This document shows, one piece after another, positions 1 through 64,000 of a DNA stretch of 64,000 nt. The position numbers and the translations under genes are program-made. Below the pieces are notes generated by a model. That model was not told the DNA's origin. It was given only the letters and a program-made list of their open reading frames with translations, and searched no databases. The stretch is taken from contig JADGNE010000057.1 of NCBI GenBank assembly GCA_015234425.1, forward strand, positions 54,729-118,728, given 5' to 3'. The stretch is from Devosia sp. Its GTDB lineage: Bacteria > Pseudomonadota > Alphaproteobacteria > Rhizobiales > Devosiaceae. Every line of letters begins with the position of its first letter. The stretch's first letter is position 1.

Positions 1-2
1 AT

Positions 3-410
3 TATGTTGGCGGCACGCTGTTCGACAATGTCGAGCCGCATATGTCGATCTACAAGGACGAGATCTTCGGGCCGGTGCTGTCGGTGGTGCGCCGCAACAG
101 TTTCCAGGATGCTGTCGATCTGATCCACGGGCATGAATATGCCAATGGCACGGCGATTTTCACCCGCGATGGTGATGCGGCACGTGAATTTGCCGAGAAG
201 ATCGAAGTGGGCATGGTGGGCATCAATGTGCCGATCCCGGTGCCGGTGGCCTACCACTCCTTCGGCGGCTGGAAGCGCTCGCTGTTCGGCGACCATTCCA
301 TCTATGGGCCCGAAGGCATCCACTTCTATACGCGGCTCAAGACCGTCACCACCCGCTGGCCCGCAGGGATCAAGGGCGGCGCGGAGTTTTCGTTCCCGAG
401 CGTGAAGTAG
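3..410 (+). CDS. mmsA: Methylmalonate/malonate-semialdehyde dehydrogenase (acylating), C-terminal part
   Basis: This is the last 135 residues of a CoA-acylating aldehyde dehydrogenase; the start lies before the window, and the reading frame is open from base 3. The stretch around [12 protein letters not shown] is the conserved ALDH region, and the tail [19 protein letters not shown] is typical of MmsA/IolA enzymes. The family oxidises malonate semialdehyde or methylmalonate semialdehyde to acetyl-CoA or propionyl-CoA. Malonate semialdehyde follows from beta-alanine, the end product of reductive uracil breakdown, which fits the hydrolase and dihydropyrimidinase genes that follow. The family is certain; the exact substrate is inferred from the neighbours. 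Confidence 0.9.
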
Positions 411-454
411 GGTCAGATGGTCAGCGTTCACAACACATCGCTGACCGCCCCTTG

Positions 455-488
455 CCTCTCCCACACGGAGAGGGCAGAGAAATTTTTT
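455..488 (+). terminator. Hairpin plus T-run after mmsA
   Basis: A 7-bp stem (CCTCTCC at 455-461, GGAGAGG at 467-473) with a 5-base loop is followed, after about nine bases, by TTTTTT at 483-488. This looks like an intrinsic terminator, although the T-run is further from the stem than usual. The hairpin is also a member of the CCTCTCCC-type repeats found between other genes here. Confidence 0.45.
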
Positions 489-522
489 GGCCCCGCCAGT
501 GCCCTCGCGCATTGGCGGGGCC
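489..522. repeat. Perfect 10-bp inverted repeat before the hydrolase gene
   Basis: GGCCCCGCCA (489-498) and TGGCGGGGCC (513-522) are perfect inverted arms around a 14-base loop, ending 34 bases before the ATG at 557. It could be a leader hairpin or part of the terminator complex. No T-run follows it on the + strand. Confidence 0.5.
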
Positions 523-556
523 ACCTATTTGACCACACAGACATAAGAGCAAGAAA

Positions 557-1807
557 ATGACCTCTCCCGGTGAAAACCTTCGTATCAATGGCGATCGGCT
601 CTGGGAGAGCCTGATGGATATGGCCAAGGTCGGGCCGGGGATTGCCGGGGGTAATAATCGGCAGACGCTGACGGATAGCGACAAGGAAGGGCGGGAGCTT
701 TTCCAGCGCTGGTGCGAGGCGGCGGGGCTCACCATGGGCGTCGACAAGATGGGCACCATGTTCATGACCCGGGCGGGCACTGATCCCGATGCCCTGCCGG
801 TCTATATCGGCAGCCATCTCGACACCCAGCCGACCGGCGGGAAATATGACGGCGTGCTGGGCGTGCTGGCCGGGCTCGAAGTCGTGCGCTCGATGAACGA
901 TCTGGGGATCAAGACCAAGCACCCGATCGTCGTCACCAACTGGACCAATGAGGAAGGGGCGCGCTTTGCCCCGGCCATGGTGGCGTCGGGCGTCTTTGCC
1001 GGCGTGCATAGCCTCGACTATGCCTATGGCCGCAAGGACATGGACGGCAAATTGTTCGGCGATGAGCTCAAGCGCATTGGCTGGATCGGTGACGAAGAGG
1101 TCGGCGCGCGCAAGATGCACGCCTATTTCGAATACCACATCGAGCAGGGCCCGATCCTCGAGGCCGAGAATAAGCAGATCGGCGTTGTCACCCACTGCCA
1201 GGGCCTGTGGTGGCTTGAATTCACCCTGACCGGGAAGGAAGCCCACACCGGTTCGACGCCGATGAATATGCGCGTCAATGCGGGGCTGGCGATGGCGCGG
1301 ATTTTCGAAGCAGTGCAGGACATCGCCATGTCCGAGCAGCCCGGCGCGGTGGCCGGCACGGGCCAGGTGAAGTTTTCGCCCAATTCGCGAAACGTCCTGC
1401 CGGGGACGGTGGTGTTCACCGTCGACCTCCGGACCCCGAGCCAGGAAAAACTCGACCGCATGCGCGCCAAGATCGAAGCGCGCGCCGCCGAAATCTGCGC
1501 CGAACTGGGCGTTGGCTGCTCCGTTGAGGCGGTGGGGCATTTTGATCCCGTCACTTTTGATCCGACGCTGGTGGAGCGGGTCCGCTCGGCGGCCGAAAAG
1601 CTCGGCTACAGCCACATGAACATCATCTCGGGCGCCGGGCATGACGCCTGCTGGGCGGCCAAGGTGGCGCCGGCAACCATGATCATGTGCCCCTGCGTGG
1701 ATGGGCTCAGCCACAACGAGGCTGAAGAGATTTCCCTCGAATGGGCCGCCGCCGGCTGCGACGTGCTGTTCCATGCCGTCGTCGAAACCGCTGAGATCGT
1801 GGAGTGA
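557..1807 (+). CDS. M20-family N-carbamoyl amide hydrolase (beta-ureidopropionase / hydantoinase-carbamoylase type)
   Basis: A 416-residue zinc-dependent amidohydrolase of the M20/M28 fold. Visible motifs are the metal-ligand region SHLDTQPTGGKYDGVLGV (around residue 90), NEEGARFAPAM, HIEQGPILE and the late SGAGHDA motif, all typical of allantoate amidohydrolases, L-N-carbamoylases and beta-ureidopropionases. Directly downstream is dihydropyrimidinase, whose product N-carbamoyl-beta-alanine is the substrate of beta-ureidopropionase, so release of beta-alanine, CO2 and ammonia is the most likely reaction. A carbamoyl amino acid hydrolase working on hydantoin products is the main alternative. 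The length is normal for the family. Confidence 0.88.
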   Translation: MTSPGENLRINGDRLWESLMDMAKVGPGIAGGNNRQTLTDSDKEGRELFQRWCEAAGLTMGVDKMGTMFMTRAGTDPDALPVYIGSHLDTQPTGGKYDGVLGVLAGLEVVRSMNDLGIKTKHPIVVTNWTNEEGARFAPAMVASGVFAGVHSLDYAYGRKDMDGKLFGDELKRIGWIGDEEVGARKMHAYFEYHIEQGPILEAENKQIGVVTHCQGLWWLEFTLTGKEAHTGSTPMNMRVNAGLAMARIFEAVQDIAMSEQPGAVAGTGQVKFSPNSRNVLPGTVVFTVDLRTPSQEKLDRMRAKIEARAAEICAELGVGCSVEAVGHFDPVTFDPTLVERVRSAAEKLGYSHMNIISGAGHDACWAAKVAPATMIMCPCVDGLSHNEAEEISLEWAAAGCDVLFHAVVETAEIVE

Positions 1808-1843
1808 AATTTTTGGCGCCCCATAAGGCCCAAGCCAAGGCCC

Positions 1844-1906
1844 CCTCACCCGGACTGCGCTTTGCGACGTCTGGCCTCTCCCTCATGGGACGAGGGCAAG
1901 AAGGAG
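1844..1906. repeat. Intergenic CCCTCACC/CCTCTCCC repeat
   Basis: A degenerate copy of the GC-rich repeat family seen at about ten places between genes in this window (for example 4258-4395, 52015-52165). This copy carries CCCCCTCACCCGGACTGCGC followed by a CCTCTCCCTCATGGGACGAGGG segment. It lies between the hydrolase and dihydropyrimidinase genes. Confidence 0.5.
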
Positions 1907-1926
1907 CCGCATCGACTTAATAACAA

Positions 1927-1969
1927 AAAGACCCGCCGATCAGCGCTGAGGGGTGCGTGGCGGGTCTTT
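1927..1969. promoter_or_regulatory. 11-bp hairpin in the dihydropyrimidinase leader
   Basis: AAAGACCCGCC (1927-1937) and GGCGGGTCTTT (1959-1969) form a perfect 11-bp stem with a 21-base loop, ending 22 bases before the ATG at 1992. On the + strand the stem ends in TTT only; read from the minus strand it ends in TTTTT. It may be an attenuator or RNA-processing hairpin that separates expression of the hydrolase from dihydropyrimidinase, or a terminator. Confidence 0.5.
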
Positions 1970-1991
1970 GAGGACTGCAAGGGAACGAAGA

Positions 1992-3443
1992 ATGAGCAAG
2001 ATTATCAAGGGCGGCACGGTCGTCACGGCGGATCTCTCCTATGAGGCCGATGTGAAGATCGAGGGGGATGTCATCATAGAGATCGGCCAGAACCTGTCTG
2101 GCGACGAAGTACTTGATGCCACCGGATGCTACATCATGCCGGGCGGCATTGACCCGCATACCCATCTCGAAATGCCCTTCATGGGCACTTATTCCGCCGA
2201 CGATTTTGAGAGCGGGACCCGCGCGGGTCTTGCCGGCGGCACCACCATGGTGGTCGATTTCTGCCTGCCCAACCCGAACCAGAGCCTGCTCGAGGCGCTG
2301 CAGATGTGGGACAACAAGACCGGCAAGGCTTCCGCCGACTATTCCTTCCACATGGCGATCACCTGGTGGGGCGAGCAGGTGTTCAATGAAATGGCCGAGG
2401 TGGTGGATCGCGGCATCACCTCGTTCAAGCATTTCATGGCCTATAAGGGCTCTCTGATGGTGAACGACGACGAAATGTTCGCCTCGTTCCAGCGCTGCGC
2501 TGACCTTGGCGCGCTGCCGCTCGTTCATGCCGAAAACGGCGATATCGTTGCCGCCATGACGGCAAAGCTGCTGGCCGAGGGCAATAATGGCCCCGAGGGC
2601 CACGCCTATTCCCGCCCGCCGGAAGTTGAGGGGGAAGCCACCAACCGCGCCATCATGCTGGCGGACATGGCCGGTGTGCCGCTCTATGTGGTGCACACAA
2701 GCTGCGAGCAGGCGCATGAAGCCATCCGCCGCGCCCGCGCCAAGGGCATGCGCGTTTATGGCGAGCCGCTGATCCAGCATCTGACGCTGGACGAGAGCGA
2801 ATATTTTAATCCCGACTGGGACCATGCGGCGCGCCGCGTGATGTCGCCGCCCTTCCGCAACAAGCAGCATCAGGATTCGCTCTGGGCGGGGCTGCAGTCG
2901 GGCTCGCTCTCCTGCGTTGCGACCGACCACTGCGCCTTTACCTCCGATCAGAAGCGCACCGGTATCGGCAATTTTGCAAAAATTCCCAACGGCACGGGCG
3001 GGCTCGAAGACCGGATGCCCATGCTCTGGACTGCAGGTGTAAACACCGGGCGCCTGACAATGAACGAATTCGTGGCGGTGACGTCTACCAACATCGCGAA
3101 AATCCTCAACATGTACCCGAAAAAAGGTGCGGTGATGGTTGGCGCCGATGCCGACCTGGTGGTTTGGGATCCGAACCGCTCAAAAACCATTTCGGCGAAA
3201 AACCAGCAGTCGGTGATCGACTACAACGTGTTTGAAGGTTTTGAGGTGAAGGGCCTGCCGCGCTTTGTGCTGAGCCGGGGCAAGGTGTCCATCGTTGAAA
3301 ACGAGGTCAAGGCCGAGCCGGGCCACGGCAAATTCGTGGCGCGCGAGGCCAAGAACCCGGTCAACCGGGCGCTTAGCCAGTGGAAGGATATTGTGGCGCC
3401 GCGCAAGATCGAGCGCTCCGGCATTCCGGCGACGGGGGTCTGA
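1992..3443 (+). CDS. hydA: Dihydropyrimidinase (D-hydantoinase)
   Basis: A 483-residue amidohydrolase of the cyclic amidase family; it opens the ring of dihydrouracil or dihydrothymine to the N-carbamoyl-beta-amino acid. The metal-binding HTH is in GGIDPHTHLEMPFMG (near residue 58), the lysine normally carboxylated is in SFKHFMAYKG, further ligands are in HAENGD and VVHTS, and the catalytic aspartate is in ATDHCAF. The ATG at 1992 matches the family N-terminus (SKIIKGGTVV); upstream in-frame codons add an unrelated extension. Its stop overlaps the ABC ATPase start (TGATG), so enzyme and importer are probably co-expressed. Hydantoins are the alternative substrate. Confidence 0.93.
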   Translation: MSKIIKGGTVVTADLSYEADVKIEGDVIIEIGQNLSGDEVLDATGCYIMPGGIDPHTHLEMPFMGTYSADDFESGTRAGLAGGTTMVVDFCLPNPNQSLLEALQMWDNKTGKASADYSFHMAITWWGEQVFNEMAEVVDRGITSFKHFMAYKGSLMVNDDEMFASFQRCADLGALPLVHAENGDIVAAMTAKLLAEGNNGPEGHAYSRPPEVEGEATNRAIMLADMAGVPLYVVHTSCEQAHEAIRRARAKGMRVYGEPLIQHLTLDESEYFNPDWDHAARRVMSPPFRNKQHQDSLWAGLQSGSLSCVATDHCAFTSDQKRTGIGNFAKIPNGTGGLEDRMPMLWTAGVNTGRLTMNEFVAVTSTNIAKILNMYPKKGAVMVGADADLVVWDPNRSKTISAKNQQSVIDYNVFEGFEVKGLPRFVLSRGKVSIVENEVKAEPGHGKFVAREAKNPVNRALSQWKDIVAPRKIERSGIPATGV

Positions 3444-4231
3444 TGACGGCCGTTGTTTCCGCCGAAAACCTCGGCCTGACCTTCAAGACCAATGATGGCG
3501 ACGTCGTTGCACTCAGCGACGTCAACCTCACCATCAACAAGGGTGATTTCGTCTCCTTCATCGGCCCGTCCGGCTGCGGGAAGACGACTTTTCTACGCAC
3601 CATTGCCGATCTCGAACAGCCCACTTCGGGCACGCTGACGGTCAACGGGCAGAGCCCGGAGAATGCCCGCAAGGCGCGCTCCTATGGCTATGTGTTCCAG
3701 GCGCCGGCGCTTTATCCGTGGCGCACGATTGAAAAGAACGTCGCCCTGCCGCTCGAAATCATGGGCTATTCGGCCAGTGAACAGGCCGAGCGGATCCGTC
3801 GGACCATGGAGCTGGTGAACCTTTCCGGGTTCGAGAAGAAATTCCCCTGGCAATTGTCTGGCGGGATGCAGCAGCGCGCGTCCATTGCCCGCGCCCTGTC
3901 GTTTGACGCCGATCTGCTGCTGATGGACGAGCCTTTTGGCGCGCTCGACGAGATCGTCAGGGACCATCTCAATTCCGAGCTGCTCAAACTTTGGGATCGC
4001 ACGCAGAAGACGATCTGCTTTGTGACCCATTCGATCCCAGAGGCGGTCTATCTCTCGACAAAAATCGTGGTGATGTCACCGCGGCCGGGTCGGGTGACGG
4101 ACATTATCGAAAGCGATTTGCCGCGCGAGCGTCCGCTCGATATTCGCGAGACGCCGGAGTTTCTGGCGATTGCGGCGCGGGTGCGTGACGGGCTGCGGGC
4201 CGGGCACTCTTATGACGGGGAGCATGTGTGA
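3443..4231 (+). CDS. ABC transporter ATP-binding protein (SsuB/TauB/ThiZ type)
   Basis: A 262-residue ATPase for an organic-compound importer. It shows Walker A GPSGCGKTT (near residue 40), the Q-loop, the signature LSGGMQQR and Walker B LLMDEPFGALDE. It sits in a taurine/nitrate-class importer with the two permeases and the THI5-like binding protein that follow. The start ATG overlaps the dihydropyrimidinase stop by one base, which supports translational coupling. Given the enzymes upstream, the cargo is probably a pyrimidine or its degradation product; that is an inference from context. Confidence 0.92.
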   Translation: MTAVVSAENLGLTFKTNDGDVVALSDVNLTINKGDFVSFIGPSGCGKTTFLRTIADLEQPTSGTLTVNGQSPENARKARSYGYVFQAPALYPWRTIEKNVALPLEIMGYSASEQAERIRRTMELVNLSGFEKKFPWQLSGGMQQRASIARALSFDADLLLMDEPFGALDEIVRDHLNSELLKLWDRTQKTICFVTHSIPEAVYLSTKIVVMSPRPGRVTDIIESDLPRERPLDIRETPEFLAIAARVRDGLRAGHSYDGEHV

Positions 4232-4257
4232 TGCTCCGAGCCATTTCGCAGGGCACA

Positions 4258-4395
4258 TCTTCACCTCTCCCTTGGGGGAGAGGTCGCCGCCGCGCGGCGG
4301 GTGAGGGGGCGTTCACAACGCATTGCCTTGGCCAAGGCCCCCTCACCCCAACCCTCTCCCCCAAGGGGCGAGGGGGTGGATCGAGGGTGGGGAGA
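4258..4395. repeat. GC-rich intergenic repeat, two back-to-back units
   Basis: This 140-base stretch between the ATPase and the first permease consists of palindromic blocks: ACCTCTCCCTTGGGGGAGAGGT, then GCCGCGCGGC and GTGAGGGG, then CCCCCTCACCCCAACCCTCTC with CCCAAGGGGCGAGGG. It is the clearest copy of the dispersed CCCTCACC/CTCTCCC family here. It splits an otherwise tight operon, so it may act as an RNA-processing or stabilising element. Confidence 0.6.
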
Positions 4396-4400
4396 GAGAG

Positions 4401-5297
4401 ATGAACCGCGTTCTTCCCATTCTCACCGTCATCCTCGCCATTGGGGTCATCTGGTATGTCGCGGCGCTGGGTATGAATGCGCAGTGGCAGAACGACGTCT
4501 ATCGGCGGGCGGGTGTCGAAAATGTGCCGTTCACGCAGTTTGCCATGGATGCCTGGAACCAGGAAAAGCCTGTGCTGCCGCTGCCGCATCAGGTCGGCCG
4601 CGAGGTCTGGAATTCCACCATGCTGGTGGCGCCGGACAAGCCGCGCAGCCTGATCTTTCATGCCTGGGTGACCTTCTCGGCCACGGCGCTGGGCTTTGTC
4701 TTCGGGTCGCTGCTGGGGATCGGGCTGGCGGTGCTGATCGTCCATAATGAAGCGATGAACCGCTCGCTGATGCCCTGGATCGTGGCCAGCCAGACCATTC
4801 CCATTCTGGCGCTGGCGCCGCTGATCGTGGTCATCGGCTTTAACGTCTTTACCGGCACGCTGGGCATTCCCACCGACCCCGCGCGATTGATGAGCAAGGC
4901 GATCATCTCGGCCTATCTCAGCTTCTTCCCGGTGGCCGTGGGCATGGTGAAGGGGCTGCGCAGCCCCGAGGCGATCCAGCTCGACCTCATGCACACCTAT
5001 AATGCCACCGCCAACCAGACCTTCTGGAAGCTGCGCTGGCCGGCCTCGGTGCCCTATCTCTTTGCCTCGCTCAAGGTCGGCGTCGCCGCCAGCCTTGTCG
5101 GCGCCATTGTCGGCGAACTGCCGACCGGGGCCGTCGCCGGGCTGGGCGCACGCCTGCTCGCTGGTTCCTATTATAGCCAGACGACGCAGATCTGGTCGGC
5201 GCTGGTGGTGGCCTCCATCCTCGCGGCCCTGCTCGTAACGGCGGTGGGGCTGGTGGAAAAAATCGTCAACCGGGCGATGGGGGCGCGACCCGCATGA
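4401..5297 (+). CDS. ABC transporter permease 1
   Basis: A 298-residue inner-membrane permease of the BPD_transp_1 (SsuC/TauC) class. An N-terminal membrane segment (residues 5-25) is followed by a periplasmic stretch of about 60 residues, then the five-helix transport core. The EAA loop that contacts the ATPase is around LRWPASVPYLFASLKVG. The ATG at 4401 follows a GGGGAGAGAGAG ribosome-binding region; the longer open frame upstream is only repeat DNA. Its stop overlaps the start of the second permease (ATGA). Confidence 0.9.
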   Translation: MNRVLPILTVILAIGVIWYVAALGMNAQWQNDVYRRAGVENVPFTQFAMDAWNQEKPVLPLPHQVGREVWNSTMLVAPDKPRSLIFHAWVTFSATALGFVFGSLLGIGLAVLIVHNEAMNRSLMPWIVASQTIPILALAPLIVVIGFNVFTGTLGIPTDPARLMSKAIISAYLSFFPVAVGMVKGLRSPEAIQLDLMHTYNATANQTFWKLRWPASVPYLFASLKVGVAASLVGAIVGELPTGAVAGLGARLLAGSYYSQTTQIWSALVVASILAALLVTAVGLVEKIVNRAMGARPA

Positions 5298-6391
5298 CCC
5301 AGTTGCAGCATTATCTCGCCATTGTCGCGGGCGGCATCAGCCTCTTTGGTCTCGTCTTCGGGCTAATGTCCGGGCCGTTCGAGCAGGCGATGCTCGTCAA
5401 AGCCTTTCTCGTCCTGGGGAGCCTGTCGCTGGTGCGGTTCTTTGTGCCGATCGGGCTTTGGGCCGATGCGGCGCTGGCCTTCCTGGGCACGGTTGCTCTG
5501 CTCACCAGCCTCACCGTCTTTTCACCGGCGCCGGCGTTTTTCTGGCTGGCGCTGATCGCGGCCTGGCTCTTTGCCTGGCTTTTCATCGAACGGCTGTCGC
5601 GGTTTCTCGCGCCGGGGATCGCCGATTCGGCGGGGTTGGGCCTCATCATCCCCGTGGTGTTCGGCATTTCCATCCTCGTCATCTGGGAAGTGGTGACGCG
5701 TGGGGCCAATGTGCCCCAGGTGATCCTGCCGCCGCCCTCGATGATCGGGGCCCGCATCGCCGCTTCGGCCGGAACGCTTTGGGCGGATTTCCAGCAGACA
5801 TTCCTGAAGGCCGTACTGATCGGCTATGTGCTGGGCTGTGGCGCCGGATTTGTGGTGGCGATCCTCATCGATCGCTCGCCCTTCCTCAAATCGGGCCTCT
5901 TGCCGCTGGGCAATCTGGTCTCGGCGCTGCCCATTGTTGGCGTGGCGCCGATCATGGTCATGTGGTTCGGCTTCGACTGGCCCTCCAAGGCGGCCGTTGT
6001 CGTCATCATGACCTTCTTTCCAATGCTGGTGAACACGGTGGCGGGGCTCAATGCCTCGAGCGTCATCGAGCGCGATCTGATGCGCACCTATGCCGCCGGT
6101 TACTGGCAAACCCTTATGAAGCTGCGTCTTCCCGCTGCGGCGCCCTTCATATTCAACGCCCTCAAGATCAACTCGACTCTGGCCTTGATCGGCGCGATCG
6201 TAGCGGAATTCTTCGGGACGCCCATTGTGGGGATGGGCTTCCGAATTTCTACCGAAGTCGGCCGGATGAATGTCGACATGGTGTGGGCCGAAATCGCGGT
6301 GGCGGCCGTCGCGGGCTCGGTCTTCTATGGGGTGATCACGCTGGTCGAGCGGCGCGTAACCTTCTGGCATCCGTCCGTGCGTGGTGCATGA
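5294..6391 (+). CDS. ABC transporter permease 2 with extended N-terminus
   Basis: A 365-residue permease of the same class as its partner. The core lies in the C-terminal 250 residues, with the EAA-type loop at LMKLRLPAAAPFIFNALKI. The first 120 residues hold about four extra hydrophobic segments before the usual first helix (IPVVFGISILVIWEVV), longer than a standard SsuC/TauC permease. Start and stop of the two permeases overlap, so a heterodimer is likely. Cargo is inferred to be pyrimidine-related from the operon. Confidence 0.9.
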   Translation: MTQLQHYLAIVAGGISLFGLVFGLMSGPFEQAMLVKAFLVLGSLSLVRFFVPIGLWADAALAFLGTVALLTSLTVFSPAPAFFWLALIAAWLFAWLFIERLSRFLAPGIADSAGLGLIIPVVFGISILVIWEVVTRGANVPQVILPPPSMIGARIAASAGTLWADFQQTFLKAVLIGYVLGCGAGFVVAILIDRSPFLKSGLLPLGNLVSALPIVGVAPIMVMWFGFDWPSKAAVVVIMTFFPMLVNTVAGLNASSVIERDLMRTYAAGYWQTLMKLRLPAAAPFIFNALKINSTLALIGAIVAEFFGTPIVGMGFRISTEVGRMNVDMVWAEIAVAAVAGSVFYGVITLVERRVTFWHPSVRGA

Positions 6392-6421
6392 GGACGGAGC
6401 CGAACTCAAGGGAACGAGGGA

Positions 6422-7417
6422 ATGAAAAAACTTCTTATCGGTGCACTGGCGGGGGCCATGACCCTGACCGCATCCGGGGCCGTATTGGCTCAGGACAATT
6501 CGGTGACCCTGCAGCTCAAATGGGTCACCCAGGGCCAGTTCGCCGGCTATTATGTGGCCCAGGCCAAGGGTTTTTATGAGGAAGAGGGCCTCAATGTCGA
6601 AATCAAGCCCGGTGGCCCGGATATTGCGCCCGAGCAGGTGATTGCCGGCGGCGGCGCCGACGTCATCACCACCTGGATGGCGCCGGGCCTTGCCGCCCGC
6701 GAACGCGGCGTGCCGCTGGTCAATATCGCCCAGCCGTTCAAGCAGTCGGGCCTGTTGCTGACCTGCCTCAAGGAAGCTGGCGTCGAGACCACGGACGACT
6801 TTGCCGGCAAGACGCTGGGCGTCTGGTTCTTCGGCAATGAATATCCGTTCTACGCCTGGATGGCCAAGCTCGGCCTTTCCACCGAAGGCGGCGCCGAGGG
6901 CGTGGAAGTGCTCAAGCAGGCCTTCAACGTCGACCCGCTGATCCAGAAGCAGGCGGCCTGTATCTCGACCATGACCTATAATGAATATGGTCAGGTGCTT
7001 CGCGCCGGTCTCACCCCGGAAGAGCTGACGGTCTTCAACTATCGCGATGAAGGCGTCGGGATGCTGGAAGACGGGCTCTATGTCATGGAAGACAAGCTGG
7101 CCGACCCGGCCTTTGTCGAGAAGATGACCAAGTTCGTCCGCGCCTCGATGAAGGGCTGGGACTATGCCCGCTCCAATGCAGAGGAAGCCGCGCAGATCGT
7201 GGTCGACAATGACATGACCGGATCGATGACCGTGGAAGACCAGCTCTATCAGGTCTCCGAGGTCAACAAGCTGACCGAAGGCTCGACCGGTGTGCTCGAC
7301 GAAGCCGATTATCGCCAGACCGTCGATACGCTGCTCTCGGCCGTGTCGCCGGAAAATCCGGCCATCACCAAGGAGCCGGAAGGCGCCTTCAGCCATGTGG
7401 TGACCGACGGGCTTTAA
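6422..7417 (+). CDS. Periplasmic substrate-binding protein, NMT1/THI5-like
   Basis: A 331-residue binding protein with a clear Sec signal peptide (MKKLLIGALAGAMTLTASG, cleavage near AVLA-QD). The mature part starts VTLQLKWVTQGQFAGYYVA, the hallmark of NMT1/THI5-like proteins that bind aromatic heterocycles such as thiamine-precursor pyrimidines. It completes the importer made by the ATPase and the two permeases. Because it follows pyrimidine-degrading enzymes, uptake of uracil, thymine, a dihydropyrimidine or a hydantoin is plausible. An intrinsic terminator follows. Confidence 0.9.
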   Translation: MKKLLIGALAGAMTLTASGAVLAQDNSVTLQLKWVTQGQFAGYYVAQAKGFYEEEGLNVEIKPGGPDIAPEQVIAGGGADVITTWMAPGLAARERGVPLVNIAQPFKQSGLLLTCLKEAGVETTDDFAGKTLGVWFFGNEYPFYAWMAKLGLSTEGGAEGVEVLKQAFNVDPLIQKQAACISTMTYNEYGQVLRAGLTPEELTVFNYRDEGVGMLEDGLYVMEDKLADPAFVEKMTKFVRASMKGWDYARSNAEEAAQIVVDNDMTGSMTVEDQLYQVSEVNKLTEGSTGVLDEADYRQTVDTLLSAVSPENPAITKEPEGAFSHVVTDGL

Positions 7418-7443
7418 GCCCCTCGCGAACGGTGAGAATTAGG

Positions 7444-7472
7444 CGGGCGGGGAAAGAACCCCGCCCGTTTTT
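7444..7472 (+). terminator. Intrinsic terminator after the pyrimidine operon
   Basis: A perfect 9-bp GC-rich stem (CGGGCGGGG at 7444-7452 and CCCCGCCCG at 7459-7467) with an AAAGAA loop runs straight into TTTTT (7468-7472). It ends the transcript 27-55 bases past the binding-protein stop and lies just before the convergent Trm112-like gene. Confidence 0.88.
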
Positions 7473-7482
7473 GGTTCGGCTC

Positions 7483-7716
7483 TCACTCGGTCGGGGTTGC
7501 GACCGCCTTGATCTCGTCCGGCTCGATATTGCGCGCCTCATCGAGACTGAGGAGGGGCACGCCGCGTACGATGGGAAAAGCCAGCCGTGCGGCCACCGAG
7601 ATCAACTCGGTTTTGTCAGCCGAGAGGCTGAGGCGCGTCTTGGTGAGCGGGCAGACCAGCATTTCAAGCGTACGCACATCGAGCGCATGGCGCGGATCAG
7701 CGGCGGGCTCGACCAT
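7483..7716 (-). CDS. Trm112-like zinc-ribbon protein
   Basis: A 77-residue protein of the Trm112p/YcaR family. The core DVRTLEMLVCPLTKTRLSLSADKTELIS and LAFPIVRGVPLL are typical; bacterial members often keep only one CP pair, as here. Eukaryotic and archaeal Trm112 activates methyltransferases; the bacterial role is not settled. It is last in a minus-strand run after the LON-domain protein and thioredoxin, with a one-base overlap to the gene before it. In alphaproteobacteria this three-gene set is common. Confidence 0.82.
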   Translation of the reverse strand: MVEPAADPRHALDVRTLEMLVCPLTKTRLSLSADKTELISVAARLAFPIVRGVPLLSLDEARNIEPDEIKAVATPTE

Positions 7717-8381
7717 CAGTTGAGCGGAGCGGCGTCGTTGCCGCCCTTGGCCATTTCGTATTCCGTCATAGCAATGAGGGTTTCTGCCCGGTCGCTGAGG
7801 GTATCGGCCTCCAGCAGCACCTGTTTTTCGGCCGCGCCATAAGGCGAGACCATGCAGCAGAAATTGACGAGATCGGCGGTGCCGGTCTGTTCGATTTCTT
7901 CCCAGTTGAGCTCGATGGAGGCGTATTCGGCGTAGTCGCGCATCATCTTCAGGAACCGGGCGCGATCGACGGCCGCTTCGCCGGCCGTGCGATCATAATC
8001 GGCTTCATAAGCCTCGCCGGAAATGACGCCCTGGCGATAGGGCGTCTCGACCGAGAGCTCGTGGATGAGGCGGAAGCGCGTCACCCCTTCGAGGATGATG
8101 AAATAGCGCCCCTCGGCGTTTTCCTCGAAATGGGTCAGCCGACCAAGACAGCCGATCTTCTGAAGCGCGGCCTGCCCCTTGGGGCTTTCCTCGCTCGTGT
8201 CCTCGGGCTGGATCAGCCCGATCAGCCGATCCCCTCGCAGGGCCGCATCGACCATATCGATGTAGCGCGGCTCGAAGATGTTGAGCGGCCGATGCGAGAA
8301 CGGCAGGAGCAGGGCGCCTGACAGGGGAAAGAGCGGCACTGATTTGGGCAAATCAGCGGAGCTGGCGGGACGCTTGGGCAT
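7716..8381 (-). CDS. LON peptidase substrate-binding domain protein
   Basis: A 221-residue stand-alone LON N-terminal domain protein. SVPLFPLSGALLLPFSHRPLNIFEPRY is the typical opening, and YRQGVISGEAYEADYD lies in the middle; there is no ATPase or protease domain. Such proteins may act as substrate recognition factors, but the function is unproven. It is sandwiched between the thioredoxin-like gene and the Trm112-like gene on the same strand with very short spacing, indicating one transcript. Confidence 0.88.
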   Translation of the reverse strand: MPKRPASSADLPKSVPLFPLSGALLLPFSHRPLNIFEPRYIDMVDAALRGDRLIGLIQPEDTSEESPKGQAALQKIGCLGRLTHFEENAEGRYFIILEGVTRFRLIHELSVETPYRQGVISGEAYEADYDRTAGEAAVDRARFLKMMRDYAEYASIELNWEEIEQTGTADLVNFCCMVSPYGAAEKQVLLEADTLSDRAETLIAMTEYEMAKGGNDAAPLN

Positions 8382-8392
8382 GAAGTGGCCTA

Positions 8393-9337
8393 CTAGGAGA
8401 ACAGGGCGGCCGAGAGCAGGCGCCGACCCTTGAGCGTGGCAGGCTCCTTGGGGCCCCAGGCCTCAAAGAATTCGAGAAGCTTCTTGCGGGCCGCATCGTC
8501 GTTCCAGCTGCGGTCGCGCTTGAAGATGGCGACAAGAGCCTCGGCGGCCTCTAGGCGCTTGCCTTCGGCATTGAGCACCATGGCAAGATCATAACGCGCC
8601 TGGAAATTATCGGGGTCAGCCGCGATGGCAGCTTCGAGCGTGGCCGATTCGGACAGGCCTGCAGCTTCTTCCTTGAGGCGGATGGCATTGGAGATCGCCT
8701 GATAGGCGTCGCCCGTGCGCTTGTCCTCGGGGACCATTTCGAGGGTGGCCTTGGCCTGTTCGACTTCATCGGCAGTCATATAGACGCCAGCAAGACCCAC
8801 GAGGGCGACCTCGTTTTCAGGCGCATGCTGCAACACCATGCCAAAAATCTGGGCCGCCTGGCCGAGATCACCGGCAGCCACAGCCTGTTCGGCGACTTTA
8901 AGTGCGTCGGCGATCTGGGCTTCGAGCGAATCTGCGGGCGCAGCGCCGGCCGGCGCAGCCGCAATGACGCGATCAGCGAAACGGCGCACCTCGCCTTCAG
9001 GCATTGCGCCCATGAAACCATCGACCGGGCGGCCGCCGGCAAAGGCGAACACGGCAGGAATGGACTGGACGCCCAGTTGGCCAGCGACGCCCGGATGTTC
9101 GTCGATGTTGATCTTCACCAGCCTGATCTTGCCGGCCTTTTCGGCGACGACCTTTTCCAGCGCCGGGGTCAGCTGGCGGCAGGGGCCGCACCATGGGGCC
9201 CAGAAATCCACCAGAACCGGGGTTTCGAGAGAAGCGTCGATGACGTCGACCTTGAACGCGGCATCGGAAGAATCGCGCACCAGTTGAGCGGCCGCTGCGG
9301 GGGCTGCGCCATTGGCGCCATTCATGGAAATCGACAT
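8393..9337 (-). CDS. CnoX/YbbN-like thioredoxin with TPR tail
   Basis: A 314-residue cytoplasmic protein. The thioredoxin domain covers roughly residues 25-135, with the active site WCGPC (VDFWAPWCGPCRQL) and the cis-proline region QSIPAVFAF. The C-terminal half is alpha-helical with TPR-like repeats (AAQIFGMVLQHAPENEVALVGLA and later). This architecture is that of YbbN/CnoX, a chaperedoxin that protects proteins from oxidation. The active site keeps both cysteines, unlike E. coli YbbN (SXXC). The start could also be the methionine four codons later. Confidence 0.88.
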   Translation of the reverse strand: MSISMNGANGAAPAAAAQLVRDSSDAAFKVDVIDASLETPVLVDFWAPWCGPCRQLTPALEKVVAEKAGKIRLVKINIDEHPGVAGQLGVQSIPAVFAFAGGRPVDGFMGAMPEGEVRRFADRVIAAAPAGAAPADSLEAQIADALKVAEQAVAAGDLGQAAQIFGMVLQHAPENEVALVGLAGVYMTADEVEQAKATLEMVPEDKRTGDAYQAISNAIRLKEEAAGLSESATLEAAIAADPDNFQARYDLAMVLNAEGKRLEAAEALVAIFKRDRSWNDDAARKKLLEFFEAWGPKEPATLKGRRLLSAALFS

Positions 9338-9463
9338 TGAAGCTCTCGCGTCTTTCGCATTTTTCTAAGCGTTCGCGGGCCTTTTTGCGCCCGCGGCATG
9401 TGGGTGGCAAGCCCTAGTTTCCACAGCCTTTCAAGACGATAACATGAAAAATGAAAACTGGGG

Positions 9464-9492
9464 TTGCAATCGGCAGTGCCATTGGGCATATA
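9464..9492 (+). promoter_or_regulatory. Candidate sigma-70 promoter for tRNA-Gly
   Basis: TTGCAA (9464-9469) and CATATA (9487-9492) are separated by exactly 17 bases and resemble the -35 and -10 hexamers. A start site near 9499 would give a leader of about 70 bases ahead of the mature tRNA. This is a pattern match only. Confidence 0.4.
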
Positions 9493-9501
9493 GCCACTCA
9501 T

Positions 9502-9562
9502 CGAAGCGCTGCAAGGCGCTGACGATGAAAACGAAGGCGCCGCAAGGCACTGACGTTGAATA
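9502..9562 (+). repeat. Imperfect tandem direct repeat (2 x ~30 bp) upstream of tRNA-Gly
   Basis: Two adjacent units, 9502-9531 and 9532-9562, both read CGAAG, then GC(A)AGGC(G/A)CTGACG(A/T)TGAA. They differ by four substitutions and one inserted base. The pair lies between the candidate promoter and the tRNA, so it would be in the precursor leader. Confidence 0.65.
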
Positions 9563-9568
9563 CGGAGC

Positions 9569-9643
9569 GCGGGTGTAGCTCAGGGGTAGAGCATAACCTT
9601 GCCAAGGTTAGGGTCGTGGGTTCGAATCCCATCGCCCGCTCCA
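9569..9643 (+). tRNA. tRNA-Gly (GCC)
   Basis: A full cloverleaf can be drawn. The acceptor stem GCGGGTG pairs with CGCCCGC (one G-T pair). The D arm is GCTCAGGGGTAGAGC. The anticodon stem TAACC/GGTTA has loop TTGCCAA with anticodon GCC. The T arm is GTGGG TTCGAAT CCCAT. The discriminator T is followed by an encoded CCA. It reads glycine codons GGC and GGT. Confidence 0.97.
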
Positions 9644-9805
9644 ATTCTCCCACTTCCGTGGGTTGATGAAAAGGTCGGACGCAAGTCCGGCCTTTCGTCG
9701 TTTCAGGCCTCTGTTTTGCGTGAAGCATTGCGCAGGCGTCGTCTACCCGCTGACGCGGCCAAAACCTTCCAAGCGCTTGTTTTATCGATTGTTCCGAATC
9801 GCAGA

Positions 9806-9831
9806 CCGGTTCCCAGATTTTCTGGAAACGG
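9806..9831. repeat. Degenerate palindrome CCGGTTCCCAGA / TCTGGAAACGG
   Basis: A short hairpin in the 210-base gap between tRNA-Gly and the lnt stop. Its arms resemble the CCGGTTCC...GGAAA part of a palindromic element scattered in Hyphomicrobiales genomes, a better copy of which is at 19294-19340. Nothing else is recognisable in this gap. Confidence 0.35.
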
Positions 9832-9854
9832 TGTTCGTGCTGCGCCGCGCAGAA

Positions 9855-11471
9855 TCAGTAGGGCAGGCGGCGGCGGCCCCGGCGCGAAGCCACAAAACTG
9901 ATCAGTAGGCCGGCGATGATGGCGATGACCAGCGGCCAGTGCCGGATCTGGGCAAAGATTGTGGTCGGAAGCTTTTGATGCGGGCGCGCATCGAGCGCCG
10001 CCATCTGCTGGGGCGCCAGTTGCGCGGTTATCCTGCCGATGGGGTCGGTGACAAAGGTGAGGCCGCTATTGGCGGCGCGCACGAGGCTCATGCCTTCCTC
10101 GACCGCCCTCAGACGTGCGTGGTGGGCATGCTGGGCCGGGCCGACCGAGCCATCGAACCAGGCGTCATTGGTGACATTGAGCAGATATTGCGCCCCCGCG
10201 GTATCGCCGAGATCTCCGGAGAAGAGAATTTCGTAGCAGACGAGAATCAGCGCAGCCGGGGCGCCCGGCAGGCCCATCAGGCGGCGACGCCGGTCGCCAT
10301 GGGCCCAGCCATCAGCGCCTGGCACAAACTGCTTGAGACCGAATCGGCTGAAAAACTCCTGGAAAGGCAGATATTCGCCAAACGGCACCAGATGGGATTT
10401 GTCGTAGGAGGAAATGACTTCGCCGTCGCTGTTAATAGCAACGACCGAATTATAGGGAGCGCTCGCCGGCATCCCCGGGCGCATCTCATAAGGCTGGCGA
10501 GGGACACCGGCCAGAAGCGTTGCTCCCTCGGGCAAGGTTCGGGCGATGCGCGCCAAAGCATCCGGATAGGTCGAGAGGAAAAAGGGCACGCTCGATTCGG
10601 GCCATACCAGATGGGTGATATCAGCCAGGCCCTGATCCGTCGGGTCCATGCGCATGTCGGACAGCATCAGCAGCCGATCGATCAGCGCGACAGGATCGAC
10701 ATTGCCGAAATCGGAATGCTCGTAAACGAGCGGCTGGACCAGCCGCATCGCCACATCCTGACGCTCGGTGGAGACGGTACCGGTCATGCGGTTCCAGCCA
10801 TAGCCAAGCTGGGCGGAGAGGACGAGCAGCACCACAAAGAGCGGGGCAAGCCGCTGGCCCATGGGGCGATCATCGGCCGGCCAGATCAGCGCCGGGGTCA
10901 TGGCCATGAGCGGGGCGAGGAAGGTGAGGCCATAGACGCCGATCACCGAGGCGAGCTGCATCATCTCTTCCGAACCGGTCAGCGCATAGCCGAGGAGATC
11001 AAACGGAAAGCCGGTGAACACATGACCACGGGCGAATTCGGCGACCGCCAGCCAGCTGGCGAGACCGACGATGCGAGCGCCGCCATGGCTCCAGGTGAGA
11101 TGGGCCAAGGCGCTGGCAAGACCCCAGAACAACGCAATGAGAGCCGCGAGCGCCAGAATGGCAGGTGGCATGGCCGCGAGGAACCAGCCGCCATCAACAA
11201 AGAAGGCTGCGCCGAGCCAATGAAAGGCGACGGTGAAATAGCCCCAGCCAAAGGCAAAACCGATGGTGAAGGCCGGGCCGAAGACGCGGCGCCAGCCTTT
11301 GCGGCGTTCGGCGCCATCGAGCGCCCAGACCCAGATGGGCATGGTGAGAAACAGCGCCGGCAGGATAAAAAAGGGCGGCACCGACAGGCCTGCCACGGCT
11401 CCCGCGACGAGAAGCAAAAGGAAGCGACGCAAGCCATGGCTGAGCATGGTCGTTTCGGCGAGCCAGGTCAT
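9855..11471 (-). CDS. lnt: Apolipoprotein N-acyltransferase
   Basis: A 538-residue inner-membrane enzyme that adds the third acyl chain to the N-terminal cysteine of lipoproteins. About six N-terminal membrane segments are followed by a periplasmic nitrilase domain and a final membrane anchor (LVIAIIAGLLISFVA). The catalytic triad is visible: Glu in WPESSVPF, Lys in YDKSHLVPFGEYLPF, and Cys in ILVCYEILF. It stands divergent to tsaB, with 134 bases between the two starts; the usual ybeY-corC neighbours are absent. Confidence 0.95.
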   Translation of the reverse strand: MTWLAETTMLSHGLRRFLLLLVAGAVAGLSVPPFFILPALFLTMPIWVWALDGAERRKGWRRVFGPAFTIGFAFGWGYFTVAFHWLGAAFFVDGGWFLAAMPPAILALAALIALFWGLASALAHLTWSHGGARIVGLASWLAVAEFARGHVFTGFPFDLLGYALTGSEEMMQLASVIGVYGLTFLAPLMAMTPALIWPADDRPMGQRLAPLFVVLLVLSAQLGYGWNRMTGTVSTERQDVAMRLVQPLVYEHSDFGNVDPVALIDRLLMLSDMRMDPTDQGLADITHLVWPESSVPFFLSTYPDALARIARTLPEGATLLAGVPRQPYEMRPGMPASAPYNSVVAINSDGEVISSYDKSHLVPFGEYLPFQEFFSRFGLKQFVPGADGWAHGDRRRRLMGLPGAPAALILVCYEILFSGDLGDTAGAQYLLNVTNDAWFDGSVGPAQHAHHARLRAVEEGMSLVRAANSGLTFVTDPIGRITAQLAPQQMAALDARPHQKLPTTIFAQIRHWPLVIAIIAGLLISFVASRRGRRRLPY

Positions 11472-11605
11472 GAAGCGGGACGACGCGAATCAGGCAGCAT
11501 GGGGGCAAGGTCGCCCCGCCGGGCGCACAGCGTCAAGGCGGTGGACTCGCAAGAGTTTGAGCGCTACGAGCCCAGAACGCCTCAAGAGGGCGCAGCGGAG
11601 ACGCC

Positions 11606-12217
11606 ATGACCGACATGCCCGTTACCCTTGCCATCGACACGGCCGCCCCGCGGCTGCAGCTCGGGCTGCTCCGCGCCGATGGGCGCGCCGACAGTCTTGT
11701 CGACGACGTGGCCACCGGCCACGCCGAACTCCTGTTCGAACGCCTCGCCGAATTGCTGGCCCGGAACGGGCTTGGCCACGGCGATATCGCGCGCATTGCA
11801 GTCACCACGGGGCCAGGCTCCTTTACCGGCCTGCGCATCGGCCTTTCGGCGGCGCGGGGGCTGGGGCTGGCGCGCAAACTCCCAGTGATTGGTGTCCCGA
11901 GCCTCCTCGGCCTGTCGCTGAGCGCCAGCGGGCCGGTGGCGGTGCTGCTCGATGCGCGGCGCAGCGAGGCCTATCTGCAGCTGTTCTCAGGCCCGGGCGT
12001 GGCCGAGACGCCTGCACGATTGATGCCGATGGTGGAGGCGCAAGCCGCTGTTCCTGCCGGCTATCCCCTTATCACCGAACCCTTTGTCGATATCACTGCC
12101 ATCGCCCGCTTTGCCGCCAGCGCCGATGCTGCCGACTATCCGCCCAATGCCGCCTATGTGCGCGATGCCGACGCCAAGCCGCAGACGGCGGCGCGTATTG
12201 CAAGGCTCGGGGCCTGA
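11606..12217 (+). CDS. tsaB: tRNA threonylcarbamoyladenosine biosynthesis protein TsaB
   Basis: A 203-residue ASKHA-fold protein that bridges TsaD and TsaE in making t6A at position 37 of ANN-decoding tRNAs. The opening TLAIDTAAPRLQLGLL and the VTTGPGSFTGLRIGLSAARGLGLA motif are diagnostic. It lacks the metal-binding histidines of TsaD, as expected. Its stop overlaps the rimI start (TGATG), the classic tsaB-rimI pairing. Confidence 0.94.
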   Translation: MTDMPVTLAIDTAAPRLQLGLLRADGRADSLVDDVATGHAELLFERLAELLARNGLGHGDIARIAVTTGPGSFTGLRIGLSAARGLGLARKLPVIGVPSLLGLSLSASGPVAVLLDARRSEAYLQLFSGPGVAETPARLMPMVEAQAAVPAGYPLITEPFVDITAIARFAASADAADYPPNAAYVRDADAKPQTAARIARLGA

Positions 12218-12696
12218 TGGACAAGCTGTGGATGGCCCCGAACGGGCTGCATGTGGAGCCGGCCGAAGCTGAGGACGCCGCAGCGCTGGCCAAGCTCCAT
12301 GCCGCCGGCTTTTACCGTGGCTGGCCGGTGGCCGACTTTGTCACGTTTCTTTCGGACAAGGCTACGCCGGTCTATGTCGCCTGCGACGCCAAGCGCCGGA
12401 TCGCCGGATTTGCCGTGATCCGCACTGTGGCCGACGAAGCCGAATTGCTCAGCATTGCCGTTGAGCCAAAATGGCGCGGCAAAGGGGTGGGCCGGGCGCT
12501 GTTGCAGGCGGTGTTTGCCGACCTTCTTATGTCGCCCGCCAGGAAGATGTTTCTTGAGGTGGATGAGCACAATAGCGCGGCGATTGCGCTCTACATGCGG
12601 CTCGGATTTGTCACCATTTCGAGCCGGAAAGGCTATTATACCCACCCCGATGGCAGCGCTGCTACCGCGCTTGTCATGGCGCGCGATCTTGGGTAA
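12217..12696 (+). CDS. rimI: Ribosomal protein S18 alanine N-acetyltransferase-like GNAT
   Basis: A 159-residue GNAT enzyme. The acetyl-CoA loop is in VEPKWRGKGVGRALLQAV, and EVDEHNSAAIALYMRLGF is the C-terminal RimI signature. RimI acetylates the N-terminus of S18. Coupling to tsaB by a one-base overlap supports the name. The first 15 residues before the acetyltransferase fold are less conserved. Confidence 0.9.
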   Translation: MDKLWMAPNGLHVEPAEAEDAAALAKLHAAGFYRGWPVADFVTFLSDKATPVYVACDAKRRIAGFAVIRTVADEAELLSIAVEPKWRGKGVGRALLQAVFADLLMSPARKMFLEVDEHNSAAIALYMRLGFVTISSRKGYYTHPDGSAATALVMARDLG

Positions 12697-12729
12697 CCCC
12701 GTCTGAGCGGGCCTGGCTGGAGAGATGGC

Positions 12730-13185
12730 ATGAGCAAAATTCCGTCGGATCCGACGCTGGAAGAAGCCTGCGTGGCGCGCGGCATGCGCATGACCGACCA
12801 GCGTCGCGTCATTGCCCGGGTCATCGAGGATTCCAAGGATCATCCTGACGTCGAAGAACTCTATCGCCGGGCCTCGGCAATCGACGTGCGTATCTCGCTG
12901 TCGACGGTCTATCGGACGGTCAATCTGTTCGAAGAGGCCGGGCTGGTCACCAAGCATGATTTCAAGGACGGTCGGGCGCGGTTCGAGCTCATTCCGGACG
13001 AGCATCATGACCATCTGATCGACATTCGCAGCGGCAAGGTCATCGAATTCCGGAACGAGGAAATCGAGGCGATTCAAGAAGTTATCGCCAAGCGCCTGGG
13101 GTACCGGCTGGTCGACCACCGGCTCGAACTCTACGCAGTGCCACTCAGTGACGGGAAAGGCGGAAAGGACCAGTCTGGCGAATGA
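12730..13185 (+). CDS. Fur-family regulator, Mur-like
   Basis: A 151-residue metal-dependent repressor. The winged helix is at RMTDQRRVIARVIEDS and STVYRTVNLFEEAGLV, followed by the metal-binding DEHHDHLIDIRSG. Like Mur of Rhizobiales it has no CXXC zinc motifs. In this order the orthologue usually senses manganese and represses manganese uptake genes; iron is the alternative. It overlaps the acyltransferase start by four bases (ATGA). A second Fur-family gene, irr, is at 32.4 kb. Confidence 0.88.
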   Translation: MSKIPSDPTLEEACVARGMRMTDQRRVIARVIEDSKDHPDVEELYRRASAIDVRISLSTVYRTVNLFEEAGLVTKHDFKDGRARFELIPDEHHDHLIDIRSGKVIEFRNEEIEAIQEVIAKRLGYRLVDHRLELYAVPLSDGKGGKDQSGE

Positions 13186-13991
13186 TCTTTCGCAGCCTGT
13201 TCTTTCTTCTTGTCTTCGTGCCTTTCCTGATCATCGCCATTCCGCTCCAGGCCCTGATCATCGGGTTCAACCTGCCCTTCTCGCATGCGATCCCGCGCCT
13301 CTTCCACAAGCTGGGGTGTTTCTTCCTTGGGCTGCGCGTCCGGGTGATCGGCGAAGTCGCCAGCGGACGGCCTACCCTCCTGGTTTCAAACCATATTTCC
13401 TGGACCGATATCATCTCCATCGGGGCGGTGGCGCCGGTGGTTTTCGTCGCCAAGCGGGAAGTTGGCGAGTGGCCCTTTGTGGGGCTGATGGCGCGGCTGC
13501 AAAAGACCGTCTATGTCGACCGCACGCGGCGCAGCGATACGGGACGGACGGCCCAGGCCATGGGTCAGGCGATGGCCCAGGGCGAGACTGTGGTTCTCTT
13601 TGCCGAAGGGCAATCCGACATCGGCACCCATGTGCTGCCGTTCCGCTCGGCGCTGGTGGGCGCAGCCCAGCTGGCGATGACGTCAGCCGGGGCATCCGAG
13701 GTCAATATCCAGCCGTTGACAATAGCTTACACCGGACTGCAGGGCCTGCCGATCAGCCGCAACGAGCGCGCCATGATGGCCTGGGTCAAATCCAAATCAG
13801 TGAAACAGAACATCCGCGGCATCCTCGCCGGCCCGGTCAAGGATGTGACGATTGCCTTTGGCGCACCGCAGGTTTTGCGGGAAGGGGCGGACCGCAAGGC
13901 CATCACCAAGGCGGCGGAAAACGAGGTTCGGGCGATGCTGGTGGCGCTCAACCGGGGCGGAAGCCTGCCCCCGAAATCGGCGCAAGTTTAG
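13182..13991 (+). CDS. plsC: 1-acyl-sn-glycerol-3-phosphate acyltransferase family protein
   Basis: A 269-residue membrane-bound acyltransferase. An N-terminal hydrophobic segment (residues 5-28) leads to the catalytic HX4D box in SNHISWTD. The second family box appears as FAEGQSD in place of the common FPEGT. It would convert lysophosphatidate to phosphatidate in phospholipid synthesis; an ornithine-lipid OlsA-type role is possible. It is translationally coupled to the Mur-like gene, a conserved pairing in related genomes. Confidence 0.85.
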   Translation: MIFRSLFFLLVFVPFLIIAIPLQALIIGFNLPFSHAIPRLFHKLGCFFLGLRVRVIGEVASGRPTLLVSNHISWTDIISIGAVAPVVFVAKREVGEWPFVGLMARLQKTVYVDRTRRSDTGRTAQAMGQAMAQGETVVLFAEGQSDIGTHVLPFRSALVGAAQLAMTSAGASEVNIQPLTIAYTGLQGLPISRNERAMMAWVKSKSVKQNIRGILAGPVKDVTIAFGAPQVLREGADRKAITKAAENEVRAMLVALNRGGSLPPKSAQV

Positions 13992-14069
13992 GCGTTAGGC
14001 TTAACCGCACTTGTCGTTTTGATGTTAACAGACTGTTAGCTATGACGGGCCCGAAAAGAGGATCTCGTC

Positions 14070-14327
14070 ATGCCTTGGGAAATTGTTGCGATCTGGGCGA
14101 TCGTCATCGTAACGCTGACATGGTTTCGCCGTGACGAGGAACGGCTGAGATCACATCGGCTGGCCGAGCAGGCGCGCTATTTCGCCACCGCATCGCGCTA
14201 TCGCCATCGCCCGGAAACGCCCAAGCAGACAGCGGAACCGATCCCGGCGCAGGCGCTCGTTCATCGACACTATCTCGATCTGCTGAAAAGCGGCGCCGCA
14301 ATGGCTCCGCAGGCGCCCCGAACCTAG
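14070..14327 (+). CDS. Small membrane-anchored hypothetical protein
   Basis: An 85-residue protein with one N-terminal transmembrane helix (WEIVAIWAIVIVTLTWF) and a basic, likely cytoplasmic tail. No family is recognised. The ATG follows AAAAGAGGATCTCGTC, which offers a ribosome-binding site. Its 3' end overlaps the 3' end of the minus-strand gene by four bases. Confidence 0.6.
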   Translation: MPWEIVAIWAIVIVTLTWFRRDEERLRSHRLAEQARYFATASRYRHRPETPKQTAEPIPAQALVHRHYLDLLKSGAAMAPQAPRT

Positions 14328-14569
14328 CCGAGGCGCGTCTTGAGACGGCCGACAATTTCGGCTGCCTTGACCAGAAGGGCAAGGTCCACATCCTCTTCAG
14401 TCATGCCGTCTTTGCGCTCGACCCACGCCGGGATCAGCAGTTCATGGCGCTGGGCGACCCCGCCGAGTTCCTCGGTGAGAATGGCGCGCACCTTTCCGGT
14501 GACACGATTGGCTAATCTGGGATGGAGCTGGCGTTCTGCCAGCGTAATATCAATTAATTCAAGACTCAT
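14324..14569 (-). CDS. Conserved hypothetical protein, 81 aa
   Basis: The start at 14569 (MSLELIDITLAERQ) follows an AGGT ribosome-binding sequence; a longer in-frame extension to 14659 is proline-rich and unlikely. The sequence is helical and charged, with no membrane segment or signal peptide. The family is not recognised. Upstream (14573-14590) there is a GGCTCC/GGAGCC hairpin. Confidence 0.55.
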   Translation of the reverse strand: MSLELIDITLAERQLHPRLANRVTGKVRAILTEELGGVAQRHELLIPAWVERKDGMTEEDVDLALLVKAAEIVGRLKTRLG

Positions 14570-14686
14570 ACCTGGCTCCGGGGGAGCCCCCGAAGGCACA
14601 CTGGCCTCCGATGGTTCACGCCCGGTTAATGCGTGAAAAGCCGGTAAGTTTCTCCACAATAAGGATAATTTCGGATCCGCGAGGTA

Positions 14687-14702
14687 AAGGGCTGACGCCC
14701 TT
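14687..14702 (-). terminator. Weak hairpin after pncB
   Basis: AAGGGC (14687-14692) and GCCCTT (14697-14702) form a short stem 15 bases past the pncB stop on the minus strand. There is no good T-run, so termination here is only possible. Confidence 0.3.
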
Positions 14703-14716
14703 CACTTTTGGCGAGG

Positions 14717-16024
14717 CTAAACCCGGACGGCGTGCTCGGTGCGCCCGGTGTCGCCGAAGACACGAATATAGCGCGCGATCTCGGCGTCATCTCCGGTGGC
14801 TTTGGCCGGGTTATCCGACAGTTTGACCGCCGGGCGGCCATTGGCTTCCGACACCTTGGCGACGATGGAAATCGGCTTGAGGCGCGGATTGGGATCGGGC
14901 GCGCAATCCTCAAAATCATTGGTGAGGTTGGTGCCCCAACCAAAGCTCATGCGCACCTTGCCGTCGAAGTGGAGATAGGCTTCCTCGATCATGTCGACGT
15001 CGAGCCCGTCCGAGAAGATCAGAAGCTTCTCCCGGGGATCGCGACCGCGGTCCTTCCAGAACTTGATGATCTTTTCGCCGCCTTCGATGGCGGGGGCGCT
15101 GTCGGGACGGAAACCGGTCCAGTCGGCGACCCAGTCGGGCGCATCGCGCAGGAACGCGTCGGTGCCAAAGGCATCGGGCAGGACGATCAGCAGATTGCCG
15201 CCATAATAGCTCTTCCAGTCCTGCAGCACGCGGTAGGGCGCCTCGCGCAGTTCCTCGTCGGAGCGGGCAAGGGCTGCCAGCACCATGGGCAGCTCGTGGG
15301 CATTGGTGCCCAGCGCCTCAAGATCGGTGTCCATGGCGAGCTTGACATTGGAGGTGCCGGTAAAATTTTCGCCGATACCTTCCTTCAGAGCTTCAACGCA
15401 CCAGCGCTGCCACAGGAAGGAATGACGCCGGCGGGTGCCGAAATCGGAGATTTTGAGATCCGGGAGCTTTTGCAGGCGCTCGACCTTTTCCCACATCTTG
15501 GCCTTGGCGCGCGCGTAGAGCACGTCGAGGGTGAAGGGGCCATAGGGCTTCATCGCGGCGCGGCTGCGCAGCTCGTTGATAATGGCGAGGGCCGGGATTT
15601 CCCACATGCTGGTTTCGACCCAGAGGCCGGGAAATTCGAGGACGAACTGGCCGTCACGCTTTTCGAGGCGATATTCGGGCAGCTGGAAATTTTCGAGCCA
15701 GCGCAGGAAGCCGGGCTGAAAAATCTGCTTCTTGCCATTAAAGCTGTTACCGGCCAGCCAGATCATCTCCTTCTTGGAGAGGCGCAGCGTGCGGCAATGA
15801 TCGAGCTGGGCGCGCAATTCATCGATGTCGATCTCGTCGGCAAGACGGACCGATTTTGTGCGGTTGATCAGCGAGAAGGTGGCGTTGACCTGAGGGTAGA
15901 GACCCCAGATCATCTGCAGCATCAGCAGTTTATAGAAATCCGTGTCGAGCAGGCTGCGCACGATCGGATCGAGTTTCCAGGTGTGGTTGTAAACCCGCCG
16001 GGCAATGTCGGTGTAGGTGGCCAT
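14717..16024 (-). CDS. pncB: Nicotinate phosphoribosyltransferase
   Basis: A 435-residue enzyme that joins nicotinate with PRPP to make nicotinate mononucleotide in NAD salvage. The opening [20 protein letters not shown] is diagnostic, and the phosphate-binding late region includes [17 protein letters not shown] and [12 protein letters not shown]. The ATG at 16024 is chosen because GGGGAGAAGC precedes it and the protein matches from [10 protein letters not shown]. Length is as expected. Confidence 0.95.
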
Positions 16025-16108
16025 GCTTCTCCCCTTCGCCGCCAATGTTTAGCGCGGGGTCACACGCATGGAAAGCCGCAGAGGCGCCAAGCGGTTCGCC
16101 TGGGATAT

Positions 16109-17323
16109 TTAGGCAGCCCGACGCATGCTGAGCGCGAGCAGGATGGTCGTGGCAAAAACATAGACCGTCTTCGGCATTTCAAAAATCATCATCACGTCGA
16201 AAAGTCCCATGCACAGCATGCCGAGCGACAAGGTAATGGCCATCGCCTGAAGCGCACGGTCCTCTGGCTCCAGTGATCGCCATTGCACGCCAGAAAGCGG
16301 CGCGACGAGCATGCAGACGTAGGCAAGAACGCCCACCGCGCCCATGCCCACCGCGAAATTGAGCAGTTCGTTGTGCAGATGTGCCCAGCTGACGCCGCTG
16401 CCCTGATCAATAAGCTCGGCGGACATATAGGGCATCGCGGCGCTGAACCGGCGCCACCAGCCATGGCCGAATATCGGCGCATCCTGAAAGGCGGTGAGGC
16501 CGGCCTGATAATATTGCAGGCGATAGAGAATGCTGGTGTCGCCCGTTTCACCAGATGCAACGAGATCGAACACGAAGCCGATGCGGTCGAGGAGGCCGAG
16601 TTGGCTGCCGATCAGAAGCGTGGCGACGATGATGGCGAGCCCGCCCAGAAGCCCGGTCAGCAGGATTTTGCCGCGATCCCTGCCACTGCGGAGGAGGCAG
16701 AACAGCGCGAAGGCAGCAGCCAGAACCACCGCTGCGACCAGCGCGCCGCGGGTGCCCGAGAGCAGGGCTGCGGTGACGCCAAGCAGGGGTGCTGCCATAA
16801 AGGCCAGACGCAAAAACCCTGAGGAGACAAAGACCGCTCCAAGCGCAAGGAAGCCGAGGAGCACGCTGACATTGCCCATGAAGATTGCGCTCGAGGCAAG
16901 GCCGGTGGCGCGATCCTTGCCCAGAGCGAGGATTTCAAACAGTGACACGCCGAGGGAGACCAGTGTGCCGGCCAAGCAGAGCAGCGCAAAGAGGCGGATC
17001 GAAAAGCGTTTTTCGAGGCCAAAAATCAGGGCAAAAAGGGGCAGGGCCAGCGGCAGGACCACGAAATCGCCAATCGCGCCAAAATCATTGGGCGCCTCGG
17101 CGCTGAAGCCCAGGGCCAGAGCGAGGAGCACGAAGGCAAGCATGAGGAGCCGGAGGCCCTGGCTGTGCAGAACGACCCGAAATGCAGGCCGGTCGAGCAG
17201 GGCCGGCAGCGCCAGCAGGGCCCCCAGAAGCGCCACATAGGCCGAAATATTTCCGAGCGCCGTTGGGATTACCAGCACGGCGAAGAGGATGATCCCGGCC
17301 AAGATGTTGCGCGCCGCGGCCAT
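16109..17323 (-). CDS. O-antigen ligase family membrane protein
   Basis: A 404-residue integral membrane protein with ten or more hydrophobic segments and one large periplasmic loop (about residues 240-320, containing YRLQYYQAGLTAFQDAPIFGHGWW). This is the Wzy_C/WaaL pattern: ligation of O-antigen to lipid A-core or polymerisation of a surface polysaccharide. The start at 17323 follows AAAAGGGGC. It is divergent from the family-8 glycosyltransferase, and both probably serve LPS or exopolysaccharide. Confidence 0.82.
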   Translation of the reverse strand: MAAARNILAGIILFAVLVIPTALGNISAYVALLGALLALPALLDRPAFRVVLHSQGLRLLMLAFVLLALALGFSAEAPNDFGAIGDFVVLPLALPLFALIFGLEKRFSIRLFALLCLAGTLVSLGVSLFEILALGKDRATGLASSAIFMGNVSVLLGFLALGAVFVSSGFLRLAFMAAPLLGVTAALLSGTRGALVAAVVLAAAFALFCLLRSGRDRGKILLTGLLGGLAIIVATLLIGSQLGLLDRIGFVFDLVASGETGDTSILYRLQYYQAGLTAFQDAPIFGHGWWRRFSAAMPYMSAELIDQGSGVSWAHLHNELLNFAVGMGAVGVLAYVCMLVAPLSGVQWRSLEPEDRALQAMAITLSLGMLCMGLFDVMMIFEMPKTVYVFATTILLALSMRRAA

Positions 17324-17406
17324 TGAGCCCCTTTTCTTTGTCGGCCCGACATATAAGAGGGAACCGTTCACCCGCTCCGGGTTGCCACAGGGACGAGGAC
17401 TTGGCA

Positions 17407-18270
17407 ATGACTAGGCAGATTCACATCGCCCTCGCCTTTGACGACAATTTCTGGGCGCCGGCCTATGCGGTGATGCGCTCGGTGTGCCTGTCGACGCGGC
17501 GGCGCAGCGATCTCGTGTTCCATCTCCTCCATATGCCGCTCAGCGATGAGCACCGGCATGACCTCGAGGGCATTTCCCGCGAGTTTGGGGCGACGCTGAG
17601 TTATTACCCGCTCCAAGGTTCGGAGCTCTTCGACTTTTTTGTCGCCGGCATGCCGGCCAGCGCGCAATGGCCAAGCGTTGTCTATTCGCGGCTGCTGCTG
17701 GCGGATCTTTTGCCGGCCGATATCGAGCGGGTGATCTATCTCGATTGCGACATGATGGTGCGCCAGCCAATCGAAGAGCTGTTCGCGGTCGATCTGGGCG
17801 GAAAGCCACTGGGGGCAGTGCAGGATTCGCTCTCTCCCTTCATCATGGGGCGGCGTGACATGCGCCAGAACCAGGATATTTTCCACTGCGGCGATGCGTA
17901 TTTCAATTCGGGCATGCTGGTGGTGGATCTGGCGCAGTGGCGCGAGATCGACATCAAGAGCGAGGTGGCGGTGATTGCCGGCAAGAACTGGCTGCCGCGG
18001 CTCTATTACGATCAGGACGTGCTGAACCTCGTGTTCCGCGACAATTGGCAGAAGCTCGACTGGCGCTGGAACGTCATCGACGCCCATCCCGCCCATGAGG
18101 CGATGGACCCGGCGATCCTGCATTTCACCGGCAAGAACAAACCCTGGGCGCTCTGGGCTGGCATTCTGCGCACCACCGCCTATGCGCGCTGGTATCGGCA
18201 CGTGATGACCAATGAGCTGTTTTATCGGTATGCGCGGCACCGGTGGAAGAAGAAGCTGCGGCTTGGGTGA
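17407..18270 (+). CDS. Glycosyltransferase family 8
   Basis: A 287-residue GT8 enzyme of the LPS galactosyl/glucosyltransferase type. IHIALAFDDNFWAPAYAVMRSV opens the Rossmann fold, the metal-binding DXD is in VIYLDCDMMVRQP, YFNSGMLVVDL is the GT8 fingerprint, and HFTGKNKPW is the late HXXGXXKPW motif. It likely transfers hexose from UDP-sugar onto lipid A-core. The basic C-terminus (RHRWKKKLRL) could bind the membrane. Confidence 0.92.
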   Translation: MTRQIHIALAFDDNFWAPAYAVMRSVCLSTRRRSDLVFHLLHMPLSDEHRHDLEGISREFGATLSYYPLQGSELFDFFVAGMPASAQWPSVVYSRLLLADLLPADIERVIYLDCDMMVRQPIEELFAVDLGGKPLGAVQDSLSPFIMGRRDMRQNQDIFHCGDAYFNSGMLVVDLAQWREIDIKSEVAVIAGKNWLPRLYYDQDVLNLVFRDNWQKLDWRWNVIDAHPAHEAMDPAILHFTGKNKPWALWAGILRTTAYARWYRHVMTNELFYRYARHRWKKKLRLG

Positions 18271-18289
18271 GGGGTCCCCGGGGCATATT

Positions 18290-18425
18290 GAGGGTTTTCA
18301 CCCCTCACCCCGACCCTCTCCCCTGAGGGGCGAGGGGGCGATGGAGCTGATGGGGCTCGGTGCGGGGAGAGAACCCCCACCCTTGATCCCTCCCCACGAG
18401 GGGGAGGGAGACGCAGGAGCCGATG
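18290..18425. repeat. GC-rich intergenic repeat
   Basis: The gap between two convergent genes is filled by CCCCTCACCCCGACCCTCTC, CCTGAGGGGCGAGGG and then GATCCCTCCCCACGAGGGGG. The last block is almost identical to 60009-60034 (one base differs in the palindrome centre) and similar to 50038-50062 and 50111-50135. Confidence 0.65.
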
Positions 18426-18459
18426 GTTCCGGGCGTGACTGCGCTCGCTATTCCAGCGC

Positions 18460-19257
18460 CTAGATGGGTATCCCCTCGATTTGACAGAGTTTGTGCATGG
18501 CGCTACCTTTTGGGGGCGGGGGGATGTCGGCGCGGCCGCGGTTGGTGAATTGGCTGCGCCAGAGGTGGATGCCCAGGGTTTCGGGGCGGATGGCGGAAGC
18601 CACGTCCGAGCCCGGCTGGAGCAGAGCGGGGATGCCCTCATAGGGAATGGGGTAGAAGGTCGTTGACGGCTTGACCTTGTCGACGAGGCCGCGCGTCCGG
18701 ACGTAGTGCGTCAGGGCCATGGGGCCGGTGGCGCCATATTGGAGATGCTCTGGCGGCACCTTGTCGCCGACGAGGCGGCGGGCGGCGACTTCGAGGCGGC
18801 GATAGAGCGGCAGGAAGGGCTCCAGAAGCGGACGGTTGTCGCGGTCAAAGACAGCGAGCAGGTCGCCGAGCAGCGGCGCTTCGGGCGGGATGTAGAGCAC
18901 GGCGCTGTTCACCGAGCCGGGGCGCTCCCAGGCCATGAGATAATCATCGGGCGGGGCGAGCGGCTTGAGGAGATAGAGGTCGAGATCGGCCCAGATGCCC
19001 AGATTGCGCCGCATCAGCTCGAGGCGGAACCGATCGGAAAAGACTGCGGGCGTGCCCCTGCCTTTGTAGAACACCAGTTGCTCGCGCGGCATGAGTTCGG
19101 CGGCATCGCGCCAGATGGCCTCGGCGGGAAAATTCTCGATTGGATCGAAGGCAAAGACTTCGACGCGGTGGCCCTGGCGATGGAAGGCGGCGATGCACAG
19201 TGCCTCGAGCCAGCTCATCGGGCCGTGCCAGAAACTGACGATAGTGGGGAGGGTCAT
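18460..19257 (-). CDS. Glycosyltransferase with DXD sugar-binding motif (GT32-like)
   Basis: A 265-residue protein beginning LPTIVSFWHGPMSWLEALC. The nucleotide-sugar DXD motif is in FSDRFRLELMRRNLGIWADLDL, the arrangement seen in GT32 and capsular polysaccharide enzymes. No signal peptide or membrane segment is seen. It probably modifies the same surface glycan as its GT8 neighbour. The start at 19257 has AAGG nearby; an ATG nine codons upstream is possible. Confidence 0.78.
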   Translation of the reverse strand: MTLPTIVSFWHGPMSWLEALCIAAFHRQGHRVEVFAFDPIENFPAEAIWRDAAELMPREQLVFYKGRGTPAVFSDRFRLELMRRNLGIWADLDLYLLKPLAPPDDYLMAWERPGSVNSAVLYIPPEAPLLGDLLAVFDRDNRPLLEPFLPLYRRLEVAARRLVGDKVPPEHLQYGATGPMALTHYVRTRGLVDKVKPSTTFYPIPYEGIPALLQPGSDVASAIRPETLGIHLWRSQFTNRGRADIPPPPKGSAMHKLCQIEGIPI

Positions 19258-19293
19258 GGGCGGGCCTTGGCGGTTTTGCGCCATATGTTTGTC

Positions 19294-19340
19294 GCGCTTC
19301 CGAACCGGAAAAGTGGTGTCCACTTTTCCTGGAAACGCTC
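19294..19340. repeat. Palindromic element GGAAAAGTGG-tgt-CCACTTTTCC
   Basis: A perfect 10-bp stem (19307-19316 and 19320-19329) is flanked by GCGCTTCCGAACC and TGGAAACGCTC. This is the well-known palindromic repeat scattered between genes in Hyphomicrobiales. It lies just upstream of the glycosyltransferase gene, between it and the flavoprotein gene. Confidence 0.75.
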
Positions 19341-19372
19341 TAGCATGATATCGCGCCAAGACCCAAACCGGC

Positions 19373-19957
19373 TCACATGAGCGTGGGGATGGTTTTGGCA
19401 ATGCGGCTTTCGAAACGAGCGAGGCGCGCTGCGTCGACATTTTCGGCCGAGTGCAGGGAGAGCATGCGGAAACGGGCCTGCGGGGCGCAGGACGTGAAGA
19501 GGCCAGCGCGGAGGGTCTGCTTGACCGGCTGGCGGGCGATGGCGACATCGAACCAGAACGGCGAGCCGAGGGTCGTGACCACCAGGATGGATTTGAGATT
19601 GGTGAGGAGGGGGCGAATCGGCGTGCCCTGCTCGAAAGCGATCCCGGGGGCCCAGACGCGCTCGAACCAGCCCTTGAGCATGGCCGGCGGAGCGAACCAC
19701 CAGGTGGAAAACACCAGCACCAGATGTTGGGCATCGGTGAGGCGGCGCTGGAGGTCGGTGGGGCTGTTTTCCGGTCTTATGTCGCCATAATAGGCCCGGC
19801 GTTCCTCGGCGGTGAGGGCGGGTTCGAAGCCGGAGGCATAAAGGTCGAGCCGGTCGACGGCGAGCCCACGGGCCCGGATATTGGCCTCGATCCCGCAGGC
19901 GAGGCGGGCATTGAAACTGTCCGTCAGCGGGTGCGATAAAACCAGATGGACGCTCAT
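19373..19957 (-). CDS. NAD(P)H dehydrogenase (quinone)-type flavoprotein
   Basis: A 194-residue flavodoxin-fold protein of the Flavodoxin_2 family (MdaB/KefF/NQO type). LVLSHPLTDSFNARLACGI is the FMN/FAD phosphate-binding start, and VLVFSTWWFAPPAMLKGWFERV is the second signature. It likely reduces quinones by two electrons, with a protective role. The start at 19957 matches the family; upstream in-frame sequence is alanine/proline-rich. Confidence 0.87.
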   Translation of the reverse strand: MSVHLVLSHPLTDSFNARLACGIEANIRARGLAVDRLDLYASGFEPALTAEERRAYYGDIRPENSPTDLQRRLTDAQHLVLVFSTWWFAPPAMLKGWFERVWAPGIAFEQGTPIRPLLTNLKSILVVTTLGSPFWFDVAIARQPVKQTLRAGLFTSCAPQARFRMLSLHSAENVDAARLARFESRIAKTIPTLM

Positions 19958-20021
19958 TGTTCCTGCCCCTGCCGCCGCACTTTGAGGCGCGACGGCACAA
20001 TGGAGAGGCGGGCAGCAACCG

Positions 20022-20912
20022 TCAATTGGCGGCGGCGCGGCGGCGGTATTCGCTGGCGATATAGAGGGCGGCGAGGGCAACCAGCACCCCGAGACCCGCC
20101 TGGAGCCAATCCATCTGTTCGATCAGCGTCGTCGCATAGGTGAAGGCGCTGAAGGGAGCTTCATCGACGAAGAGGGAATCGAGGTAGTCCGTATTGGGCG
20201 GCGAGAGGCGGTCCTGGAAATAGGCCCAGCTTTTGGTGGCGAAGGGGTGGATGCCACCGCCGAGCGTCACCCATTCGAGGAGCGAGATCAGCGCGGGCAA
20301 GAGCGCCGAGACCGGGATAGCCCAGCGCCCCAGCGCGGTGGCGAGACCGCCGGCAATGCCCATGAGGGGCAGATACCAGAGGAGGCCGCAGACGAGGGTG
20401 ACGAGGATAGCGAAAGCCACCTGGCCGTAGACGCTGGCAATATTGCCGAGGATTGCCCAGCTGCCCGTGCCGGTAATCAGCATGGTGGTGAAGGCGACCC
20501 CATAGAGCAGGAGGCCACTGAGGAGGGTGATGCCGAAGACTGTGCCGGGCAGGATGGTGAGCGCGGCAGTGAGCTTTGAGAGCAGCATGCGGAAATCGGA
20601 AACCGGCATGGATTTCCAGAACAGCATGGCATTGTTGCGCTTGTCGGCGGCAAAACCGTCGGCGCAGTAGAAGACGAGAACCACCAGCAGATAGAGCAGC
20701 CAGCCAAAACCGAGGCCAAGGAAGCCCACCTCGTAGACCCGCAGAGGCGCGAGGGTGAAGAGGGCGCCGGAAAAGCGCGCATCGACCCGGCCGACGGTGA
20801 AGGCGAGGATGGTGGCGGCGAACAATATGCCGACGAGAATCAGCGGGCCGGTGAAGAAGGCGCCGCGGTGCTCGAGGAATTCGCGATGGACGAGGGCAGC
20901 AAAAGCCTTCAT
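20022..20912 (-). CDS. ABC-2 type transporter permease
   Basis: A 296-residue membrane protein with about six hydrophobic segments, starting with a short cytoplasmic helix (FAALVHREFLEHRGAFF). The segment DGFAADKRNNAMLFWKSMPVSDF is typical of ABC-2 permeases. Its start overlaps the ATPase stop (ATGA), and the GntR repressor precedes both, so it forms a self-regulated exporter operon like the YtrA-type systems of Firmicutes. The cargo is unknown. Confidence 0.85.
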   Translation of the reverse strand: MKAFAALVHREFLEHRGAFFTGPLILVGILFAATILAFTVGRVDARFSGALFTLAPLRVYEVGFLGLGFGWLLYLLVVLVFYCADGFAADKRNNAMLFWKSMPVSDFRMLLSKLTAALTILPGTVFGITLLSGLLLYGVAFTTMLITGTGSWAILGNIASVYGQVAFAILVTLVCGLLWYLPLMGIAGGLATALGRWAIPVSALLPALISLLEWVTLGGGIHPFATKSWAYFQDRLSPPNTDYLDSLFVDEAPFSAFTYATTLIEQMDWLQAGLGVLVALAALYIASEYRRRAAAN

Positions 20913-21808
20913 TGGCCGCGCTCCGGATTGGCAGTGGGACGCTGCATCAGCGCCACGAAAAGATCGGACATGGTGGGGGTGGAGACCCGGCCGAGCGGCT
21001 CGAGCAGGCTGCGGTCGACGCCATCGAAGATGAAGACCGTCTGGCCGAAGCGGGTTTCCTCATAGACGGGGTTGAGGGCGCGGGCCTGGGCCTGCATGTC
21101 CGGCGCATCGGCGACGAGCTGGGTGAATTTCTCGTTCACCGTTTCCATCTGCATATGGAGGATGAGGTCGCCATCGCGGATGAACATGATGTCGGAGAGC
21201 ATGAACTCGATCTCGTCCACCTGGTGGGTGGTGATGATGAGGGTACGTTCCTCGGTCATGTAGTCTTCGAGGAGGCGCCGGTAGAAGCGCTTGCGATAAG
21301 TGATGTCGAGGCCGAGCGTCGGCTCGTCGAGGACGAGAAGCTTGGCATCGATTGCCATGACCACCGCCAGGTGCAGCTGGGCGATCATGCCCTTGGAGAG
21401 AGTCTTGATCTTCATCTCGGGCTTGATGTCGGTGCCTTCGAGGAAGCTGCGCGCCTTGTCGATGGAGAAATTTGGGTGAATGTTGGAGAGGAGCGCAAAC
21501 AGCTCCCGCACCCGCAGAAACCGCGGCAGGCTCGCCACATCGGAGATGAAGGCGACGTTTTCCATGAGGTGGGCGCGGCGGGCGAAGGGATCTTCGCCGA
21601 GGACGCGGATGGTGCCCTCATAACTTGTGAGCCCCAGCATGGCGTTGAGCGTCGTGGTCTTGCCCGCGCCATTGTGGCCGATGAGGCCATAGATGCGGCC
21701 GGCGGGGATGTCGAAATCCAGCCCATGCAGGATTTCTTTGCCGCCGAAGGATTTTTTGAGGCCGCGCGCGGAAACGACGGGCGGAATGGTGGAAAGGGCA
21801 TCGGTCAT
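20909..21808 (-). CDS. ABC-2 exporter ATP-binding protein
   Basis: A 299-residue ATPase with Walker A GHNGAGKTT, signature LSKGMIAQLHLA and Walker B LLVLDEPTLGLD. The last 80 residues are an extra C-terminal domain, as in YtrB/CcmA-like exporters. The ATG at 21808 overlaps the GntR stop by four bases. The frame open further upstream belongs to the GntR region and is not coding in this frame. Confidence 0.92.
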   Translation of the reverse strand: MTDALSTIPPVVSARGLKKSFGGKEILHGLDFDIPAGRIYGLIGHNGAGKTTTLNAMLGLTSYEGTIRVLGEDPFARRAHLMENVAFISDVASLPRFLRVRELFALLSNIHPNFSIDKARSFLEGTDIKPEMKIKTLSKGMIAQLHLAVVMAIDAKLLVLDEPTLGLDITYRKRFYRRLLEDYMTEERTLIITTHQVDEIEFMLSDIMFIRDGDLILHMQMETVNEKFTQLVADAPDMQAQARALNPVYEETRFGQTVFIFDGVDRSLLEPLGRVSTPTMSDLFVALMQRPTANPERGQ

Positions 21809-22179
21809 TTTGCGGGTCCCTCCGGGGTCGCATCGATATTGGAAACCAGAGACTTGAGGTCGAGTTCGAGCGCCCGGATCTGGGCGGCGATGCGCGGCCA
21901 TTCTTCCTTGAGAAATTTTTCGCGCTCGTGAGACAGCAATGTGCCGCGCGCGCCCTGGGTAACGAACATGCCCAGACCCCTCCGTTTTTCGACGACGCCG
22001 ATATCGACCAGGGCCTCGAAGGCCTTGGTGACCGTCAGCGGATTGACCGAAAGATCTGCCGATATCTGGCGCACCGAGGGCAGGGGATCGCCCTCGCCCA
22101 CCGTGCCGCGCAGGATCATCTCGATCAGCCGCTGCCGGATCTGGACGAAGATCGGCTGGCTGGTGTGAAACTCATCCAT
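21805..22179 (-). CDS. GntR-family regulator, YtrA subfamily
   Basis: A 124-residue repressor with an N-terminal winged helix (PIFVQIRQRLIEMILRGT, PSVRQISADLSVNPLTVTKAFEAL) and only a short helical tail. This is the YtrA layout, which lacks a large ligand-binding domain. It is the first gene of the ABC-2 exporter operon, and a 26-bp palindrome lies 15 bases before its start, so autoregulation is very likely. Confidence 0.9.
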   Translation of the reverse strand: MDEFHTSQPIFVQIRQRLIEMILRGTVGEGDPLPSVRQISADLSVNPLTVTKAFEALVDIGVVEKRRGLGMFVTQGARGTLLSHEREKFLKEEWPRIAAQIRALELDLKSLVSNIDATPEGPAK

Positions 22180-22193
22180 GTGTCATGCCTAAC

Positions 22194-22219
22194 TAGTGTC
22201 ATACATATGTAGCACACTA
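22194..22219. promoter_or_regulatory. 26-bp palindromic operator upstream of the GntR operon
   Basis: The site starts TAGTGT and ends ACACTA, has a central TACATATGTA, and matches its own reverse complement at 22 of 26 positions. It lies 15-40 bases ahead of the GntR start. YtrA-type regulators commonly bind such long, AT-rich inverted repeats over their own promoter. Confidence 0.78.
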
Positions 22220-22276
22220 AATAGGATCGGAGTCAAGGCCCCGTTTGTGAGGCCGATTTCGGCGGGACCAACGCGG

Positions 22277-23923
22277 TCAGCCGACGAGGACGGGATCGCT
22301 GCATTGAACGCCGTAGACGCGCACATCGGCTTCGCCGAGGCCGAGCCCCAGAGTCTGGAGCAGGCTGGCGAGAAGCGCGTCGAGCGGCAGGGCGAGCGGG
22401 GCAAGAAGCGCCCGGAGACTGGCGGCAATAACGTTGAGATTGAGCCCGATTCCGAGGAGGTCGAGCTGCACGCGCAGGTCGAGATTGGCAAAGAGCGAGG
22501 TCACCAGCGAGCTGGCGATGGTCTGGGTGCGGGCGGTCTTGAGAATGCCCGCGGCAATGTCATCGGAGGAGAATTGCAGGACCAGCGGCACCGTCTGGCT
22601 GGCGGTGACCCGGGCCGAGCCGGTGATGCTGAGCAGCGCCGCGTCGAGCAGTTTGACCGGATTGGCCGGCGGCAGGGCGCCGAAGCCATTGAGCTGGGCG
22701 TCGTTCATGGCGCCGATGGCGGCGGTGAGAATGCCGGGCACCACGGCGATGCGGGCAGTGCCCTGGGGAAACTCCGGGTTGGGGCAGGTGGCATCGAGGA
22801 CGCGGGCCTGGGCGTGGGCGACGTCGAGCCAGATGGGGAGATTAACGACGCCACCGCTCACCACCGACCCGGCGAGGATCCTGACGGCAAGGCGGAGGCG
22901 GAGCTGGGAAGTGCGCACGATAGTGCCGCCGGGGCCGAGGGCATAAAAGCCCCCGCCCTGGGGCGGCTGGCCGATGGCGAGGTCGAGATCGATCTTTGCC
23001 ACGCCCGGCAGGCTGAGAGTGACCGCAAGGCGCACCTGACCATCGCCGTCGGCGAGCGCGGCCGAAGCCGTCAGGATATCGAGAGCGGAAAAATCGGCGG
23101 CCAGAGCGGCGGTTTCGTCGTGCAGATTAAGGCGCCCATAGCGTCCGAGATCGAGCAGCTGGCCGATGGGAACGCTATTGCCGATCCCGCGCAGGGCAAT
23201 GGTGCTGAGCAAGCCGCGCTCGGGACCGTTGACGACACGCGCCAGTGCGGCCGCGATCTGGCCGGCACCGGCCTCGGCGGCGAGCAGATCGTCATAGCTC
23301 ACCGCCTCGATCCCCATTTCGATGGCAAGCGCATCGAGAAAGGAAAGCGCGTTGACCTTCACGCCCGCGAGCCGGTTGTAGTCCATGGCCGAGAGCGAAA
23401 GATTTGTGCCGAGCAGCGCGCCGAGGACGGCGTTGGCAATGCCGCCATCCAGACTGGCGAGGCGCGAGCCGATGGTGAAGGACACCCGCGGAGTGACCGT
23501 TGCGATGGCCGAGGCGCTAATGTCGGGCGGCGGCGCCATGGCGCTGGCAAAATGCAACGTGCCGCTATGGGTGACACTGACAGAAACGGCATTGGCCGGA
23601 AGCGCGCCCACCTCGAAGCGCTGGGCCGGGGGAAGATCGGGATTGGCGCTGTAGCGGCCGGGCCGCACGGTCAGCGTGCCTTGCGCCAATGCGTCGCCCA
23701 GCCCGGCACCAATAAGGGCGGCGAGGGCGAGCGCCTCGCCCCGGGAGGGATCGCGCGCGGCGGTCAGGGCGGCGATATCGACGCCGGCCTGCAGCATGCG
23801 CCGCTCGTGAAACAGCGCGGCGCCATCGACGACGATGGAGCAGATCATCACCCCGAGCGAGAAAGCGACGCCGAAAAGGATCGCCATATTGCCGTTCTCG
23901 TCCTGACGGAATTTGCCGATCAC
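22277..23923 (-). CDS. TadG-like Flp pilus assembly / pseudopilin-like secreted protein
   Basis: A 548-residue protein. The N-terminus DENGNMAILFGVAFSLGVMICSIVVDGAALF is the TadE/G membrane segment with the GxxA-type start of pseudopilins (RCP1.10/DUF2134). The long remainder is extracytoplasmic, rich in Ala, Leu and Gly, with only two visible cysteines (VLDATCPN and YGVQCSD) that may pair. It overlaps the TadE-like gene by four bases. No other tad genes are in the window. Confidence 0.78.
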   Translation of the reverse strand: MIGKFRQDENGNMAILFGVAFSLGVMICSIVVDGAALFHERRMLQAGVDIAALTAARDPSRGEALALAALIGAGLGDALAQGTLTVRPGRYSANPDLPPAQRFEVGALPANAVSVSVTHSGTLHFASAMAPPPDISASAIATVTPRVSFTIGSRLASLDGGIANAVLGALLGTNLSLSAMDYNRLAGVKVNALSFLDALAIEMGIEAVSYDDLLAAEAGAGQIAAALARVVNGPERGLLSTIALRGIGNSVPIGQLLDLGRYGRLNLHDETAALAADFSALDILTASAALADGDGQVRLAVTLSLPGVAKIDLDLAIGQPPQGGGFYALGPGGTIVRTSQLRLRLAVRILAGSVVSGGVVNLPIWLDVAHAQARVLDATCPNPEFPQGTARIAVVPGILTAAIGAMNDAQLNGFGALPPANPVKLLDAALLSITGSARVTASQTVPLVLQFSSDDIAAGILKTARTQTIASSLVTSLFANLDLRVQLDLLGIGLNLNVIAASLRALLAPLALPLDALLASLLQTLGLGLGEADVRVYGVQCSDPVLVG

Positions 23924-24345
23924 AACCCGCCCTGCCGAATGGTTGCGCCGGCAGTCATCTGCTGGCTGGGCAGAGGAAGGGGCGGATAAAGATTCCAGAT
24001 CGGCAGCAGGCTGGCGTCATAGCGCAGCTGAACGCTGTACTGGCTGGGATCATCGGGATGATCGCCGATGGTCGCGCGCAGGCGCGCCCGGTCGATGAGC
24101 GGATAGCCCCGGGCATGGCGGTCGATATAGGCGTCGACGAGGCGATTGCGCTCGGCTTCGCTGAGGCCGGCGATTGCAATGCGGGCGGAATCGGCGGCCA
24201 GTTGCTGGAGCGAGATGGCAGCGCCGAAATAGATGCCATAGGCCATCATGCCGGTGAGGAGCAGGAAGAAGGCCGGCGTCAGTATGGCAAATTCAACCGC
24301 GGAGCTGGCCCTTTCATTGCGCACCAGAGCGGACAGAAGCGACAT
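23920..24345 (-). CDS. TadE-like pseudopilin
   Basis: A 141-residue protein starting ALVRNERASSAVEFAILTPAFFLLLTGMMAYGIYF. The E in AVEFAIL and the following helix are the TadE signature; a prepilin peptidase would cut before it. The remainder is a small periplasmic domain. It pairs with the TadG-like gene through an ATGA overlap. The nearest upstream gene is divergent. Confidence 0.85.
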   Translation of the reverse strand: MSLLSALVRNERASSAVEFAILTPAFFLLLTGMMAYGIYFGAAISLQQLAADSARIAIAGLSEAERNRLVDAYIDRHARGYPLIDRARLRATIGDHPDDPSQYSVQLRYDASLLPIWNLYPPLPLPSQQMTAGATIRQGGL

Positions 24346-24511
24346 AGCGGACCCTCCCGGTATCGGTATGGACGCCAGGTTCCTGCAGTCTCCGCCAAGA
24401 GGGTAAGGCTGGCCTCAACCGCCATATGCGGGGATCTACGGAGGGGCGGTGGCGGCGGGCAAGAGAAGGTGACTGTTCTTGTCCCCTCCGCCTTGTTAGG
24501 ACGGGGCACCA

Positions 24512-25327
24512 ATGGAGACTGCCTTGACCGGGACTGCCCGTAATTTTCTGTTCGCAACCAATCAGGACGACGTCGCGCTGACGCGCCTCCTCGCGATGCT
24601 GCGAAAAACCACGGGTTTTCTCGACGGCGCGCCAGGTGGGCCCCTGCCGGGCTGGTATGTTGTCGGTGCTGACAATTCAGCGGTGTTTGAGACGCTCTAC
24701 ACGCGGCTGGCGACGAATTATCCGGACGCCGGCCAGCCGTTCTACGCTACCCGCATCTGGACGAACCTCTTCTGGCAGCCGGCCTATGTCGCCGTGCTGG
24801 CGGTGCATATCCATGGCGCGCTGCCGAAATTCTCAGGCATGGCGCAATCGGTGAAAAATATCGACATTTCCGGCTTCCGGCTGGCGCCGGGTCCGCAAAT
24901 GGAGGGGGACACCGAAACGCTCATCGCCGAGGCGGGGGCGCAATTGCGTGCCATGGCCGATGTGGCGTTCGAGGAGCTGAAGCAGTTTACGCGAATCAAG
25001 CGGGTGCCGGCGCTGCGGCTCCTGGCCGACCGCATCATCGACCTTGTCCGCAGGCTGGGCGAGTACGTGCCGGGAATGAGCGTCGAGGAGCAGCAGCGCT
25101 ATTGCACGCTCTGGCTTGCTGCGATGGGCCTTGAGGGACAGGGCAGCCTTGAACAGGTGCAGCTTGAGGATGGCAGTGCGGCCGTGATCCTCGCGCGAAA
25201 AGGCTGCTGCCTCGATTATCTGGCGTTTCCGGACGCCTATTGCCGATCCTGCCCCAAGCAGGACGACGCTGTATGGCGCGCCCGGCAGATCGAAAACGCC
25301 AATGCCGAGCGCAGCAGTGCCGGCTAG
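24512..25327 (+). CDS. FhuF-like siderophore-iron reductase
   Basis: A 271-residue cytoplasmic protein of the siderophore ferric-iron reductase group. The C-terminal KGCCLDYLAFPDAYCRSCPKQ fits the FhuF [2Fe-2S] pattern CC-x10-C-x2-C exactly. The N-terminal two thirds resemble the AHA_1954-type reductases and IucA/FhuF substrate domains. It would release iron from imported ferric siderophores. No siderophore receptor or ABC importer is next to it, so this is a stand-alone gene here. Confidence 0.75.
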   Translation: METALTGTARNFLFATNQDDVALTRLLAMLRKTTGFLDGAPGGPLPGWYVVGADNSAVFETLYTRLATNYPDAGQPFYATRIWTNLFWQPAYVAVLAVHIHGALPKFSGMAQSVKNIDISGFRLAPGPQMEGDTETLIAEAGAQLRAMADVAFEELKQFTRIKRVPALRLLADRIIDLVRRLGEYVPGMSVEEQQRYCTLWLAAMGLEGQGSLEQVQLEDGSAAVILARKGCCLDYLAFPDAYCRSCPKQDDAVWRARQIENANAERSSAG

Positions 25328-25335
25328 CGGCTAGA

Positions 25336-25908
25336 TCAGTCGAAAATCTCGTTGGGATAGACGCCCCAGAGCTCTTCCTGGGCCACGAAACCGGAATAGC
25401 TGGAGCGTTCGCCCGGCTGGCTGGCCGAAACTTCGCACCACTGGCCATCGCATTCCTTGATCTGCACCTTGGCACCGGCGCCGAGGCGCGCACGCACCCC
25501 AGCCTCGCCGGAGCGGTTCGAGCGCATCGCGACTTCGCCATTGGCGATCAGCGGGGCGGCATAGCCGAGGCGCGTGCCGACGAGCAGGCTCTGGTGAACC
25601 CAGCCCTCGGAGCCATCGGCGTCGCGGATTTTGCGCCAGGTATCGAATTCCTGGATGATTTCGACCGGCACGCCAGAAACCACATAGTTCCAGGCGATGT
25701 CGTATTTGGTGCCCGGCCCAACGCGTACGTTGATCGGGTTCGACCGCGTCGAGACGAAGCGCGGCAGGGGCAATCCACTGGGATTATCGGCTTGAGCCAC
25801 GACCGGCGCTGGAACGACAAAAAAAGCCGACAACAGAGCCAAGCCTATTAGGACAAACGAAAAAAAACGATGACGGGCACCGCCCGAAATGGCGTGCATC
25901 AACAACAT
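25336..25908 (-). CDS. Secreted SH3-domain protein
   Basis: A 190-residue protein. A hydrophobic N-terminal segment (FFSFVLIGLALLSAFFVV) ends in a possible cleavage site after VVAQA. Two bacterial SH3 (SH3_4/SH3_3) repeats follow: NPINVRVGPGTKYDIAWNYV...WVHQSLL, and AMRSNRSGEAGVRARLGAGAKVQIKECDGQWCEV. Such proteins usually bind peptidoglycan. The start at 25908 or the methionine three codons later is possible; the much longer open frame upstream is not coding. Confidence 0.82.
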   Translation of the reverse strand: MLLMHAISGGARHRFFSFVLIGLALLSAFFVVPAPVVAQADNPSGLPLPRFVSTRSNPINVRVGPGTKYDIAWNYVVSGVPVEIIQEFDTWRKIRDADGSEGWVHQSLLVGTRLGYAAPLIANGEVAMRSNRSGEAGVRARLGAGAKVQIKECDGQWCEVSASQPGERSSYSGFVAQEELWGVYPNEIFD

Positions 25909-26011
25909 GACTTTGCAGACGGGTTGGAATTGCCCTATCACTAGCCCCAATATCCTTAATGCTCGCTGAAGAGAGGGAAATTCATTTTCCCCGCCCCTCG
26001 TAACGGAACGC

Positions 26012-27031
26012 ATGACAGCCAGTAAACCCAAGATCCTGGTGACCAGACGCCTGCCCGACACGATCGAGGCGCGCATGGCGACATTGTTCGAAACCGACAT
26101 CAACGAAACGGACCAGACCCTGACCTCCGAGGATATCCTCACCGGTCTCGTGGGCAAGGATGTGCTGGTATCGACCATCACCGACCGGATCGACGCAGCG
26201 CTGATCGGAAAGCTGCCGCCGAGCGTGCGGTTGATCGCCCAGTTCGGCAATGGGGTGGACAATATCGACCTCGAAGCGGCCTGGGCCGCCGGGCTGACCG
26301 TGACCAATACGCCTAGCGTGCTCACTGAAGACACCGCCGACATGGCCATGGCGCTGATGCTGGCGCTGCCGCGGCGCCTCGTGGAAGGCACGCAGATGCT
26401 GCTGCGCGACCGGGCCTGGGCCGGCTGGTCGCCCACCTCGATGCTCGGCCATCGCCTGCGCGGCAAGGCGCTGGGCATTGTCGGCATGGGCCGGATCGGC
26501 ACGGCGGTGGCGCAGCGGGCGCGGGCTTTTGGGCTCTCGATCCATTATTTTTCGCGCAATCGGCGGCCGCCCGGAGTGGAGGAGCCCCTGGGCGCAGCCT
26601 ATTGGCCCGATCTCGACGCCATGCTCGAAGCGGTGGACATTGTTTCTCTGCACACGCCACTGACGCGGGAGACCAGCAATATCCTCTCGGCCGAGCGGCT
26701 CGCCCGGATGAAGCCGGATGCCTATGTGCTCAATGTCAGCCGTCCGGAACTGCTCGACGAGACGGCGCTGATTGGCGCGATCGAGAGCGGACGCCTGGCT
26801 GGTGCGGCACTGGACGTGTTCGAAAACCGCACGGGCATCAACCCGCGTCTTTTGTCGCTGGCCGAGGCGAACAGGGTGATCCTTACCGCCCATATGGCTT
26901 CGGCGACGCTCGAGGCGCGGATCGAAATGGGCGAGGCGGTGATCGTCAATATCCGCACGTTCATGGACGGCCACCAACCACCCCATCGGCTGCTGCCGGA
27001 CAGGCCATCGCCGCGCGCCCTGCGCGTCTGA
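26012..27031 (+). CDS. D-isomer-specific 2-hydroxyacid dehydrogenase
   Basis: A 339-residue NAD(P)-dependent dehydrogenase of the glyoxylate/hydroxypyruvate reductase or glycerate dehydrogenase group. The dinucleotide site is GIVGMGRIGTAVAQRA. The catalytic Arg lies in LNVSRPELLDE, Glu in DVFENRTGINP and His in LTAHMASATLE. It is divergent from the SH3 gene. Substrate cannot be told from sequence; glyoxylate is attractive because aceA is in the same window, but distant. Confidence 0.9.
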   Translation: MTASKPKILVTRRLPDTIEARMATLFETDINETDQTLTSEDILTGLVGKDVLVSTITDRIDAALIGKLPPSVRLIAQFGNGVDNIDLEAAWAAGLTVTNTPSVLTEDTADMAMALMLALPRRLVEGTQMLLRDRAWAGWSPTSMLGHRLRGKALGIVGMGRIGTAVAQRARAFGLSIHYFSRNRRPPGVEEPLGAAYWPDLDAMLEAVDIVSLHTPLTRETSNILSAERLARMKPDAYVLNVSRPELLDETALIGAIESGRLAGAALDVFENRTGINPRLLSLAEANRVILTAHMASATLEARIEMGEAVIVNIRTFMDGHQPPHRLLPDRPSPRALRV

Positions 27032-27188
27032 GTGTTGCAGCTTTTCCCCATTGTTCGCGCCATCGACCCGTGAGGGAACGCGGCCCCTTGCGTGGCAGGG
27101 ACTTGGCTCATAATCGTCGGGCTAGTGATCGGGCGGCTTTGGGGGGCATGGCCGCTTAGATCTACAGTTTCGGGTCCAGGAGCGCCCA

Positions 27189-27857
27189 GTGCCGTTGAAC
27201 AGGTTTTTCGCGTTAGCCCTCATGCTGTCCATCGTGCCCGCCGTTTCGGCGCAGGCCCAGGTGCGCAGTGAGCCGCCTCTGGTGGAAGAGGGCGGCCGTC
27301 TCGTGCTCGAAGCGATGGATCAGCGCATGGTGCTGCCCATGCCCGACTGGCTGAGCGACGCCCAGCGCAGCGACGGCAATGCCCGCGACAATGTCGAGAC
27401 CGTCTATATCGCCGACGAGACGCAGGCCCTGCTCGAGATTTATCCCAAGGGCGAGAGCCAGGCGCTGTGGACCACGCTTTACGGCACCCGCATCACGCGG
27501 CAGACCGAAGTCAGCCTTCTCGACTATCGCGCGGCGGTGATGTCGGCCTATGCCCGCAACTGCAAGCCGGAGTTGACCGGCTTTTTCCAGCTCGGCCCCG
27601 ACGAGGGGGAAAAGCTGGCGCCGCTCGGCTTTGTGTGTGGCAGCTATCTCGACAATCTGACCGGCTACCAGGGCCTCGGCGAGGTGATGGTCGTCAGCTT
27701 CCGCAAATCGGACCGCGGCATTGCCATCGTCTACCAGGAATGGCGCGGCAAGAGCTTTGATCCGGCCCAGCCCGGCAGCTGGCCGGTGGCGACCGCGACG
27801 GTCGAAGCGCGGGCCAACCAGCTCAACAGCGATGCGCAACTGAGCGCGCTGGATTGA
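27189..27857 (+). CDS. Secreted hypothetical protein
   Basis: A 222-residue protein with a GTG start preceded by CCAGGAGC and a clear signal peptide (FFALALMLSIVPAVSAQAQ). The mature protein holds two cysteines (RNCKPEL and GFVCGSY) that could form a disulfide, and ends in a polar helix. No domain is recognised. It stands immediately before rbfA with 26 bases between, so they may share a transcript. Confidence 0.7.
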   Translation: MPLNRFFALALMLSIVPAVSAQAQVRSEPPLVEEGGRLVLEAMDQRMVLPMPDWLSDAQRSDGNARDNVETVYIADETQALLEIYPKGESQALWTTLYGTRITRQTEVSLLDYRAAVMSAYARNCKPELTGFFQLGPDEGEKLAPLGFVCGSYLDNLTGYQGLGEVMVVSFRKSDRGIAIVYQEWRGKSFDPAQPGSWPVATATVEARANQLNSDAQLSALD

Positions 27858-27883
27858 CGCAAGGCCCCGGAGGGCCTATCGGC

Positions 27884-28297
27884 ATGGTCATGAAGAAAGA
27901 CAATAAGCCCCTCGGTCCCAGCCAGCGCTCGCTGCGCGTGGGTGAACTTGTTCGCCATGCCCTGGCCGATATTTTCGCGCGCGGCGATATCGAGGATGAA
28001 GCCCTTGTGGGCGCGGTTCTGACCGTGCCTGAAGTGCGCATGTCACCCGATCTCAAGGTGGCCAATGCCTATGTGATGCCGCTCGGTGGCGCCTATGCCG
28101 AAGAGATCGTCGCTGTGCTCAACCGGCATGCCAAATTCGTCCGGGGCCGCGTGGCTCCGCAGATCAACATGAAATTCGCGCCCGAAATCCGCTTCCATGT
28201 CGATGCCACGTTCGAGGAAGCAGGGCGCATTGACGCGCTGCTGCGCTCGGATCGCGTCCGGCGGGATCTGGACGACGACGGCAGCGACGAAGACTGA
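27884..28297 (+). CDS. rbfA: Ribosome-binding factor A
   Basis: A 137-residue KH-fold protein for maturation of the 30S subunit's 16S 5' region. SQRSLRVGELVRHALADIFARG and LKVANAYVMPLGG are family signatures. The ATG at 27884 has GGAGGG nine bases before it; the codon at 27890 is also possible. In most alphaproteobacteria it follows infB, but here it follows an unrelated secreted protein. truB follows three bases later. Confidence 0.93.
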   Translation: MVMKKDNKPLGPSQRSLRVGELVRHALADIFARGDIEDEALVGAVLTVPEVRMSPDLKVANAYVMPLGGAYAEEIVAVLNRHAKFVRGRVAPQINMKFAPEIRFHVDATFEEAGRIDALLRSDRVRRDLDDDGSDED

Positions 28298-28300
28298 CAA

Positions 28301-29209
28301 TTGGCCGAACAGAAAAAATCCAAGAAGCGCCCCATCTCCGGATGGGTTGTGCTCAACAAGCCGTATGACTTCACCTCCACCCAGGCGGTGGGCAAGGTGC
28401 GCTGGCTGTTTTCGGCCGCCAAGGCCGGCCATGCCGGAACGCTCGATCCTCTGGCCACCGGCATTCTGCCGATCGCCTTGGGCGAGGCCACCAAGGCCGT
28501 GCCGCAGGTGCAGGACGGCACGAAAGTCTATCGGTTCTCGATTGTCTGGGGCTCGGCGACGACCACTGACGACGTCGAGGGCGAAGTGATCGCCACATCC
28601 GATGTGCGACCCGACAGGGAAGCGCTTGAGGCGGTGCTGCCCCGGTTCACTGGCACTATCATGCAGCGCCCGCCGATTTTCTCGGCGCTCAAGATCGACG
28701 GCGAGCGCGCCTATGATCTGGCGCGCGCCGGCGAAGTTGTGGAACTGGCACCCCGCCCGGTCGATATTGATGCGATCGAGCTCATTGAGCACGGCGCAGA
28801 AAAGACCGTGTTGGAAGTGACCTGCGGCAAGGGCACTTATGTGCGCTCGCTGGCTCGGGACATTGCCGAGGTATTGGGCACGCGTGGCCATGTGGGCAGC
28901 CTTCACCGCGCCGCCGTTGGCCCGTTTACCGACGACGATGCGGTGACGCTCGAAGAGCTGGAAGCCGCTGAAGAGGGCGAAGCCCGCGACGCCATGATCG
29001 GGCCGGTGTCCGCCGGGCTGGTCGATCTGCCGGAAATCCGGCTGGATCCGGTGCAGGCCACCGCCGTTAGCCATGGCAATCCGGTGCTGCTCACCGGTGC
29101 GGGATCGCCCGCACAGCTCGATGAATGCTGGGCCAGTTTCAAGGGCAAGGTGGTTGCCACCGGGCATGTTGAATTCGGCCAGTTCAAGCCGCGCCGGGTT
29201 TTTAACTAG
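28301..29209 (+). CDS. truB: tRNA pseudouridine(55) synthase
   Basis: A 302-residue enzyme that makes pseudouridine 55 in the tRNA T-loop. The catalytic Asp is in KAGHAGTLDPLATGILP, and GEATK and TYVRSLARDIAEVLG are also typical. The start is a TTG codon three bases after the rbfA stop; no ATG occurs before the conserved core (RPISGWVVLNKP), so TTG is needed. Order rbfA-truB is conserved; rpsO and pnp do not follow. Confidence 0.95.
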   Translation: MAEQKKSKKRPISGWVVLNKPYDFTSTQAVGKVRWLFSAAKAGHAGTLDPLATGILPIALGEATKAVPQVQDGTKVYRFSIVWGSATTTDDVEGEVIATSDVRPDREALEAVLPRFTGTIMQRPPIFSALKIDGERAYDLARAGEVVELAPRPVDIDAIELIEHGAEKTVLEVTCGKGTYVRSLARDIAEVLGTRGHVGSLHRAAVGPFTDDDAVTLEELEAAEEGEARDAMIGPVSAGLVDLPEIRLDPVQATAVSHGNPVLLTGAGSPAQLDECWASFKGKVVATGHVEFGQFKPRRVFN

Positions 29210-29247
29210 GGCAAGTAACGCCCTGGTCCGACATCAGCTTTTTCGAC

Positions 29248-29325
29248 CGTCATTGCCCGGCTTGTCCGGGCAATCCAGTTTTTGGAGCGATGGACCACCG
29301 GGACAAGCCCGGTGGTGACGATGGG
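29248..29325. repeat. Two-hairpin repeat, family B copy 1
   Basis: About 78 bases with two hairpins: TTGCCCGG-cttgt-CCGGGCAA (29253-29273... arms 8 bp) and CCACCGGG-acaag-CCCGGTGG (29295-29315, flanking C-G added). It lies between the convergent genes truB and the sugar kinase. Other copies are at 37507-37586 and 50174-50253; the stems keep pairing despite base changes. Confidence 0.75.
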
Positions 29326-29363
29326 AGAGGAAGGCGTTTCTCCCAAGGTTCCTACTTTCGATC

Positions 29364-30254
29364 TCAGACCAGTGCGTCGACGTCTTTTGCCAGCGGGATG
29401 GCGGGCTGGGCGCCGGGGTTGAGGCAGGCGAGGCTGCCGGCGATGGCAGCGCGACGCATGGCCTTTTCAAGATCCAGGCCGGCTTCGAGGCTGGCGGCGA
29501 GATATCCGCAGAAAGTGTCGCCGGCGCCGACCGTATCGACGGGCTTTACCGGATGGGCTGCGACCGAAATCGCGCCATCAGGGGTCTGGGCGCGGGCGCC
29601 ATCGGCACCGAGGGTAACGACAATGGTGCGGCCGGTGTTTTTCACCCAATCGGCCATGGCGGCATCGAGCTCGGCAATCGGGCGGCCGGTGAGCAGGGAA
29701 AACTCGGTTTCGTTGGCGACGACGATGTCAGCCAGCGGTGCGAACTCTGCCGTGTCCGGAAGGAAGGGCGCGGTGTTGAGGACGCTGCGCGCGCCCCTTT
29801 CCCGGGCGATTTCGAGGGCGCGACGGGTCGCGGCCTGGGGCACTTCCTGTTGGAGGAGGACGATGTCGCCAGCCTTGAGCGCGGCAAGGCTGTTGTCGGC
29901 ATCCTCTGGACTGACCGTGCCATTGGCACCGGGCAGAATGGCAATGACGTTTTCGCCTTCGGCATCGACAAAGATCATGGCGATGCCGGTCGCCGCCTCG
30001 GCTTTTCGCATCGCCGAAAGATCGACCCCGCCGGACTTCAGCAGAGCGAGCGCCATATCGGCAAAGGCATCGTCGCCCACGGCCGAGACATGGCGGACCT
30101 CTGCTCCGGCGCGGCGGGCCGCCAGCGCCTGATTGGCGCCCTTGCCACCCGGCGCCATGGAGAAGGTGCCGCCCGCGACGGTTTCGCCGGGCTCTGGCAG
30201 ACGCGTGACAGTGCCGACCTGATCAAGATTGGTAGAGCCGAATACGGTAATCAC
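29364..30254 (-). CDS. rbsK: Ribokinase (PfkB family)
   Basis: A 296-residue sugar kinase. The substrate-binding MAPGGKGANQALAARRAGA (around residue 32) and the ATP-site anion hole DTVGAGDTFCGYLAASL (late) are the two PfkB signatures, and the ribokinase-like opening ITVFGSTNLDQVG fits. Ribose is the default substrate, but no transporter or other ribose genes lie nearby, so another pentose or nucleoside is possible. It overlaps the DUF1697 gene start by four bases. Confidence 0.85.
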   Translation of the reverse strand: MITVFGSTNLDQVGTVTRLPEPGETVAGGTFSMAPGGKGANQALAARRAGAEVRHVSAVGDDAFADMALALLKSGGVDLSAMRKAEAATGIAMIFVDAEGENVIAILPGANGTVSPEDADNSLAALKAGDIVLLQQEVPQAATRRALEIARERGARSVLNTAPFLPDTAEFAPLADIVVANETEFSLLTGRPIAELDAAMADWVKNTGRTIVVTLGADGARAQTPDGAISVAAHPVKPVDTVGAGDTFCGYLAASLEAGLDLEKAMRRAAIAGSLACLNPGAQPAIPLAKDVDALV

Positions 30255-30790
30255 TGCAGAATCTTCTCTATCGTGTTCCAGTTGCGCATGGTGTCGAGCG
30301 TGGTCTTGCCCAGGCGGGCATAGAGCGGCTTCAGCACCTCTTCGACATGTTCTGTATAGCGGCCATTGGCCTGGAGATAGGAGGCAATGTAGATTTCTCT
30401 GGCGTCGATGCGCAGGATTTCCGTGTCGCGTGGGCGGCTCTCAAGCGCAATCCCGTCCGGCAGTGGCGCATCGAACAGCAAGACATGGCGAGTGAGATCG
30501 GCCGCGGGATCAAGCGCGCCAAAAGGGTTTTCGGACAGCATTTTGGCCAATTGTTCTTCCGAACGGAGGACGACACCGACCTCGAAGCCAAATTGTTCCG
30601 CGATGGCCTTTTCCAGCTTTGCCTTGAGCTGGGCTTCCGGACCGTCCGCCACCAGGCGAACATTGCCGCTGGCCAGAATGGTCTTCACATCAGAAAAGCC
30701 CGCCGCTTCGAGGCAGGACTTGAGCTCGGCCATCTTCATCCGCCGCTTGCCCAGATTGATGCCGCGGAGAAAGGCGCCCCAGACCGGCAT
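30251..30790 (-). CDS. DUF1697 family protein
   Basis: A 179-residue cytoplasmic protein of DUF1697 (FAFLRGINLGKR-type opening, here WGAFLRGINLGKRRMKMAELKSCL). The function is unknown; the fold is a tandem ferredoxin-like one. It overlaps the ribokinase and abuts the YdeI-like gene, forming a minus-strand run of four small genes with probable shared expression. Confidence 0.85.
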   Translation of the reverse strand: MPVWGAFLRGINLGKRRMKMAELKSCLEAAGFSDVKTILASGNVRLVADGPEAQLKAKLEKAIAEQFGFEVGVVLRSEEQLAKMLSENPFGALDPAADLTRHVLLFDAPLPDGIALESRPRDTEILRIDAREIYIASYLQANGRYTEHVEEVLKPLYARLGKTTLDTMRNWNTIEKILQ

Positions 30791-31389
30791 TATTTCGGCT
30801 CCATCTTTTGCGGATAAATGGTTTCGCCGCGCGCCAGCATATCAACGAAGCCGGCGATCTTGCACGCCCGCGCCGCTTCGGTCTTGAGACTGTTGGTCCG
30901 GAAAATCAGCGCGAATCTGTTTTGTGCGGTGAGCTGGTCATAGGTACTTTGCGCATTGGGATTGGCGGCAATTGCGGCAAGAAGATCGGTCGGCGCGTCC
31001 TGAGTGGTCGCATAGGCAGCGTCCCAGCGGCCGTCCTTTTTGGCGGCCTCGACGTGGACCAGCCCGTGCGGCGTCATCAGCCCCATGTCGGTGAGGCGGG
31101 CGACATTATCGCGATTGACCTGGCTCCACACCGATTTGGGCCGACGCGGGCAGTAGCGCTGGACGAAGGACACCTCGTCCCAGCTTTTCTTGATGGCGTC
31201 GATCCAGCCCCAGCACAGCACGGCATCGATAGCTTCGATCGGGGTGATGGTGGCCCGGCCGCTGGCCTTCTTGAAGATACGGATCCAGACCTCGTCATCG
31301 GTCTGGTGATGCACTGCCAGCCAGTCGTAAGAGGCCCGGAAATCCTCAAATTCCCGGAGCTTTTCGACAGGGACCGTGACGGGCGCCAT
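30790..31389 (-). CDS. YdeI/OmpD-associated family protein
   Basis: A 199-residue protein of the YdeI/OmpD-associated (bacteriocin-protection) family. The core WIRIFKKASGRATITPIEAIDAVLCWGWIDAIKK and the following RYCPRRPKSVWSQVNRDNVARL are typical. Members have been linked to resistance to cationic peptides in enteric bacteria, but the activity is unknown. It follows the N-acetyltransferase after 3 bases. Confidence 0.85.
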   Translation of the reverse strand: MAPVTVPVEKLREFEDFRASYDWLAVHHQTDDEVWIRIFKKASGRATITPIEAIDAVLCWGWIDAIKKSWDEVSFVQRYCPRRPKSVWSQVNRDNVARLTDMGLMTPHGLVHVEAAKKDGRWDAAYATTQDAPTDLLAAIAANPNAQSTYDQLTAQNRFALIFRTNSLKTEAARACKIAGFVDMLARGETIYPQKMEPK

Positions 31390-31392
31390 GGC

Positions 31393-32274
31393 CTAGCTTT
31401 CGGGCGTGGGCTGGGGTTCGGCTGCCGGCTCGGCTTCGGCTTCCGCAGGAGGAGGCTCGGGCAGCAGGGCCAGAAGGGCGGCGTCAAGCGCTTCATTGGC
31501 TGGCAGGACGAGGCCGAATTCACCGGTGAGAATGGCGCGCATCTCTTCAATGGTGGTGATCTCGGTCCGCTGCTTGTCGCCATCGAGCGAGCGAACGGTG
31601 AATCGCGCATCGCGCAGGGTCAGACGCCGGCCACTGGGCGACAGGCTCGCGAGGAGATTGCCGGTGAAGGGGGAAGCCGGGTCGCTCGACATGCGCGCAT
31701 TGACGGCGGCGAGCTGGGCCTCGTCCACATTGGCCGTGGTGAAGGCATAGAGCGGGCGCCACTGGTCGCCCAGCTGCACTTCCATCGTCCATTCCGGATC
31801 GCCACCCATCAGGCGGAAGTTCTGGTGGGGCGTCGACTGATCGGCCTCGGCGCGCAGACGCAGCGGCGTCGTCAGCGTGAGGCTGCCAAAGCCGACGTCG
31901 GCGATGTAATTTTGTCCGTTGACCTCGACGAGCAGCAGCATGTGGCTGGGCTCGCTGGCGCCGGTGTCCTCTGCATGGGGCCAGATGACCCGGGCGAGGA
32001 GGGGGCGAACTCCATAGTCGAGCTCGGCGAGGACGCGCATGAACAACAGATTGTGTTCAAAGCAATAGCCGCCGCGCCGCTCGGCAAGCAGCTTGCGCTC
32101 GATGCTTTGCTGATCGAGAGCGACCTGCTTGCCCATCAGGGCATCAAGATTTTCGAAGGGGATCGTCGCGGGATGAAGAGCGTGGAGCAGTTCAAGCGTC
32201 GCCACCGTGGGCGCGATTGAACCGGCAAAACCGATTCGGTCGAAATAGGCTTTGAGGTTGACCTTTTCGGGCAT
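31393..32274 (-). CDS. nat: Arylamine N-acetyltransferase
   Basis: A 293-residue NAT-family enzyme. The catalytic triad is visible: Cys in RRGGYCFEHNLLF, His in SHMLLLVEVNG and Asp in IADVGFGS. These enzymes move an acetyl group from acetyl-CoA to arylamines or hydrazines. The last 25 residues are a Pro/Glu/Ala-rich tail (EPPPAEAEAEPAAEPQP) not part of the fold. It starts the minus-strand run. Confidence 0.92.
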   Translation of the reverse strand: MPEKVNLKAYFDRIGFAGSIAPTVATLELLHALHPATIPFENLDALMGKQVALDQQSIERKLLAERRGGYCFEHNLLFMRVLAELDYGVRPLLARVIWPHAEDTGASEPSHMLLLVEVNGQNYIADVGFGSLTLTTPLRLRAEADQSTPHQNFRLMGGDPEWTMEVQLGDQWRPLYAFTTANVDEAQLAAVNARMSSDPASPFTGNLLASLSPSGRRLTLRDARFTVRSLDGDKQRTEITTIEEMRAILTGEFGLVLPANEALDAALLALLPEPPPAEAEAEPAAEPQPTPES

Positions 32275-32375
32275 CGACCACCTTTGTCGCAGTTTCGGTT
32301 GCGCACACTATGGTCTGGCGGGCGGGATTTGTCACTTCCACCCACGGGGGCGGGCACAAATGTCGCGCCAGAGGA

Positions 32376-32852
32376 TCAGACGGGGGTCTTGCGAACCCGG
32401 ATCACCACATCGACATGGGCCACTTCCATGCCGGCCGGCGGCTGCGGCAGGGCCTTGAACGCCACCGAATCGGCCGGAATATCGATCATCCGCTGCTCGT
32501 CTTCGACATAGAAGTGGTGGTGATCAGAGGTGTCGGTGTCGAAATAGGACCGCGAGGCATCGATGGCGACTTCGCGCAAAAGCCCGGCTTCGTGGAACTG
32601 ATGGAGCGTATTGTAGATGGTTGCCAGCGACACGTTCACGTGAGCCATGGTGGCTTCGGAGTGCAATTGTTCCGCGCTCACATGACGATGCGGGCCGGCG
32701 AACAGCAGCTCGGCCAGAGCGACGCGCTGCCGCGTTGGGCGGAGTCCGGCCATGCGCAGGACGGCCGTCAGGCAGGGCGTGCGGGACGGATGCAACCGGT
32801 CGGCAAGGCTGTGATCGGACATTGGGCCAGAATTACTCGTCAGAAGGTCCAT
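32376..32852 (-). CDS. irr: Fur-family iron response regulator Irr
   Basis: A 158-residue haem-responsive regulator of Hyphomicrobiales. [18 protein letters not shown] is the recognition helix region, STVYNTLHQF-like ([16 protein letters not shown]) the winged helix, and [11 protein letters not shown] the histidine cluster that binds haem in Irr. It would hold iron-consuming pathways down when haem is short. The ATG at 32852 has GAAGG upstream; a later ATG at 32822 lacks one. It is divergent from fabA, the common arrangement in Rhizobiales. Confidence 0.9.
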
Positions 32853-32998
32853 ATATTTCCAGCCCTTCTTATAGTGTCGCGGGACCGGGGAAACAAGCCG
32901 CGCGGGGCCTTGCGGGGGTCAATGCGCGTTTAGGCCCGCTTGACCCTCATTGTGCGCCCCTATACGAGACAAAGCTTAAGGCGAAGTGGGGAAGCACG

Positions 32999-33529
32999 AT
33001 GGCCGATCGGCAACACGCATTTAATTACGAAGAGCTTCTGGCGCATGGTCGGGGTGAATTGCCTGGCCAGGGCGACGCTCGTCTTCCCGCACCGCCGATG
33101 CTGATGTTCAATCGCATCACCGACATTCAGGAAGATGGCGGCGAATTCGGCAAGGGCTATGTGCGCGCCGAGCTCGACGTCACTCCGGACCTCTGGTTCT
33201 TCCAGTGCCACTTCATCGGCGACCCGGTGATGCCAGGGTGCCTCGGTCTTGACGCCATCTGGCAGATGACCGGGTTTTTCCTGTCGTGGATCGGCCAGCC
33301 CGGCAAGGGTCGCGCCCTCGGTGGTGAGATCAAGTTCACCGGCCAGGTGACCAATGATATCAAGCTTGTCGAATATGGCATTGACCTCAAGCGCGTGATG
33401 AAGTCGCGCCTGACGCTGGGCATTGCCGATGGCTGGGTGAAGGCCGACGGCAAGGTGATCTACGAAGCCAAGGACCTGCGCGTAGGCCTTTTCACCGACA
33501 GCCAGCTTCAGGATCAGAAGGGCAGCTAA
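32999..33529 (+). CDS. fabA: 3-hydroxydecanoyl-ACP dehydratase/isomerase
   Basis: A 176-residue hot-dog fold enzyme that dehydrates 3-hydroxydecanoyl-ACP and isomerises trans-2 to cis-3-decenoyl-ACP, starting unsaturated fatty acid synthesis. The catalytic His and Asp lie in [25 protein letters not shown]. It is followed by fabB after 60 bases, which elongates the cis product. The promoter region is shared with irr. Confidence 0.96.
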
Positions 33530-33589
33530 GCCCTAATCTGCGCTTTATTTTGACGTGCGCCAGCCTCACGGCGCGAAGACGAGGACGAT

Positions 33590-34816
33590 ATGAGACGTGT
33601 AGTGGTTACCGGCATGGGCATCATTTCCTCGATCGGCAATTCGCTGGACGAGGTGACGACGAGCCTGCGCCTTGCAAAGCCGGGCATCGTCTTTGCCGAG
33701 GACTATGCCGAACTTGGCTTCCGCAGCCAGGTGAAGGGCGACCCGCGTCTCGATCCGTTCGAAGCTCTCGACCGCCGCGTGACCCGTTTCATGGGCAAGG
33801 GCGCGGCGTGGAACTATCTGGCCATGCAGCAGGCGATTGCCGATGCGGGCCTTGAGGCGAGCGACATTTCCAACCCGATGACCGGTATCGTCATGGGCTC
33901 CGGTGGCGCGTCGACCAAGACCATCGTCGAAGCTGCTGATATCGTTCGTAAAAATAACAGCCCCAAGCGCATTGGGCCGCTAGCCGTGCCCAAGGCCATG
34001 GGCTCGACCGCCTCGGCAACGCTGGCGACGTCCTTCGGCATCAAGGGCATCAACTACACAATCACCGCAGCCTGCGCGACCTCCAAGCACTGCATCGGCA
34101 ATGCCTATGAGCAGATCATGCTGGGCAAGCAGGACATCGTCTTTGCCGGTGGCCACGAAGATCTCGACTGGACCCTTTCCGATCTCTTCGACGCCATGGG
34201 CGCGATGAGCTCGAATTTTAACGACAATCCGTCCAAAGCCTCGCGCGCCTATGACGCCAATCGCGATGGTTTTGTGATTTCGGGCGGCGCCGGTGTGCTG
34301 GTGCTCGAAGAATATGAGCGCGCCAAGGCGCGTGGCGCCAAGATCTGGGCTGAGGTCGTGGGCTATGGCGCCACTTCGGACGGCGTCGACATGGTTGCCC
34401 CTTCCGGTGAAGGCGCTGAGCGCTGCATGCGCATGGCGCTGAAAAACGTAAAAGCGCCAATCGATTACATCAATCCGCATGCCACCTCGACCCCTGTGGG
34501 TGACCTCAAGGAAATCGAGGCGCTGCGCGCCGTGTTCGGCAATGAAGACAAGTGCCCGCCGATCTCGGCGACCAAGTCGCTCACCGGCCACAGCCAGGGC
34601 GCAACGGGCGTGCACGAATCGATCTATTCGATCCTGATGATGGCCAACCGGTTCATCGCCGAGAGCGCCAATATCGAGACCATTGACCCCGCCTTTGCCG
34701 ACATGCCGATCCTGCGCCAGCGCCGCGACGACGTCGATCTGGGCTATGTGCTGTCCAATTCCTTCGGCTTTGGCGGCACCAATGCGGCCTTGGTGTTCAA
34801 GCATCCGGACGCCTGA
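33590..34816 (+). CDS. fabB: 3-oxoacyl-ACP synthase I
   Basis: A 408-residue condensing enzyme. The catalytic Cys is in [14 protein letters not shown], and the two His are in [11 protein letters not shown] and [27 protein letters not shown] is the C-terminal signature. It elongates both saturated and unsaturated acyl-ACP and is needed for the FabA-made cis bond. The gene pair fabA-fabB is a typical unit. Confidence 0.95.
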
Positions 34817-34848
34817 CGCCAGCCAACGGCGACCGCCCCGAGGGTGAG

Positions 34849-35970
34849 ATGGCCGAGACGAGCAAAATCGTTGAAGAACTGAGAAGCCGGGCCCTACAGC
34901 TCGGCTTTGAGGCTTTTGGCATTGCCTCGGCCGATTCGCGTCCTGATTTGCCCGAAAAACTCCGCATCGCGCTGGAGAAGGGCTGGCACGGCGATATGGA
35001 ATGGATGGCCGAGACGGAGGAGCGGCGGGCGGATCCGACGAAACTCTGGGAAGAAGCCCGCTCGGTGATCCTCCTCGGCGTCAATTATGGGCCGGACTTT
35101 AACCCATTGGATTTGCTGAAGGAAAAGCAGATCGGGGTGATATCGGCCTATGCGCGGAACCGCGATTATCACGACATCATCAAAGGCAAGCTCAAGGAGC
35201 TGGCCGGACTTTTGGCGCGTCGCTCGGGGGCGGACGTCAAGGTTTTCGTCGATACCGCGCCGCTGATGGAAAAACCGCTGGCGGAAGCGGCGGGCCTTGG
35301 CTGGCAGGGCAAGCATACGGTGCTGGTCAGCCGGAAATTCGGCTCCTGGCTGTTTCTGGGCGCCATTTTAACCTCGGCCGAGCTGCCCGGGGATAAACCG
35401 CACGCCGAAAGCTGCGGGCGTTGCACCAAATGCCTCGATGTCTGCCCGACAAAAGCCTTTCCCGGGCCCTTTCAGCTCGATGCGCGGCGGTGCCTCGCCT
35501 ATCTCAGCGTGGAGCATAAGGGTCAGATTCCATTGGAGTTTCGGGTGCCAATGGGCAATCGCATCTATGGGTGCGATGATTGCCTGGCGGTGTGCCCATG
35601 GAACAAGTTCGCCTCGGTGAGCCAGGAAGCCAAGCTGAGGAGCAGGCCGGAGCTGGAAAGGCCGGAGCTCGGAACGCTTGTGGCACTGGATGATGCGGGG
35701 TTCCGGGCGCTGTTTGCGGGCTCCCCGGTCAAGCGCATCGGGCATTCGCGGTTCCTGCGTAATGTGCTTATAGGCATCGGGAATTCTGGGTCTTCCGGCT
35801 ATGTGCCGGCGGTTGAGAACCGGCTCAATGATGCCTCGCCGCTGGTGCGGGGGGCGGCGATCTGGGCGCTGCGGCGGCTTGATCCGGACAGGGCCGAAGC
35901 CCTTAAAAACACCTATTTGCCGGGCGAAAATGATGCCGAGGTAGCGGCCGAATGGAGCGGGGATATCTGA
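34849..35970 (+). CDS. queG: Epoxyqueuosine reductase
   Basis: A 373-residue cobalamin/iron-sulfur enzyme that does the last step of queuosine synthesis in tRNA. Two 4Fe-4S clusters are visible: CGRCTKCLDVCPTKAF and CDDCLAVCPWNKF. The N-terminal catalytic domain holds ALQLGFEAFGIASADSRPD and NRDYHDIIKGKLKEL. The C-terminal 60 residues are HEAT-like. The stop overlaps the next start (TGATG). Confidence 0.95.
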   Translation: MAETSKIVEELRSRALQLGFEAFGIASADSRPDLPEKLRIALEKGWHGDMEWMAETEERRADPTKLWEEARSVILLGVNYGPDFNPLDLLKEKQIGVISAYARNRDYHDIIKGKLKELAGLLARRSGADVKVFVDTAPLMEKPLAEAAGLGWQGKHTVLVSRKFGSWLFLGAILTSAELPGDKPHAESCGRCTKCLDVCPTKAFPGPFQLDARRCLAYLSVEHKGQIPLEFRVPMGNRIYGCDDCLAVCPWNKFASVSQEAKLRSRPELERPELGTLVALDDAGFRALFAGSPVKRIGHSRFLRNVLIGIGNSGSSGYVPAVENRLNDASPLVRGAAIWALRRLDPDRAEALKNTYLPGENDAEVAAEWSGDI

Positions 35971-36839
35971 TGCGGGTGATGTTTTTTGGCCTGGGATATT
36001 CCTCCCAAGCGAGCGTTGACGCGCTGCGCCAAAGCGGCGAGTTGGTTCACACACTGGGAACAGTTCGCACGACCGACAAGGCCAATCGGTTGGCACAGGG
36101 CGGGCTGGAGACGCTGGTGTTTGACGGCACGGCCCCCAGCCCAGAGGTTTCGGCTGCCCTTGCCGAAACGACCCATGTCGTTATCTCCATCGCGCCCGAC
36201 GCTGACGGCGATGTGGTGTTGCGCCGGCACCGGGCGGATCTCGACGCGGCCAAAAACCTCGAATGGATCTGCTACTATTCCACCGTCGGGGTCTATGGCG
36301 ATTTCGATGGCGCCTGGATCGACGAGAGCGCGCCGCTGGTGCCGCGCAATATGCGGTCGGATTTGCGGGTGCTGGCCGAGCAGGAATGGCGTGATTATGC
36401 AGCCCAGCGCGGGGTGAAACTGTGCATTCTGCGGCTGGCGGGGATTTACGGGCCGGGGCGGTCGAGCTTTGACAAGCTGCGCGATGGCACGGCTCGACGG
36501 ATCATCAAGCCGGGGCAGGTGTTCAATCGCATCCATGTCGAGGATATTGGCCGGGTGACAGCGCTGGCGGCCGAACGCCGGCTGGAAGGCACTTTCAACA
36601 TGGCCGATGACGAGCCGACGCCGCCCCAGGACGTGTTCGAGCATGCCGCGGGTATCATGGGCGTGCCAGTGCCGCCCGACATGCCGTTCGAGACGGCGGA
36701 GATGTCGCCGATGCAGCGCAGTTTTTATCGCGACAACAAGCGGGTTTCCAACAAGGCCATCAAGGCGGCACTGGGCATTGAAATGCTCTATCCTTCCTAT
36801 CGCGAGGGCCTGGCGGCCATATGGGAGAGCGAGAAGTGA
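35970..36839 (+). CDS. SDR-family NAD(P)-dependent epimerase-like protein (YeeZ type)
   Basis: A 289-residue extended SDR protein. The N-terminal FFGLGYSSQASVDAL replaces the usual GxxGxxG by GLGYSS, as in the YeeZ group. The catalytic YSTVGVYGD region and later NRIHVEDIGRVTALA match nucleoside-sugar epimerase-like proteins. The reaction is unknown. It is coupled to queG by a one-base overlap and to the GNAT that follows. Confidence 0.82.
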   Translation: MRVMFFGLGYSSQASVDALRQSGELVHTLGTVRTTDKANRLAQGGLETLVFDGTAPSPEVSAALAETTHVVISIAPDADGDVVLRRHRADLDAAKNLEWICYYSTVGVYGDFDGAWIDESAPLVPRNMRSDLRVLAEQEWRDYAAQRGVKLCILRLAGIYGPGRSSFDKLRDGTARRIIKPGQVFNRIHVEDIGRVTALAAERRLEGTFNMADDEPTPPQDVFEHAAGIMGVPVPPDMPFETAEMSPMQRSFYRDNKRVSNKAIKAALGIEMLYPSYREGLAAIWESEK

Positions 36840-37489
36840 GCGTAAAACCGGCGAAGTCTGCGCCTGAGCGGATCGTGCTTGAGGGGCGTTACGTGCGGCT
36901 GGAGCCGCTGGATAAGCGCCACGCGAGCGATCTGCTTGCCGCGTCGGAGGGCGAGGGCGTGCCGGAGCGCTATCGCTGGCTGTTTGAACATGCGCCGACG
37001 ACGCTGGCCGAGGCCGAAGACTTTGTCGCGCGCATGAATGCCGGGCCGGACCGCTTTGTTGCCGTGGTCGACAAGGCAAGTGGCCGCGCGCTGGGGCGGC
37101 AGGGCTGGATGCGGATTTTTCCCGAGCATGCTTCGATAGAGATCGGCGGGGTCTATTGGGGGCCCGAAATGGCGCGCTCGCGGCTGAGCACCGAGGCGCT
37201 TTACCTCTTTGCGCGGCACGCCTTTGACGACCTCGGCTATCGGCGGTTTGAGTGGAAGTGCAACGACCGCAATGAGCCGTCCAAAGCGGCGGCCCTGCGG
37301 TTCGGGTTTCAATTTGAAGGGATTTTCCGGCAGGACCGGATTGTCAAAGGCGAGAGCCGGGATACGGCCTGGTATTCCATCATCGACAGCGAGTGGCCGG
37401 AAATCCGGGCGGAATATGAGCGCTGGCTGGATGCGGGGAATTTTGACGCTGAGGGGCGGCAGAAGACGAAGTTGGCGGTGCGGGGGTAG
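36836..37489 (+). CDS. GNAT N-acetyltransferase, RimJ/RimL type
   Basis: A protein of 217 residues (222 if the ATG at 36821 is used). The RimJ/RimL-like core includes GRYVRLEPLDKRHASDLL, GGVYWGPEMARSRLSTEALYL and FEWKCNDRNEPSKAAALRFGF. The GTG at 36836 overlaps the upstream TGA and has GAGAGCGAGAA before it, so it is chosen; ATG at 36821 is the alternative. The acetyl-acceptor is unknown. Confidence 0.85.
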   Translation: MSVKPAKSAPERIVLEGRYVRLEPLDKRHASDLLAASEGEGVPERYRWLFEHAPTTLAEAEDFVARMNAGPDRFVAVVDKASGRALGRQGWMRIFPEHASIEIGGVYWGPEMARSRLSTEALYLFARHAFDDLGYRRFEWKCNDRNEPSKAAALRFGFQFEGIFRQDRIVKGESRDTAWYSIIDSEWPEIRAEYERWLDAGNFDAEGRQKTKLAVRG

Positions 37490-37506
37490 GGGGCGGGCCT
37501 CTGCGT

Positions 37507-37586
37507 GGGCATTGGCGGGCTTGTCCCGGCAATCCAATTTTTTGGCGACATGGACCACCGGGACAGGCCCGGTGGTGACGGTGGGG
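37507..37586. repeat. Two-hairpin repeat, family B copy 2 (degenerate)
   Basis: Matches 29248-29325 over its length. The first hairpin (TTGGCGGG-cttgt-CCCGGCAA) has lost perfect pairing, while the second (CCACCGGG-acagg-CCCGGTGG) is intact. It lies in the convergent gap between the GNAT and uspA genes. Confidence 0.7.
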
Positions 37587-37628
37587 AGAGGGCGGTGCGA
37601 ATTTGCTGCGGAGCACGGGACGCTTCAG

Positions 37629-37690
37629 TCATTCGGCCATAGGCCTCATGGCCTGCTGACCTAAAATCGCTCCACCGGAGCGATTTTGCC
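37629..37690. repeat. 62-bp two-hairpin element, family C copy 1
   Basis: Contains GGCC-ata-GGCC and then AAAATCGCTCC-acc-GGAGCGATTTT (37663-37687). A second copy at 57245-57306 is identical at 49 of 62 positions, with both stems kept by paired changes. It sits in the convergent GNAT/uspA gap and, with T-runs on either strand, could end transcripts from both sides. Confidence 0.8.
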
Positions 37691-37703
37691 GCGCAGCGGC
37701 CGG

Positions 37704-38174
37704 TCAGCAGATAGCAATAATCTCTTCGTCGGTCATGCGGCCGGGGACGATGGTCAGCGGGATCGGCAGGGCGTGGGTGCGGCTGGCGAAGTGGGTTACC
37801 AGAGGACCGGGGCCTTCGGTGGACTTGTTGGCGGCCAGGACGAGGATGGCGATGTCCTTGTCGGTGGCGATGACGGATTCGATCTGCTCGGCGCCGCTGC
37901 CTTCGCGGATCACCGATTCATAGCGCACATCGCCGATTTCCTTGAGACGAGCGAGGCGCTTGTCGAGATTGCGCTCGGCTTCCTCGACGGCTTCGGCGCG
38001 GAGCACTTCCTCGACGCCCATGCCGATGAACTCGGGCTTTTCTATCACTGACATGAGCACCACCGTGCCCCCCGTGCGCTTGACACGGAAGGCCGCAAAG
38101 GTGAGGGCGCGATCGCATTCTTCGGTTTCGTCGATGACAACCAGGAATTTGCGCTTGTATTCGGTATCGTACAT
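37704..38174 (-). CDS. Universal stress protein (UspA family)
   Basis: A 156-residue single-domain Usp. The opening KRKFLVVIDETEECDRALTFAAF fits; the ATP-binding GxxGx9GS motif of the ATP-type members is not clear here (DIAILVLAANKSTEG appears instead), so it may be a non-binding type. It follows trpS on the same strand after 20 bases. Confidence 0.85.
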   Translation of the reverse strand: MYDTEYKRKFLVVIDETEECDRALTFAAFRVKRTGGTVVLMSVIEKPEFIGMGVEEVLRAEAVEEAERNLDKRLARLKEIGDVRYESVIREGSGAEQIESVIATDKDIAILVLAANKSTEGPGPLVTHFASRTHALPIPLTIVPGRMTDEEIIAIC

Positions 38175-38193
38175 GGCGCCCTCAGGGGTGGTG

Positions 38194-39225
38194 TTAGCGG
38201 ATGAAGCCGACGACGCGGCGGACTTCGCTCATGGTCTTTTCGGCAATGGCGCCGGCCCGCTCGCCACCATCGCGCAGCACGGCGTCGATGGTTGCGGGAT
38301 CATCGAGCAGGCGGCGCATTTCGCCGCTCATCGGGCCGAGCACCGACACGGCGAGTTCGGCCAGAGCCGGCTTGAACTTGCCCCAGCCGGCGCCGCCATA
38401 TTCGGCCAGCACGTCGGCCTTGGTCTTGTCGGTGAGCGCGGCGTAGATGCCGACGAGATTGTCGGCTTCCGGACGGCCGGCAAGGCCTTCCACGGTTTCG
38501 GGCAGTTCGGCCGGGTCGGTGGTGGCCTTCTTGATCTTCTTGGCAATGGCGTCGGCATCATCGAGCAGGGAAATGCGCGACTGATCGGAAGGATCCGACT
38601 TGCTCATCTTCTTGGTGCCGTCGCGTAGGGACATGATGCGCGTGGCAGGGCCGGCGATCAGCGGCTCGGTGATCGGGAAGAATTCAGGATCGAGGCCCTG
38701 CTCGAGGATCGAGGCGGCATAGTCATTGTTGAACTTGGCGGCGATGTCGCGCGTCAGCTCAAGGTGCTGCTTCTGGTCGTCACCGACCGGCACCTGGGTG
38801 GCCTTGTAGAGGAGGATGTCCGCGGCCATCAGCGAAGGATAGGCGAGCAGGCCCAGCGAGACGTTTTCGCTGTTCCTGCCGGCCTTGTCCTTGAACTGCG
38901 TCATGCGGTTCATCCAGCCGATGCGGGCGACGCAATTGAAAATCCAGGCCAGCTCGGCGTGCTGGACGACCTGGGACTGGTTGAAGACGATGGAGCGCTT
39001 GGGATCGACGCCAGCGGCGATGAAGGCAGCCGCGACTTCGCGCGTGGCCCGGCGCAGGGCATCGGGCTCCTGCCAGACCGTGATCGCATGCATATCGACC
39101 ACGCAATAGATGGTCTCATGCGTGTCCTGCAGGGGGACAAAACGGCGGATGGCGCCGAGGTAATTGCCCAGGTGCAGATCGCCGGAAGGCTGGATGCCGG
39201 AGAAGACGCGAGGAGAAAAGGCCAT
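38194..39225 (-). CDS. trpS: Tryptophanyl-tRNA synthetase
   Basis: A 343-residue class I synthetase. The HIGH-like motif is in [18 protein letters not shown], and the KMSKS loop is in [16 protein letters not shown]. The fold and length are normal. It lies between murJ and uspA on one strand, with 67 bases to the murJ stop, so a single transcript murJ-trpS-uspA is plausible. Confidence 0.97.
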
Positions 39226-39291
39226 GGATCTTTCGAAGCGCTGAGTGCGGAACGGCAGAGTTCTATACGCTGCCGCCGCGATTGGGAACCA

Positions 39292-40854
39292 TCAGCGACG
39301 CCGGCGGAGACGGGCGAGGAGCCCGCCAAGGCGCTGGGTGCCGCTGAAATGGATGAGGGTGAAATAGAGCACGATGCCATAGGCGACGAGGGAAAAGAGC
39401 ACGACCGCCTGCCGCCAGAGCGGCATGCCGGAGGCCAGATGGGCGGCCCCGCGCTCGGCCAGGAAATAAAGGCTGAGGCCCATGAGCGCGCTGATGGCGA
39501 TGATCATGGTCTGGCCCCACCATTGGCTGCGCGGCACGGAGAAATGACCGCGGAGGGCCAGCGCGGCTGCCAGCATGAGGACATTGACCCAGGCCGAGGC
39601 AGCTGTCGCCAGCGCAATGCCAACATGGAAGAGAGTGGGGAAGAGCCAGAGCGAAATGGCGATGTTTACCGCAACGCTGATGGCGGCAAAGATGGTGGGG
39701 GTGACCGTATCCTCGCGGGCGAAAAAGCCCGGCTGGAGGACGCGGACGAGCACATAGGCGGGGAGGCCCGCGGCGAAGGCGACCAGCGCCTCGGCGGTGC
39801 GGGTGGTGGCGAAGGCATCAAAGGCGCCGCGCTCAAAGAGGACGCGCACGATGGGCTCGGCAAGGCCCATCAGCGCGGCGGCGGCCGGCACGGTGAGCAG
39901 CATGGAGAGGAAGAGGGACTGCTCCTGGCTCTGGCGGGCCTCCACATCGCGGCCGCCTTTGAGGTGGCGGCTCAACTCGGGGAGCAGAACCGTGCCGATC
40001 GCTATGCCGATAATGCCGAGGGGCAATTGGTAGAGCCGGTCGGCATAGGCAAGGATGGAAATGGTGTCATCGGCGCCTGAGGCGATGATGGTGCCGACGA
40101 AGATGTTGATCTGGGTGATGCCGCCGGTGAGGATCGCCGGGATGGCCAGAACCCAGAAGCGCCTGACTTCCGGATCGAGCCGGGGCAGGCGGAAATCGGG
40201 GCGGAAACCAGCGCGCTCGATGGCGGCCCAGACCAGCGCCAATTGGGCGATGCCGCCGCCCATGGTGGCAAGGGCCACCCAGATGGTGGCCTGTTCGGGG
40301 GCCTGCACCCAGAAGGTGGCGAGCGGCACCAACATTGCAATGTTGACGATGTTCAGCAGCACCGGCGCGAAGGCGGCGGCGAAGAAGCGCCCGAGCGAAT
40401 TGAGGATCGCCCCATAGGCCGCCATCAGCGACATGCAGGCGAGATAGGGGAACATGATCCTTGTGAGGAGGACCGTGAGGTCGAACTTTTCCTTGTCGTC
40501 GACGAAGCCGGGGACAAAGGCCACCATGATCTGGGGCATGAAGATTTCGACGACGATGGTCACCACGATCAGCATGGCGACGAGCCAGCTCATGATGGGG
40601 GCGGCCAGTTCGCGCGCCCCATCATCGCCCTGCTGTTCGAGCGCTCCGGAGAACATGGGCACGAAGGCGGTGTTGAACGCACCCTCGGCAAAGAGGCGCC
40701 GGAAGAGATTGGGGAAACGGAAGGCGGCGTTGAAGGCGTCGGCTACGGGGCCGACACCGAGCACCGCGGCCATGAGGGCATCGCGGACAAAGCCGGCGAG
40801 GCGAGAGAGAATGGTCCAGCTGCCGACCGAGACGAAGTTTTTGAGGAGGCTCAT
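39292..40854 (-). CDS. murJ: Lipid II flippase MurJ
   Basis: A 520-residue integral membrane protein of the MOP exporter superfamily with about 14 helices; it moves lipid II across the inner membrane for peptidoglycan synthesis. The N-terminus SWTILSRLAGFVRDALMAAVLG and AFRFPNLFRRLFAEGAFNTAFVP are diagnostic. The ATG at 40854 is used; the longer frame upstream is repeat DNA. The gene is preceded by the glnD gene and the repeat at 40883-41000. Confidence 0.95.
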   Translation of the reverse strand: MSLLKNFVSVGSWTILSRLAGFVRDALMAAVLGVGPVADAFNAAFRFPNLFRRLFAEGAFNTAFVPMFSGALEQQGDDGARELAAPIMSWLVAMLIVVTIVVEIFMPQIMVAFVPGFVDDKEKFDLTVLLTRIMFPYLACMSLMAAYGAILNSLGRFFAAAFAPVLLNIVNIAMLVPLATFWVQAPEQATIWVALATMGGGIAQLALVWAAIERAGFRPDFRLPRLDPEVRRFWVLAIPAILTGGITQINIFVGTIIASGADDTISILAYADRLYQLPLGIIGIAIGTVLLPELSRHLKGGRDVEARQSQEQSLFLSMLLTVPAAAALMGLAEPIVRVLFERGAFDAFATTRTAEALVAFAAGLPAYVLVRVLQPGFFAREDTVTPTIFAAISVAVNIAISLWLFPTLFHVGIALATAASAWVNVLMLAAALALRGHFSVPRSQWWGQTMIIAISALMGLSLYFLAERGAAHLASGMPLWRQAVVLFSLVAYGIVLYFTLIHFSGTQRLGGLLARLRRRR

Positions 40855-40882
40855 TGGGGGGCGCGGCTGGTTTTGGAAGAGG

Positions 40883-41000
40883 AAGAACCCCCACCTAGCC
40901 TCCCCCTGGAGGAGGGGGAGGGACGGATCGGGGATGGGGGGAGATTGGTGAGCCACTGATGGGCTCCTCCCCTTATCAGGGGGAGGTGGGGTGGGGGTGA
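40883..41000. repeat. GC-rich intergenic repeat between glnD and murJ
   Basis: Blocks such as CCCCCACCTAGCCTCCCCC, TGGAGGAGGGGGAGGGA, CTCCTCCCCTTATCAGGGGG and GAGGTGGGGTGGGGGTGA fill the gap. They share the palindrome type CTCCCCCTnn(n)AGGGGGAG with 49913-49950, 50290-50320 and 57335-57415. Confidence 0.6.
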
Positions 41001-41010
41001 CACCCACACG

Positions 41011-43812
41011 CTAGCCATTGGCGGCTTTCTTGTCTTCGGTGGGGTTTTCGAACACGGCGAGCAGGGCGTCGTGGATCTTTTTTTGCCGCTGTTTCACGTG
41101 AATCTTCTGGCCTGTCAGGTCGGTGACGTAGAAAACGTCGACTGCCTTCTCGCCATAGGTGCCGATGTGGGCCGAGCCGATGGTGAGGTTGAGGTCCGAA
41201 ATTTCGCGGGTTAGCGCGTAGAGGAGGCCGATGCGATCCAGGCCGGACACCTCGATGACGGTGAACTTTTCCGAGATGGCGTTGGAGACCGACACCTGCG
41301 CGGGCAGGGCGAAGGGTTTGAGGCGCTTGTTGTGGCGGCTCTGCTTGCCCAGATCGATCAGCACGGTGCGCTTGCCCTGGAGCAGTTGCTTGACCGTATC
41401 GATGATGCGGGTGGCGCGGACTTTTTCGTCTTCGTCGGAGGTGAAGCTGCGGCGGAGGCGGAATGTGTCGATGGCGCGGCCGTCGCGGGTGGAAAAGATC
41501 TGCGCGCCGATGATGGAAGCATCCTGCATGGTACAGGCGCCAGCGATCAGCGAGAGCAGACGCGGGTGGTCAGGCGTATAGAAGCTGACCTCGGTGATGC
41601 CTTCAAACGCCTTGACCCGGATGGAGCCGGCGAAGGGCTGGTCGGCATCGTCGGCGTGGCGGATCATGCGGGCGTGTTCGAGCTGCAGCTCCGGCTCGGC
41701 GCGCAGCCAGTAATGGTCGTAGTGCCTCGCGAGATAGGTCTCCACCGCTTCGGCGGGCCATTTTTCGAGCGCGGTCGCAAGCGTCTGGCGGGCGGCGTGG
41801 ACGCGGTCGAAATGGCTGACCTGGCTGTGGCCGCCCGAGAGCAGGGGCTCAGTGGCATAATAGAGGGCGCGCAGCAGCGAGCCCTTCCAGCCGGTCCAGG
41901 TGCCGGGGCCGACGGCGCGGATATCGCAGGCGGTGAGGATCATCAGCAGCGCCAAACGCTGCGGCGACTGGACGATATCGGCAAAGGCTTTTGCCGTTTC
42001 CGGATCCTGGATATCGCGGGCCTGGGCGATCTCGCTCATCAAGAGGTGATATTCGATGAGCCAGGCGACGGTGTCGGTTTCGGCCGGGGTGAGGCCAAGG
42101 CGCGGACAGAATTTGCGGGCGATGCGGGCGCCGGCGGTTGAGTGATCCTCCGGGCGGCCCTTGGCAATGTCGTGGAGGAAGAGCGCGACATAGAGGAGGC
42201 GCGTGTCGTTGAGCTGGGGCAGCAGCTCATGGGTCAGCGGCAGCTCGTCGCGCAGGCCGCCATTGGCGATATCAGCCATGCAGCCGACCGAGCGGATGAG
42301 ATGCTCGTCCACCGTATAATGGTGGTACATGTTGAACTGCATCAGGGCGACGATCTTGCCGAAATCGAGCACGAACTTGCCCAGCACGCCGCTCTCGTTC
42401 ATCTGCCGCAGCATGCGCTCGACATAGAGCGGGCTGGTCAGAATGGTGAGGAAATAGCCATTGGCGCGGCTGTCGTTGCGCAGGCGATTGTCGATCAGAT
42501 GCAGCGAATGACGGATGTGCTTGATCGCATCGGGGTGGAAGAGCAGCTCTTCGCGACCGGCGACCATGAACATCTTGATGAGGTTGACCGGGTCTTTTTC
42601 AAAGACATCGGGGGCGGCGATATTGAGCCGGCCGGTGTCGAGGATGAAATCGGGCTCGCCCTTGATCTTGTTCTTGCCCGAGCGGAACGGCGCGAGCACG
42701 CGGCCGACGAGATCGAGATCCTTGGCGTGGTTGAACTCGAGGCTGGCGCAGATGATCCGGGTGAGATCGCCGACATCCTTGGCGACGAGGAAATAGCGCT
42801 TCATGAAGCGCTCGACCCCGAGCATGCCCAGGCGCTCGGCATAGCCCATGCGGCGGGCGAGATCGGGCTGGACGTCGAAGGTCAGCTTTTCCTCGGCGCG
42901 GGCGGTGACGAAATGGAGATGGCAGCGCACGGCCCAGAGAAAATCCTCGGCCCGTGAGAAGAGCCGATATTCGGCCGCCGTAAGAACGCCCTTGCCGACG
43001 AGTTCCTGGCTGGTCTTGACCTGGTAAAAATACTTGCCGATCCAGAACAGCGTATTGAGGTCGCGCAGACCGCCCTTGCCGTCCTTGATATTGGGCTCGA
43101 CCACATAGCGGGTATTGCCCATCTGCTTGTGGCGCTCGTCGCGCTCGGCCATTTTCGCGGCGATGAATTCCGGGCCCGTCTTGGGCATGATCTCGGTTTC
43201 AAAGCGGGTGACGAGCTGGTCGAAGAGGTTCTTGTCGCCGGTGAGGAAGCGGGCTTCCAGCGTGGCGGTGCGCACGGTCATGTCGGCGCGGGCCATGCGG
43301 ATGCACTCATCGACCGAGCGGACGGCGTGGCCGACCTTCTGGCCGAGATCCCAGAGCATGTAGAGGATATATTCGGTGACCTGCTCGCCCCAGGGGGTCT
43401 GCTTGTAGGGCAGGATGAAGAGGAGGTCGATGTCGCTACCCGGCGCCAGCGTGCCGCGGCCATAGCCCCCGACGGCCGAGAGCGCGATGGCTTCCGCGCC
43501 GGAGGGATTATCCACCGGATAGACCCGCGTGGTGGCGAAGAGATAGACGGCGCGAATGATCTCGTCCTGGGCGGCGGAGAGATTTTGCGCGCAGCGCGTG
43601 CCCTTGCTGGTGGCGATCAGTTCGGCCTCGGCGCCGGCGCGGGCATTGGCGAGGGTCTGGCGCATATGGGCCAGCACCAGGGCACGGGCCGCAGGCGATT
43701 TGGGCGGCTGATCGGCGACAAGAGCATCGAGCTCGGCAAGCAGGGCCGAGGCGCTCTTGAGCGCGAATTGGGCTTTTCGCGGCTTGGCCTCAGCGTCGGC
43801 GAGCATCATCAC
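41011..43812 (-). CDS. glnD: Bifunctional PII uridylyltransferase / uridylyl-removing enzyme
   Basis: A 933-residue nitrogen sensor. The nucleotidyltransferase motif is GGYGRGTLAPGSDIDLLF, the HD hydrolase motif lies in YVALFLHDIAKGRPEDHS, and two ACT domains are near the C-terminus (VSFYTPDHPRLLSLIAGAC and VIEVSGLDRIGLLYALTREI). It uridylylates PII proteins when glutamine is low and reverses this when it is high. Its start overlaps the mutS 3' end by 23 bases. The codons for IHVKQ near its C-terminus coincide with a ParB-site-like sequence. Confidence 0.97.
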   Translation of the reverse strand: MMMLADAEAKPRKAQFALKSASALLAELDALVADQPPKSPAARALVLAHMRQTLANARAGAEAELIATSKGTRCAQNLSAAQDEIIRAVYLFATTRVYPVDNPSGAEAIALSAVGGYGRGTLAPGSDIDLLFILPYKQTPWGEQVTEYILYMLWDLGQKVGHAVRSVDECIRMARADMTVRTATLEARFLTGDKNLFDQLVTRFETEIMPKTGPEFIAAKMAERDERHKQMGNTRYVVEPNIKDGKGGLRDLNTLFWIGKYFYQVKTSQELVGKGVLTAAEYRLFSRAEDFLWAVRCHLHFVTARAEEKLTFDVQPDLARRMGYAERLGMLGVERFMKRYFLVAKDVGDLTRIICASLEFNHAKDLDLVGRVLAPFRSGKNKIKGEPDFILDTGRLNIAAPDVFEKDPVNLIKMFMVAGREELLFHPDAIKHIRHSLHLIDNRLRNDSRANGYFLTILTSPLYVERMLRQMNESGVLGKFVLDFGKIVALMQFNMYHHYTVDEHLIRSVGCMADIANGGLRDELPLTHELLPQLNDTRLLYVALFLHDIAKGRPEDHSTAGARIARKFCPRLGLTPAETDTVAWLIEYHLLMSEIAQARDIQDPETAKAFADIVQSPQRLALLMILTACDIRAVGPGTWTGWKGSLLRALYYATEPLLSGGHSQVSHFDRVHAARQTLATALEKWPAEAVETYLARHYDHYWLRAEPELQLEHARMIRHADDADQPFAGSIRVKAFEGITEVSFYTPDHPRLLSLIAGACTMQDASIIGAQIFSTRDGRAIDTFRLRRSFTSDEDEKVRATRIIDTVKQLLQGKRTVLIDLGKQSRHNKRLKPFALPAQVSVSNAISEKFTVIEVSGLDRIGLLYALTREISDLNLTIGSAHIGTYGEKAVDVFYVTDLTGQKIHVKQRQKKIHDALLAVFENPTEDKKAANG
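41090..41105. promoter_or_regulatory. parS-like site 1 (inside glnD)
   Basis: TGTTTCACGTGAATCT matches the ParB site consensus TGTTTCACGTGAAACA at 14 of 16 positions. The complementary strand gives GATTCACGTGAAACA, the 15-mer shared with sites 2 and 4. It is read in glnD as codons for IHVKQ. Confidence 0.75.
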
Positions 43813-46504
43813 GGATTTTCTTCAACTCGTAGAGCGTATCGATGGCTTGCTTGGGGGTCATTTCGTCTGGGCGAATGGCGTCGAGCGCCTCGAGCACAGG
43901 GTCCTTGCTGGCGACAGCCGGGACTGGCTGGTGGGCAAAGAGTGGCAGATCATCTAGCACGCTGGCCTTCTGGCTGGAAGAGGCGGTGCCGGCCGAGCGC
44001 TGCTCGAGGACATCAAGAACCTGTTTGGCGCGGGCAATGACCGGCTCGGGCAGGCCGGCGAGGCGCGCCACCTGAATGCCATAGGAGCGATCGGCAGCGC
44101 CGGGCCCCACTTCGTGCAGGAAGACGACCTCGCCCTCCCACTCACGCACCTTCATGGTGACATTGGCGACGCGGGTGAGGGTTTTGGCGAGACTGGTCAG
44201 CTCGTGGAAATGGGTAGCGAAGAGCGCCCGGCAACCGGTGGTTTCATGCAGCGCCTCGACGGCCGCCCAGGCGATGGAGAGACCGTCGAAGGTGGCGGTG
44301 CCGCGGCCGATCTCGTCGAGAACGACAAGGCTGCGGCGGGTGGCGCGATTGAGAATGGCGGCGGTTTCGACCATTTCGACCATGAAGGTCGAACGCCCAT
44401 GGGCGATGTCGTCGGAAGCGCCGACGCGGGAAAAGAGACGGTCCACCACCCCTATATGGGCGCTGTCAGCCGGAACAAAAGAACCCATTTGCGCGAGAAT
44501 GGCGATGAGCGCGTTCTGGCGGAGGAAGGTCGACTTACCGCCCATATTGGGGCCGGTAACGAGCCAGAGCTTGCCGCCGCCGATATCGTCGGCCCCGGAG
44601 AGATCGGCATCATTGGCGACGAAGGCATGGCCCTCGGCCTTGACCATGGTTTCGACCACCGGGTGACGGCCGCCGACAATGGCAAAGGCGAGGCTGTCAT
44701 CGACCTGTGGGCGGCAATAGCCGCGCGTGGCCGCGATTTCGGCGAGGGCGGCGGTGACGTCGAGCTCGGCGAGACTATCGGCGAGATTCTGCAGCTGGCC
44801 GATCTGGGACAGGGCCGCCTCGCGCAGGAGGGTGAAGACGGCGTGCTCGATTTCGAGCGCAGCATCCTGAGCGCGGGCAATACGGCCTTCGAGCTCGGCC
44901 AGCTCGGTGGTGGTGAACCGCATCGCATTGGCGAGGGTCTGGCGATGGATGAAAATTTCGCGGTGCGGCGCTTCGAGCAGTTTTTGGCCGTGGGCGGCGG
45001 GGACTTCGACGAAGAAACCGAGGACGCCATTGTGCTTGATCTTGAGGGACCGCACATCGGTCTCGTCCATCAGCCGGGCCTGGAGCGCGGCGACGACGGC
45101 GCGGGTTTCCGAGCCGAGGGCGCGCTCTTCGTCGAGCTTTGCATTGTAGCCAGAGCGGACAAAACCACCGTCGCGGGTGAGAAGCGGCAGATCATCGGCC
45201 AGGGCAATGGCGAATTCACTGGCGAGGTCGCGCGGAGCGGCAGCCAGGGTTTTGGCGAGGCCGGAGAGAACCGCGGGCAGGTCGGAGATCTGGCCAAGCT
45301 TTTCGCCCAGCGCCAGGGCGACACTGACCCCCTTGCCGATGGACGCGAGATCGCGCGGGCCACCGCGCTCGAGCGCGAGGCGCGACAGGGCGCGGGCCAG
45401 ATCGGGCACGGATTTGAGATCGGTGCGGAGTTTTGCGCGGAGGATGGTGTCTTCGGCGAGGCGCGAGACTGCGTCGAGACGCGCATTGATGGCCGCGGCA
45501 TCGCGCAGGGGCGCGGCGAGGCGATTGGCGAGGAGACGCGCGCCGGGGGCGGTGACCGTCAGGTCGATGGCGTGGCGCAGCGAGTTTTTTGACTGGCCGC
45601 GCTGGGTCTGGAGGATTTCAAGGCTTTGACGGGTGGCCGCATCGATCGCGAGAACGGCGTCGGCGGCATCGAGAAGGGGCGGGCGCAAAGGCGCGGTGCG
45701 GCCCTTCTGGCTCTGGTCGACATAGGCCATGAGCGCGCCAAGGGCCGAGCGACCGGCGCGGGAGAGGGCAGAGGGATCAAAGACATCGGGCGTGAACAGG
45801 CGCCGGATGGCAGACAGGGCCAGTTCGCTGTCGGCAGCTTCAGGCGGCAGGATGGACGCGATCTCGGCCCAGGACGGCGCGAACAAATGGCGCTCGACGA
45901 GGGTTTCGCGGGTGCGCTCGGTGAGCAGCAACTCGGCCGGGGCGATACGGGCCAATTCGTCGGACAGGCGATCGGCGGAGAGATCGGCGACAAAGGTTTC
46001 GCCGGTGGAAATATCGGCCCAGGCGAGGGCGAAATCGGTGTCGCCATGGCGCACCATAGAGAGGGCGGCCAGATAATTGGCGCTGCGCGCATCGAGGTGA
46101 TCATCCTCGGTCAGCGTGCCGGGGGTGACCAGCCGCACCACATCGCGACGCACGACGGATTTACTGCCGCGCTTCTTGGCTTCGGCGGGGTCTTCCATCT
46201 GCTCGCAGATGGCGACGCGATGGCCGAGGCGAATGAGCTTGTTGAGATAATCATTGGCCGCGTGGATGGGCACGCCGCACATGGAAATATCTTCGCCCAA
46301 ATGCTTGCCGCGCTTGGTGAGCACAATGCCGAGGGCGGCGCTGGCGATTTCGGCATCTTCAAAGAAGAGCTCGTAGAAATCGCCCATGCGGTAGAACAGG
46401 AGATAACCGGGGTTGACCGCCTTGATCTCGAAAAACTGCGCCATCATCGGCGTCAGCGCCGCAGGCGCGGGGCTGGAGACGGCCTCCAAAGGGGTCTGAT
46501 CCAT
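43790..46504 (-). CDS. mutS: DNA mismatch repair protein MutS
   Basis: A 904-residue mismatch-recognition ATPase. The mismatch-binding domain includes MMAQFFEIKAVNPGYLLFYRMGDFYELF, with the Phe-X-Glu motif in GDFYELF. The C-terminal ATPase has Walker A GPNMGGKST and Walker B LVVLDEIGRGTATFDG. Its 3' end overlaps glnD, as in many Rhizobiales. A perfect hairpin lies 14-37 bases before the start codon. Confidence 0.97.
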   Translation of the reverse strand: MDQTPLEAVSSPAPAALTPMMAQFFEIKAVNPGYLLFYRMGDFYELFFEDAEIASAALGIVLTKRGKHLGEDISMCGVPIHAANDYLNKLIRLGHRVAICEQMEDPAEAKKRGSKSVVRRDVVRLVTPGTLTEDDHLDARSANYLAALSMVRHGDTDFALAWADISTGETFVADLSADRLSDELARIAPAELLLTERTRETLVERHLFAPSWAEIASILPPEAADSELALSAIRRLFTPDVFDPSALSRAGRSALGALMAYVDQSQKGRTAPLRPPLLDAADAVLAIDAATRQSLEILQTQRGQSKNSLRHAIDLTVTAPGARLLANRLAAPLRDAAAINARLDAVSRLAEDTILRAKLRTDLKSVPDLARALSRLALERGGPRDLASIGKGVSVALALGEKLGQISDLPAVLSGLAKTLAAAPRDLASEFAIALADDLPLLTRDGGFVRSGYNAKLDEERALGSETRAVVAALQARLMDETDVRSLKIKHNGVLGFFVEVPAAHGQKLLEAPHREIFIHRQTLANAMRFTTTELAELEGRIARAQDAALEIEHAVFTLLREAALSQIGQLQNLADSLAELDVTAALAEIAATRGYCRPQVDDSLAFAIVGGRHPVVETMVKAEGHAFVANDADLSGADDIGGGKLWLVTGPNMGGKSTFLRQNALIAILAQMGSFVPADSAHIGVVDRLFSRVGASDDIAHGRSTFMVEMVETAAILNRATRRSLVVLDEIGRGTATFDGLSIAWAAVEALHETTGCRALFATHFHELTSLAKTLTRVANVTMKVREWEGEVVFLHEVGPGAADRSYGIQVARLAGLPEPVIARAKQVLDVLEQRSAGTASSSQKASVLDDLPLFAHQPVPAVASKDPVLEALDAIRPDEMTPKQAIDTLYELKKIRDDARRR

Positions 46505-46517
46505 GTGCTCGGGCGGT

Positions 46518-46541
46518 TCGGGGCTAAAAACGAAGCCCCGA
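46518..46541. promoter_or_regulatory. Leader hairpin before mutS
   Basis: TCGGGGCT (46518-46525) and AGCCCCGA (46534-46541) form a perfect 8-bp stem. It lies between the DUF2189 stop and the mutS start. It might be a terminator for the DUF2189 transcript (no clear T-run after it on the minus strand) or a leader structure of mutS. Confidence 0.4.
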
Positions 46542-46604
46542 CCCTAAGGCTAACGGGTTAAAAATCCAACCGGTCGCGTGGACAGCAGAATGCGGCGTTT
46601 TGCA

Positions 46605-47429
46605 TCAAGCCGTCGGGGCTTGGCGAATGTGGGAGGCCGGTTCGACCAGGAGGCGATAGAGATGCCAGGTGGCGTGGCCGAGGATGGGCAGGACCACCGC
46701 CAGCCCGACGAACAGCAGCAGCGAGCCGACAAAGACCGAGAGCCCGACGATCAGCCCCCAGGCGAGCATGGGGATGGGGTTGCGCAGCACGGCGCGAATG
46801 GAGGTTTCCACCGCCACATAGGCGCCGACATCGCGATCGAGCAAGAGCGGGAAGGCGATGACCGTGGTGCAGAGCACGATGAGGGCATAGACGCCGCCGA
46901 GGAGCGAGCCGCCCAGAAGAAGGGTCATGCCGCCGGGCTCGTTGAAGATCTGGGCGAGAAGGCCATTAAAGGTGTTGGGCGGGGAGGAGCCGAAGAGGTT
47001 TTCGTAGAGCGCCTGGGCGCTGGTGAGCCAGAGGGTAAAGAGCACGAGCAGCATGATGCCGAGCGCGATGATCGAGCCGATGGCAGGGGAGCGCAGCACG
47101 TTCATCGCCTCGCCCCATGTGGTCTCGAGACCTTTTTCGCGGCGACGCGAAACTTCATAGAGCGGCAGGGCGGCGATGGGGCCGACAAGAGCAAAACCGC
47201 CGATGAGGGGATAGAGCAGGGACCAGGTGTGGTAGCCATTCATCCACATGGCGAGGACGATGCCGACGATGGGGTAGATCAGGATCAGCAGCACGTAATG
47301 GCTGGGTTTTTCCCAGAAATCGGCAGCTCCGCGGCGCAGCGCGGTGAACAGATCGGCTGTCGAGATGGTGCGGATGATGGGCATGTCCAGCTTGTCGCCG
47401 GCGCCGCTCATGACATGCAGATTGGCCAT
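46605..47429 (-). CDS. DUF2189 family membrane protein
   Basis: A 274-residue integral membrane protein with about six helices. ISTADLFTALRRGAADFWEKPSHYVLL and LLYPLIGGFALVGPIAALPLYEVSRRRE are the family signatures; some members carry a cytochrome c oxidase-related label. The function is unknown. It stands alone upstream of mutS on the same strand. Confidence 0.85.
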   Translation of the reverse strand: MANLHVMSGAGDKLDMPIIRTISTADLFTALRRGAADFWEKPSHYVLLILIYPIVGIVLAMWMNGYHTWSLLYPLIGGFALVGPIAALPLYEVSRRREKGLETTWGEAMNVLRSPAIGSIIALGIMLLVLFTLWLTSAQALYENLFGSSPPNTFNGLLAQIFNEPGGMTLLLGGSLLGGVYALIVLCTTVIAFPLLLDRDVGAYVAVETSIRAVLRNPIPMLAWGLIVGLSVFVGSLLLFVGLAVVLPILGHATWHLYRLLVEPASHIRQAPTA

Positions 47430-47617
47430 AGTCGTTTCCCTCCAGAAGCGGAGGTCGCTGACCCTGGCAGGCGCTCCCCAAAAATGCGCGTCACGCAGAA
47501 CCTGCGACCGCTAACAGAGGGCAGTGTAGTCGGGGTTTTGCGGGGTGTCGCGGGGGTTCAGGGAGATGTGATCGGGGGGGGGGGCTACCACTATGCCCTA
47601 GAGGACCACAGTCGCGC
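47430..47617. other. Gap with an 11-G homopolymer
   Basis: The region upstream of DUF2189 and of the small + strand ORF holds a run of 11 G at 47574-47584, within generally G-rich DNA. No gene, RNA or clear promoter was seen. Both flanking genes are divergent, so promoters for both should be here. Confidence 0.5.
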
Positions 47618-47785
47618 ATGATCGACCGGATCGGAGGAACCGAGCGAGGAAAGACCGCCCTTCTTTTTGGGTCTCTGCCGCTGTTCGTTAAACTGTTGAT
47701 CGCCGGTATTGCGCAGAACAACATCAAAAAGACTATGTCGCCCGCCGAAGCCGCCGTATCACTGAAGAGAGGGGGAACAAAATGA
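47618..47785 (+). CDS. Possible 55-aa small ORF with a hydrophobic core
   Basis: An ATG at 47618 opens 55 codons that end in TGA overlapping the next ATG (ATGA at 47782-47785). The product has a basic N-terminus, a hydrophobic core (ALLFGSLPLFVKLLIAGIA) and a polar, basic tail. The base composition is less GC-rich than the surroundings. No strong ribosome-binding site precedes the ATG. It could be a small membrane peptide or the remnant of a longer gene. The coupling to the next gene is the main support. Confidence 0.4.
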   Translation: MIDRIGGTERGKTALLFGSLPLFVKLLIAGIAQNNIKKTMSPAEAAVSLKRGGTK

Positions 47786-48447
47786 GCGACTTCTGTTTAT
47801 GCATAGAAGGAGAACATCTCGAATTCTGGCCAAGAATCCTCGATGATCCAGATTTATCACATCATATATTCACTTACCGGAACCGCCATTATCTAACTTC
47901 GACGGAGATTTCAGCTGCTCGCGACCCGGACCGTGCCCTGGAATTGGCAGAGCAGATCGTTGGCGAACTGAACGGCATCGTTGCCGCTTACCATCAATTT
48001 GCCCCGCTAAAGACGGTGGGGATGGGCCAAAGGCAGCCCGATGGCTCAATAATTTTGAGGCAATCAGCTTCATTGACCGCCAATGCGCGCGCCATGGCCT
48101 TTTTCAAACCTACTGGCTCAGCCCGCCCCACCGTTTTAACCCTTTTAGATAAGGTCGAGAATAACACGCGGCTGGCTGATGCGACGGCATATTATGGAAA
48201 GGCATAGAGTTGGTTCGGCCTATACTACGTGATCGAAGCGCTTTGCCAACATGCGGGCGGGGAAGCAGAATTCAAGAAGTCCGGATGGGCTGGGGCAAGT
48301 GCCACTAAGCTTGGAAAGCTCAAAGAAACTGCGAATTCTCACCGACATGCCTACGCTCGCGAGCCAGACGATAAATTGAGCTGGCGCGACGCTTATCGCC
48401 TTACTGGGGAACTCCTAATCTCTGCCATCCAGACTGCCCCCGACTAG
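47782..48447 (+). pseudogene. Hypothetical protein interrupted by an in-frame TAG
   Basis: One continuous frame of 222 codons (including the TAG and the final stop) is interrupted at 48205-48207 by a single TAG. The first part (141 aa) starts MSDFCLCIEGEHLEFWPRI; the second continues without a shift as SWFGLYYVIEALCQHAGGEAEF, ending near SAIQTAPD. The second part resembles a conserved W-x-x-LY-x-x-xE helical pattern with TAN and RHA found in proteobacterial hypothetical proteins. A Gln, Trp, Lys, Tyr or Glu codon could have become TAG. Composition is less GC-rich than the neighbours. Confidence 0.75.
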
Positions 48448-48460
48448 GGGCGCATTAAGG

Positions 48461-48488
48461 AAAACCCCCGGACCTTTCGATCCGAGGG
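48461..48488 (-). terminator. Intrinsic terminator of metY, probably bidirectional
   Basis: On the minus strand CCCTCGGA and TCCGGGGG form an 8-bp stem (one G-T pair) with an 8-base loop, followed by TTTT. It lies 31-58 bases after the metY stop and 14 bases after the end of the + strand interrupted gene. Confidence 0.75.
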
Positions 48489-48518
48489 CTCATTTCATTC
48501 AAATATCCAAAAACCCAA

Positions 48519-49790
48519 TCAGGCCTTTGCAAGCGCCTGGTCGATATCCGCAATGATGTCGTCGACGTGTTCGATGCCGACGGAGATGCGGACGAGGTCT
48601 TCCGAGACGCCGGCTTTTTTCAGCTCTTCGGGGGAGAGCTGGCGGTGGGTGGTGGAGGCGGGGTGGGTGGCCAGCGACTTGGCGTCGCCGATGTTGACCA
48701 GGCGCAGGATCATCTGCAGCGCGTCGATGAAGCGGCCACCGGCTTCCTTGCCGCCTTCAATGCCGAAGGAGAGAATGCCCGAGCCGGAACCCTTCGAGAT
48801 CTTCTTCGCGACAGCGTTATAGGGGCTGTTGTCGAGGCCGGCGTAATTGACCCACTGCACCTTTGGATGCGCCTCGAGGTGCTTGGCGACCTTTAGGGCG
48901 TTTTCGGTGTGGCGCTCCATGCGGAGGCCAAGGGTTTCGAGACCCTGCAGAATAAGAAAGGCATTGTGCGGGGAGATGGCAGCGCCGGTGTTACGCAGCG
49001 GGGCGACGCGGGCGCGGCCGATATATGCTGCGGGGCCGAGGGCCTCGGTGTAGACGACGCCGTGATAGGACGGATCAGGCTCATTGAGAATTGGGAAGCG
49101 CTTTGCGTTGGCCTTCCAGTCGAACTTGCCGCTATCGACAATGATGCCGCCGATGGCGACGCCATGGCCGCCGATATATTTGGTCAGCGAGTGGACGACG
49201 ATGTCGGCGCCGAAATCGAACGGGCGGGTGAGATAGGGGGTCGCGACGGTGTTGTCGACGATGACCGGCACGCCATGGCGATGGGCGATCTCGGCGATCT
49301 TTTCGATATCGACGACATTACCGGCCGGATTGCCGATGGATTCAAGGAAGATGGCCTTGGTGTTTTCGTCGATGGCCTTTTCAAAGCCGTCAAAATCGTC
49401 GTGGGAGACGAGACGGGTTTCGATGCCCTGGCGCGGGAAGGCGTGGACGAAGAGATTATAGGTGCCGCCATAAAGCTGGGAGACGGAGACGATGTTGTCG
49501 CCGACGCCGGCAATGGTCTGGATGGCATAGGTGATGGCGGCCATGCCGGAAGCCAGCGCCAGAGCGGCGATGCCGCCTTCCATTTCGGCGACGCGCGCTT
49601 CGAGAACCGCCTGGGTGGGGTTCATGATGCGGGTATAGATATTGCCCGGGACCTTGAGATCGAAGAGGTCAGCGCCGTGCTGGGTGTTGTCGAAAGTGTA
49701 TGAGGTGGTCTGGTAAATCGGAACAGCCGCGGCCTTGGTGGTGGCTTCGGAGGTGTAGCCGTGGTGCAGGGCGATGGATTCGAGTTTCAT
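48519..49790 (-). CDS. metY: O-acetylhomoserine sulfhydrylase
   Basis: A 423-residue PLP enzyme of the Cys/Met metabolism family; it makes homocysteine (or methionine directly) from O-acetyl-L-homoserine and sulfide or methanethiol. The PLP lysine is in [18 protein letters not shown], and [22 protein letters not shown] is the typical N-terminus. The length fits MetY rather than the shorter MetZ. The leader holds a TTGCCC/GGGCAA hairpin (49828-49854), but no match to a SAM riboswitch was recognised. Confidence 0.93.
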
Positions 49791-49912
49791 GAAGAGGCTC
49801 CCAATGGGTTTGCCATAAACTCCTCAATTGCCCCGATAAACACAAGCCGGGCAAGAGGCAGAACGTCCTCTCGCACGGCAATGTTTTAGAACGGTATTTT
49901 GTGTGGGGGTTG

Positions 49913-50160
49913 CGATTACCCCCACCCGGCCTCCCCCTGATAGGGGGAGGAGTTGGGCCGGTGGGTGAGGCTCGACTTGGGGCCGAGGGGAGCCGGGCAG
50001 GAGCGGAGATGTCGGGGCTCTCGCCCCCCACCCTCATTCCCTCCCCACGGAGGGGGAGGGAGGCTTGGCCGGTGAAGGCTGAAAGTGCTTGCGCACAAGC
50101 TTGTCAGTCGTGTCCCTCCCCCTTGTGGGGAGGGATCAAGGGTGAGGCTATATTGGCCGC
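49913..50160. repeat. GC-rich intergenic repeats upstream of metY
   Basis: Several tandem blocks of the CTCCCCCT/AGGGGGAG type (49935-49950, 50038-50062, 50111-50135) fill the first half of a 575-base gap. The block at 50111-50135 is an inverted version of the one at 50038-50062. No gene is supported here. Confidence 0.6.
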
Positions 50161-50173
50161 TGAACTTTCCACG

Positions 50174-50253
50174 CCGTCATTGCCCGACTTGTTCGGGCAA
50201 TCCTGTGCACAGACGAAGATGGATCACCGGGACAAGCCCGGTGATGACGATGG
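50174..50253. repeat. Two-hairpin repeat, family B copy 3
   Basis: TTGCCCGA-cttgt-TCGGGCAA and TCACCGGG-acaag-CCCGGTGA. Compared with copy 1 (29248-29325), the outer or loop-closing G-C pair became A-T in hairpin 1 and the outer C-G pair became T-A in hairpin 2, so pairing is kept. A GC-rich repeat block (50285-50345) follows before the xylosidase stop. Confidence 0.75.
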
Positions 50254-50284
50254 ACGGCAGGGTCGGCGGAATGAGATTTACAGT

Positions 50285-50345
50285 GGGATACCCCCACCCA
50301 ACCTCCCCCTGATAGGGGGAGGGGCAGAGCGGTGGGTGGGGCGGG
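50285..50345. repeat. GC-rich repeat next to the beta-xylosidase stop
   Basis: Blocks CCCCCACCCAACCTCCCCC, TGATAGGGGGAGGGG and GGTGGGTGGGGCGGGTT, of the same type as 49913-50160. It fills the last part of the 575-base gap between metY and the xylosidase gene. Confidence 0.55.
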
Positions 50346-50365
50346 TTTGCGCCCCACCAGGGTGA

Positions 50366-52003
50366 CTATTGCAGGCTGTCGATTTCGTAGCGGTCGGATG
50401 GGTCGTGCTGCGGCCGGTAGACGAAATAGTCGAAATCGGCGGGGCTGGCGGTGCCGTTGAGGTCGTGGGCTGCGACGCCGACGAAGGCGCCGGTGAAGCT
50501 GCCATGGGCCTGGTGGCCACCGCATTCGTCCGAGAGGATCGAGGCGTCGAGCACGGGGCCGATGGGCTGCAGTTCCTGGCCTTCGAGGGCGTAGAAGAAC
50601 TGCAGGTTTCGACCGCGGATGGTGAGGGCCAGCCGGACCTTGCCCTCATTGGGGATCTGCACCGGAGCGGCCGGGAAGCGCATATTGCCATCCGGCCAGG
50701 AGACTTCCGAGGACATGAGCAGCAATTCGCGCTGGCCGTCCGAATGGGCGGTCACCGCGAGGTAGAAAAAGTTGTAGCGGCTGTAATAGGCCGTCAGGCC
50801 CGCCATGGTGCGCTCGTCGGTCGGCTTGAAATCGACGATGGTTTCCGCGTCATAAGAGAAATGGGTCTGGCGACGGGCGACCAGAGATTGCTCGAACCAC
50901 GAACCGATGGATTCGCGACCAAAGAGGCGCAGCTTGCCCTCCTGGGTCGAGAAGATGCGCTCGGTTTCCGGGGTGCGCAGCCACTGGAAATCAAGGGGCA
51001 GGCCGTTTTCGAATGTATAGCGCTGCTCGGACCAATATTTGGCCTCGTCGCGCGTGCCCGGAACTTCGACATGAAGGGACGGAACAGGCCCGTGTTTCAC
51101 GTGAATCCAGTCATCATCGCCCCAATAGGCTTCCTGGATAGAGGTCTCGCGGCCGAGCACGCAGCGGCGTTCCTGGGTGGTCGGGCGACCGCCCAGATGG
51201 ACGAGATAGGTTTTTCCATCGGGCGTCTCGACAAGGTCGCCATGGCCGGCGCGCTGAATGGCAGCGAGGGGCGCGTCCTTGGAGGTCAGGATATATTTAT
51301 CCGGATGAGTCTCGTAGGGCCCGTCGATGTTGCGCGAGCGGGCAAAGGTGCAGGCATGGTCATAGGCCGTGCCGCCTTCGGCGGTCAGCAGGTAATACCA
51401 GGGCTTTCCGTCCTTGCCGTTGCGCTTGTAGAGGTGCGGGCCTTCGACGAGCTCCAGATCAGTGCCCTGATAGATGTTCTTGATCGGGCCAACGAGTTTG
51501 CCGAGCTCGGGATCGAACTGCTGCAGCGCAATGCCGGCGAACAGCAGCGGACGGCGCCGGTGGTCCCAGGTCATGTTGACGAACCATTTCTTGCCGTCGT
51601 CATCATGGAAGAGGGAGGGGTCAAAGCCCGAGGAATTGGCGTAGATCGGGTCGGACCAGGGGCCTTCAATGTTCTCGGCCCAGACGATGTAATTATGCGC
51701 GTCCTTGAACGAGCCATCCTTGCGCTTGACGTCGGTATAGACGAGCCAGAATTTTTCGCCGTCATGGGTGAGGCAGGGGGCCCAGACGCCGCAGCTGTCG
51801 GGATCGCCGCGCATGTCGAGCTGGGTTTTCCGGTTCAGCGGACGGGTGATCAGCTCCCAATTGGCCAGGTCCTTTGAGTGGTGGATCTGAACGCCCGGGA
51901 ACCACTCGAAGGTGGAGGTGGCGATGTAATAATCATCGCCGACGCGGAGGATGGACGGGTCCGGATTAAAGCCGGGCAGGATGGGATTGGTGATTTGCGG
52001 CAT
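50366..52003 (-). CDS. xynB: Glycoside hydrolase family 43 beta-xylosidase
   Basis: A 545-residue enzyme without a signal peptide, so cytoplasmic. The five-bladed propeller holds the catalytic base in ILPGFNPDPSILRVGDDYY, WFPGVQIHHSKDLANWELITRPL, WAPCLTHDGEKFWLVYT and the catalytic acid in LELVEGPHLYKRNGK. The last 200 residues form a lectin-like domain. It cleaves xylose from imported xylo-oligosaccharides and feeds xylA and xylB, which lie upstream on the same strand. The codons for IHVKH coincide with parS-like site 2. Confidence 0.93.
   Translation of the reverse strand: MPQITNPILPGFNPDPSILRVGDDYYIATSTFEWFPGVQIHHSKDLANWELITRPLNRKTQLDMRGDPDSCGVWAPCLTHDGEKFWLVYTDVKRKDGSFKDAHNYIVWAENIEGPWSDPIYANSSGFDPSLFHDDDGKKWFVNMTWDHRRRPLLFAGIALQQFDPELGKLVGPIKNIYQGTDLELVEGPHLYKRNGKDGKPWYYLLTAEGGTAYDHACTFARSRNIDGPYETHPDKYILTSKDAPLAAIQRAGHGDLVETPDGKTYLVHLGGRPTTQERRCVLGRETSIQEAYWGDDDWIHVKHGPVPSLHVEVPGTRDEAKYWSEQRYTFENGLPLDFQWLRTPETERIFSTQEGKLRLFGRESIGSWFEQSLVARRQTHFSYDAETIVDFKPTDERTMAGLTAYYSRYNFFYLAVTAHSDGQRELLLMSSEVSWPDGNMRFPAAPVQIPNEGKVRLALTIRGRNLQFFYALEGQELQPIGPVLDASILSDECGGHQAHGSFTGAFVGVAAHDLNGTASPADFDYFVYRPQHDPSDRYEIDSLQ
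51093..51108. promoter_or_regulatory. parS-like site 2 (inside the xylosidase gene)
   Basis: TGTTTCACGTGAATCC matches the ParB site consensus at 14 of 16 positions and contains the reverse complement of the shared 15-mer GATTCACGTGAAACA. It is inside codons for IHVKH. Confidence 0.75.
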
Positions 52004-52014
52004 GAGCTTTCGGC

Positions 52015-52165
52015 TCCATAGCCCTCTCCCCTTGAGGGAGAGGGTGCCCGAAGGGCGGGTGAGGGGTTTCGCCGCGCGCGCTGCGCGAGCGATGAAATCG
52101 CAGACCCCTCATCCGTCGGCTGCGCCGACACCTTCTCCCTCAAGGGGAGAAGGGGGTTCCGCGTG
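52015..52165. repeat. GC-rich intergenic repeat between xylA and the xylosidase gene
   Basis: CCCTCTCCCCTTGAGGGAGA, GGGTGCCCGAAGGGCGGGTGAG, GGGGTTT, CGCGCTGCGCGAGCG, ACCCCTCATCCGTCGGCTGC and CTTCTCCCTCAAGGGGAGAAG. The two outer palindromes face each other, as in a paired repeat unit. It separates xylA from the xylosidase gene by 170 bases. Confidence 0.65.
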
Positions 52166-52173
52166 TGTGACGC

Positions 52174-53481
52174 CTAGACGAAGCGGTTGACCAGGTTTTC
52201 GAGATATTCCTGGCGGCCCGAACGCGGCTGCGGGTTGATGTTGTCGGCAGCAACCTTGGCGGCGATATCGGCGAGCGAGAGCTTGCCACCGAGAATGTCC
52301 TTGCCCAGGCCATTGTCCCAACCGGCGTAACGCTCGTCGAGCAGCTTGTCGAACTCGCCATCTTCGATGAGGGCAACGGCGCCCTTGAGGCCGCGGGCGA
52401 GGGTATCGAGACCGCCAATGTGACCATGGAGCAGATCAGCCGGATCGAGCGACTGGCGACGAACCTTGGCGTCGAAGTTGAAGCCGCCCTTGCCCAGGCC
52501 ACCCTGCTTGAGGATGTAGTAGAAGGCGAGCGCCATTTCGCCGGCATTGTTGGGGAAGTGGTCGGTGTCCCAGCCGGACTGGAGGTCGTTGCGGTTGGCG
52601 TCGACCGAGCCGAGCATGCCCAGCGAAGAGGCAACGGCCAGTTCGTGTTCGAAAGAGTGACCGGCGAGGAAGGCGTGGCCGACCTCGATATTGCACTTCA
52701 CCTTCTTTTCGAGGCCGTATTTCTGGAGGAAGCCAAAGACCGTGGCGACGTCATAGTCGTACTGGTGCTTGGATGGTTCCTGCGGCTTGGGTTCGATGAG
52801 GATCTGGCCTGTGAAGCCGATCTTTTCGGCATGCTCGATGACGAGGTGCAGGAAGCGGGCCATCTGGTCCTGCTCTTGCCCGATCTTGGTGTTGAGGAGG
52901 GTTTCGTAGCCCTCGCGGCCGCCCCAGAGCACATAGTTCTCGCCGCCCAGTTCATGGGTCAGCTCGAGCACGGATTTTACCTGACCGGCGGCATAGGCGA
53001 AGACTTCCGGATCGGGATTTGTGGCGGCGCCGGCCATGTAGCGCCGGTTCGAGAAGAGGTTGGCCGTGCCCCAGAGGAGCTTCTTGCCGGACTTTTGCAT
53101 GTTGGCGGCAATGATATCGCCGATGATGCGCAGGTTCTTGTTGCTCTCTTCAAGCGTTGCGCCTTCAGGAGCGACGTCGACGTCGTGGAAGGCGAAGAAG
53201 GGCACGTCGATGAGATCGAAGAACTCGAAGGCGACTTCAGCCTTGAGCTTGGCGCCATCGAGACCCTTGTCGAACCACGGGCGATCGAACGTACGGCCGC
53301 CGAAGGGGTCGCCGCCTTCCTGGGCAAAAGTGTGCCAATAGGCGATGGCCGGGCGGATATGGTCTTCCATCCGCTTGCCGGCGATCACTTCGTCCTTGTT
53401 GTAGTGGCGATAGGCGAGCGGGTTCTTGCTCTCGGTGCCTTCAAACTTGACCTGCGCCAGGCCCTTGAAAAAGTCGCTCAC
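52174..53481 (-). CDS. xylA: Xylose isomerase
   Basis: A 435-residue class II xylose isomerase that converts D-xylose to D-xylulose. It shows [22 protein letters not shown], the metal and substrate region [28 protein letters not shown], and [15 protein letters not shown] with SVDANRND. The start overlaps the xylB stop by four bases (ATGA), so the two are one transcript with xylB first. Confidence 0.97.
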
Positions 53482-54941
53482 GAAATTGCCTCCTCAATGG
53501 CGGGGTAGAGTGCGCGGTAGCGCGCATATTGATCGGAATAGGCGGCCGACAGGGATGTGTCGGGCGCGATAATTGTCTTGATGGACGGCATGGCCATGAC
53601 ATCGGCGGGCTTGGCGCCGGTGGCGGCGCAGAGGCCGAGGCGGGCGGCGCCGAGCGCGCCACCGAAATCACCGTCCTCGGGGAGGGCGATTTCCATGTCG
53701 AGATTGGTCGCCAGCATCTTCAACCAAAGGGCGGATTTTGAACCGCCGCCCACCGCCAGGAGGCGATTGATGGAGGTACCGGCATCGGCGAGGACGCGCT
53801 GGCAATCACGCATGGCTAAGGTGACACCTTCCATGACGGCCTGGGCCAGCTGGGCGCTGTCGGTGGACTGGCTGAGACCGACAAAGGAGCCGCGGGCATT
53901 GGCATTGTTGTGCGGAGTGCGCTCACCCGAGAGATAGGGCAGGAAGATCGCTTCGCCCGGACCGGCAAACTGGGCCTCGGCTTCGCCTGCGAGCTCGGCC
54001 TGCTTCTTGCCGGTGATGCGGGAGAGCCAGTTCAGCGAATCGGTCGCCGAAAGGATGACGCCCATCTGGTGCCAGGTATCGGGAATGGCGTGGCAGAAGG
54101 CGTGGACGGCGCCGTGGGTATTGGGGCTGAACTTTTCGTTGGAGACGAAAAGCACGCCTGACGTGCCGAGGGAGACAAAGCCCTCGCCGGGACGGATGGC
54201 GCCGATGCCACAGGCGGCCGCCGCATTGTCGCCCGCGCCACCGGCGACGACGACGGTGCCCGACATCCCCCAGCGGGAGACGAATTCGGGCTTGAGCTGC
54301 GCCGAGACGGCAGAGCCTTCCACCAGACGCGGCATGTGCCCGCGGGTGAGGCCGGTGACGCCGAGCAATTCGTCCGACCAGTCGCGCTTGGCGACGTCGA
54401 GCCAGAGCGTGCCGGCGGCGTCGGACATGTCTTCGACGTGCTCGCCGGTGAGCAGCAGGCGGACGTAAGCCTTGGGCAGCAGCACCTTGGCGATTTTGTC
54501 GTAGATGGCCGGCTCGTGCTTGCGGACCCAGGCGATTTTTGGCGCGGTGAAGCCGGGCATGGCGATATTGCCGGCGAGATCGCGCAGATTGGGGAGCGCG
54601 GCTTCCATTTCCCCGCATTCGGCGGAAGAGCGGCCGTCATTCCAGAGGATGCAGGGGCGCAGCACCTCGTCATTGGCATCGAGAAGCGTCGCGCCATGCA
54701 TGTGGCCGGAGAGGCCAATACCGCGCACATCGGCGAGCTCGGTCGGGTGGCTTTGCTTGAGCTTGTCGATGGCGCCGAGGGTGGCAGTCCACCAATCAGC
54801 GGGATTTTGTTCCGACCAGCCCGGATGGGGGCGGACCGGCTCGACGGCGGGCGCGGAGGCTTCGCCGATGGCGCGGCCGTTGTCGTCGATGAGCAGAGCC
54901 TTGACCCCGGACGTGCCGATATCGATGCCGAGGAAGGTCAT
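53478..54941 (-). CDS. xylB: Xylulokinase
   Basis: A 487-residue FGGY-family kinase that phosphorylates D-xylulose for entry to the pentose phosphate pathway. The phosphate-binding [20 protein letters not shown] opens the protein, [15 protein letters not shown] and the late [15 protein letters not shown] are family motifs. The operon xylB-xylA is followed, past a repeat, by the xylosidase gene. A LacI regulator lies 90 bases upstream. Confidence 0.96.
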
Positions 54942-55030
54942 GAGGCACGTACCTCAGAAATGATCAAAAGCAACATCAGCTCCTCCTCCTGCCCAATTTT
55001 GGGCCGCCCATGTTTTGATTGGACGTTTGT

Positions 55031-56095
55031 TTAGCGCAGATTGTCGCGCAGGAAAATCCCAATTTCAATGGGGTCGCTGGCAAGGGGCCGCGGCGTCGAC
55101 AAGGCAAGGGACCGTGCGGCGGCAATCACCTCCCGGATTTCGCCATCCGGGTTCTGGTCGAGGACCACGTCGATGGCGCTGGATTTGAGGCCAGCGCGGG
55201 TGGGGCCGGTCAATTCGTGCGCGATGACGCGAATGCTCCGGGCGCGACCGGATTTTTCGAGCGCCGCGACGAGCCCGGCATTGCCAGCGCCGAGATTGTA
55301 TAGGCCTGAAAGATCTGGGTGTTTCGCGAGAATGTCGGCGACCAGGGTCTCGGTTTCCGCGCCGTCGTCATGCCCCTCAAACGGGCCGATCGGGTCGACG
55401 CCCGAAAATTCCGCGCCGAGAACTTGGGAAAATCCCTCAAAGCGCTCCTTGTGATCGCGAAGGTGGAGGGAACCGGCGATAACGGCCACCTTGCCACCGG
55501 CGGGCAGGAAGCGTCCGAGCAGGGAGGCTGCCGTACGGCCGGCTGCAACATTGTCGATGCCGATGAAGTGGCGACGACCGGAGCCGGGCAGGTCGGACAC
55601 CAGCGTCATCACCACGATACCCCGGCGCGTAGCCGAATCGACGGCAGCGACAATGGCCGGGTCTTCGCTGGCGACGATGACGGCGCAGTCGCAGCTTTGC
55701 GGGGAAAGGCGATCGAGCTCGCGGGCGAGGGCCCCGGCATCAAGGGCGCGGACGCGCTGGGTGGAGATGTGGATGCGGTCGGAATTGGCCTGCGGCGCGC
55801 GACGCCCCACCGCATCGGCGAGGCTGTCCATGAATTCATTGGCGCTGTCGGGGATGAAGAACAGGATCGACAGATCCCGCGCCCGGGCCATCAGCGAGGC
55901 ATTGAGATCGCGCGAAAATCCGAGGCTGGCAATGGCCTCCTCGACCTTTTCAGCCGTGGCGGCGCGCACCCCGGGGCGACCATTGAGGACACGGTCCACC
56001 GTGGCCAGGGACACGCCGGCAGAGCGCGCTACATCATGCACCGTCACCCGGCGCCGGACTGCCTCGTCGTCCACTCTGCCCCCCAGTTTTATCAT
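55031..56095 (-). CDS. LacI-family transcriptional regulator
   Basis: A 354-residue regulator. The helix-turn-helix is VTVHDVARSAGVSLATVDRVLNGRPGVRAATAEKV, and the rest is a periplasmic-binding-like sugar sensor (LSGLYNLGAGNAGLVAALEKS). It very likely controls the xylose genes downstream and the divergent mutarotase. The start at 56095 is chosen; an upstream ATG at 56131 would add 12 residues. A 17-bp palindrome lies in the divergent region. Confidence 0.88.
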   Translation of the reverse strand: MIKLGGRVDDEAVRRRVTVHDVARSAGVSLATVDRVLNGRPGVRAATAEKVEEAIASLGFSRDLNASLMARARDLSILFFIPDSANEFMDSLADAVGRRAPQANSDRIHISTQRVRALDAGALARELDRLSPQSCDCAVIVASEDPAIVAAVDSATRRGIVVMTLVSDLPGSGRRHFIGIDNVAAGRTAASLLGRFLPAGGKVAVIAGSLHLRDHKERFEGFSQVLGAEFSGVDPIGPFEGHDDGAETETLVADILAKHPDLSGLYNLGAGNAGLVAALEKSGRARSIRVIAHELTGPTRAGLKSSAIDVVLDQNPDGEIREVIAAARSLALSTPRPLASDPIEIGIFLRDNLR

Positions 56096-56146
56096 TTCCA
56101 ACAGACGCACAGTTCCCGAGCCCTGGCACAAAGGTCAAGTGCGGCG

Positions 56147-56163
56147 TTGCCCGAGAGGGGCAA
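56147..56163. promoter_or_regulatory. Candidate LacI operator in the divergent region
   Basis: TTGCCC-GAGAG-GGGCAA is a perfect 6-bp inverted repeat with a 5-base spacer, lying 52 bases upstream of the LacI start and 45 bases upstream of the mutarotase start. LacI sites are usually of similar length but with a central CG; this is a structural candidate only. Confidence 0.45.
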
Positions 56164-56207
56164 ATAGGGCTAGACCTGCCCGCCAGAAATTGCGAGAGGG
56201 CAAGCGG

Positions 56208-57221
56208 ATGGCGATTGCGGTATCTACCTTCGGCGAGCATGGCGGCAAGCGCGTCGACCAGTTTCGTCTGGTCAGCGACACTGGCGTAACCGTCGATATC
56301 ATCGGCTATGGCGTGGCCGTGCGGGACTGGCGCGTGCCGGTGGCGGGCGGCGAGCGGAGCGTGGTGCTCGGCTTTGACAGTTTTGAGCCCTATCCGCTGC
56401 ACAGCCCGCATTTCGGCTCGCTGGCCGGACGCGTTGCCAATCGCATCAAGGATGCCTCGTTCGAGATCGACGGCGTCACCTACAAGCTGCCGCCCAATGC
56501 GGGCGATCTGCAGCTGCATGGCGGCACCGAGGGCCTTGGCCGACAGGTGTGGTCGGGGCAGGCGGACAGCGCCAATAACGCCGTGCGCTTCACCCATTTT
56601 TCGCCCGACGGCGCAATGGGTTACCCCGGCAATGTGAATTTTGCTGCGACCTATACGCTGCTGGGCAACAAGCTGCGGCTGGAGCTCAGCGCAACGACCG
56701 ACCGCGCCACGCCGATCAGCCTCGTGCAGCACCAATATTTCAATCTCGGCACCACCGACGACGTGCTCGATCACTCGATCCAGGTCAATTCGAGCGCCTA
56801 TACGCTGCTTGGCGACGATCTGGCGCCGACCGGCGCGATCCTGCCTTCGCGCGGCACGAAATATGATCTGCGCACGGCGCGGACCATGCGCGACGCAGAA
56901 GGCCAGCCGGTCGATTATGATATTGGCATGGTGCTCGACAGCGGTCGCAAGACCAGCGATCCGATTGCCACGGTTGTGTCGCCGGACAAGGACCTCACCC
57001 TCAAGATCTGGAGCGATCGGCCGGGCGTGCAGGTCTATAACAGCGTCTGGACTGACATTCCGGTGCCGGGGTTGGGTGGCAAGACCTATGGCCGCTTCTC
57101 GGGCCTTTGCCTCGAGGACCAGAACCTGGCCGACGCGCTGCACAATCCGCATTTCCCCAACATCATCCACACGCCGGACCGGCCCTACAGCCATTGGTGC
57201 GAGATCGAGATCGCGGAATAG
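56208..57221 (+). CDS. galM: Aldose 1-epimerase (mutarotase)
   Basis: A 337-residue beta-sandwich enzyme that interconverts alpha and beta anomers of sugars. The motifs GRVANRIKDASFEIDG, LQLHGGTEGLGRQVW, HQYFNLG (catalytic His) and GLCLEDQNLADALHNP with the catalytic Glu are typical. Xylose isomerase prefers one anomer, so it fits the xylose block. GAGAGGGCAAGCGG before the ATG is a good ribosome-binding region. Confidence 0.94.
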   Translation: MAIAVSTFGEHGGKRVDQFRLVSDTGVTVDIIGYGVAVRDWRVPVAGGERSVVLGFDSFEPYPLHSPHFGSLAGRVANRIKDASFEIDGVTYKLPPNAGDLQLHGGTEGLGRQVWSGQADSANNAVRFTHFSPDGAMGYPGNVNFAATYTLLGNKLRLELSATTDRATPISLVQHQYFNLGTTDDVLDHSIQVNSSAYTLLGDDLAPTGAILPSRGTKYDLRTARTMRDAEGQPVDYDIGMVLDSGRKTSDPIATVVSPDKDLTLKIWSDRPGVQVYNSVWTDIPVPGLGGKTYGRFSGLCLEDQNLADALHNPHFPNIIHTPDRPYSHWCEIEIAE

Positions 57222-57244
57222 GGGGAGTATCCCCTCCTACCTAG

Positions 57245-57306
57245 CCATTCGAGCATAGCTCTCATGGCCTTCTTGCCTAAAATTGCTCTTCAGGAGCAAT
57301 TTTGCC
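57245..57306. repeat. 62-bp two-hairpin element, family C copy 2
   Basis: GAGC-ata-GCTC and then AAAATTGCTC-ttcag-GAGCAATTTT (57279-57303). Relative to copy 1 (37629-37690), three base pairs in the stems have changed on both sides. It lies after galM and before a GC-rich repeat. Confidence 0.8.
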
Positions 57307-57324
57307 TGCCCGGCGCGAAGCCCC

Positions 57325-57420
57325 TGACAAGGGGGAGGGATCTGCCGGCGGCTCCCCAATTTTCGTGACACACTCGATTTGTTCCTCCCCCTGACAGGGG
57401 GAGGATAGGTGGGGGTTTGG
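57325..57420. repeat. GC-rich intergenic repeat before the WYL regulator
   Basis: CCCCTGACAAGGGGGAGGGA at 57325-57345 and CCTCCCCCTGACAGGGGGAGGA at about 57384-57406, with GTGGGGGTTTGGG following. It is the same family as 40883-41000 and 49913-50160. Confidence 0.6.
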
Positions 57421-57483
57421 GCGATCGCCCATAGACCTAAGGTGCTGAATTTGGCACCCTCTCCGTCCTCCGGAGGAAGCGCG

Positions 57484-58188
57484 ATGGACAAGACCGAGCG
57501 GCTTTTTGCCATCATGGACGCGCTGCGGCGCCATCGCCGGCCGATCACGGCGGCGGCACTGGCCGAGGAGCAGGGCGTTTCCGTGCGCACGCTCTATCGC
57601 GATATCCAGACGCTGATCGGGCTCGGCGCGCCGATCGATGGCGAGGCGGGGATCGGCTATATGCTGAAGCCCGGATTTTTCCTCCCGCCGCTGATGTTTT
57701 CCCCCGAAGAGCTGGAAGCCCTGGTGCTCGGCGCGCGCTGGGTGGAAGCCCAGCCGGACGACCAGCTGGGTGCAGCTGCTCGCAATGCACTGGCAAAAAT
57801 CGCCACCGCATCACCCGAGGATCTGCGCGACCGGATCAGCGATACGGCACTGTGGCCGGTGGCGGTGTGGGGCAAGCGCAAGCCGATCCCGGTGCTGAGC
57901 GATATCAGGCTGGCCATGCGGCAGGAAAAGGCCGTGCGCATCGACTATGAAGACGAACAGGGGCGCGTTTCGAGCCGCACCATCTGGCCGGTGGGCATCG
58001 CCTTTTACGAGGGCAAGCAGACCATTTCCGCCTGGTGTTGCCTGCGGGAAGATTTTCGCAATTTCAGGACCGACCGGATTGTGTGCCTGACCCTTACCGA
58101 AGAGCGCTATGGCAAGCGCCGCGCCGTGCTGGAGCGCGAATGGCGCGAGAGCTGGGAACGGGATGCCCAGCACATGCAGGCCGGCTAA
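57484..58188 (+). CDS. WYL-domain transcriptional regulator (YafY type)
   Basis: A 234-residue protein with an N-terminal winged helix (RLFAIMDALRRHRRPITAAALAEEQGVSVRTLYRDI) and a WYL domain (VRIDYEDEQGRVSSRTIWPVGIAFYEGKQTISAWCCLREDFRNFRTDRI). WYL regulators often sense nucleotides or small ligands and control sugar or stress genes. Its 3' end overlaps that of the RamB-like gene by four bases (convergent). The target is unknown. Confidence 0.85.
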   Translation: MDKTERLFAIMDALRRHRRPITAAALAEEQGVSVRTLYRDIQTLIGLGAPIDGEAGIGYMLKPGFFLPPLMFSPEELEALVLGARWVEAQPDDQLGAAARNALAKIATASPEDLRDRISDTALWPVAVWGKRKPIPVLSDIRLAMRQEKAVRIDYEDEQGRVSSRTIWPVGIAFYEGKQTISAWCCLREDFRNFRTDRIVCLTLTEERYGKRRAVLEREWRESWERDAQHMQAG

Positions 58189-59591
58189 CCCATTCTTGCA
58201 TAAATGCTTTCTGGACGGATGGTGTCGTCGAGACGGAAGCGGTGATCGGCCGGCGGATGGGCGCGGCTTGAGCATTCGAGGCGTGGACAGATGCGGCAGC
58301 CGGTGCCGATGGGCACGATCTGCTGCTCGCTGGTGAGATCGACGCCTTCGGAATAAATCATCTCCCTGGCGTGGTGGATGGCGCAGCCCAGCCCGATGGA
58401 GAGATGCCGACGCGGGGCATTGTAGCGATAGTCCCCCTTGGTGATGGTGCGGGCGATGCAGAAATAGCGCTGGCCATCGGGCATCTGGCTGATCTGCACA
58501 TTGATGCGGTCGGGCGCGAGGAAAGCGGCATAGATATTCCAGCGCGGGCAGGCTCCCGAATGGCGCGGGATGTGAATGCCCGAGAGCGAAAAGCGCTTTG
58601 AAATGTTTCCTGCAATATCGGTGCGCACCAGGTGGAGCGGAATGCCCGAAGCGCCCTTGCGCTGCAGCGTGGTCATGCGATGGCAGACCTGCTCGAAACT
58701 GGCGCCAAACCGCCGACCGACGCGATCGATATCATAGCGATGATCGCGGCAGGCTTTCAGAAATGGCTCATAAGGCATGAGCAGGGCGGCGGCGAAATAG
58801 GACGAGAGCACGTTTCGCGCCAAAGCCGGGGCGTCGCCCTCGGGCAGATTGGCCGCCTCAATGACGGCTGCGATTTCGGCACTGGCGGCCAGCGTGCCGA
58901 TTTGTTGGGCGAGCAGGAAAGACGCGGTCTCACCAGGCAGGAGGTCGGACACCAGCAGATGCCGGCGCGCCGAATCGAGCTGGCGCGCCACGCCATGGGG
59001 CAGGGAGGCCAGACGGGTTTCGAGCCCGAAGACGTTGAAAAGATAGGTTCTTATGCCGGTTTCAAAACTATCGCCGGAATTGTCTATGTCGATGCGGACG
59101 CGTTCCGCGGCTTCCTCGAGGATGGGAAAATGATTGGCATTGGCCTGGAGGAAATCGGAGATGGCATCGGTGGCGAGGTGGAAGGGTTCCGCCTCAGCTT
59201 GCACCGGGCGCGGAGTTTCTTCGCCTGTCAGATTTTTGTAGCGGTCATAGAGCTTTAACACTGCTCGCGCTGCCGCCGGATTGGCGTGCGCTAGGTCACG
59301 GATCTCGAGATTGGTGAGGTCACTGTCGGCAAAGAGATCGTCGCCGAAAATCTCCATGAGATCACCGACCAGCCGACCTTCATCGCTGTCGACCAGCTCG
59401 CCCGGCTCGACGCCAAAATAGCCCGCGATGGAAAACAACAGCGGCACCGTCACCTTGCGGCGATTGTGCTCGATGAGATTGAGGTAGCTTGGCGAAATGC
59501 CCAGCGCGGCAGCGAGGTCGGCCTGGTTGAGATGCCGAACGCGGCGCAAGCGCTTGATGCGCCCGCCGATCTGGCTTGCCGATGCCTCCAT
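58185..59591 (-). CDS. RamB/ScfR-like XRE regulator with M78 metallopeptidase-like and DUF2083 domains
   Basis: A 468-residue regulator. The XRE helix-turn-helix is at residues 8-60 (IKRLRRVRHLNQADLAAALGISPSYLNLIEHNRRKV). The middle belongs to the ImmA/IrrE (M78) fold, and the C-terminus (DUF2083) has cysteines in GCRICPRLECSSRAHPP. Related RamB and ScfR proteins repress or activate glyoxylate bypass genes, and aceA is the next gene on the other side of the divergent promoter. The start follows GGGAGG. Confidence 0.9.
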   Translation of the reverse strand: MEASASQIGGRIKRLRRVRHLNQADLAAALGISPSYLNLIEHNRRKVTVPLLFSIAGYFGVEPGELVDSDEGRLVGDLMEIFGDDLFADSDLTNLEIRDLAHANPAAARAVLKLYDRYKNLTGEETPRPVQAEAEPFHLATDAISDFLQANANHFPILEEAAERVRIDIDNSGDSFETGIRTYLFNVFGLETRLASLPHGVARQLDSARRHLLVSDLLPGETASFLLAQQIGTLAASAEIAAVIEAANLPEGDAPALARNVLSSYFAAALLMPYEPFLKACRDHRYDIDRVGRRFGASFEQVCHRMTTLQRKGASGIPLHLVRTDIAGNISKRFSLSGIHIPRHSGACPRWNIYAAFLAPDRINVQISQMPDGQRYFCIARTITKGDYRYNAPRRHLSIGLGCAIHHAREMIYSEGVDLTSEQQIVPIGTGCRICPRLECSSRAHPPADHRFRLDDTIRPESIYARMG

Positions 59592-59605
59592 TCCGACCTC
59601 CCGAA

Positions 59606-59715
59606 CTTTACACGCTTTACATTCATGACAGTACCGATTGACAGGCGCTTTACAGCTTTACAGCCGCTTTTGTCGTTAGTTCTTGCATAGAGAGCGCAGA
59701 TGTCAAATCTTTACA
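59606..59715. promoter_or_regulatory. Five CTTTACA repeats in the divergent promoter
   Basis: CTTTACA occurs at 59606, 59615, 59648, 59656 and 59709, all on the + strand. Four are in two tandem pairs with 9- and 8-base steps. They lie between the RamB-like start (59591) and the small conserved gene (59737). They are good candidate operators for this regulator. Confidence 0.6.
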
Positions 59716-59736
59716 TCAACGACGAGGAGACATTCG

Positions 59737-59964
59737 ATGAACAGCGATATCGCTCAACGCGACGAGTACATCACCATCATTGCCCCGACTGCGCAGGAGG
59801 CCATGGCGCAGTTCAAGGCCCGCGGTCTTGATGATCAGGGTTTCACCATTGCCGGGCGCATTGGCCGCCATCAGTTCACCCTGGTGGGCGCGGAAGAAGC
59901 GCAGGAATTGTTTTCCGGCGCCGGCATGATTGCAGCGACTTTCAGCCGTCGGGTTTCGGCTTAG
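59737..59964 (+). CDS. Small conserved protein upstream of aceA
   Basis: A 75-residue cytoplasmic protein (MNSDIAQRDEYITIIAPTAQ...). It has no signal peptide or membrane segment. Similar proteins occur before isocitrate lyase in related genomes, as far as I can recall, but the function is unknown. It follows a GAGGAGA ribosome-binding site and the five-repeat promoter, and precedes aceA by 185 bases. It is likely co-regulated with aceA. Confidence 0.75.
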   Translation: MNSDIAQRDEYITIIAPTAQEAMAQFKARGLDDQGFTIAGRIGRHQFTLVGAEEAQELFSGAGMIAATFSRRVSA

Positions 59965-59994
59965 GGCAGGGGGCCGCGTGTGATGGCACGAGCC

Positions 59995-60040
59995 TACCAC
60001 CCCCACCCTTGATCCCTCCCCACAAGGGGGAGGGAGACGA
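59995..60040. repeat. GC-rich repeat upstream of aceA
   Basis: CCACCCCCACCCTTGATCCC, followed by TCCCCACAAGGGGGAGGGAG. The palindrome is nearly identical to that at 18380-18410. Confidence 0.6.
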
Positions 60041-60068
60041 CTGCACCAATTTGCACCCCTAAAATCCG

Positions 60069-60084
60069 TGTTCCACGTGAATCA
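60069..60084. promoter_or_regulatory. parS-like site 3 (upstream of aceA)
   Basis: TGTTCCACGTGAATCA matches the ParB site consensus at 14 of 16 positions. Its complement TGATTCACGTGGAACA differs from the shared 15-mer by one base. It lies 66 bases before the aceA ATG, in non-coding DNA. Confidence 0.75.
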
Positions 60085-60149
60085 CCCAGAAAACTGCCAG
60101 AACCTGCTGCGGCGGGACCGGCGGAGCCATGCCTCAAGAGGAGAAAAGC

Positions 60150-61445
60150 ATGCTCGACAAGCCCCACAAGCCCGAAAGCTTCCCGACGCCGGACTACGCG
60201 CCGGATCGCTGGCGCACTATTTCGCGCAACTATACGCCCGCCGATGTGCGCCGGCTGGCCGGGTCCCTGCCCATCCGGCATACGCTGGCCGAAAATGGCG
60301 CCAAACGTCTTTGGGAACTGCTGCACACAGAAGATTTCGTGCCGACGCTGGGCACGTTTACCGGCAACCAGGCGGTGCAGCAGGTCAAGGCCGGCCTGAA
60401 AGCCATTTATCTTTCCGGCTGGCAAGTGGCAGCGGACGCGAACACCTCGGGCAATATGTATCCGGATCAGTCGCTTTACCCGGTGGACAGCGTTCCTTCC
60501 GTGGTCAAGCGCATCAACAAGGCCCTGCAGCGCGCCGACCAGATCCAGACCATGGAAAAGGCCGACGGCATTGCCACCACCGATCACGATTTCTTCGTGC
60601 CCATCATTGCCGACGCCGAAGCCGGTTTTGGCGGCGCGCTCAATGTGTTCGAGCTGATGAAGGCGATGATCGAGGCCGGCGCAGCGGCGGTGCATTTTGA
60701 GGATCAGCTGGCGAGCGAGAAGAAGTGCGGGCATCTCGGTGGGAAGGTGCTGGTTCCCACCGCGCAATTCGTCAAGACGCTGAATGTTGCCCGTCTCGCG
60801 GCGGACGTATTGGGCGTTCCGACGTTGATCATGGCCCGTACGGACGCGGAAGCTGCACGGCTGATCACCTCGGATATCGACGAATATGATCGCCCCTTCG
60901 TCACCGGCGAGCGCACGGCTGAAGGCTTTTATCGGCTCAAGGGCGGTATTGACTGCGCCATTGCCCGTGGTCTGGCTTATGCGCCCTATGCCGACCTCAT
61001 CTGGTGCGAAACGTCGACGCCGGACCTGGCAGAAGCGCGCAAATTCGCCGAAGCGATTCGCAAGGAATATCCGGAGCAGATGCTCGCCTATAATTGCTCG
61101 CCGAGCTTTAACTGGGCCAAGCATATGGGCGAGGCGGAAATGGAAAAGTTCCAGCGCGAGCTGGGCGCCATGGGCTACAAATACCAGTTCATCACGCTGG
61201 CGGGCTTTCACAATCTCAGCCTCACCACGTTCGAGCTGGCGCGCAGCTACAAGGAACGTGGCATGGCCGGCTACTCGGCGCTGCAGCAGGCCGAATTTGC
61301 CGCCGAAAAACACGGTTTCTCGGCCGTTCGCCACCAGCGCGAAGTGGGGACGAGCTATTTCGATGCCGTGTCGATGACCGTGAGCGAAGGCCAGAGCGCC
61401 ACCACGGCGATGGCCGACTCCACCGAAACCGCACAATTTCACTGA
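60150..61445 (+). CDS. aceA: Isocitrate lyase
   Basis: A 431-residue enzyme that splits isocitrate to glyoxylate and succinate, the first step of the glyoxylate bypass. The active-site loop is [16 protein letters not shown] with the catalytic Cys in KKCGH, and [13 protein letters not shown] and TLAGFHNLS are also typical. The ATG at 60150 follows AGAGGAGAAAAGC. Malate synthase is not in the window. It is flanked by two parS-like sites. Confidence 0.97.
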
Positions 61446-61466
61446 AATCCGGGCAGAACCTCCCTC

Positions 61467-61482
61467 GGATTCACGTGAAACA
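61467..61482. promoter_or_regulatory. parS-like site 4 (downstream of aceA)
   Basis: GGATTCACGTGAAACA matches the ParB site consensus at 14 of 16 positions and contains the shared 15-mer GATTCACGTGAAACA. It lies 22 bases past the aceA stop in non-coding DNA. Confidence 0.78.
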
Positions 61483-61486
61483 CCAG

Positions 61487-61514
61487 CGCCCTGGGCTAAG
61501 CCAAGCCCAGGGCG
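61487..61514. terminator. Hairpin between aceA and the convergent DUF1294 gene
   Basis: CGCCCTGGGCT (61487-61497) and AGCCCAGGGCG (61504-61514) form a perfect 11-bp stem with a 6-base loop. It includes the last codons of the convergent DUF1294 gene. No clear T-run follows, so it may be a bidirectional Rho-related or pausing hairpin. Confidence 0.55.
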
Positions 61515-62137
61515 TTCGCTATTGGCGCGATATCGATCCAACCGAGCATGACGGCCAGCAGAAAGGCGAGGTGCAGCAGCGCAATTGCCGCTGTGATCCC
61601 CGCAAATCCGGATGTTCGGGTCTTGTGGCGGAGGAGTATCTGCCCGGCGAGGCCCCCGACAATGCCGAAGGCCAGATCAAAACCATGCAGCGTTGCCTCG
61701 CTGGTGCGCCACTTGCCGGCCTCGGCCGCGCGCTTGTCGACCCAGTAGGAGATGAAGGTCACGAGAGCCATCATCCCATAGGCGGCCAAGAGCCAAAGGG
61801 GGACCGGGCCGAGCAACCAGCCGATTGTGATAAGACCAACAAAGGCCGCAGCGAGGGGCAAGCGCCACTCGGAAAGGGCCTGCGGGCGCGGCGCCGCCAT
61901 TGGCCGGGCAGGGCGGACAATGGGCTTTGTCGCGCCCGAAAGACGGACCGACGCGGCCTGGATGCGCCCATCGGAGCCCTTCTTGGGAACGAAATCAACG
62001 CGATCACCCAAGGCCGGACGCCGCTTGCGCCTGCCGACTTCGCTGATGTGGACGAAATAGCGCTCGCCGTCATCCGCCGCGATGAAACCGAAGCCGCGCT
62101 CGTCGTTCCACTCCACCACTGTGCCGAGAAGTGCCAA
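61496..62137 (-). CDS. Cold-shock domain / DUF1294 membrane fusion protein
   Basis: A 213-residue protein. The N-terminal cold-shock domain (LLGTVVEWNDERGFGFIAADDGERYFVHISEV) has the RNP1-like GFGFI and RNP2-like YFVHI. After a linker, three to four membrane helices carry DUF1294 (VTFISYWVDKRAAEAGKWRTSEATLHGFDLAFGIVGG). It may tether a nucleic-acid-binding domain at the membrane; the function is unknown. Confidence 0.88.
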   Translation of the reverse strand: MALLGTVVEWNDERGFGFIAADDGERYFVHISEVGRRKRRPALGDRVDFVPKKGSDGRIQAASVRLSGATKPIVRPARPMAAPRPQALSEWRLPLAAAFVGLITIGWLLGPVPLWLLAAYGMMALVTFISYWVDKRAAEAGKWRTSEATLHGFDLAFGIVGGLAGQILLRHKTRTSGFAGITAAIALLHLAFLLAVMLGWIDIAPIANALGLA

Positions 62138-62151
62138 GGTCGCGTGCTCCT

Positions 62152-62604
62152 TCAGAAGATCGAGGTTCGCAGGGGCAGTTTTATGGGGGCGGGAAAACCG
62201 GTGTGCCGATCCTCCCAGAAGCGGTCGCGCAGGATTTCGGGGAACACATGACCTTTGGGCAGAGTGTTCTGGCCGAACCAGCCGGCCTCGCTGATCGCCT
62301 CGCCTGATGCGGGATTTCTGGTGACGTCGATCTCGCCCGAAACGTATTCGGCCAGGAACCAGAATTTTACGACCCGGCCCCAGCCGTCGACCAGCTCATC
62401 GATATAGGCGAGGGACGAGGTGGCGACGCGCAACCGGGTTTCCTCGAAAGCCTCGCGCTCGGCGGCCTCGGCCAGCTCCTCACTGCCTTCAACGCCACCG
62501 CCGGGACCGGCCCAAAAATCGTGTTTGCCGGGCCGGAAATGGCGCACCAGCAGGATTTCATCGCCGCGCATGGCAAGGACGCCGGCGGAAATTCGGTGCT
62601 TCAT
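62152..62604 (-). CDS. NUDIX hydrolase
   Basis: A 150-residue enzyme. The NUDIX box is in GGGVEGSEELAEAAEREAFEETRLRV (pattern GX5EX7REUXEEXGU: G-GVEGSE-ELAEAAE-REAFEET). The nucleotide substrate is unknown. The ATG at 62604 matches the family opening (HRISAGVLAMRGDEILLVRH). It lies between DUF1294 and the truncated comM. Confidence 0.88.
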   Translation of the reverse strand: MKHRISAGVLAMRGDEILLVRHFRPGKHDFWAGPGGGVEGSEELAEAAEREAFEETRLRVATSSLAYIDELVDGWGRVVKFWFLAEYVSGEIDVTRNPASGEAISEAGWFGQNTLPKGHVFPEILRDRFWEDRHTGFPAPIKLPLRTSIF

Positions 62605-62626
62605 GGAAAATTCCTGGCTTGGATCG

Positions 62627-63220
62627 TCAATTGCCGAAATTGAGGCGGTAGCCCAGCGCTTCGGCGATGTGGGGGCGGGCCACCTTATCGACGCCGGCCA
62701 GATCGGCCAAGGTGCGCGCCACCTTGAGCACACGGTGATAGGCGCGGGCCGAGAGATTGAAGCGATTGGCGGCCTGCATGAGGAGGGCCTGGCTCTCGAC
62801 GTCGGGATTGACGATTTTTTCAATGAGGGTTGGCCCGGCGGCAGCATTGGTGAGGATGTCGGGGTGACCGGCCTCGGCGTAGCGCAGGCGCTGGCGTTCC
62901 CTTGCCCTTGCCACGCGTTCGGCGACGACGCTGGAGGCTTCGGCATGGTCGGACGGTCCGATCATGTCGGCTGCGGAGACTGCTGGAACGTCGATACGGA
63001 TATCGATGCGGTCGAGGAAGGGTCCCGAGACGCGGGACTGATAATCATCGGCGCAGGCGGCACCGCGCTTGCAGGTGTGGCCCGGTGTGCCGGCGAGGCC
63101 GCATTTGCAGGGGTTCATGGCCGCTATCAGCTGGAAACGGCTGGGATAGGTGACGCGGGCATTGGCGCGGGCGATGATGGTTTCCCCGCTTTCGAGCGGC
63201 TGGCGCAGGCTATCGAGCAC
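62627..63220 (-). pseudogene. comM: Truncated Mg-chelatase-like ComM/YifB, C-terminal part
   Basis: A 197-residue fragment. It begins VLDSLRQPLESGE with a GTG, continues QLIAAMNPCKCGLAGTPGHTC and SGPFLDRIDIRIDVP and ends in the Mg_chelatase_C helix bundle. A full ComM/YifB is about 500 residues; the N-terminal Lon-like domain and Walker A/B are missing. A TGA lies in frame four codons before the GTG, and homology stops exactly there. ComM is a hexameric helicase that helps DNA uptake. The remainder is most likely displaced by an insertion, so this is a pseudogene. Confidence 0.88.
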
Positions 63221-63257
63221 ATTGTGCTGACCTCACCAAAGATCTGCATTGGCACAC

Positions 63258-63632
63258 TCAGAAGGCACTGGAATCGCTAGGTGTTTTCAACGGCCCGAAT
63301 CGGGAAACCAAAGTTCTACCCCTGAGGCAACCAAAGTTGTGCTTTCGGCTTTGGAACGAATGAAGCGAATCGAGAGGTAATTCGTGGTGAACGAGCTCCC
63401 CCCAAGAGGGATCCCACAGGTCCTCTGGATCAAGCACGTAGAGCGTCCCCGATACCCTGATTAGGCTTTCGACCCGCTTGATGGCATCCATTATTGGCCA
63501 GCGATCAAAGGTGGTATGGCTGCTCGCCACCCCCGGTTTAGACACAGAAACAAAGCGGAGCGAGGCAACGACCTCACCATACTCTTTGTGGATGATGAGC
63601 ACGTAACCGGGATCGATTCGAATCGCTTTCAT
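63258..63632 (-). CDS. Hypothetical protein, 124 aa
   Basis: Starts at an ATG that overlaps the stop of the gene before it by four bases. It is not recognised; it has no signal peptide or membrane segment and is fairly hydrophobic in the first half (GYVLIIHKEYGEVVASLRFV). The GC content is lower than that of the rest of the window, which suggests transfer from another source. It lies directly beside the broken comM. Confidence 0.55.
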   Translation of the reverse strand: MKAIRIDPGYVLIIHKEYGEVVASLRFVSVSKPGVASSHTTFDRWPIMDAIKRVESLIRVSGTLYVLDPEDLWDPSWGELVHHELPLDSLHSFQSRKHNFGCLRGRTLVSRFGPLKTPSDSSAF

Positions 63633-63913
63633 GACAAAGACTGCGATTCGTAATCAAGGACCGCGCTCTCGAATTTTTCGTACACGCTATCCGAGAAAAC
63701 CTCCTGACTTTGTTCCCAGAAGTAGGTGATACCAGCTTGTGTCAAATAGGCGCGGCTATAGCCCCTCTTGATGGGCTGATAGGCTGAGACGGAGCCTTTC
63801 GTGGCCAGTTCCTCGCGAAAATCCTCAATGCTCCGGACCAGGGCCAAGAAGGTCACCTGCTGCGGCGTCTTAATTCGAATGACGACCCTATCCCTCACGA
63901 AAGCCTCCCACAT
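63629..63913 (-). CDS. Hypothetical protein, 94 aa
   Basis: Not recognised. It starts MWEAFVRDRVVIRIKTPQQ with an ATG, has no membrane segment, and is coupled by ATGA to the 124-aa gene downstream. GC content is lower than in the rest of the window. The two may form a small operon of a mobile island. Confidence 0.55.
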   Translation of the reverse strand: MWEAFVRDRVVIRIKTPQQVTFLALVRSIEDFREELATKGSVSAYQPIKRGYSRAYLTQAGITYFWEQSQEVFSDSVYEKFESAVLDYESQSLS

Positions 63914-63924
63914 AAACCATTACC

Positions 63925-63959
63925 GGGTCAGGCTGTTGAATGTCACCGAGATCTGACCC
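63925..63959. repeat. Inverted repeat GGGTCAG ... CTGACCC near the right edge
   Basis: GGGTCAG (63925-63931) and CTGACCC (63953-63959) are perfect inverted arms 21 bases apart. The right arm could be the outer end of an insertion sequence (TGACCC from 63954) that runs off the window. This is a guess from layout. Confidence 0.35.
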
Positions 63960-63987
63960 TCTGGGGATGCGGACGAAAACTTGGACT

Positions 63988-63999
63988 ATCAAAGGAGGT
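63988..63999 (+). promoter_or_regulatory. Strong ribosome-binding site at the right edge
   Basis: CAAAGGAGGT is a near-perfect match to the anti-Shine-Dalgarno target on the + strand. No start codon is within the window, so a gene probably begins just after base 64000, such as a transposase or island gene. Confidence 0.55.
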
Positions 64000-64000
64000 A

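What the first reader, a model, noticed from the sequence alone, without database searches (positions are those of the whole stretch)
41090..61482. Cluster of four parS-like sites across 20 kb
Seen: TGTTTCACGTGAATC-type sequences at 41090-41105 (in glnD), 51093-51108 (in the xylosidase gene), 60069-60084 and 61467-61482 (flanking aceA). Three contain the identical 15-mer GATTCACGTGAAACA on one strand and the fourth differs by one base. Known: the chromosomal ParB site consensus is TGTTTCACGTGAAACA and is conserved across most bacteria; each site matches it at 14 of 16 positions. By a simple uniform-base estimate, 16-mers within two mismatches number 1,129 of 4^16, so about 0.02 are expected in 64 kb, against four found. 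Inference: this stretch is a ParB loading zone and may lie near the chromosome origin, although parAB and dnaA are not in the window.
Basis: partly seen in the sequence, partly recalled or inferred. Interest (0 to 1): 0.85.

Follow-up and report, generated by a model that had tools for sequence, protein, structure and literature searches.

The report
Outer parS sites of Devosia centromere
Four short DNA sites in this bacterial contig look like the outer end of a long chain of docking sites for the chromosome-segregation protein ParB near the replication origin, and nearly every site in the chain also contains a DNA-methylation signal, which might tie segregation to the replication cycle.

Summary
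Confirmed. The four parS-like sites are at the stated places, each 14 of 16 to consensus. The 3.98-Mb genome (Devosia by its GlnD relatives) holds 13 sites within two mismatches, all on two contigs: this one and C3, which carries parB. Three closed relatives put the window's right end next to C3. The window sites are the distal end of a one-sided parS array, at least 57-77 kb from parB here and 64-84 kb in a closed same-species genome. ParB has the parS-specificity residues. ParB occupancy is untested.

New: in 13 genomes, apart from two positions at parAB, array sites pair one GTTTCAC-type half with one GATTCAC half. GATTC is GANTC, the CcrM methylation motif. GATTCAC in both halves was not found. 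In sites with a further change it lies in the partner half 31 times, in the GATTCAC half once. One related genus also uses GACTCAC, again GANTC. A CcrM-type enzyme is encoded. This suggests a methylation-marked centromere, but 79 genomes of other alphaproteobacterial orders lack the 14-mer, and there are no methylation or binding data.

The parts
41090..41105 (+). parS-like site TGTTTCACGTGAATCT inside the 3' end of glnD; outermost site of the array; GATTC half on the - strand
   Evidence: in glnD the minus-strand codons read KIHVKQ; not present in 13 aligned relatives (9-12 differences or a gap), present in same-species G016
51093..51108 (+). parS-like site TGTTTCACGTGAATCC inside a GH43 xylosidase gene; GATTC half on the - strand
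   Evidence: exact in 1 of 6 aligned relatives (L020); in 4 of the 13 genomes, G016 having one more change
60069..60084 (+). parS-like site TGTTCCACGTGAATCA upstream of aceA; GATTC half intact, change in the partner half
   Evidence: exact in G010, G023 and G016
61467..61482 (+). parS-like site GGATTCACGTGAAACA downstream of aceA; GATTC half on the + strand
   Evidence: a site of this orientation at -54 to -65 kb in 11 of the 12 genomes whose stretch reaches that far
41011..43812 (-). glnD, host gene of the first site (context)
   Evidence: NF003467 over cut-off
50366..52003 (-). GH43 beta-xylosidase gene, host of the second site (context)
   Evidence: PF04616 and PF17851
60129..61445 (+). aceA, isocitrate lyase, between the third and fourth sites (context)
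   Evidence: NF011645 over cut-off

Best explanation
The four sites are ParB nucleation sites (parS) at the origin-distal end of one parS array of the Devosia chromosome. The array runs from about 8 kb beyond parB, across the parAB core and the maf-hemE gap (putative oriC), and out along one arm to at least 77 kb from parB, with sites 1.4 to 14 kb apart. Inferred mechanism, from established work on chromosomal ParABS: a ParB dimer reads the 16-mer, closes as a CTP-bound clamp and slides onto flanking DNA; the dense core builds the partition complex that ParA moves, and the satellites lengthen the ParB-bound, SMC-loading zone along one arm. Shown here: site sequences, exclusive clustering, position relative to parAB, conservation, a ParB with parS-specificity residues. 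Not shown: binding, sliding, SMC loading, and which gap is oriC.
For: 13 of 13 sites within 2 mismatches on two contigs, control 0; the one ParB match over cut-off is on C3; C57 end and C3 start adjoin in G010 and G023 and in same-species G016; maf-gap-hemE...rho-mnmE-mnmG-rsmG-parA-parB-holA order (maf just below and ParA below the curated cut-offs); gap at 49.5% G+C with two of three TTAAN7TTAA boxes in 191 kb; 41 of 41 Devosia genomes have 4-13 sites; conserved positions in 32 genomes and 13 genomes; residues R173, T179, G201 of Caulobacter ParB kept, A184 is K.
Against: No binding data. In 7 of the 41 genomes the reversed control pattern also gives 1-2 matches. Only one DnaA-box-like match in the gap and no clear skew switch. 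The glnD site has no counterpart in 13 aligned relatives, so single outer sites may be dispensable. The C57-C3 junction itself is not sequenced in this assembly.
Confidence: 0.92

Rival explanations
1. Methylation-marked centromere (a refinement of the main explanation): array sites are parS built of one GTTTCAC-type half plus one GANTC half (GATTCAC, or GACTCAC in one other genus). CcrM methylates the GANTC late in the cell cycle, replication leaves it hemimethylated, and this changes ParB loading or release; or ParB shields the GANTC and sets local methylation.
For:: of 162 sites in 13 genomes 137 carry a GATT-type half, 0 are GATTCAC/GATTCAC; further changes 31 in the partner half, 1 in the GATTCAC half; with C at position 3, 48 sites keep GATTCAC and 1 has GTTTCAC; 12 GACTCAC/GTTTCAC sites in 7 genomes of one genus, and no change at position 4 without A at position 3. 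Two reading frames and places outside genes. CcrM-type gene on C74.
Against: 0 of 79 genomes of other orders of the class have the 14-mer, though CcrM is reported there for most orders (PMC3973325 passage; not tested here); 21 of 41 same-order genomes lack the exact 14-mer too. N of GANTC is only T or C. Sites are related by descent: 37 of the 48 C/A sites are one position near -20 kb. The CcrM hit is below its NCBIfam cut-off (623 against 830 bits). No methylation data.
Confidence: 0.35
2. ParB-only asymmetry: the Hyphomicrobiales ParB accepts or prefers GATTCAC in one half for its own structural reasons (for example the K at position 184), and the GANTC match is a coincidence.
For: K at the 184 equivalent, a position called permissive for DNA binding; Caulobacter parS also has one conserved half (PMC5815017 section 17); other orders with CcrM lack the form.
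Against: A homodimer that prefers GATTCAC should accept it twice, which is not seen (0 of 162); if it only tolerates it, C/T should not be rarer than C/A (1 against 48); GACTCAC but no other position-4 change.
Confidence: 0.55
3. The sites are an operator of another regulator, for example of carbon metabolism, or chance look-alikes, and not parS.
For: Two of the four sites flank aceA and one lies in a xylose gene cluster.
Against: Shuffles give 0.1 per window; the same motif lies only on C57 and C3 genome-wide and there in or beside rsmG, mnmE, rho and parB, without a metabolic theme.
Confidence: 0.04

Closest known systems
Caulobacter crescentus parS1-7 / ParABS (PMC5815017; passages and section 17 seen)
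   Same: parS 16-mers near parAB and ori on one arm; one half-site more conserved than the other; close ParB relative
   Different: Caulobacter's five strong sites lie within 5 kb; here about 13-16 sites extend to 77 kb or more. Consensus t/cGTTt/cCACGTGAAAca (PMC7022226 table) has no A at position 3
Long parS arrays of Streptomyces, Listeria and Myxococcus (about 21-22 sites; PMC5815017 and PMC7022226 passages)
   Same: many sites spread over the origin region
   Different: those consensus sequences, where given, are symmetric or have no GANTC; here most sites are T-half plus GATTCAC-half
GANTC near parS in repABC replicons (PMC9040568, PMC11514494 passages)
   Same: CcrM motifs close to partition sites, proposed cell-cycle control
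   Different: there the GANTCs lie near parS or in promoters; here one lies inside the parS half-site of the main chromosome
GANTCs at the Caulobacter parS locus (PMC5172544 passages)
   Same: methylation state of GANTCs at a chromosomal parS locus was measured
   Different: the passages seen do not say that GANTC is part of the parS sequence

Membership tests
chromosomal parS site | 16-mer close to TGTTTCACGTGAAACA | tested here: met
   14 of 16 at all four sites
chromosomal parS site | clustered near parAB and the origin, rare elsewhere | tested here: met
   13 of 13 on C57 and C3; adjacency in three closed relatives
chromosomal parS site | bound by ParB in vivo | not testable with these tools
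   needs ChIP-seq or binding assays
chromosomal ParB (not Noc) | R and G at the 173 and 201 equivalents | tested here: met
   R162 and G190 of the Devosia protein align there; rule from PMC7383237 passages
alphaproteobacterial oriC between maf and hemE | AT-rich maf-hemE gap with CtrA and DnaA boxes and a skew switch | tested here: inconclusive
   49.5% G+C and two TTAAN7TTAA boxes, but one DnaA-box-like match; skew unclear
CcrM methyltransferase | methyltransferase plus C-terminal RAMA domain, close to CcrM | tested here: met
   RAMA over cut-off, in the 14 control genomes only in Caulobacter; CcrM structure 6pbd E 4e-161; NF050803 E 1e-187 but below its cut-off
CcrM-methylated parS | GANTC inside parS methylated by CcrM | not testable with these tools
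   motif present; methylation not measured

The most novel reading that the evidence does not exclude
The Devosia centromere is methylation-gated: array parS sites other than the two symmetric ones at parAB carry exactly one CcrM site, placed in one ParB half-site, so each passes through a hemimethylated state after the replication fork, timing ParB reloading or release on the sister chromosomes. Other Hyphomicrobiales use the same device with GATTC or GACTC.
Probability: 0.35. Interest if true: 0.85.

Novelty: new variant of a known kind. Interest (0 to 1): 0.55.

Why it matters
The array lets fragmented Devosia assemblies be ordered near the origin and gives a genus-wide map of a long, one-sided bacterial centromere. 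If the GANTC half is functional, it would be a direct link at sequence level between the CcrM methylation clock and ParB-parS segregation, testable with one oligonucleotide binding assay. Searches made: GATTCACGTGAAAC was in 0 held papers (the reverse complement was not searched); Devosia with parS and ParB in 0; the 10-mers GATTCACGTG or GACTCACGTG in 33, of which 20 were listed, none with a ParB title; other listings.

Tried and rejected
Polarity of the asymmetric sites: most satellites point the same way. Over 17 position classes that I grouped by hand it is 11 to 6, not significant, so it was dropped. Codon constraint as sole cause of the A at position 3: rejected because the sites lie in two reading frames and outside genes, though at C3:50935 the TGA of the site is also the mnmE stop. 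GC skew to fix the origin: 20 samples of G010 plus a 200-kb stretch gave no clear switch. The first orthology grouping merged unrelated sites; the stricter one still has one merged group of 39, so site counts, not counts of independent events, are given. The alignment was on the wrong strand and was not used. Rows dropped before counts: 19 sites on contigs without parB and the 8 of 40 genomes that were not listed completely. G039 covers only 80 kb.

Full report
Observation. Chance gives about 0.1 per window at 3 mismatches and 0.005 at 2 for this base composition.

Where they lie. GlnD relatives point to Devosia (named Devosia records at up to 87% identity; the assembly itself is unnamed). The window is the last 64 kb of contig C57 of a 3.98-Mb, 74-contig genome. 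The genome has 13 sites within 2 mismatches, 4 on C57 and 9 on C3, none for the reversed control. At 3 mismatches there are 18 against 5 for the control; three of the five extra ones are on C3 and fit the motif, two look like chance. The one ParB match is on C3, DnaA is on C41.

Order of the contigs. In closed genomes G010 and G023 the end of C57 is followed directly by the start of C3. In closed same-species genome G016 (ParB 100% identical) the same holds, with 9.4 kb between the last aligned points against 3.2 kb of contig ends here, so some DNA may be missing between the contigs. The window sites are then at least 57, 58, 67 and 77 kb from parB, and 64, 66, 75 and 84 kb in G016. On C3, NCBIfam gives maf (just below its cut-off), hemE, rho, mnmE, mnmG, rsmG, a ParA/MinD-type ATPase (below cut-offs; called parA by position), parB and holA. 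The 438-bp gap between maf and hemE has 49.5% G+C and two of the three TTAAN7TTAA boxes in 191 kb, but only one DnaA-box-like match. I take it as the putative oriC by the usual alphaproteobacterial arrangement (recalled; in Hyphomonas parAB lies about 7 kb from hemE, PMC6650430 passages). Skew was not decisive. dnaA is about 167, 181 and 239 kb from parB in G023, G010 and G039.

Array architecture. All 41 Devosia genomes (own included; drawn evenly from a larger group) have 4-13 sites; the reversed control gives 1-2 matches in 7 of them and 0 in 34. For 32 genomes with complete listings, 279 exact GATTCACGTGAAAC sites were placed relative to parB. They form a ladder: a core within 7 kb of parB, satellites beyond the putative oriC at roughly -25, -35, -42, -49, -57 and -62 kb, and in 22 of 32 a site at +4 to +11 kb. 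The glnD site is missing in all 13 relatives aligned there but present in G016. The xylosidase site is exact in 1 of 6 aligned relatives and in 4 of 13 genomes by flank grouping, one of them with an extra change. A site of the orientation of the one at 61467 occurs at -54 to -65 kb in 11 of the 12 genomes that reach that far, and a neighbour like that at 60069, 0.7-3.4 kb further out, in 9 of 12; except in G010 and G023 this rests on position, not on alignment of aceA. So the inner ladder is kept while the outer end turns over.

Site form. Scanning 13 genomes (1.53 Mb) for GTTTCACGTGAAAC within 2 mismatches gave 162 sites: GATTCAC/GTTTCAC 105, GTTTCAC/GTTTCAC 19, GATTCAC/GTTCCAC 15, GATTCAC/GCTTCAC 15, GTTCCAC/GTTTCAC 4, and four forms seen once. 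Sites without A at position 3 lie only at -1.4 kb (in rsmG, 13 of 13 genomes) and +0.9 kb (after parB, 12 of 13). No GATTCAC/GATTCAC site was found; one GATTCAC/GATCCAC exists, which still has a single GANTC. Further changes lie in the partner half 31 times and in the GATTCAC half once. In 40 genomes, sites with C or G at position 3 were 48 GCTTCACGTGAATC and one GCTTCACGTGAAAC, plus two GGTTCACGTGAACC palindromes on other contigs. Of the 48, 37 are at one position near -20 kb; 9 are elsewhere on the parB contig and 2 on other contigs, so the bias is much weaker in independent events. Exact A/T sites number 364 in the same 40 genomes (tables, summed).

GANTC. Within the half GTTTCAC, the change T to A at position 3 is the one single-base change that creates GANTC, the CcrM target. 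The genome encodes a CcrM-type enzyme (RAMA domain over cut-off; structure 6pbd E 4e-161; NF050803 E 1e-187 but below cut-off). In 299 genomes of the phylum the 14-mer occurs in this genome, in 20 of 41 others of the order, in 0 of 79 of other orders of the class, and once each in 7 of the remaining 178 (the split is my hand count). I fetched stretches around the hits of all 20 same-order genomes. GTTTCAC halves pair there with GTTTCAC (34 sites), GATTCAC (47), GACTCAC (12) and four other forms once each. The 12 GACTCAC sites are in 7 genomes of one genus; GACTC is GANTC too, and no change at position 4 without A at position 3 was seen. These genomes were chosen for having the A/T form, so its count there is biased; the GACTC count is not. 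In 400 kb of G010 away from the array, one weak partner (CTTTCCC) and no array-like site was found. Against a general role of CcrM: other orders lack the form, although CcrM is reported for most Alphaproteobacteria (PMC3973325 passage), and N is only T or C.

Precedent and print. In Caulobacter one parS half is the conserved one (PMC5815017 section 17), and the methylation of GANTCs at its parS locus has been measured (PMC5172544 passages). repABC papers discuss GANTC near parS (PMC9040568, PMC11514494 passages). GATTCACGTGAAAC is in no held paper (one strand searched only), and none has Devosia with parS and ParB.

Verdict. Main claim: a ParABS centromere of known kind, with a long, one-sided, conserved array whose outer end is in this window (0.92). 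Open claim: its sites are built to carry one CcrM mark each (0.35).

Noticed in passing
L151 (G010:C1:3511354-3515445) and G010:C1:3331223-3331903: In G010 DnaA is split over two overlapping matches in different frames and ParB matches only from residue 64 on, in a 230-aa frame; possibly sequence errors or real frame changes.
   Followed up: no
G028:C6:442594 and G005:C1:21961: A perfect palindrome GGTTCACGTGAACC on contigs other than the parB contig in two Devosia genomes; perhaps the operator of another regulator.
   Followed up: no
window 58185-59591: A RamB-like acetate-metabolism regulator on the minus strand near aceA (NF038139, E 2e-115, below its cut-off).
   Followed up: no
window 41090-41105 and 51093-51108: Both coding sites use the same frame and encode IHVK (KIHVKQ in GlnD, WIHVKH in the xylosidase), at places where most aligned relatives have other DNA: protein residues may have been traded for a parS site.
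   Followed up: partly
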